Shown here piece after piece: positions 1-21,494 of a stretch of 21,494 bases of DNA. The notes under the pieces are model-generated. The model saw only the letters and a program-made list of their open reading frames with translations, was not told the origin of the DNA and did not search any database. Source of the DNA: an uncultured SAR324 cluster bacterium (GTDB lineage: Bacteria > SAR324 > NAC60-12); NCBI GenBank assembly GCA_902575715.1, contig CACGSI010000018.1, positions 1-21,494 of the forward strand. Direction: 5' to 3'. A program made the translations under genes and the position numbers. Positions within the stretch are counted from its first letter, which is position 1, and every line of letters starts with the position of its first letter.

Positions 1-1
1 A

Positions 2-1309
2 AATTTTAAAAAAATTATAAGTATAACATTAGTTTTGGGTCTAGTTAGCAGTTCTGCGCTAGCTGCCACAAAAATTCATTGGTGGCATGCATTTAAAGGG
101 CGTTTGGGGACATTGTTGGCAGAACAAGTCGATCAGTTTAATGCTGCTCAGAGTGATTATGAGGTAATTCAAAATCGTAAAGGAAATTACTCAGAAACCT
201 TAAATGCTGGTATAGCTGCTTTCAGAGCCAAAAAACACCCGCATATCCTTATGGTTTTTGAGGTTGGTACGGCCTCAATGATGGCTGCAAAGGGAGCTAT
301 AAAACCAATGTATGAAGTAATGTACGAAGCAGGAGCAAAATTTGATCCAGATGGGTTCATTGGACCTGTAAAAGGTTACTACACTACAACTTCCGGTGAA
401 ATGCTTTCTATGCCTTATAATTCTTCTACTCCTGTTCTTTGGGTTAACAGAGATTCATTTAAAAAAGCTGGTATGAATCCTGATATGGATTTATCTACAT
501 GGCAAAAAGTTGGAACAGCTCTAGATAAGTTAAAGTCAACTGGACACAAATGTCCTTTGACTACAGCTTGGCAGAGCTGGGTCCACTTAGAGAACCTATC
601 TGCTTATCATAATGTTGCTTTTGCAACAAAAGAAAATGGATTTGCCGGAATGGATACTGAATTAGTTTTCAATGGTCCTATTCAAATAAAACATATACAA
701 GCTATGGGTGCTTGGGCTAAAGAAGGTAAATTTATTTATGCAGGAAGAAGAAATGAGGGTGGAAACGCATTTAGAGCAGGTGAATGCGCCCTATACACAG
801 AGTCATCTGCAGGATACGCAGGAATTAAGAAAAATGCTAAATTTGATTTTGAAATAAGACATTTACCATATTGGGAAGGAGTAAACGGAGCACCCCAAAA
901 TACTATAATTGGAGGATCATCACTATGGGTTTTGTCCGGTCATAATTCTAAAGAATATAAAGGTGTAGCGGCTTTTCTAAATTTCCTTTCTTCCCCGGTT
1001 ATTCAGGCTGCTTGGCATCAAAACACTGGTTATCTTCCAGTAACCCTTGTAGCAAGTCAAAAAACAAAAGAGTCTGGTTTTTATGACTCTAATCCCGGAA
1101 CAGACATAGCCGGGATCCAAATGACTCGTAAATCACCTACTTCTGTTTCTAAGGGACTCAGGCTAGGATCTTTTGATCAAATTCGTGGAATGATTGATGA
1201 GGAACTGGAGAATGTTTGGAGTGGTAAAAAATCTGCAAAGTCTGCACTTGATAGTGCAGTTAAGAGAGGTAATGTCCTACTTCGAAGATTTGAATCTTCA
1301 AATCGCTAG
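2..1309 (+). CDS. ugpB: UgpB, sn-glycerol-3-phosphate-binding protein, 5' partial (left copy)
   Basis: Periplasmic binding protein of the glycerol-3-phosphate / glycerophosphodiester ABC importer. The frame is open from base 2 and begins N-F-K-K followed by a hydrophobic stretch ending SSSALA, a typical Sec signal peptide. The Met start is therefore probably one or a few codons beyond the contig edge; a TTG at 35 would cut the signal peptide in half and is not credible. About 435 residues are visible, close to the usual UgpB length of about 440. The mature protein starts ATKIHWWHAFKG, typical of UgpB, and has the family-like MVFEVGTASMMAAKGAI and the C-terminal RLGSFDQIRGMIDEELE segments. It is identical to the right-end copy. 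In this copy the following ugpA is truncated, so no complete ugp transporter operon is attached. Confidence 0.9.
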   Translation, partial: NFKKIISITLVLGLVSSSALAATKIHWWHAFKGRLGTLLAEQVDQFNAAQSDYEVIQNRKGNYSETLNAGIAAFRAKKHPHILMVFEVGTASMMAAKGAIKPMYEVMYEAGAKFDPDGFIGPVKGYYTTTSGEMLSMPYNSSTPVLWVNRDSFKKAGMNPDMDLSTWQKVGTALDKLKSTGHKCPLTTAWQSWVHLENLSAYHNVAFATKENGFAGMDTELVFNGPIQIKHIQAMGAWAKEGKFIYAGRRNEGGNAFRAGECALYTESSAGYAGIKKNAKFDFEIRHLPYWEGVNGAPQNTIIGGSSLWVLSGHNSKEYKGVAAFLNFLSSPVIQAAWHQNTGYLPVTLVASQKTKESGFYDSNPGTDIAGIQMTRKSPTSVSKGLRLGSFDQIRGMIDEELENVWSGKKSAKSALDSAVKRGNVLLRRFESSNR

Positions 1310-1320
1310 TAATTATTTTT

Positions 1321-1348
1321 TGTGGAGACAAAATTAAATGTCTCCACA
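1321..1348 (+). terminator. Hairpin between ugpB and ugpA (left copy)
   Basis: A perfect 10-bp stem, TGTGGAGACA paired with TGTCTCCACA, closes an 8-base loop (aaattaaa). It starts 12 bases after the ugpB stop and ends 18 bases before the ATG of ugpA. No uninterrupted T run follows (aattatttattgtttc), so it is more likely a partial terminator or an mRNA-stabilising structure protecting the ugpB message than a full stop. Hairpins behind binding-protein genes commonly raise binding protein over permease. Confidence 0.75.
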
Positions 1349-1366
1349 AATTATTTATTGTTTCTG

Positions 1367-2068
1367 ATGGAAAAAAGAGTACATTTTAAGGGATGGGTTC
1401 TTCCAGCAATTCTAATAGCACCACAGTTATTTATAACTGCTGTTTTCTTTTTTTATCCAGCAGGGACTGCTATTTGGTGGTCTCTTTTTAATCCTGATCC
1501 ATTCGGATTAAGTACAAAATTTGTAGGGTTAGCTAACTTTGAATTTCTTTTTGCTGATCCTTATTACAAAGAAAGTTTCTACACTACAGCAATTTTTTCT
1601 TTTCTAGTAACTTTTTTTTCAATGGGGCTTGCACTTTTTCTTGCTGTTCTTGCCGACAGATTGTTAAAGAGTGCAGGAATTTATAAAACTCTCTTGATTT
1701 GGCCTTATGCGGTTGCACCAGCTATAGCTGGAATCCTTTGGATGTTTCTATTTGATACTCGCACTGGACTAATTTCATGGTATCTTGGATTACTCGGTTA
1801 TGATTGGAACCATCTATTAAATGAAAATGAAGCTATGGGGTTGGTAGTGACTGTATCAACTTGGAGTAGAGTAAGTTATAATTTTTTATTTTTTTTAGCT
1901 GGCTTACAAGCTATCCCCAAATCAATAATTGAGGCGGCAGCAATTGATGGTGCTAAATTTTGGAAGCGTTTTTGGACTATAGTTTTTCCTCTTTTATCAC
2001 CCATAACTTTTTTCTTAGTTGTTATGAACATTGTTTATGCATTTTTGAGATTGTTTCTAAAATATTGA
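1367..2068 (+). pseudogene. ugpA: Truncated UgpA permease (left copy), cut at the repeat boundary
   Basis: The first 226 residues are those of the intact UgpA at 19247-20128. After base 2046 the frame runs into unrelated sequence, adds LRLFLKY and stops at TGA, giving 233 residues instead of 293. The fragment keeps the first membrane segments and the cytoplasmic EAA loop (EAAAIDGAKFWKRFW), which contacts the ATPase, but loses the last membrane segment(s). It is unlikely to form a working permease. The start chosen is ATG 1367; a GTG at 1322 is in frame but lies inside the intergenic hairpin and would place 15 odd residues before the natural MEKRVHFKGW start. Confidence 0.85.
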
Positions 2069-2102
2069 GCTAAACTTTATTTATGTTTTTAAAGGTAATT
2101 TT

Positions 2103-3404
2103 ATGAATCCTAAATTTTACAATTTTAATACATTAAGTTTACATGGAGGTCAACGTCCAGATTCTACAACAGGTTCCCGTGCAGTTCCTATTTATCAAAC
2201 GACATCTTACGTTTTTCAAAGTAGTGATCATGCTGCGGCTCTATATAATTTAGAACAGGGTGGTCATATTTACAGCCGGATTTCTAATCCAACTGTGGCG
2301 GTACTAGAAGAAAGAATTGCAGCATTAGAGGGAGGAACAGGAGCAATTGCAACTGCTTCTGGACAAAGTGCCTTGTTTTCTACTATAGCTACTTTGCTGA
2401 GTCAAGGGAACCACATAGTGTCTTCTGCTTCACTATATGGAGGAAGTATAAATCTTTTTCAGAATACGTTGCCTCGTTTTGGCATTAAAACAACTTTTGT
2501 CAACCCACGAAAACCTAAGGAGTTTAAAAATGCAATTCGCAAAGATACGCGTTTAATTTTTGGAGAAATAATTGGTAATCCAGGTCTAGAAATTTTAGAT
2601 GTACCAAAAATAGCGGAAATAGCCCATGCAGCAGGATTACCTTTACTAATCGATGGGACTTTTAATACTCCTTATTTGTGCAGTGCTTTGAGGTTAGGAG
2701 CTGATTTAGTCACTCATTCAGTTACCAAATGGATGGGTGGTCATGGAGTAGCTATTGGAGGTGTAGTAGTAGAGGGAGGAAAATTTAATTGGGATATAGA
2801 AGGTAAGTTCCCAACTATTACTGAACCTTACTCAGGATTCGACGGTATAAAATTTTTTGAGGAATTTGGACCACAGGCTTTTTCAATGCGCATGCGGTCT
2901 GAGATAATGAGAGATTTTGGTCCTTCCATGAGTCCACAAAATGCATTTTATATCTTACAAGGACTAGAGACTCTCCCAATCAGAATGGAAAAACATATTA
3001 GCAATACAAAAATTATTCTGGAATTTCTAAAAGGAAACGATAATGTCGCTTGGGTATCGCATCCTAGTTTATCAGATCATCCAGATTACAAAATAGCTAG
3101 TAAAATTCTACCTAAAGGTGCAGGTTCAGTTATCGTTTTTGGAATAAAAGGTGGCCGTGATGCAGGATCTAAGTTTATTAATTCAGTAAAACTGGCTTCT
3201 CATTTGGCTAACGTCGGTGACGCAAAAACACTTGTAATTCACCCCGCAAGTACTACTCATGCTCAAATGGATAAAGATAAAATGAAAAAAGCAGGATTGA
3301 CCGAAGATATGATTCGGCTCTCTGTTGGGATAGAGGATGCAGATGATCTAATTGATGACTTTAAGCAGGCTTTAAGGAAATCAGTCAAAATTTCTAAAAA
3401 TTAA
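2103..3404 (+). CDS. metY: MetY, O-acetylhomoserine sulfhydrylase
   Basis: PLP-dependent enzyme of the Cys/Met metabolism family. It makes homocysteine from O-acetylhomoserine and sulfide in the cytoplasm (methanethiol may also be used). At 433 residues it has MetY length, longer than MetB/MetC/MetZ (about 380-400). Visible marks are the N-terminal LHGGQRPDSTTGSRAVPIYQ, YSRISNPT near residue 57, Asp184 in LLIDGTFNTP (pyridine nitrogen contact) and Lys209 in HSVTKWMGGHG as the PLP lysine. The MetY-type insertion around 235-275 (EPYSGFDG...FGPSMSPQNAF) is present. A weak SD (aaagg) precedes ATG 2103. The start lies only 56 bases beyond the inverted-repeat junction, so its native promoter may have been replaced. 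The next gene starts 2 bases after its stop. MetZ is the main alternative, less likely on length and insertion. Confidence 0.93.
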   Translation: MNPKFYNFNTLSLHGGQRPDSTTGSRAVPIYQTTSYVFQSSDHAAALYNLEQGGHIYSRISNPTVAVLEERIAALEGGTGAIATASGQSALFSTIATLLSQGNHIVSSASLYGGSINLFQNTLPRFGIKTTFVNPRKPKEFKNAIRKDTRLIFGEIIGNPGLEILDVPKIAEIAHAAGLPLLIDGTFNTPYLCSALRLGADLVTHSVTKWMGGHGVAIGGVVVEGGKFNWDIEGKFPTITEPYSGFDGIKFFEEFGPQAFSMRMRSEIMRDFGPSMSPQNAFYILQGLETLPIRMEKHISNTKIILEFLKGNDNVAWVSHPSLSDHPDYKIASKILPKGAGSVIVFGIKGGRDAGSKFINSVKLASHLANVGDAKTLVIHPASTTHAQMDKDKMKKAGLTEDMIRLSVGIEDADDLIDDFKQALRKSVKISKN

Positions 3405-3406
3405 AT

Positions 3407-4222
3407 ATGATAATTTTTGTAAAATCAAATTCAGAGAAAATAAAAATTTTTGCTTCAACAGGAGGGAAAACATTCGATCCGGAACAACCCACAATAATAT
3501 TCCTTCATGGAGCAGGAATGGATCACACAGTCTGGAGTTTACAATCCAGATACTTTGCCCATCGAAATTATTCCGTTTTAGCCATTGACTTTCCAGGAAA
3601 TGGAAGATCAGAAGGTAATTGCCTAAAAAGTGTTGAAGAAATGGCAGATTGGGTACATAGTTTAATTATTAGTGCAGGTTTAAAATCAGCAATCTTAGTC
3701 GGACACTCTATGGGAGCTCTTGTAGCATTGGAATTTGCGTATCGATATTCTAAATTTATTAATGGATTATGTTTAATCGGGGTTTCTGCAGAAATGCCAG
3801 TTAATGAATATTTATTAGATGCTGCAACAAACGACAATCCTTTGGCATATGATTTGATAACTTCATGGAGTCACGGACAAGATGGACATTTTGGTAAGGC
3901 ACCTGTACCAGGGCTATCTTTGATAAGTGGAGGAAAAGCTTTGATGAGATCTTTACCAAAAGGTTCTCTGGGTGCTGGCCTAAATGCATGTAATATATAT
4001 AAAAATGGATTAACTGCAGCTAGAGGTGTTTTATGTCCTACAAAATGTATTTTGGCTAGTGATGATAAAATGACACCTTTACGAAAAGGGAAAGAAATGG
4101 GGGCCCTGATTAAAGGCTCCAGCATAAAAATTATTAAAGAGTGTGGACATATGATAATGCTGGAGAAATCTGATGAGTGTCTAGAAGCTCTTAAGTCTCA
4201 TTTTCAAAATATTAAATTTTAA
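3407..4222 (+). CDS. Alpha/beta hydrolase
   Basis: Cytoplasmic alpha/beta-hydrolase-fold protein of 271 residues; substrate unknown. It has the oxyanion-hole motif HGAG (34-37), the nucleophile elbow GHSMG with Ser101, an acid at Asp219 or Asp220 (ILASDDKMTP) and a catalytic His248 (CGHMIMLE). The region around residues 132-205 forms the variable cap. It is too short and too dissimilar to be the acetyltransferase MetX, although it sits 2 bases after metY and is surely co-transcribed. A role in clearing a thioester or ester by-product of sulfur metabolism is possible but nothing in the sequence shows it. No signal peptide. Its 3' end converges on the MBL-fold gene 24 bases away. Confidence 0.88.
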   Translation: MIIFVKSNSEKIKIFASTGGKTFDPEQPTIIFLHGAGMDHTVWSLQSRYFAHRNYSVLAIDFPGNGRSEGNCLKSVEEMADWVHSLIISAGLKSAILVGHSMGALVALEFAYRYSKFINGLCLIGVSAEMPVNEYLLDAATNDNPLAYDLITSWSHGQDGHFGKAPVPGLSLISGGKALMRSLPKGSLGAGLNACNIYKNGLTAARGVLCPTKCILASDDKMTPLRKGKEMGALIKGSSIKIIKECGHMIMLEKSDECLEALKSHFQNIKF

Positions 4223-4246
4223 TTACAACAAAATTTTTTCAAAAAT

Positions 4247-5122
4247 TCACCCTAGCTTTACTTCAAGATTTTTCCAAGAAAGTATTTTATTTTTTATATC
4301 AAATGTCATAAGATCTTCACCAATAAGAATGTGGCCTTTAAAATCTTTTGAAACTTTTTTTAAAAGTTTTTTACGATCGAACTTTGGGGGCGCAAAATGA
4401 GTTAACATAAGTAATCCTACATTCGCTAAAGAGGCAATTTTGCCAACCTCACTGTCGAGTGTGTGGTAAGAAGCAACATTTTTTATGGTTTGAAGCGTTC
4501 TAATTCCATCAATAACAGGCATTTCATTATGTATAAAAACTTCATGTAAAAGCAAATCTGCACCTTTTGCGGCTTCTATTAATGCCGGGCAAAATTTTGT
4601 ATCTCCACTAATAACTACTTTCCCAAGAGGATTTTCAAAAACAAACCCAAATGCTTTCTTTACTGGGTGATGAAGTACTTCAACTGTTTTTACAATTAAA
4701 CCATTAAAATCAATTATTGTACCATCATCTATTTCTGTTACATCGACATGCAGAGCCTTGGTAGAAGGTCTCCTTTCGTGAGCTATTCTTTGTTCTAATT
4801 CTGGTTTCCAAAGTTTCATTAATTTGTTTAAATATATTTTAGTGCCAACTGGTCCAAAAATTTTTTGTGGTCTTGATCTCCCTTGATGCCAGCTTGAAAT
4901 GATTAGTTGAAATAAATCTACAATATGGTCAGAATGTAAATGAGTTAGAATTAAAGCGTCGATTTCAGATCCTTTTACTCCATGTTCTAATAACCGTTGA
5001 GTGACTCCTGATCCACAATCAATCAATATTCTATTTCCTTCGCCGCAATCAATTAGGGCAGAAGGTCCGTATCTAACCAAATCAACAGAAGGGCATCCAC
5101 TTCCTAAAATTGTCAATTTCAT
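4247..5122 (-). CDS. MBL-fold metal-dependent hydrolase (RNase Z-like group)
   Basis: Metallo-beta-lactamase-fold hydrolase of 291 residues, of the RNase Z / arylsulfatase-like subgroup. Two-metal ligands are visible: His61, His63, Asp65 and His66 in THLHSDH, a His at 151/152 (VLHHPV), Asp174 in ISGDTKF and His242 in MLTHFAPP. The N-terminus MKLTILGSGCPS and the long stretch between motifs 1 and 2 are usual for this subgroup. I see no flexible exosite arm that would mark a true tRNase Z, so the substrate is open (phosphodiester, sulfate ester or lactone). No signal peptide. Start is ATG 5122. A candidate promoter with a consensus -10 lies at 5197-5224 and is flanked by an inverted repeat. Confidence 0.85.
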   Translation of the reverse strand: MKLTILGSGCPSVDLVRYGPSALIDCGEGNRILIDCGSGVTQRLLEHGVKGSEIDALILTHLHSDHIVDLFQLIISSWHQGRSRPQKIFGPVGTKIYLNKLMKLWKPELEQRIAHERRPSTKALHVDVTEIDDGTIIDFNGLIVKTVEVLHHPVKKAFGFVFENPLGKVVISGDTKFCPALIEAAKGADLLLHEVFIHNEMPVIDGIRTLQTIKNVASYHTLDSEVGKIASLANVGLLMLTHFAPPKFDRKKLLKKVSKDFKGHILIGEDLMTFDIKNKILSWKNLEVKLG

Positions 5123-5172
5123 CTACTTTTTTTATTAATTTTGTGAATTATACTTTCTCAATCAAAATAGAA

Positions 5173-5211
5173 ATTCCTTGATCTACTTGCCTGCGCATTA
5201 TATCAAGGAAT
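5173..5211. promoter_or_regulatory. Inverted repeat spanning the MBL-gene promoter; candidate operator
   Basis: The arms ATTCCTTGAT (5173-5182) and ATCAAGGAAT (5202-5211) match perfectly and are 19 bases apart. On the - strand the upstream arm abuts and overlaps the -10 box, and the downstream arm falls about 8-18 bases after the expected start of transcription. The pair therefore brackets the -10 box and start point as a repressor operator would. It could instead fold in the RNA, but one arm would mostly lie upstream of the start site. Confidence 0.5.
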
Positions 5212-5224
5212 AGTATTGTGCTAA
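5197..5224 (-). promoter_or_regulatory. Candidate sigma-70 promoter for the MBL-fold gene
   Basis: Read on the - strand: TTAGCA (5224-5219), a 16-base spacer, then a perfect TATAAT (5202-5197). The start of transcription would be near 5190, giving a leader of about 68 bases before ATG 5122. The -10 is consensus and the -35 only partial. AT-rich DNA produces such matches by chance, but the coincidence with the dyad supports it. Confidence 0.45.
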
Positions 5225-5748
5225 ATTTTAATTCTATTATTGCTGAGAAAAACGAGTATCTTACTATTCCAAAGTGTTCTTTGTAGAGACAAAAACACCG
5301 TTTTTATTGAAGCTCTTATTGTTATTAGAAATTTTTAAAATTATTAAGAATAGCTAAAAAGAGAGAAGTAAAACTCCATTCATTTAAAAAATTTGTACCA
5401 TTTGTATAAAAAGTTTACTATGAGTCAACAATTTTTTAAACGGATTAAAAATATTTTATTGATTATTTTAAATCTTTTTTTGAAAAATTATACATAAATA
5501 TCTGATAGATTGAAGATGTAATTTTTTTTGCAATACCAATAGCCATGGCTTATAAGCTGATAATAGCTAAACATAAAGTTGTTTTTTTGAATATAAATAG
5601 TTTTTTTGATTTAAGAAAAAATAAAATTAATTTTAAAAAAATTTTTTTTACAAAAATTTTAATCCAGCAAATTAACTGAAGCAAATTTTAAAAAAAGTAT
5701 GTATTTATATTTGATAATTTAATTTATCCTGAAAATTTCTAAACTAAT

Positions 5749-5777
5749 TTGCATTTAAATGTTAATTTATATAGAAT
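5749..5777 (+). promoter_or_regulatory. Candidate promoter for the DUF1185-EthD unit
   Basis: TTGCAT (5749-5754), a 17-base spacer and TAGAAT (5772-5777) lie just upstream of the gene at 5811. Transcription would start near 5784 and leave a leader of about 27 bases containing the AGGAG ribosome site. It is a near-consensus arrangement in a very AT-rich background. Confidence 0.38.
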
Positions 5778-5810
5778 CTCTATTTTAAATTATTTTACTA
5801 ATAGGAGTAA

Positions 5811-6353
5811 ATGAAACCAATTATAAGAAAAATTGTAATACAATTGGAAGAAATCCATAATGAAATTGAGCAAAAGGTTAATCCACCATCGAGAAAGGTT
5901 TCTGTTGTCGCAGTAATCAAAAATCCTTATGCTAAACGGTATGTTGAAGATCTTGAAGAACTATATGATTTAGGTTCAGAAATAGGAGGTTTTCTGGCAG
6001 AAAGAGGAGTTCAATCACTAGGCGTAAAACCTTCTGATATTCTAAGCTATGGTAAAGGATCAATTGTAGGATTAGATGGTGAAATTGAGCACGCAGCAGC
6101 AATATTGCATCCACGATTTGGAAAACCAGTGCGGGCAGCTGTAGAAAAAGGAGATGATATTATTCCATCCACAAAAAAAATGGGAGGACCGGGGGCATCA
6201 CTTGTTATTCCTTTAACAAATAAAGACAGTATTTGGAGTTTTGACCATATGGATTCGACAGAAATATCAGTACCGGATTCTCCTCGATCAGATGAGATTA
6301 TTGTAGCGTTAGCATTGGCGGATAGTGGAAGACCGCTTGCTCGAACTAAATAG
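5811..6353 (+). CDS. DUF1185 'amino acid synthesis' family protein
   Basis: A 180-residue protein resembling the AA_synth / DUF1185 family (PF06684), whose function is poorly defined despite the name. Family-like stretches are VVAVIKNPYAKRYVEDLEEL (about 32-51), SYGKGSIVGLDGEIEHAAAILHPRFGKPVR (about 79-108) and the glycine-rich KKMGGPGASLVIPL. It is soluble, with no signal peptide. An AGGAG site (5803-5807) five bases before the ATG fixes the start. It is co-directional with the EthD-domain gene 25 bases downstream, a pairing that suggests a small catabolic or detoxifying unit. Recognised by memory of the family only. Confidence 0.8.
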   Translation: MKPIIRKIVIQLEEIHNEIEQKVNPPSRKVSVVAVIKNPYAKRYVEDLEELYDLGSEIGGFLAERGVQSLGVKPSDILSYGKGSIVGLDGEIEHAAAILHPRFGKPVRAAVEKGDDIIPSTKKMGGPGASLVIPLTNKDSIWSFDHMDSTEISVPDSPRSDEIIVALALADSGRPLARTK

Positions 6354-6378
6354 TATTTTAAATTATTGGAGGTAATAA

Positions 6379-6687
6379 ATGTTTAAAGCAATGATTTTGC
6401 TCAAGAGAAAAGATCAATTGTCTCATCGTGAATTCAAAAATTGGTGGATAGGGGAGCATGCTAGATTAGCTATTCAATTGCCTGGATTAAAAAAATTATG
6501 TTTCAATCCCGCAAAAGATGAGAATGCAGTATATGATGGTGTTGCAGAACTTTGGTTTGATTCTGAGGAAAGTTTTGTAAAGGCATATGAAACTGAACTA
6601 GGGAAGGCTGTAGCTGAAGATTCATTAGCGCATGTCGAACGAAGAGACCGTTTGTTTGTAGAGGAGAACGAACTACTAAAATTATAA
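6379..6687 (+). CDS. EthD-domain small protein
   Basis: A 102-residue dimeric alpha/beta-barrel-type protein of the EthD family (PF07110). It opens FKAMILLKRKDQLSHREFKNWW, with the family's WW..EHA segment (WWIGEHARLA), and continues with LPGLKKLCFNP, VYDGVAELWFDS and a C-terminal strand VERRDRLFVEE. These proteins are small stand-alone catalytic or chaperone-like units next to degradation genes; the substrate here is unknown. A strong GGAGG (6368-6372) sits six bases before ATG 6379. Probably co-transcribed with the DUF1185 gene. AT-rich sequence follows, with only a weak stem (ttttaag/cttaaaa) after the stop. Confidence 0.82.
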   Translation: MFKAMILLKRKDQLSHREFKNWWIGEHARLAIQLPGLKKLCFNPAKDENAVYDGVAELWFDSEESFVKAYETELGKAVAEDSLAHVERRDRLFVEENELLKL

Positions 6688-6833
6688 TTTTAAGTCAGGC
6701 TTTAGGTATTGGCTTAAAAATTTTCTAATCTTTTTTTCAATTGGTTTTGTAAATATAGAGATAAAATAATTCCAAGTATATTTCCAAAATAAATTAAACC
6801 CTAAATATATTAATTTTGATAAAAACATTAATA

Positions 6834-7283
6834 ATGAAAAATAAAAAATTAATTATTTTATTAGTCATTTTTTCTATAATTCTTATAAATAAAGTAGCTT
6901 TTTCTGATTCTGCTGGAATAATCAAATATAGACAAAACATGATGAAAGCTACTGCGGGACATATGGGAACAATTTCAGGTATTTTAAAAAACAATTTACC
7001 ATATAAAAATCATATTATCGATCATGCTTATTCTTTAATGGTTTTGAGCAAAATGACAATCAAGATCTTTCCTGAGGGTACAGATGAAGGTAGAACAAGA
7101 GCAAAAAAAATTATTTGGAAGAATTGGCCTAAATTTGAAAAATCATCGCAAAATTTTGTTGATGAAACCACAAGGCTTTTTCAAGTAGCAAAAGATGGGG
7201 ACATTAAAGAAATTGCATTACAAATTAGAAAAACAGGTAAAACTTGTAGTGGTTGTCATAGAAATTTTAGAAAAAGAGACTAA
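6834..7283 (+). CDS. Cytochrome c' (class II c-type cytochrome)
   Basis: An exported mono-heme cytochrome of 149 residues. The N-terminus MKNKK plus a hydrophobic core ending VAFS|DS is a Sec signal peptide. The mature part is helical and ends with a single heme site CSGCH (138-142) within CSGCHRNFRKR, the C-terminal position and CxxCHxxFR pattern of cytochrome c' (PF01322). His142 would be the proximal heme ligand. ATG 6834 is chosen over an in-frame TTG at 6816, which would put MIKTLI before the charged start of the signal peptide. Usual roles are NO binding or electron transfer in the periplasm. It precedes the di-heme cytochrome by 66 bases, so the two may form a respiratory pair. Confidence 0.88.
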   Translation: MKNKKLIILLVIFSIILINKVAFSDSAGIIKYRQNMMKATAGHMGTISGILKNNLPYKNHIIDHAYSLMVLSKMTIKIFPEGTDEGRTRAKKIIWKNWPKFEKSSQNFVDETTRLFQVAKDGDIKEIALQIRKTGKTCSGCHRNFRKRD

Positions 7284-7349
7284 AATTTATAAAAAATTTC
7301 TTAAAAAAAAATTATACAATTTTTAAGTAAAATATAATTAAAATAGAAT

Positions 7350-8226
7350 ATGACTAAACATATTATAAATTTTCTTTTTTTCTCTTTTTTTTTTTAGTTT
7401 AGATATTTCTGCAAATGATGAGATTATAAAAAAAGGTAAATATATTTTCCAAGCATCAGGGGGTTGTTCTTGTCACACAGACACTCAAAATTCTGGAGAA
7501 TTCCTAGCTGGAGGTAGATCTATAAAAACACCTTTTGGGACTTTTTTTGGTAGTAATATAACTCCTGATAATGATAGTGGTATAGGAAGTTGGAGTGATG
7601 AAGATTTCATTAAAGCAATGACAAAAGGAGTAAGTCCTACTGGAAGAAATTATTTTCCAGTATTTCCTTATACTTCCTTTCAACTAATGGAAAAAAATGA
7701 TCTTCTTGCTCTTAAAGCATACATTTTTTCAATTCCTCCAGTTAATAAAAAAAATATTGATCACGATTTGATTTTTCCCGTGGGAAAGGATATTACGATG
7801 TATTTTTGGAAAAAATTTGTTTGGAAAGCAAGGAATTTTTCAAAAAATCCTGATAAGGATAAAACATGGAATAGGGGTGCATATCTTGTAGAAGCAGTTG
7901 CTCATTGCGGAGAATGCCATACTCCAAGAAATCTTTTGGGTGGGCTTAATTTTAGATTGAATCTTGCTGGAACTATTGAAGGCCCAGAAGGAGAAGTTGC
8001 CCCAAACATAACACCAGATATAAAAACTGGAATCGGAAGTTGGAGTAAAATTGATGTAAGTTTTTTTTTATCTTCTGGCATAAAACCTGATGGAGATAAT
8101 TCCCAAGGTTTAATGGGGGAATTAATTGAATTGGGGTATCAGTTTTTAAATAACGAAGACTTGAATTCAATTTCTGAATATTTATCAACACTTTTACCAA
8201 TAGATAATAATTTAAGAAAAAATTAA
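7350..8226 (+). pseudogene. Di-heme cytochrome c, frameshifted in a T11 run in the signal peptide
   Basis: From ATG 7350 the frame reads MTKHIINFLFFS then phenylalanines, and meets a stop just after the T run at 7385-7395. The downstream frame, open from 7369 to 8226, has no normal start near its 5' end. Removing one T joins them into 291 residues with a good signal peptide (cleavage near DISA|NDE). Two similar cytochrome c domains follow. The first has GGCSCHT (Cys39, Cys41, His42), with only one residue between the cysteines. The second has a canonical CGECH (186-190). Each is followed by a NITPD..TGIGSWS-type segment. This layout resembles the di-heme subunits of periplasmic dehydrogenases. 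The shift may be a sequencing error, a phase-variable tract or true decay; an ATG at 7618 would skip the first heme and the signal peptide. Confidence 0.8.
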
Positions 8227-8227
8227 A

Positions 8228-8260
8228 AAACCTTAATTTAAAAAATAAATTTGAAGGTTT
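8228..8260. terminator. Convergent bidirectional terminator
   Basis: AAACCTT (8228-8234) pairs with AAGGTTT (8254-8260). The stem continues inwards with AATTTA/TAAATT after one bulged base, and A-rich sequence precedes the left arm. It lies exactly between the convergent cytochrome and HAD genes and overlaps the HAD stop codon. The stem is weak in GC, so efficiency is uncertain. Confidence 0.5.
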
Positions 8261-8942
8261 CAATCAATATATTTAAAAAAAATTTTCAGGTTTTTTATTT
8301 CAAGCAAAGGCTTACCGGTTAATTTCTCGGATTTATGTTTAAATCTATTTCCCCAAATAGTTTGAAATCCAAAAGAAGATGCACCAGCAATATCCCATGA
8401 ATTTGATGAAATGAATATAATATCTTTTGGTCTGCTTTCTAATTTACTGGCTGTGTATTCGTAGACTTTGGGGTTAGGTTTAAAAACTTTAATAGTATCT
8501 ACTGAAAAGATTGAATCAAAAAATTGATTTAGATTACAATTAATTACTATTTTGTTAAGCATATCGTATATTCCATTTGAAAGTAAAGAAATAACCAATC
8601 CTTTTTTCTTGAGAGTTTTAAGGAATTTGGGGACTTCAGGAAAATATGTTAAATTTTTATATGAATTCAATAATTCTTTTTTTAAATTATTATCATTTAT
8701 TCCGTTTGAATCTAAAGTAAATTCTAGCGCCTCTCTAGTAACTTGGTTAAAATCAACATACTTGCCCATTAAACTTCTTAACCAAGTCTATTTCAACTGT
8801 TTCCTTCTCCACAAATCAGATACTAAAGTAATTTTTCTCCCAAGTTCTTTTGATATGTAAAAATTGCTGAACTGAAATCAAAAATAGTTCCATAAGCATC
8901 AAAAACTGCATGATTAATATTTTTATTTCTTAGTAAAGGCAT
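8260..8942 (-). pseudogene. Haloacid dehalogenase type II (HAD superfamily), decayed
   Basis: The full-length frame can be rebuilt from ATG 8942. It reads MPLLRNKNINHAVFDAYGTIFDF, with Asp15 as the HAD nucleophile. It loses frame in a five-T run (8859-8863 on the + strand, one base short), resumes as KELGRKITLVSDLWRRKQLK, hits TAG at 8790-8788 where the family has Tyr, and resumes as TWLRSLMGKYVDFNQ. From ATG 8769 the rest is open for 169 residues with the later HAD motifs: LLSNG, VFKPNPKVYEY and ISSNSWDIAGASSFGFQTIWGNR. The rebuilt length of about 227 residues equals the family's usual 220-230. Two independent lesions, one of them a substitution, point to a true pseudogene; the 169-residue remainder lacks the catalytic Asp. 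The family hydrolyses 2-haloacids such as haloacetates. Confidence 0.85.
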
Positions 8943-9180
8943 TATTAAAAAAATAGATATATATTTAGAGTCATTTTTGAAAAAATTAAAGAAAATATTA
9001 AATTTAAAGGTTTAAAAAGTAAATTATTTTAAAAAAGATGATCTATGGGGAAATGTGAAAAATTTATAACTATCAGCGAAAAAATTTAGACCTCTTTTCA
9101 AGAAAAATAAACCCCTGAAAGAATAAAAGCAAAAAATATTAACTTTATTTTAGGAATTCATTTTCAATTAGAAAAAAATT

Positions 9181-9438
9181 TTAGACTTCCTCTTGAAAAT
9201 TTTGTAATTCTTGTTGAAGGACACTCCCTGCTTCACCTAAACCATTTCTGGAAGTATTAGCTGCATGTGGATCTATGAAATCCAAATCTTCTTCTCCCAT
9301 ATCCTGTTTTAAAAGAATTTCCTGAGTTGTGTCCTTAACTTTAGTAATTTTCCCTCCGTGTTTTAAAAAACGTTCCATTGCGGACTGAATATCATCGTGG
9401 GTAACACTTGAGACAACTATTCTATTTTTGCTTTTCAT
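9181..9438 (-). CDS. Small hypothetical protein, 85 residues
   Basis: I do not recognise this protein. It is soluble and charged: MKSKNRIVVSSVTHDDIQSAMERFLKHGG at the start, then acidic and polar with GEEDLDFIDPHAANTSRNG and a C-terminal helix rich in Gln and Glu. Composition looks like a real protein, not a shadow of another frame. A GATGAG sequence lies upstream of ATG 9438 at SD-like spacing. It stands alone between AT-rich spacers (about 240 bases on each side) holding nothing else I can support. The balanced amino acid use in an AT-rich setting argues for selection. Confidence 0.65.
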   Translation of the reverse strand: MKSKNRIVVSSVTHDDIQSAMERFLKHGGKITKVKDTTQEILLKQDMGEEDLDFIDPHAANTSRNGLGEAGSVLQQELQNFQEEV

Positions 9439-9692
9439 TTTTTCTCATCCATAAGAATTGAAAGCTAATCTATGTGTGTTTTTAAATTTTTAATTATAAA
9501 CGAAAAATATTAAAAATAAATTGAACTTAACAATATTTGAATTATTATATATAAAATCTATAAAAATTGAAAGAAAAAAATTAAAAAAAGTTGGTTTATG
9601 AAATTTTAGTCAGATTTCTTCTTTTGTTAATTTTCAAAACAATTATTTTTTTAAAAATCTAAATTCTTATTTTCTGATTCCCTTTTTGAAAA

Positions 9693-11303
9693 CTAATTAT
9701 GAAAATATTCATTCCATTTTTCCTCAGCATTTTCTTTAAAAAGTATTTTACAAGCTTCTTTTAAATTATCTGAGTCTTTTAACTCTTTTCTGGAGGCTAC
9801 TAAAGCAATTCTTGAACGGCGTTTTAAAAAGTCATCTAAATTAATAATCATTTCATTTAGAGATGCCTCAGTTAATTCACATTTTAAATAATCAGTTCCT
9901 TCAATTAACGGTTCAGCAGTTTCAGGATTGTCGATAATAATTTTTGAAATGTTGATTGCATTAGCTCCATAAAGTCTCCAAAGACGCTCAGAAATTTTTT
10001 CAGATGCTGTTTTAGAAGTGTACTTGTCCAAATTAATTGCATTGGCTGTATCAAAAAATTTTTTTTTAATTTCTTCGGTCGGCTCTCCATACCATTTCCT
10101 TTTTGGTTCTGAAAGAAGAATACCCATTTGTTGAACTAAATTACTAATTTCTTCACCAATATTTAAACAATCAGTCAGCTTACCTCCAAAAATACTTATG
10201 TGCTTGAGTTTAAAATTGACATCAATTTCATGTTTACGAGACAATTTCGTCCATTCTTCATATTTGTTGTCATTTTCATCTAATCTTGTAACTAAAGGAC
10301 GAACGCCACATTTCTCTGAGATAATATCATTTTCTTTCAATGGATTTTTTAAATTCAATCTTTTATTAATATTTTCCAGCACAAATTTTCGATCTTCTTT
10401 ATTTATTCCAGTTTCAGGCATTTTTACATTTGTATCTGTTGTACCAACCATTGTTCGATTTGCCAATGGAATTGCAAAGAATAAACGGCCATCATCTGCA
10501 AAAAAAGTCAATATTCTTTTATTTTTAGTAATTTTTGGAACAATTAGATGTATGCCTTTTGAATAAACATGTTTATGTTTCGTAACCATATTAGAAATAT
10601 TATTCTGCTGGTCTACAAAAGGTCCACACGCATTAATAATTAAATTACTTTTTATTTCAAGATTTTCACCATTTATATTATTTCTAAGCTTAGTATTCCA
10701 CAAATTATTTTCATTTCTATAGCTACCTACTGACTCCATGTAATTGATAGTCGTACAATTATTCTCACAAGCAGAGCGCACAAAACTAAATACGAATCTT
10801 GCATCTCCATCAAAAAGGAATGCATCTGAATATTCAAAACCTCCAATGCTAAAATCAGTATTTATTAGTGGTTCTGTATTATTAATATTTTTTTTTGATA
10901 GTAATTTTGGTGGTCTAGTAAAAAAATTACCGATAATCCAATAGATAATTGCTCCAAAAAATAGAGAAAATCTATTAAAACGGAAACCTTTTTCTAAATT
11001 TGTGAAAAAACGTATTTCTTTTATTGAAGAGGGGTAAGATTGTATTAGTTGATTTCTTTACAAGCATAGTTGTCTAACAAGAGAAAATTCAAATGTTTCT
11101 AAATATTTAATTCCTCCCCATACAAGATTAGAAGAATTTTGACTTGTGAAAGAAGCAAAATCCCCCTTATCTATCAAGGCCACTTTTGCTCCTCGGGCAG
11201 ATAGAACGGCTGCAGCAACTGCACCATTAATCCCTCCACCAATTATTAAAACATCGAATATTTTTTCAGATATTTCCTTAATATTTTTTTCTCTTAAGTT
11301 CAA
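9693..11303 (-). pseudogene. glpD: GlpD, glycerol-3-phosphate dehydrogenase, interrupted by an in-frame TAA
   Basis: FAD-dependent enzyme that oxidises sn-glycerol-3-phosphate to dihydroxyacetone phosphate and passes electrons to quinone. The frame is continuous from 11303 to 9693 (537 codons) except for one TAA at 11060-11058 (codon 82). Before it are the FAD site IIGGGINGAV (22-27 glycines) and DFASFTSQNSSNLVWGGIKYLE. After it, in the same frame, come RNQLIQSYPSSIKEIRFF, FLFDGDARF, NACGPFVD, GIHLIVPK, VGTTDT and GGKLTDC, all GlpD-like. No shift is needed to rejoin the halves. The N-terminal start has no ATG in frame; TTG 11303 is the best candidate. Its place at the end of a glycerophosphodiester-uptake array fits its role. 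It may be a recent nonsense mutation, a consensus error or a strain variant. Confidence 0.88.
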
Positions 11304-11408
11304 AGCTTTTTTATGATATAAAATTAAATATTTTGAGATTTATATGAACTCTCTAATTTAAAATAAATTATTGTGGTGGATATAAAAAGCTGATGATATG
11401 TAAATAAC

Positions 11409-12236
11409 CTAATTCAATAAATCTCCGCTATCTGAATAAAATGGGTAGGGACCTTTAAAATTTCCTACAAAACTTATATGGGAGACTACACTTTTGCTTG
11501 TACTATTTAATTTAAAAATTCTTATTGAGGGCGGTTCCATTATGAACATCGGAGGCCCTTTTGAATCCAAATCTAAATTTACAGAGTGAGCTCCATTTGG
11601 AGCAATACTTACTCCAATGCCGTCAATTACTGTATCAACTGCACGATGAACATGTCCACATGCAATATGCTTAACATGATGGTGAGATTTCAAAATATCA
11701 AATAACTTTACATAATTTCTCAAATTTTGAAAATCCATTCCGTCTATACCAGTAAAAAAAGGATGATGGTGCATAAATAGAAAAGTTGGTTTTTTTGAAT
11801 ATTGTTTTAATTTTGAATCTAACCATCTAAGACGATAATTACATAATTCTCCATAATTTTTACTTCGAACAGTAGTATCCAGTCCAATTAAATTAAATGG
11901 GAACTCATCAATCAAATAATTACAAAAATCTTCATTTTTTGGTAAATATTCATGTTTAGAAAAAAATTTAAAAATATTTTGACTATTATCATGATTGCCT
12001 GGTACTAAAAACCATGGCATTTCTAATAATTCTATTATTTTATTAAATGCCTCATATTCTTCAATTTTACCTGAATCAGTTAGATCACCTGTTACTATCA
12101 CAAGATCTATTTTTGGATTAAATTTGTTACAGTGATCTACTATATTTTTTAAACTTGACGCAGTATCTACTAGATTCCCGTAGGCTAGTCCCCCTTTTGG
12201 TTTAATATGAGTATCTGTTATTTGAGCAATTAACAT
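11409..12236 (-). CDS. CpdA/GpdQ-like cytosolic metallophosphodiesterase
   Basis: Calcineurin-type phosphoesterase of 275 residues. Metal ligands are visible in order: Asp8 and His10 (ITDTH), Asp51 (TGDLTD), Asn81-His82 (PGNHD), the His cluster at 156-158 (FMHHHPF) and His195/His197 (CGHVH). Length and layout match both CpdA (cyclic AMP phosphodiesterase) and GpdQ, a glycerophosphodiesterase of 274 residues with the same MLxAxISDTH start. There is no signal peptide, so it acts inside the cell. It lies 11 bases after the ATPase of the second importer and just upstream of glpD. This context favours hydrolysis of an imported glycerophosphodiester over cAMP turnover; that choice is inference. Confidence 0.82.
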   Translation of the reverse strand: MLIAQITDTHIKPKGGLAYGNLVDTASSLKNIVDHCNKFNPKIDLVIVTGDLTDSGKIEEYEAFNKIIELLEMPWFLVPGNHDNSQNIFKFFSKHEYLPKNEDFCNYLIDEFPFNLIGLDTTVRSKNYGELCNYRLRWLDSKLKQYSKKPTFLFMHHHPFFTGIDGMDFQNLRNYVKLFDILKSHHHVKHIACGHVHRAVDTVIDGIGVSIAPNGAHSVNLDLDSKGPPMFIMEPPSIRIFKLNSTSKSVVSHISFVGNFKGPYPFYSDSGDLLN

Positions 12237-12247
12237 TTTGTTTAGAT

Positions 12248-13255
12248 CTAATTTTTAATCTTAATTAAAGATTCTGCATTAAGTTTCAAATGGATTTCTG
12301 ATCCTATCGCATATTCATCCTTAAATTTCCCTTCTACGCATAACTTATCTTCCTCATTATAATCAATTATAAGTCGAGTTTTTTCTCCTAAAAAAAATGA
12401 TGATTTTACAACACCAGTTAAATGACCAGAATTTTTTTCAGCTATTTCTATATCTTCAGGCCTAAAAATTAATTCCTGTTCTCCAATAAAATCAAGATTT
12501 TTAATATTTCTCTTATCTATTCGATTAACAGTCCCTATAAAATCAGCAACAAATTCATTCTCAGGATGGTAATAAATATCTCTAGGAGTTCCAATCTGAG
12601 ATATTTTTCCATCACTCATTACAACAATTCTATCCCCAAGTGCCATAGCTTCAGATTGGTCATGAGTAACATATATTGCAGTAATACCAAGACTTCTTAG
12701 AAGACTATCTATTTCAACTCTTAGTCTATCTCTCAAAATTGCATCAAGAGCAGTTAATGGTTCATCTAATAAAAGTACTCTGGGCCTGACAGCAATAGCT
12801 CTTGCTAGAGCGACTCTCTGTCTTTGTCCACCAGATAACTGATCGATACTTCGAAGTGATAAATCATTAATATGCATCATTTCAAGCATTTCCTCGACAC
12901 GATCATCAATTTGGTTTTTATCTAATTTTCTAACTTTCAAACCATAACCAATGTTTTCTTTGACATTCATATTTGGAAACAATGCATAAGACTGAAAAAC
13001 CATACCCACATTCCTTTTTTCAATCTGTAGACCTGTAACGTTTTCTTTGTTGAAAATAATTTTTCCACCATTATCAGGTTCCTCAAGACCAGCAATAATC
13101 CTTAATAAAGTTGTTTTTCCACATCCAGAGGGACCTAGTAAAACTATGGTTTCCCCACCGTTTATATTTAGATCTATTTTTTCTAATGCACACGTACCAT
13201 CTTTAAAGGTTTTTCCACAAGAAATCAGCTCAATGGATGTAGTATCTTTTTGCAT
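12248..13255 (-). CDS. ABC importer ATPase (second transporter)
   Basis: ATP-binding subunit of the importer encoded with the two permeases and binding protein upstream; 335 residues. Walker A is GPSGCGKT (41-48), the Q-loop Gln88, the signature LSGGQ (140-144), Walker B VLLLDE (160-165) and the switch His198 in VTHDQ. The C-terminal 100 residues form an OB-like regulatory domain (FRPEDI, GVVKSSFFLGEKTRL), as in the PotA/FbpC/UgpC group. The start ATG 13255 lies 22 bases after the second permease gene. The substrate cannot be read from this subunit; the downstream phosphodiesterase suggests an organic phosphate. Confidence 0.9.
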   Translation of the reverse strand: MQKDTTSIELISCGKTFKDGTCALEKIDLNINGGETIVLLGPSGCGKTTLLRIIAGLEEPDNGGKIIFNKENVTGLQIEKRNVGMVFQSYALFPNMNVKENIGYGLKVRKLDKNQIDDRVEEMLEMMHINDLSLRSIDQLSGGQRQRVALARAIAVRPRVLLLDEPLTALDAILRDRLRVEIDSLLRSLGITAIYVTHDQSEAMALGDRIVVMSDGKISQIGTPRDIYYHPENEFVADFIGTVNRIDKRNIKNLDFIGEQELIFRPEDIEIAEKNSGHLTGVVKSSFFLGEKTRLIIDYNEEDKLCVEGKFKDEYAIGSEIHLKLNAESLIKIKN

Positions 13256-13277
13256 AAAATTTTATATAAGCTATAGT

Positions 13278-14057
13278 TTAATTCTTTTTTCTTGAAAGCA
13301 ACTGCATTCCGAGCAGTAAAGGAATTATCATAATGAAAAAAATCAATGTATAAGCACTTGCTACCTCTAATCTCATCGAAGCATAACTATCAGCAAGTCC
13401 TACAGGAAGAGTTTTTGTCATGGGTGTATGAAGCATCCAAGTTAGATTGAACTCTCCAATAGAAAGTGTAAAAACCATAAGTGAACCTGCCAAAATTCCG
13501 GGTTTAGAATTAGGCAACACTATTGTAAAGAATCTTGTCCAGAACGAAGCACCTAAACTCGCAGCACCTTCTTCCAATTCTTTAAAATTTGTAGAAGATA
13601 ATACTGCTAGTACTGATCTTACCATAAAAGGGAGAGTAAAAAGAATGTGACCGACTAATATAAAATACCAACTTGACCTAAAGTCTCTAAACCCTCCATA
13701 AATTATTATCAATGCAAGAGCTATTGCTAAGCCTGGAACAGCAACTGGCAAAACTATAGTTTCTTCTACAAATCTGGAAATTCTACCACCAATTCTAGCC
13801 AAAACGTATGCCGCTGGAATACCAATAATCAATGTTGCAATTAAACAAGCAATAGCGATAATTAATGAAAGATAAATAGTTCCAGAGTACAATTCCAATA
13901 CTTCCAGAACCCACCGAGTGGTTAGACCACTCTTTATACCAACAAAAAAATTTTGAGTTATCCCTGCAAGTACGGAAAGGAATACTGGTATTATCAAAAA
14001 TGAACAGACTAGGAGAGTAAACAATAATTGTAAAACAAAAATTTGTTTTTTGCTCAT
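13278..14057 (-). CDS. ABC importer permease 2 (second transporter)
   Basis: Inner-membrane permease of about 259 residues with six hydrophobic segments. It has the cytoplasmic EAA loop EEGAASLGASFWTRFFTIVLPNSKPG, the PotC/FbpB-like form. Start is taken as ATG 14057 (MSKKQIFVLQLLFTLL), 7 bases after the stop of the first permease gene; the longer frame from TTG 14120 would overlap that gene and add a charged, non-family leader. Forms a heterodimer with the product of 14065-14886. Confidence 0.88.
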   Translation of the reverse strand: MSKKQIFVLQLLFTLLVCSFLIIPVFLSVLAGITQNFFVGIKSGLTTRWVLEVLELYSGTIYLSLIIAIACLIATLIIGIPAAYVLARIGGRISRFVEETIVLPVAVPGLAIALALIIIYGGFRDFRSSWYFILVGHILFTLPFMVRSVLAVLSSTNFKELEEGAASLGASFWTRFFTIVLPNSKPGILAGSLMVFTLSIGEFNLTWMLHTPMTKTLPVGLADSYASMRLEVASAYTLIFFIMIIPLLLGMQLLSRKKN

Positions 14058-14064
14058 CGATCGA

Positions 14065-14886
14065 TTAACCAGAGACAGCAATTGTTTGTCCAGATAAGCT
14101 TCTCGAAATGAAAAGTGCAATCCAAGTAACTAATCCCAAAACAATAGATAAACTTGCAGCCCCAGCAATATTTGCATTAAGTGTAAACTCTGTATAAATT
14201 GTCATTGGAAGAACATCTATATTTGTTGCTAAAGTAAATGCGGTTCCAAAAGCACCCATTGATGTAGCAAAGCAAATAGCTCCTGAAGCTATCAAACCAG
14301 GTTTTAGTGCTGGAATGATAACATCTATCACAATCCTAAAAGGAGGTGCCCCTAATGATTTTGCGGCCTCTTCCAGAGACTTATCTAGTTTTTCAGCTGC
14401 AGCCATAATAGTTAGTATTACTCTGGGTATTGAAAAGTATAAATATCCAAAAAATAATCCTAACATTGAATATGCAAAAACAATTTTATCGCCTAAAAAA
14501 GCTTTAGTAATTGATCCTATCAATCCTTGTCGACCTGCTAACATAATTATTAAAAAACCTATTACCACTCCCGGAAAAGCAAGAGGAAATGTAAGAATTG
14601 ATAAAACTATTTCTCGACCTGGAAAAGTATTTCTGACTAGAAACAATCCTGCAGCAGTAGAAATCACTAAAGCTGTAAATGTAACAGTAATAGAAAGTAT
14701 TAAAGTGGCAATCATACTTTCAAAATGCCTGGGGGTATTTAATATAGTGAAATATGATGAAATTCCGGAATCACTACTAGCACCAACGATTGCTAATTGA
14801 ACCATTGGCACTATAAAAAAAGTAATAAAAAAAATAGCCACAGGTAAAGCAAGGACAAATAGCTTAGGATAATCGTAATATTTCAT
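14065..14886 (-). CDS. ABC importer permease 1 (second transporter)
   Basis: Inner-membrane permease of 273 residues with six predicted hydrophobic segments, beginning MKYYDYPKLFVLALPVAIFF. The EAA loop is EEAAKSLGAPPFRIVIDVIIPALKPG, close in form to the partner permease, as in PotB/PotC-type pairs. No strong SD is visible before ATG 14886. A perfect hairpin lies between this gene and the binding-protein gene, so its level is probably below that of the binding protein. Confidence 0.88.
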   Translation of the reverse strand: MKYYDYPKLFVLALPVAIFFITFFIVPMVQLAIVGASSDSGISSYFTILNTPRHFESMIATLILSITVTFTALVISTAAGLFLVRNTFPGREIVLSILTFPLAFPGVVIGFLIIMLAGRQGLIGSITKAFLGDKIVFAYSMLGLFFGYLYFSIPRVILTIMAAAEKLDKSLEEAAKSLGAPPFRIVIDVIIPALKPGLIASGAICFATSMGAFGTAFTLATNIDVLPMTIYTEFTLNANIAGAASLSIVLGLVTWIALFISRSLSGQTIAVSG

Positions 14887-14910
14887 TAAAATCTTAGAAA
14901 AAAATCTGAT

Positions 14911-14937
14911 TAAGAGGTAGTAATCTACTACCTCTTA
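14911..14937 (-). terminator. Hairpin between binding-protein and permease genes
   Basis: A perfect 11-bp stem (TAAGAGGTAGT with ACTACCTCTTA) closes a 5-base loop. In the transcript it ends 24 bases before the permease ATG and is followed by atcagattttttt, so it could act as a partial rho-independent terminator. It starts about 10 bases after the binding-protein stop. It is placed like the ugpB-ugpA hairpin. Confidence 0.8.
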
Positions 14938-14947
14938 GTCGATCAAT

Positions 14948-15961
14948 TTATCTAACTTCATTTAGATAACGTTCTTTAAATGAGTTTTGTACAGCAGCCA
15001 TTTTAGCATAATTGAGCGGTTTTGATCTCGCGTAGTCTGATGCTGGTAAAAACTTTGATGCAGCTTCTTTAGACATAGCAGATGCCCTAATCGGCCTCAA
15101 AAATGCGTTGGCCCATACTTTTTGACCATCATCTGACATTATGAAATCTAAAATGCTTTTACCTTTGGCAGGATTTGGACTATTTTTTACCAAACTCATG
15201 ACATAAGGAACCACAACCGTTCCTTCTTGAGGTATAACAAAAACAACATTGGCTTTGTCCTTATACTTCCCTCTATATGCATTAAAGTCATAATCAAAAA
15301 GAATAGGAATTTCTCCAGATAGTACCCTTGCATATGAAGTTTGTTTAGGAACAATTGGCTTGTTTTTTGATAATTTCTTAAAGTAATTTATTCCGGGGTC
15401 AAAGTTATCTAAGCTTCCTCCCATAGCTCTATTTACCGCAACTGCTCCAGCATAACCAACAAAAGCAGATGAAGGATCTAAATACCCGATCATACCTTTA
15501 TAGGTCGGTTTCAACAAATCTGACCACGATTGGGGAACCGGAGCTCCTTCAAGAGCATCAACGTTAACAAAAAACCCCAAAGTTCCTGAATGAATAGTAA
15601 ACCACTTCCCTTGAGGATCTTTGAGTCCATCAGGAATTTCATCAAAATGTCGAGGTTTATATGCTTCTACAACTCCTTTTTGTCCAGCTTGAATTCCAAA
15701 TGATACTCCATAGTAAGCAACATCTGCTACGGGACTATTTTTTTCTGCTAGTAACTGTGAAAGTGTTTGTCCAGAGTTTTTATTGTCGTGCGGAATATCA
15801 TATCCTAAATGTTTCTTTATCATCTTAAGTTGACTAGCCCAGTCTGCCCATTGTGGAGGGCAGTTATAACAAATAGCATCAGCACCAAAAATGCTAGTAA
15901 CGTTTATTAAAAATAATATGGAACTAGATAATAATATTTTCTTCATTACTTTATAAAACAT
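14948..15961 (-). CDS. Periplasmic solute-binding protein of the second importer
   Basis: Extracellular solute-binding protein of 337 residues, of the Fe3+/polyamine/phosphonate-type ABC superfamily (bacterial SBP family 1/6/13). A Sec signal peptide ends near IFGA|DA. The mature N-terminus carries a CxxC pair (Cys31, Cys34, in ICYNCPPQW). Conserved-looking segments include HSGTLGFFVNVDAL, YKGMIGYLDPSSAFVGYAGAVAVN and ILFDYDFNAYR, the usual hinge and ligand-cleft regions. A GGAG seven bases before ATG 15961 supports that start over ATG 15946. No iron-binding tyrosine pair is obvious, so iron is unlikely. The neighbours suggest a glycerophosphodiester or another organic phosphate; this is inference. 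Confidence 0.87.
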   Translation of the reverse strand: MFYKVMKKILLSSSILFLINVTSIFGADAICYNCPPQWADWASQLKMIKKHLGYDIPHDNKNSGQTLSQLLAEKNSPVADVAYYGVSFGIQAGQKGVVEAYKPRHFDEIPDGLKDPQGKWFTIHSGTLGFFVNVDALEGAPVPQSWSDLLKPTYKGMIGYLDPSSAFVGYAGAVAVNRAMGGSLDNFDPGINYFKKLSKNKPIVPKQTSYARVLSGEIPILFDYDFNAYRGKYKDKANVVFVIPQEGTVVVPYVMSLVKNSPNPAKGKSILDFIMSDDGQKVWANAFLRPIRASAMSKEAASKFLPASDYARSKPLNYAKMAAVQNSFKERYLNEVR

Positions 15962-16006
15962 ACTTAAACTCCAAAATTAAGAATTGTTATTTCTCTCCGG
16001 ACCTTT

Positions 16007-16021
16007 ATGACACTATGTCAT
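16007..16021. promoter_or_regulatory. Palindrome ATGACA-cta-TGTCAT, candidate operator
   Basis: Two perfect 6-base arms around 3 bases, with further partial symmetry outside (cct..agg). It lies 46 bases before the start codon of the second binding-protein gene and about 40 bases after the candidate start of transcription. It is a dyad, not the direct TGTCA repeat of a Pho box. A GntR-type or similar dimeric regulator is possible. Confidence 0.42.
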
Positions 16022-16039
16022 TAGGGTTGTCTTTATAAA

Positions 16040-16052
16040 CCTATTTGATAGG
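16040..16052. promoter_or_regulatory. Short inverted repeat CCTAT-ttg-ATAGG near the start of transcription
   Basis: Five-base arms around three bases lie just downstream of the candidate -10 box, about 6-18 bases into the predicted transcript. It may be a second operator or a small 5' stem. Weak alone; noted because a second dyad lies 19 bases away. Confidence 0.28.
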
Positions 16053-16064
16053 AAATAATCTGCC

Positions 16065-16094
16065 ATTATATTCATAATCATATAATTTAGACAA
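16065..16094 (-). promoter_or_regulatory. Candidate promoter of the second importer operon
   Basis: On the - strand: TTGTCT (16094-16089), an 18-base spacer and a perfect TATAAT (16070-16065). Transcription would start near 16058, giving a leader of about 97 bases that carries both dyads. The 213-base gap here is the longest between co-directional genes in the uptake array, fitting a separate transcription unit. Confidence 0.45.
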
Positions 16095-16174
16095 GATTTT
16101 TTAAAATTTTGTTATTAAATTTTACAAATTAAATTATTTGTAAAACTATTAATTTTTTAATTACTCAAAATACT

Positions 16175-17227
16175 TTAATTTTTAATTTTCTCAACAAATT
16201 TAAAAACTTGGTCAGGAAAGTCGGTAAAAACTCCATCAACTTTTGCTTTATTAAAAAAAATTTCTAGAAGATTTTCAAATGAACTGACATAATTGGGTAA
16301 TCTATCAGCCCTCAAGGTGTATGGGTGTACTTTTAATTTTAATTCCTTTGCGATATTGACCATATTCGTCAATTGTAAATCCCCTGAAATACTTTTCCCT
16401 GCAACTACATGTTTCATCCACGGTCCTATTCCATTTGCATAAGTAGCTATTTCTTTAAGACCGTTTTTTGTTTTAAAATAATCAAAATCTGTTTTTGAAA
16501 GGTTCCATTTATTTTCACCAATTAACTGAGTCAATCTTAGTTTAGTCTTATATTTTTCTCTCATTATTTTTAAAACCTCTGAATCAAATGATTGAATCCA
16601 AATCGGATCTGATTTCTTTAGATACCCGAACTTATTCAGTATTTCAAAAAGTTTTTTAATGGGATTTAAATTAAATTTTTTATGAGTCCTATAACCTTTT
16701 ATTTCAATATATAATCCCATCCTTCTGCCATGGCTTTTTTCCAAACCTCTTACTAATTTAATTATTTCCTCGAGAGTTGGAACCCTAAACAAATTATATT
16801 CTTTAGGGAATCTATCGGAATATAATTGACTAGAACCCCTTTTTTTTGAACGCTCATTAACTCTTAGCCTTTTTACTTCTTCCAATTTGAATTCCATTGA
16901 ATAGTAGTTTCCATTTATATCTGATCGTTCCGGAAAAATTTCTTCTACATTTGTAGTTGCATTTAAGGTAAGGTCATGCATTACAATAAGATGTGCATCT
17001 TTAGTTAAAACAACATCTAATTCAAGAAAATCAGCTTTCATTCCAAATGCTAATGCTGCACTTGCAAGAGTATGCTCCGGTAGATATCCTGATGCTCCAC
17101 GGTGAGCTATAATCAACTTTTCCTTAGAGGCAAAAGCTTTAAGATTAATTATGAATATTGAGACAAAATAAAAAATAAATAGGAAAAAATAATATTTTTT
17201 TTTCTCAATAACAAAAAACAATTTCAT
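16175..17227 (-). CDS. Exported glycerophosphodiester phosphodiesterase (GDPD family)
   Basis: Hydrolyses glycerophosphodiesters to sn-glycerol-3-phosphate and an alcohol. 350 residues from ATG 17227; the in-frame TTG at 17236 adds only three residues. The N-terminus has Lys residues, then a long hydrophobic run and ends LKAFA|SKEK, a signal peptide or anchor, so the enzyme works in the periplasm like GlpQ, not in the cytosol like E. coli UgpQ. Catalytic and metal residues: His42-Arg43 (AHRGASG), Glu69 and Asp71 (LELDVVL), His84 (VMHD), a later Glu in YIEIKG, and the end motif VDGVFTDFPD. The insert between HD and PTLEE is the GlpQ-like cap. It follows ugpC after 99 bases on the same strand and would feed UgpB directly. 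Confidence 0.92.
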   Translation of the reverse strand: MKLFFVIEKKKYYFFLFIFYFVSIFIINLKAFASKEKLIIAHRGASGYLPEHTLASAALAFGMKADFLELDVVLTKDAHLIVMHDLTLNATTNVEEIFPERSDINGNYYSMEFKLEEVKRLRVNERSKKRGSSQLYSDRFPKEYNLFRVPTLEEIIKLVRGLEKSHGRRMGLYIEIKGYRTHKKFNLNPIKKLFEILNKFGYLKKSDPIWIQSFDSEVLKIMREKYKTKLRLTQLIGENKWNLSKTDFDYFKTKNGLKEIATYANGIGPWMKHVVAGKSISGDLQLTNMVNIAKELKLKVHPYTLRADRLPNYVSSFENLLEIFFNKAKVDGVFTDFPDQVFKFVEKIKN

Positions 17228-17326
17228 GGGGATCAAAATCTATTTTCAAATAAGAATTAAAACTCTTAAGAATCAAAATTTTCGATTTGTAAAGAATTTA
17301 TTAATTATTTTCAAGTGGGGATAAAA

Positions 17327-18385
17327 TTATACATTTATTCTTTTTCCTGATTTCCTATCGAAAAGATGGATAGAATTGGGAGAAATACTAAAACTCAATT
17401 CATTTTGAATATCTTTCTGATTAATTAGACCTTGAACCATAGAGATGATTTTGATGTCTGAGTTTTTTAATTTACCATGCATTATAGTACTGGCGCCTAT
17501 TGGCTCTAAAATATTGATTTGAATAATTATTTTACCATTTTTATTTGGTATAAGATCTTCAGGCCTTAAACCAGCGAAAACTTCTCCCGTAAAATTTGTG
17601 GAACATTTTAAAGATATTCCATTATCGAGTATTAAATTATAACCATCGGAATTTGCTTTTATAAGATTCATAGCAGGGCTGCCTATAAATTGAGCAGCAA
17701 AAATTGTTTCTGGTTTTTGGAAGACATCTAAAGGGGAACCAATTTGTTCAGCAACACCTTCGTTCATAACTAACATTCTATCTGCTAAGGTCATAGCTTC
17801 AACTTGATCATGTGTTACAAATAGGGACGTAGTTCCCAATCTTTGTTGTAATGATTTAATCTCAAGTCGCATTTGAATTCTTAATTTAGCATCAAGGTTA
17901 GATAAAGGTTCATCAAATAAAAACACTGAAGGCTGTCTGACAATTGCTCTTCCCATAGCAACTCTCTGCTTCTGACCCCCTGATAATTCTCTTGGTTTTC
18001 TATCCAGCAAATTATCAAGTTCTAACATCATTGCTGCTTTATTAACTCTTTCACTAATTTCTGATTTAGGAAAACCAGCTATTTTTAAGCCATAGGCCAT
18101 ATTCTTAAAAACACTCATATGAGGATAAAGTGCGTAATTTTGAAATACCATAGCAATATTTCTATCCATCGGTTCTTTGCTATTTACAAGGTCATTATCA
18201 ATGAAAATTTCTCCAGATGAAACGTTTTCTAGACCCGCTATCATTCTCAATAATGTTGACTTACCACAGCCCGAGGGCCCCACAATCACAATGAATTCTC
18301 CATCACTAACCTCCATGTTAATTCCGTGTAAGACCTTTGTTTTACCAAAATTTTTTTTTATATTATTAAGTATTAATCTTGCCAT
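17327..18385 (-). CDS. ugpC: UgpC, ATPase of the glycerol-3-phosphate importer
   Basis: ATP-binding subunit coupled to UgpAE; 352 residues against 356 in E. coli. Walker A is GPSGCGKS (36-43), the signature LSGGQ (134-138), Walker B VFLFDE (154-159) and the switch His192 in VTHDQ. The C-terminal regulatory domain (QFIGSPAMNLI, FAGLRPEDL) is that of the MalK/UgpC group. ATG 18385 lies 4 bases after the ugpE stop; a GTG at 18400 would overlap ugpE and add MINNI. Tight spacing implies coupling with ugpE. Confidence 0.93.
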   Translation of the reverse strand: MARLILNNIKKNFGKTKVLHGINMEVSDGEFIVIVGPSGCGKSTLLRMIAGLENVSSGEIFIDNDLVNSKEPMDRNIAMVFQNYALYPHMSVFKNMAYGLKIAGFPKSEISERVNKAAMMLELDNLLDRKPRELSGGQKQRVAMGRAIVRQPSVFLFDEPLSNLDAKLRIQMRLEIKSLQQRLGTTSLFVTHDQVEAMTLADRMLVMNEGVAEQIGSPLDVFQKPETIFAAQFIGSPAMNLIKANSDGYNLILDNGISLKCSTNFTGEVFAGLRPEDLIPNKNGKIIIQINILEPIGASTIMHGKLKNSDIKIISMVQGLINQKDIQNELSFSISPNSIHLFDRKSGKRINV

Positions 18386-18389
18386 AATA

Positions 18390-19247
18390 TTATTTATCAC
18401 TATCTGTTAAGCCTCGAATAAAAAGTTTTTGCATTGAAACAACAACTAATATTGGAGGCAACATTGCCATTATAGAAGCAGCCATAACTACTGGCCAAGG
18501 TGTAACATCATCTTGACCTCCGATCATTTGCTCAACTCCCATTATGATGGTATTCATTGAGGTATCTGTAGTCATTAGCAAAGGCCAAAGAAACTGATTC
18601 CATCCAAAAATAAACATTATAATAAATAGGGCAGCAATGTTAGTACGACTTATAGGAATCAAAATATCGATAAAAAAACGTATAGGTTTAGCTCCATCAA
18701 TTCTTGCAGCTTCAACAATTTCATCAGGTACTGTCATAAAAAATTGTCTAAATAGGAATGTAGCAGTTGCAGAAGCTATAAGTGGGAAAATTAATCCTGA
18801 ATATGTGTTTAGCAAACCAAAACTGGCAACAACTTCGTAAGTTGGAAGAATCCTCACCTCTACTGGTAACATTAAAGTAAGAAAAATTAACCAAAAGAAA
18901 ATATTTTTTGCAGGAAATCTAAAAAAAACAATTGCAAATGCAGATGTAAATGAAATTACAATTTTTCCTAAAGCGATACCAATAGCCACTATTGAAGTAT
19001 TAAGCAACATTCTTGCTACTGATGCAGACGTTTGTCCACTATCACCATCTATTAAGGCACGACTATAGTTTTCTACCAGTTTGTCACCAGGCCATAAAGG
19101 CATAGGGGGGTGAATAACCTCTTCATTAGTGACAGTAGATGCTACAAAAGCCAGCCAAAGTGGAAAAAATAAAATCAAAACTCCAGATGACAGGCCTAAA
19201 TGAGTTAACCAGTAATTTATTCCTTTTTTTTCAACCATTCCTGACAT
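18390..19247 (-). CDS. ugpE: UgpE, permease of the glycerol-3-phosphate importer
   Basis: Inner-membrane permease of 285 residues (281 in E. coli) with six hydrophobic segments and the EAA loop EAARIDGAKPIRFFIDILIPISR. The periplasmic loop GDKLVENYSRAL after the first segment and VIMGVEQMIGGQDDVTPWPVVMA near the end are UgpE-like. Its ATG shares one base with the ugpA stop (taATG), so the two permeases are translationally coupled. No own SD is needed or clearly seen. Confidence 0.93.
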   Translation of the reverse strand: MSGMVEKKGINYWLTHLGLSSGVLILFFPLWLAFVASTVTNEEVIHPPMPLWPGDKLVENYSRALIDGDSGQTSASVARMLLNTSIVAIGIALGKIVISFTSAFAIVFFRFPAKNIFFWLIFLTLMLPVEVRILPTYEVVASFGLLNTYSGLIFPLIASATATFLFRQFFMTVPDEIVEAARIDGAKPIRFFIDILIPISRTNIAALFIIMFIFGWNQFLWPLLMTTDTSMNTIIMGVEQMIGGQDDVTPWPVVMAASIMAMLPPILVVVSMQKLFIRGLTDSDK

Positions 19248-20128
19248 TAATAATGAACTCTTTTCTCTAAAAATTTGAATTGTAAAATTGTTAAAAGCCC
19301 TACAATAACAAGCAAGATGACTGATTGTGCTGCAGAAGAACCAAGGTCCAGTCCAACAAAACCATCTGAATAGACTTTATATACAAGAATAGTTGTTGAC
19401 TGTCCGGGGCCGCCTTTAGTTATGGTATGAATAACCCCAAACGTATCAAAAAATGCATAAACAATGTTCATAACAACTAAGAAAAAAGTTATGGGTGATA
19501 AAAGAGGAAAAACTATAGTCCAAAAACGCTTCCAAAATTTAGCACCATCAATTGCTGCCGCCTCAATTATTGATTTGGGGATAGCTTGTAAGCCAGCTAA
19601 AAAAAATAAAAAATTATAACTTACTCTACTCCAAGTTGATACAGTCACTACCAACCCCATAGCTTCATTTTCATTTAATAGATGGTTCCAATCATAACCG
19701 AGTAATCCAAGATACCATGAAATTAGTCCAGTGCGAGTATCAAATAGAAACATCCAAAGGATTCCAGCTATAGCTGGTGCAACCGCATAAGGCCAAATCA
19801 AGAGAGTTTTATAAATTCCTGCACTCTTTAACAATCTGTCGGCAAGAACAGCAAGAAAAAGTGCAAGCCCCATTGAAAAAAAAGTTACTAGAAAAGAAAA
19901 AATTGCTGTAGTGTAGAAACTTTCTTTGTAATAAGGATCAGCAAAAAGAAATTCAAAGTTAGCTAACCCTACAAATTTTGTACTTAATCCGAATGGATCA
20001 GGATTAAAAAGAGACCACCAAATAGCAGTCCCTGCTGGATAAAAAAAGAAAACAGCAGTTATAAATAACTGTGGTGCTATTAGAATTGCTGGAAGAACCC
20101 ATCCCTTAAAATGTACTCTTTTTTCCAT
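19247..20128 (-). CDS. ugpA: UgpA, permease of the glycerol-3-phosphate importer (intact copy)
   Basis: Inner-membrane permease of 293 residues (295 in E. coli), partner of UgpE. Six hydrophobic segments; EAA loop EAAAIDGAKFWKRFWTIVFPLLSP; C-terminal part with DTFGVIHTITKGGPGQSTTILVYKVYSDGF, the standard ABC-sugar-permease motif. Start is ATG 20128 (MEKRVHFKGWVLPAILIAPQ). An in-frame GTG at 20173 lies within the ugpB-ugpA hairpin and would add 15 unrelated residues. The first 226 codons lie in the inverted repeat; the repeat ends at 19449, inside this gene. Confidence 0.93.
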   Translation of the reverse strand: MEKRVHFKGWVLPAILIAPQLFITAVFFFYPAGTAIWWSLFNPDPFGLSTKFVGLANFEFLFADPYYKESFYTTAIFSFLVTFFSMGLALFLAVLADRLLKSAGIYKTLLIWPYAVAPAIAGILWMFLFDTRTGLISWYLGLLGYDWNHLLNENEAMGLVVTVSTWSRVSYNFLFFLAGLQAIPKSIIEAAAIDGAKFWKRFWTIVFPLLSPITFFLVVMNIVYAFFDTFGVIHTITKGGPGQSTTILVYKVYSDGFVGLDLGSSAAQSVILLVIVGLLTILQFKFLEKRVHY

Positions 20129-20146
20129 CAGAAACAATAAATAATT

Positions 20147-20174
20147 TGTGGAGACATTTAATTTTGTCTCCACA
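20147..20174 (-). terminator. Hairpin between ugpB and ugpA (right copy)
   Basis: Same 10-bp stem (TGTGGAGACA with TGTCTCCACA) and 8-base loop as at 1321-1348, here in front of the complete permease operon. It lies 11 bases after the ugpB stop. It probably reduces read-through into ugpA or protects the ugpB message 3' end, giving binding protein in excess. Confidence 0.75.
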
Positions 20175-20185
20175 AAAAATAATTA

Positions 20186-21493
20186 CTAGCGATTTGAAGA
20201 TTCAAATCTTCGAAGTAGGACATTACCTCTCTTAACTGCACTATCAAGTGCAGACTTTGCAGATTTTTTACCACTCCAAACATTCTCCAGTTCCTCATCA
20301 ATCATTCCACGAATTTGATCAAAAGATCCTAGCCTGAGTCCCTTAGAAACAGAAGTAGGTGATTTACGAGTCATTTGGATCCCGGCTATGTCTGTTCCGG
20401 GATTAGAGTCATAAAAACCAGACTCTTTTGTTTTTTGACTTGCTACAAGGGTTACTGGAAGATAACCAGTGTTTTGATGCCAAGCAGCCTGAATAACCGG
20501 GGAAGAAAGGAAATTTAGAAAAGCCGCTACACCTTTATATTCTTTAGAATTATGACCGGACAAAACCCATAGTGATGATCCTCCAATTATAGTATTTTGG
20601 GGTGCTCCGTTTACTCCTTCCCAATATGGTAAATGTCTTATTTCAAAATCAAATTTAGCATTTTTCTTAATTCCTGCGTATCCTGCAGATGACTCTGTGT
20701 ATAGGGCGCATTCACCTGCTCTAAATGCGTTTCCACCCTCATTTCTTCTTCCTGCATAAATAAATTTACCTTCTTTAGCCCAAGCACCCATAGCTTGTAT
20801 ATGTTTTATTTGAATAGGACCATTGAAAACTAATTCAGTATCCATTCCGGCAAATCCATTTTCTTTTGTTGCAAAAGCAACATTATGATAAGCAGATAGG
20901 TTCTCTAAGTGGACCCAGCTCTGCCAAGCTGTAGTCAAAGGACATTTGTGTCCAGTTGACTTTAACTTATCTAGAGCTGTTCCAACTTTTTGCCATGTAG
21001 ATAAATCCATATCAGGATTCATACCAGCTTTTTTAAATGAATCTCTGTTAACCCAAAGAACAGGAGTAGAAGAATTATAAGGCATAGAAAGCATTTCACC
21101 GGAAGTTGTAGTGTAGTAACCTTTTACAGGTCCAATGAACCCATCTGGATCAAATTTTGCTCCTGCTTCGTACATTACTTCATACATTGGTTTTATAGCT
21201 CCCTTTGCAGCCATCATTGAGGCCGTACCAACCTCAAAAACCATAAGGATATGCGGGTGTTTTTTGGCTCTGAAAGCAGCTATACCAGCATTTAAGGTTT
21301 CTGAGTAATTTCCTTTACGATTTTGAATTACCTCATAATCACTCTGAGCAGCATTAAACTGATCGACTTGTTCTGCCAACAATGTCCCCAAACGCCCTTT
21401 AAATGCATGCCACCAATGAATTTTTGTGGCAGCTAGCGCAGAACTGCTAACTAGACCCAAAACTAATGTTATACTTATAATTTTTTTAAAATT
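20186..21493 (-). CDS. ugpB: UgpB, sn-glycerol-3-phosphate-binding protein, 5' partial (right copy)
   Basis: Identical to the left copy; open to the contig end, so only the start codon and perhaps one or two residues are missing. The signal peptide (KKIISITLVLGLV...ALA) and about 412 mature residues are present. It heads the complete order ugpB-ugpA-ugpE-ugpC followed by the exported GDPD. The promoter, and any Pho box, would lie outside the window, so phosphate control cannot be judged here. Confidence 0.92.
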   Translation of the reverse strand, partial: NFKKIISITLVLGLVSSSALAATKIHWWHAFKGRLGTLLAEQVDQFNAAQSDYEVIQNRKGNYSETLNAGIAAFRAKKHPHILMVFEVGTASMMAAKGAIKPMYEVMYEAGAKFDPDGFIGPVKGYYTTTSGEMLSMPYNSSTPVLWVNRDSFKKAGMNPDMDLSTWQKVGTALDKLKSTGHKCPLTTAWQSWVHLENLSAYHNVAFATKENGFAGMDTELVFNGPIQIKHIQAMGAWAKEGKFIYAGRRNEGGNAFRAGECALYTESSAGYAGIKKNAKFDFEIRHLPYWEGVNGAPQNTIIGGSSLWVLSGHNSKEYKGVAAFLNFLSSPVIQAAWHQNTGYLPVTLVASQKTKESGFYDSNPGTDIAGIQMTRKSPTSVSKGLRLGSFDQIRGMIDEELENVWSGKKSAKSALDSAVKRGNVLLRRFESSNR

Positions 21494-21494
21494 T

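Follow-up and report, generated by a model that had tools for sequence, protein, structure and literature searches.

In the study of Lasken and Stockwell (2007; PMC1855051) on chimeras formed during multiple displacement amplification (MDA), 406 of 475 chimeras were inverted, and 76.8% of the joins were made at no fewer than two complementary bases, with a maximum of 21. The inversions joined points less than 10 kb apart in 337 of the 406 cases (83%) and points more than 10 kb apart in 69 of the 406, and complementarity was present in only 34.8% of the inverted joins of more than 10 kb. The authors trace the inverted chimeras of phi29 to a displaced 3' end priming on a nearby strand, and argue that hairpin self-priming is not a major route. 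A further study places the peak of the overlaps in MDA chimeras at 6 nt, with most at 5-8, and the usual distance between the joined points near 250-300 nt (PMC4595205). In two single-cell assemblies of 454-FLX data, seven chimeric contigs each were found, in which non-adjacent regions had been joined by chimeric reads, and one case possibly arose from a rearrangement early in MDA (PMC2731171).

The window, i.e. the whole stretch of DNA analysed here, is a contig of 21,494 nt from an uncultured SAR324 cluster bacterium. It shares with the chimeras described in PMC1855051 an inverted second segment, short shared bases and a single join; unlike most of the inversions in that study, its join spans 17.4 kb, and amplification of the sample by MDA is an assumption on our part. 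As in the single-cell contigs of PMC2731171, non-adjacent regions stand in one contig, although those contigs were verified with a sequenced genome of their own organism, whereas the window is compared with a relative at about 74-83% nucleotide identity. The mirrored inverted structure also recalls the palindromic reads obtained after MDA in PMC13265396, but those are long reads of tardigrade mitochondria.

Self-comparison of the window revealed that the arms at 1-2046 and 19449-21494 are 100% reverse-complementary over 2046 nt, confirming the perfect inverted repeat described in the initial annotation, and that a unique spacer of 17402 nt lies between them; there is no N anywhere in the window. 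A match of this length cannot be due to chance: the second-longest inverted pair in the window among those listed (minimum length 30, seed 12) measured 35 nt at 71%, and the identity of the arms stops sharply, with mismatches at 223 of the 300 positions just past them. Each arm carries ugpB (PRK10974, 549 bits, cut-off 411) together with the beginning of ugpA, which agrees with the gene content originally assigned to the repeat. The features of the window that bear on the repeat are the following.

1-2046, plus strand: left arm, a probably spurious inverted ugpB (minus about five 5' bases) with the beginning of ugpA; reverse-complementary to 19449-21494 without a mismatch.
1322-2068, plus strand: truncated ugpA frame that reads on for a few codons within the pepN remnant, a probably artefactual ORF from the ORF listing.
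2042-2046, plus strand: TTTTT common to ugpA and pepN, microhomology at the join, from alignment of the left copy to genome G026.
2044-2073, plus strand: pepN remnant, the last nine codons FEIVSKILS and the stop; relatives end in FEIVSKALx upstream of metY.
2103-3404, plus strand: metY, O-acetylhomoserine aminocarboxypropyltransferase (PRK08134, 695.8 bits, cut-off 636); native, its upstream neighbour apparently replaced.
2047-19448, no strand: unique segment, collinear with contig C11 of G026 by gene-order and nucleotide comparison.
17327-20173, minus strand: ugpC, ugpE and ugpA, all intact, of the native ugp operon (UgpC, UgpE and UgpA NCBIfam models above cut-off).
19247-20173, minus strand: full ugpA (PRK10561, 381 bits, cut-off 335).
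19449-21494, minus strand: right arm, the native copy of ugpB with the 5' part of ugpA, which runs on into ugpA-ugpE-ugpC and is collinear with G026 across the arm boundary, to 21277.

Both copies of the arm stop at the same base, which is in each case the end of the contig, and their outer flanks, which would be distinct around a real invertible segment, lie outside the contig. The codon in front of Asn-Phe-Lys-Lys has A (base 1) as its last letter, which rules out the start codons ATG, GTG and TTG, and aligned relatives make base 1 the third position of about codon 2 of ugpB. Taken together, these observations indicate that both contig ends lie inside ugpB, about five bases in, and not before its start codon as had been proposed. 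Contig ends cluster near the ugpB start in SAR324 assemblies (the end of L133 and the starts of L136-L138, together with both window ends). The C11 contig of G026 ends inside ugpB, contigs of G003, G022 and G020 start about 200-300 nt before this gene, and contigs of G023 and G015 read through its start region. A repeat, a variable region or a coverage dip at the ugpB start may explain why the window ends there too.

Among the best 80 of 413 relatives, the best syntenic matches were SAR324 cluster bacterium records (L001-L003) and a MAG labelled Proteobacteria (L004); the proteins compared from the left half were metY, the alpha/beta hydrolase, the MBL hydrolase, the PF06684 protein, the EthD-type protein and cytochrome c'. 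An alphaproteobacterial origin was dropped, as the best loci by the alpha/beta hydrolase, metY and their neighbours were, within the same best 80, SAR324 records. Queries with metY and UgpB found no relative in viral contigs, and a megablast of the window found no match in plasmids, and neither a virus nor a plasmid was retained as a source. A more distant plasmid search with bases 1-8000 returned nine records, with matches only to the ugpB/ugpA, metY and c-type cytochrome genes. The window contains no Rfam family at gathering score, no tRNA and no tmRNA, and therefore the arms are not an RNA-gene repeat.

The native gene order can be read from relatives within a set of 52 genomes, the phylum of the SAR324 genome G002. 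The closest of these is G026, whose metY is 88% identical; G+C is 32% in the window and 33% in its contig C11. This one contig (34741 nt) has the gene order pepN, metY, hydrolase, MBL protein, PF06684 protein, EthD protein, cytochrome c', glpD, phosphoesterase, an ABC cassette of four genes, glycerophosphodiesterase and ugpC-ugpE-ugpA-ugpB, and window 2042-21277 is collinear with it in five blocks at 74-83% nucleotide identity. The HAD gene of the window falls in a gap between the blocks, an additional stretch of about 2.6 kb follows the MBL gene in C11, and C11 ends at codon 73 of ugpB, corresponding to window 21277. Window 218-2046 matches C11 only at the ugpBA locus, so that the left arm maps to the ugp locus of G026 in inverted orientation, as the second segment of an inverted MDA chimera does. 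Apart from a palindrome of 62 nt, C11 itself lacks inverted repeats. A corresponding order (ugpBAEC, glpD, HAD, cytochrome c', EthD, PF06684 protein, hydrolase, metY) is present on one contig of G003, at a lower identity to the window than that of G026; neither gdpd nor the genes of the ABC cassette were found on this contig, which ends at metY and just upstream of ugpB. The collinearity with G026 and the corresponding order in G003 indicate that the right arm stands in its native place, and, as judged from this gene order, the right ugpBA copy is the native one and the left copy spurious. The comparison with related genomes that the initial annotation had suggested thus found the same order in G026 without the second arm.

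The minus strand from 9693 to 21494 forms a coherent phosphodiester/glycerol-3-phosphate region, with ugpBAEC, a glycerophosphodiesterase of the GlpQ type, glpD, a metallophosphoesterase whose best NCBIfam model, SpdA, stays below its cut-off, and a second ABC transporter. The latter is related to 2-aminoethylphosphonate transporters, below the cut-offs of their models, and its substrate may be a phosphodiester or a phosphonate. The proteins of both ABC transporters (12251-15961 and 17327-21277) are 83-96% identical to those of G026, the other genes compared 65-82% and metY 88%. The glpD gene (glycerol-3-phosphate dehydrogenase; 9696-11339, minus strand) has one in-frame stop in its N-terminal part, leaving only the last 362 codons in the ORF listing, and the glpD of G026 is an intact open frame of 548 codons; the stop is either a sequencing or amplification error or the mark of a pseudogene. 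The PF06684 'Amino acid synthesis' protein and the EthD-family protein encoded at 5811-6687 are conserved as near neighbours in SAR324 relatives (62-82% identity).

At the left junction, the left copy aligns to ugpA of G026 only up to 2046, and to the pepN-metY stretch of G026 from 2042. The two alignments therefore indicate a join that fuses ugpA to the tail of pepN through the shared TTTTT. In G026, pepN (aminopeptidase N) is complete, with 911 aa ending in ...GDVFEIVSKALS, 30 bases before metY; in the window, none of the rest of pepN was found beyond the last nine codons and the stop. The sequence GTTTTTGA occurs at the join point of pepN in eight of the nine pepN-bearing relatives; in G022, the remaining one, the pepN match ends short of the C-terminus and the join point is not readable. 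The overlap of 5 nt, deduced through the pepN of relatives, falls within the short complementarity of inverted MDA chimeras (2-21 nt, commonly 5-8), its length presuming that the pepN of the window strain had the T run of the relatives, of which the Phe codon guarantees only three. Random joins share at least five bases in 1.0% and at least three in 7.9% of 200,000 draws from the unique segment, and a five-base overlap in a T run, taken alone, is weak evidence.

Matches to metY at E<=1e-120 were present in 34 of the 52 phylum genomes, and orthologues at 74-88% identity in 13 of the 52. The region upstream of metY was readable in 11 of these relatives (362 nt in G001, at least 1500 nt in all others), with G003 set aside as its contig ends within metY, and G039 as it offers only 254 nt upstream, a stretch that holds no pepN match. 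In nine of these 11 testable relatives pepN lies directly upstream of metY (nine of 12 if G039 is counted as a miss), and in G020 and G015 a gene for an ABC-transporter ATPase takes its place; neither ugpA nor ugpB stood upstream of metY in any of the 11, in the stretch read. At E<=1e-60, a threshold below which more distant relatives exist, ugpB was found in 17 of the 52 genomes, as a single copy in each. The 25-base junction, allowing up to three mismatches, was found in none of the 52, which is a weak test as an equivalent junction at such divergence would probably differ at more than three positions; a search for the exact 25 bases in viral contigs, an equally weak test, found none.

We propose that the inverted repeat arose ahead of sequencing as an inverted chimera, most likely when a small amount of DNA was amplified by phi29 MDA, and that it then passed into the contig; on the comparisons above we would give this reading a probability of roughly 0.87. 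Synthesis of a nascent strand would have run from ugpB to the left, past the ugp operon and across the 17-kb segment, until the end of pepN was reached. The 3' end of this strand (...TCAAAAA) would then have left the template and paired, over some five A/T bases, with the ugpA region, either of a nearby displaced strand or of the same strand, and extension would have proceeded outwards again across ugpA and ugpB. If the strand had folded upon itself, extension would have halted at its own 5' end, leaving two ends at the same base; a simpler alternative for the equal ends is that an assembler collapsing both arms has one outer end. The 17402 nt between the arms exceed the distance of less than 10 kb that is typical of inverted MDA chimeras, without defining them, and this spacing argues against the proposal. 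The self-folding variant, which best accounts for the equal ends, also has against it that hairpin self-priming is excluded as a major route in PMC1855051. The fact that pepN is not universal before metY, being replaced in two relatives and missing from the short upstream stretch of G039, likewise counts against the proposal as a whole.

In-cell fold-back inversions are known. A real, strain-specific inverted duplication, in which ugpBA was inserted at the end of pepN by a microhomology-mediated template switch, folding back within the living cell in the manner of break-induced replication, would leave exact arms and microhomology looking identical to those observed. If true, most of pepN would have been replaced, and the arms would flank a 17-kb glycerol-3-phosphate/phosphodiester uptake region and could recombine to invert it. 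Such an event would, however, break a gene retained in most testable relatives and add a truncated ugpA, and it would have to account for zero differences over 2046 nt and for two ends that stop at the same base. The relatives show no such repeat pair, neither in C11, which lacks a long inverted repeat, nor in the 17 genomes with a single ugpB, and the absence of the junction from the 52 genomes, a weak test, points the same way; we consider a real duplication very unlikely. The initial leaning towards a chimera is thus supported by the gene order in relatives, by the intact ugpBAEC operon around the right copy and by the pepN tail at the left junction.

A purely computational join, in which assembly or scaffolding reused the ugpBA unit to the left of the unique segment without any chimeric molecule, is very unlikely as well. 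It would explain the equal ends, as expected from a collapsed unit with one outer end, and at least four of the 17 ugpB-bearing contigs of the phylum end inside ugpB or no more than about 300 nt from its start, which suggests a common break point. The sharing is nevertheless limited to five Ts, far below the overlap or k-mer length normal in assembly, so that the join would be expected in some read, and the window is without N. Perfect mirrored ends are also the product of a missed-adapter or template-complement error in long reads, when both strands of one molecule are read in sequence, but such an error yields no unique spacer at the turn, whereas here 17402 unique bases separate the arms, and this origin is extremely unlikely. 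With all artefact routes taken together, there is little doubt that the mirrored ends are an artefact.

Therefore, a mirrored contig end that at its inner edge cuts into the tail of the neighbour predicted by relatives, with a few shared bases at the cut, is likely to be a fold-back chimera, and this can be suspected even without reads. Read literally, the contig would give a SAR324 genome one more UgpB, a truncated UgpA and a disrupted pepN, and would also suggest an invertible segment; the mirrored ends are almost certainly an ordinary artefact and not a real feature of this genome.
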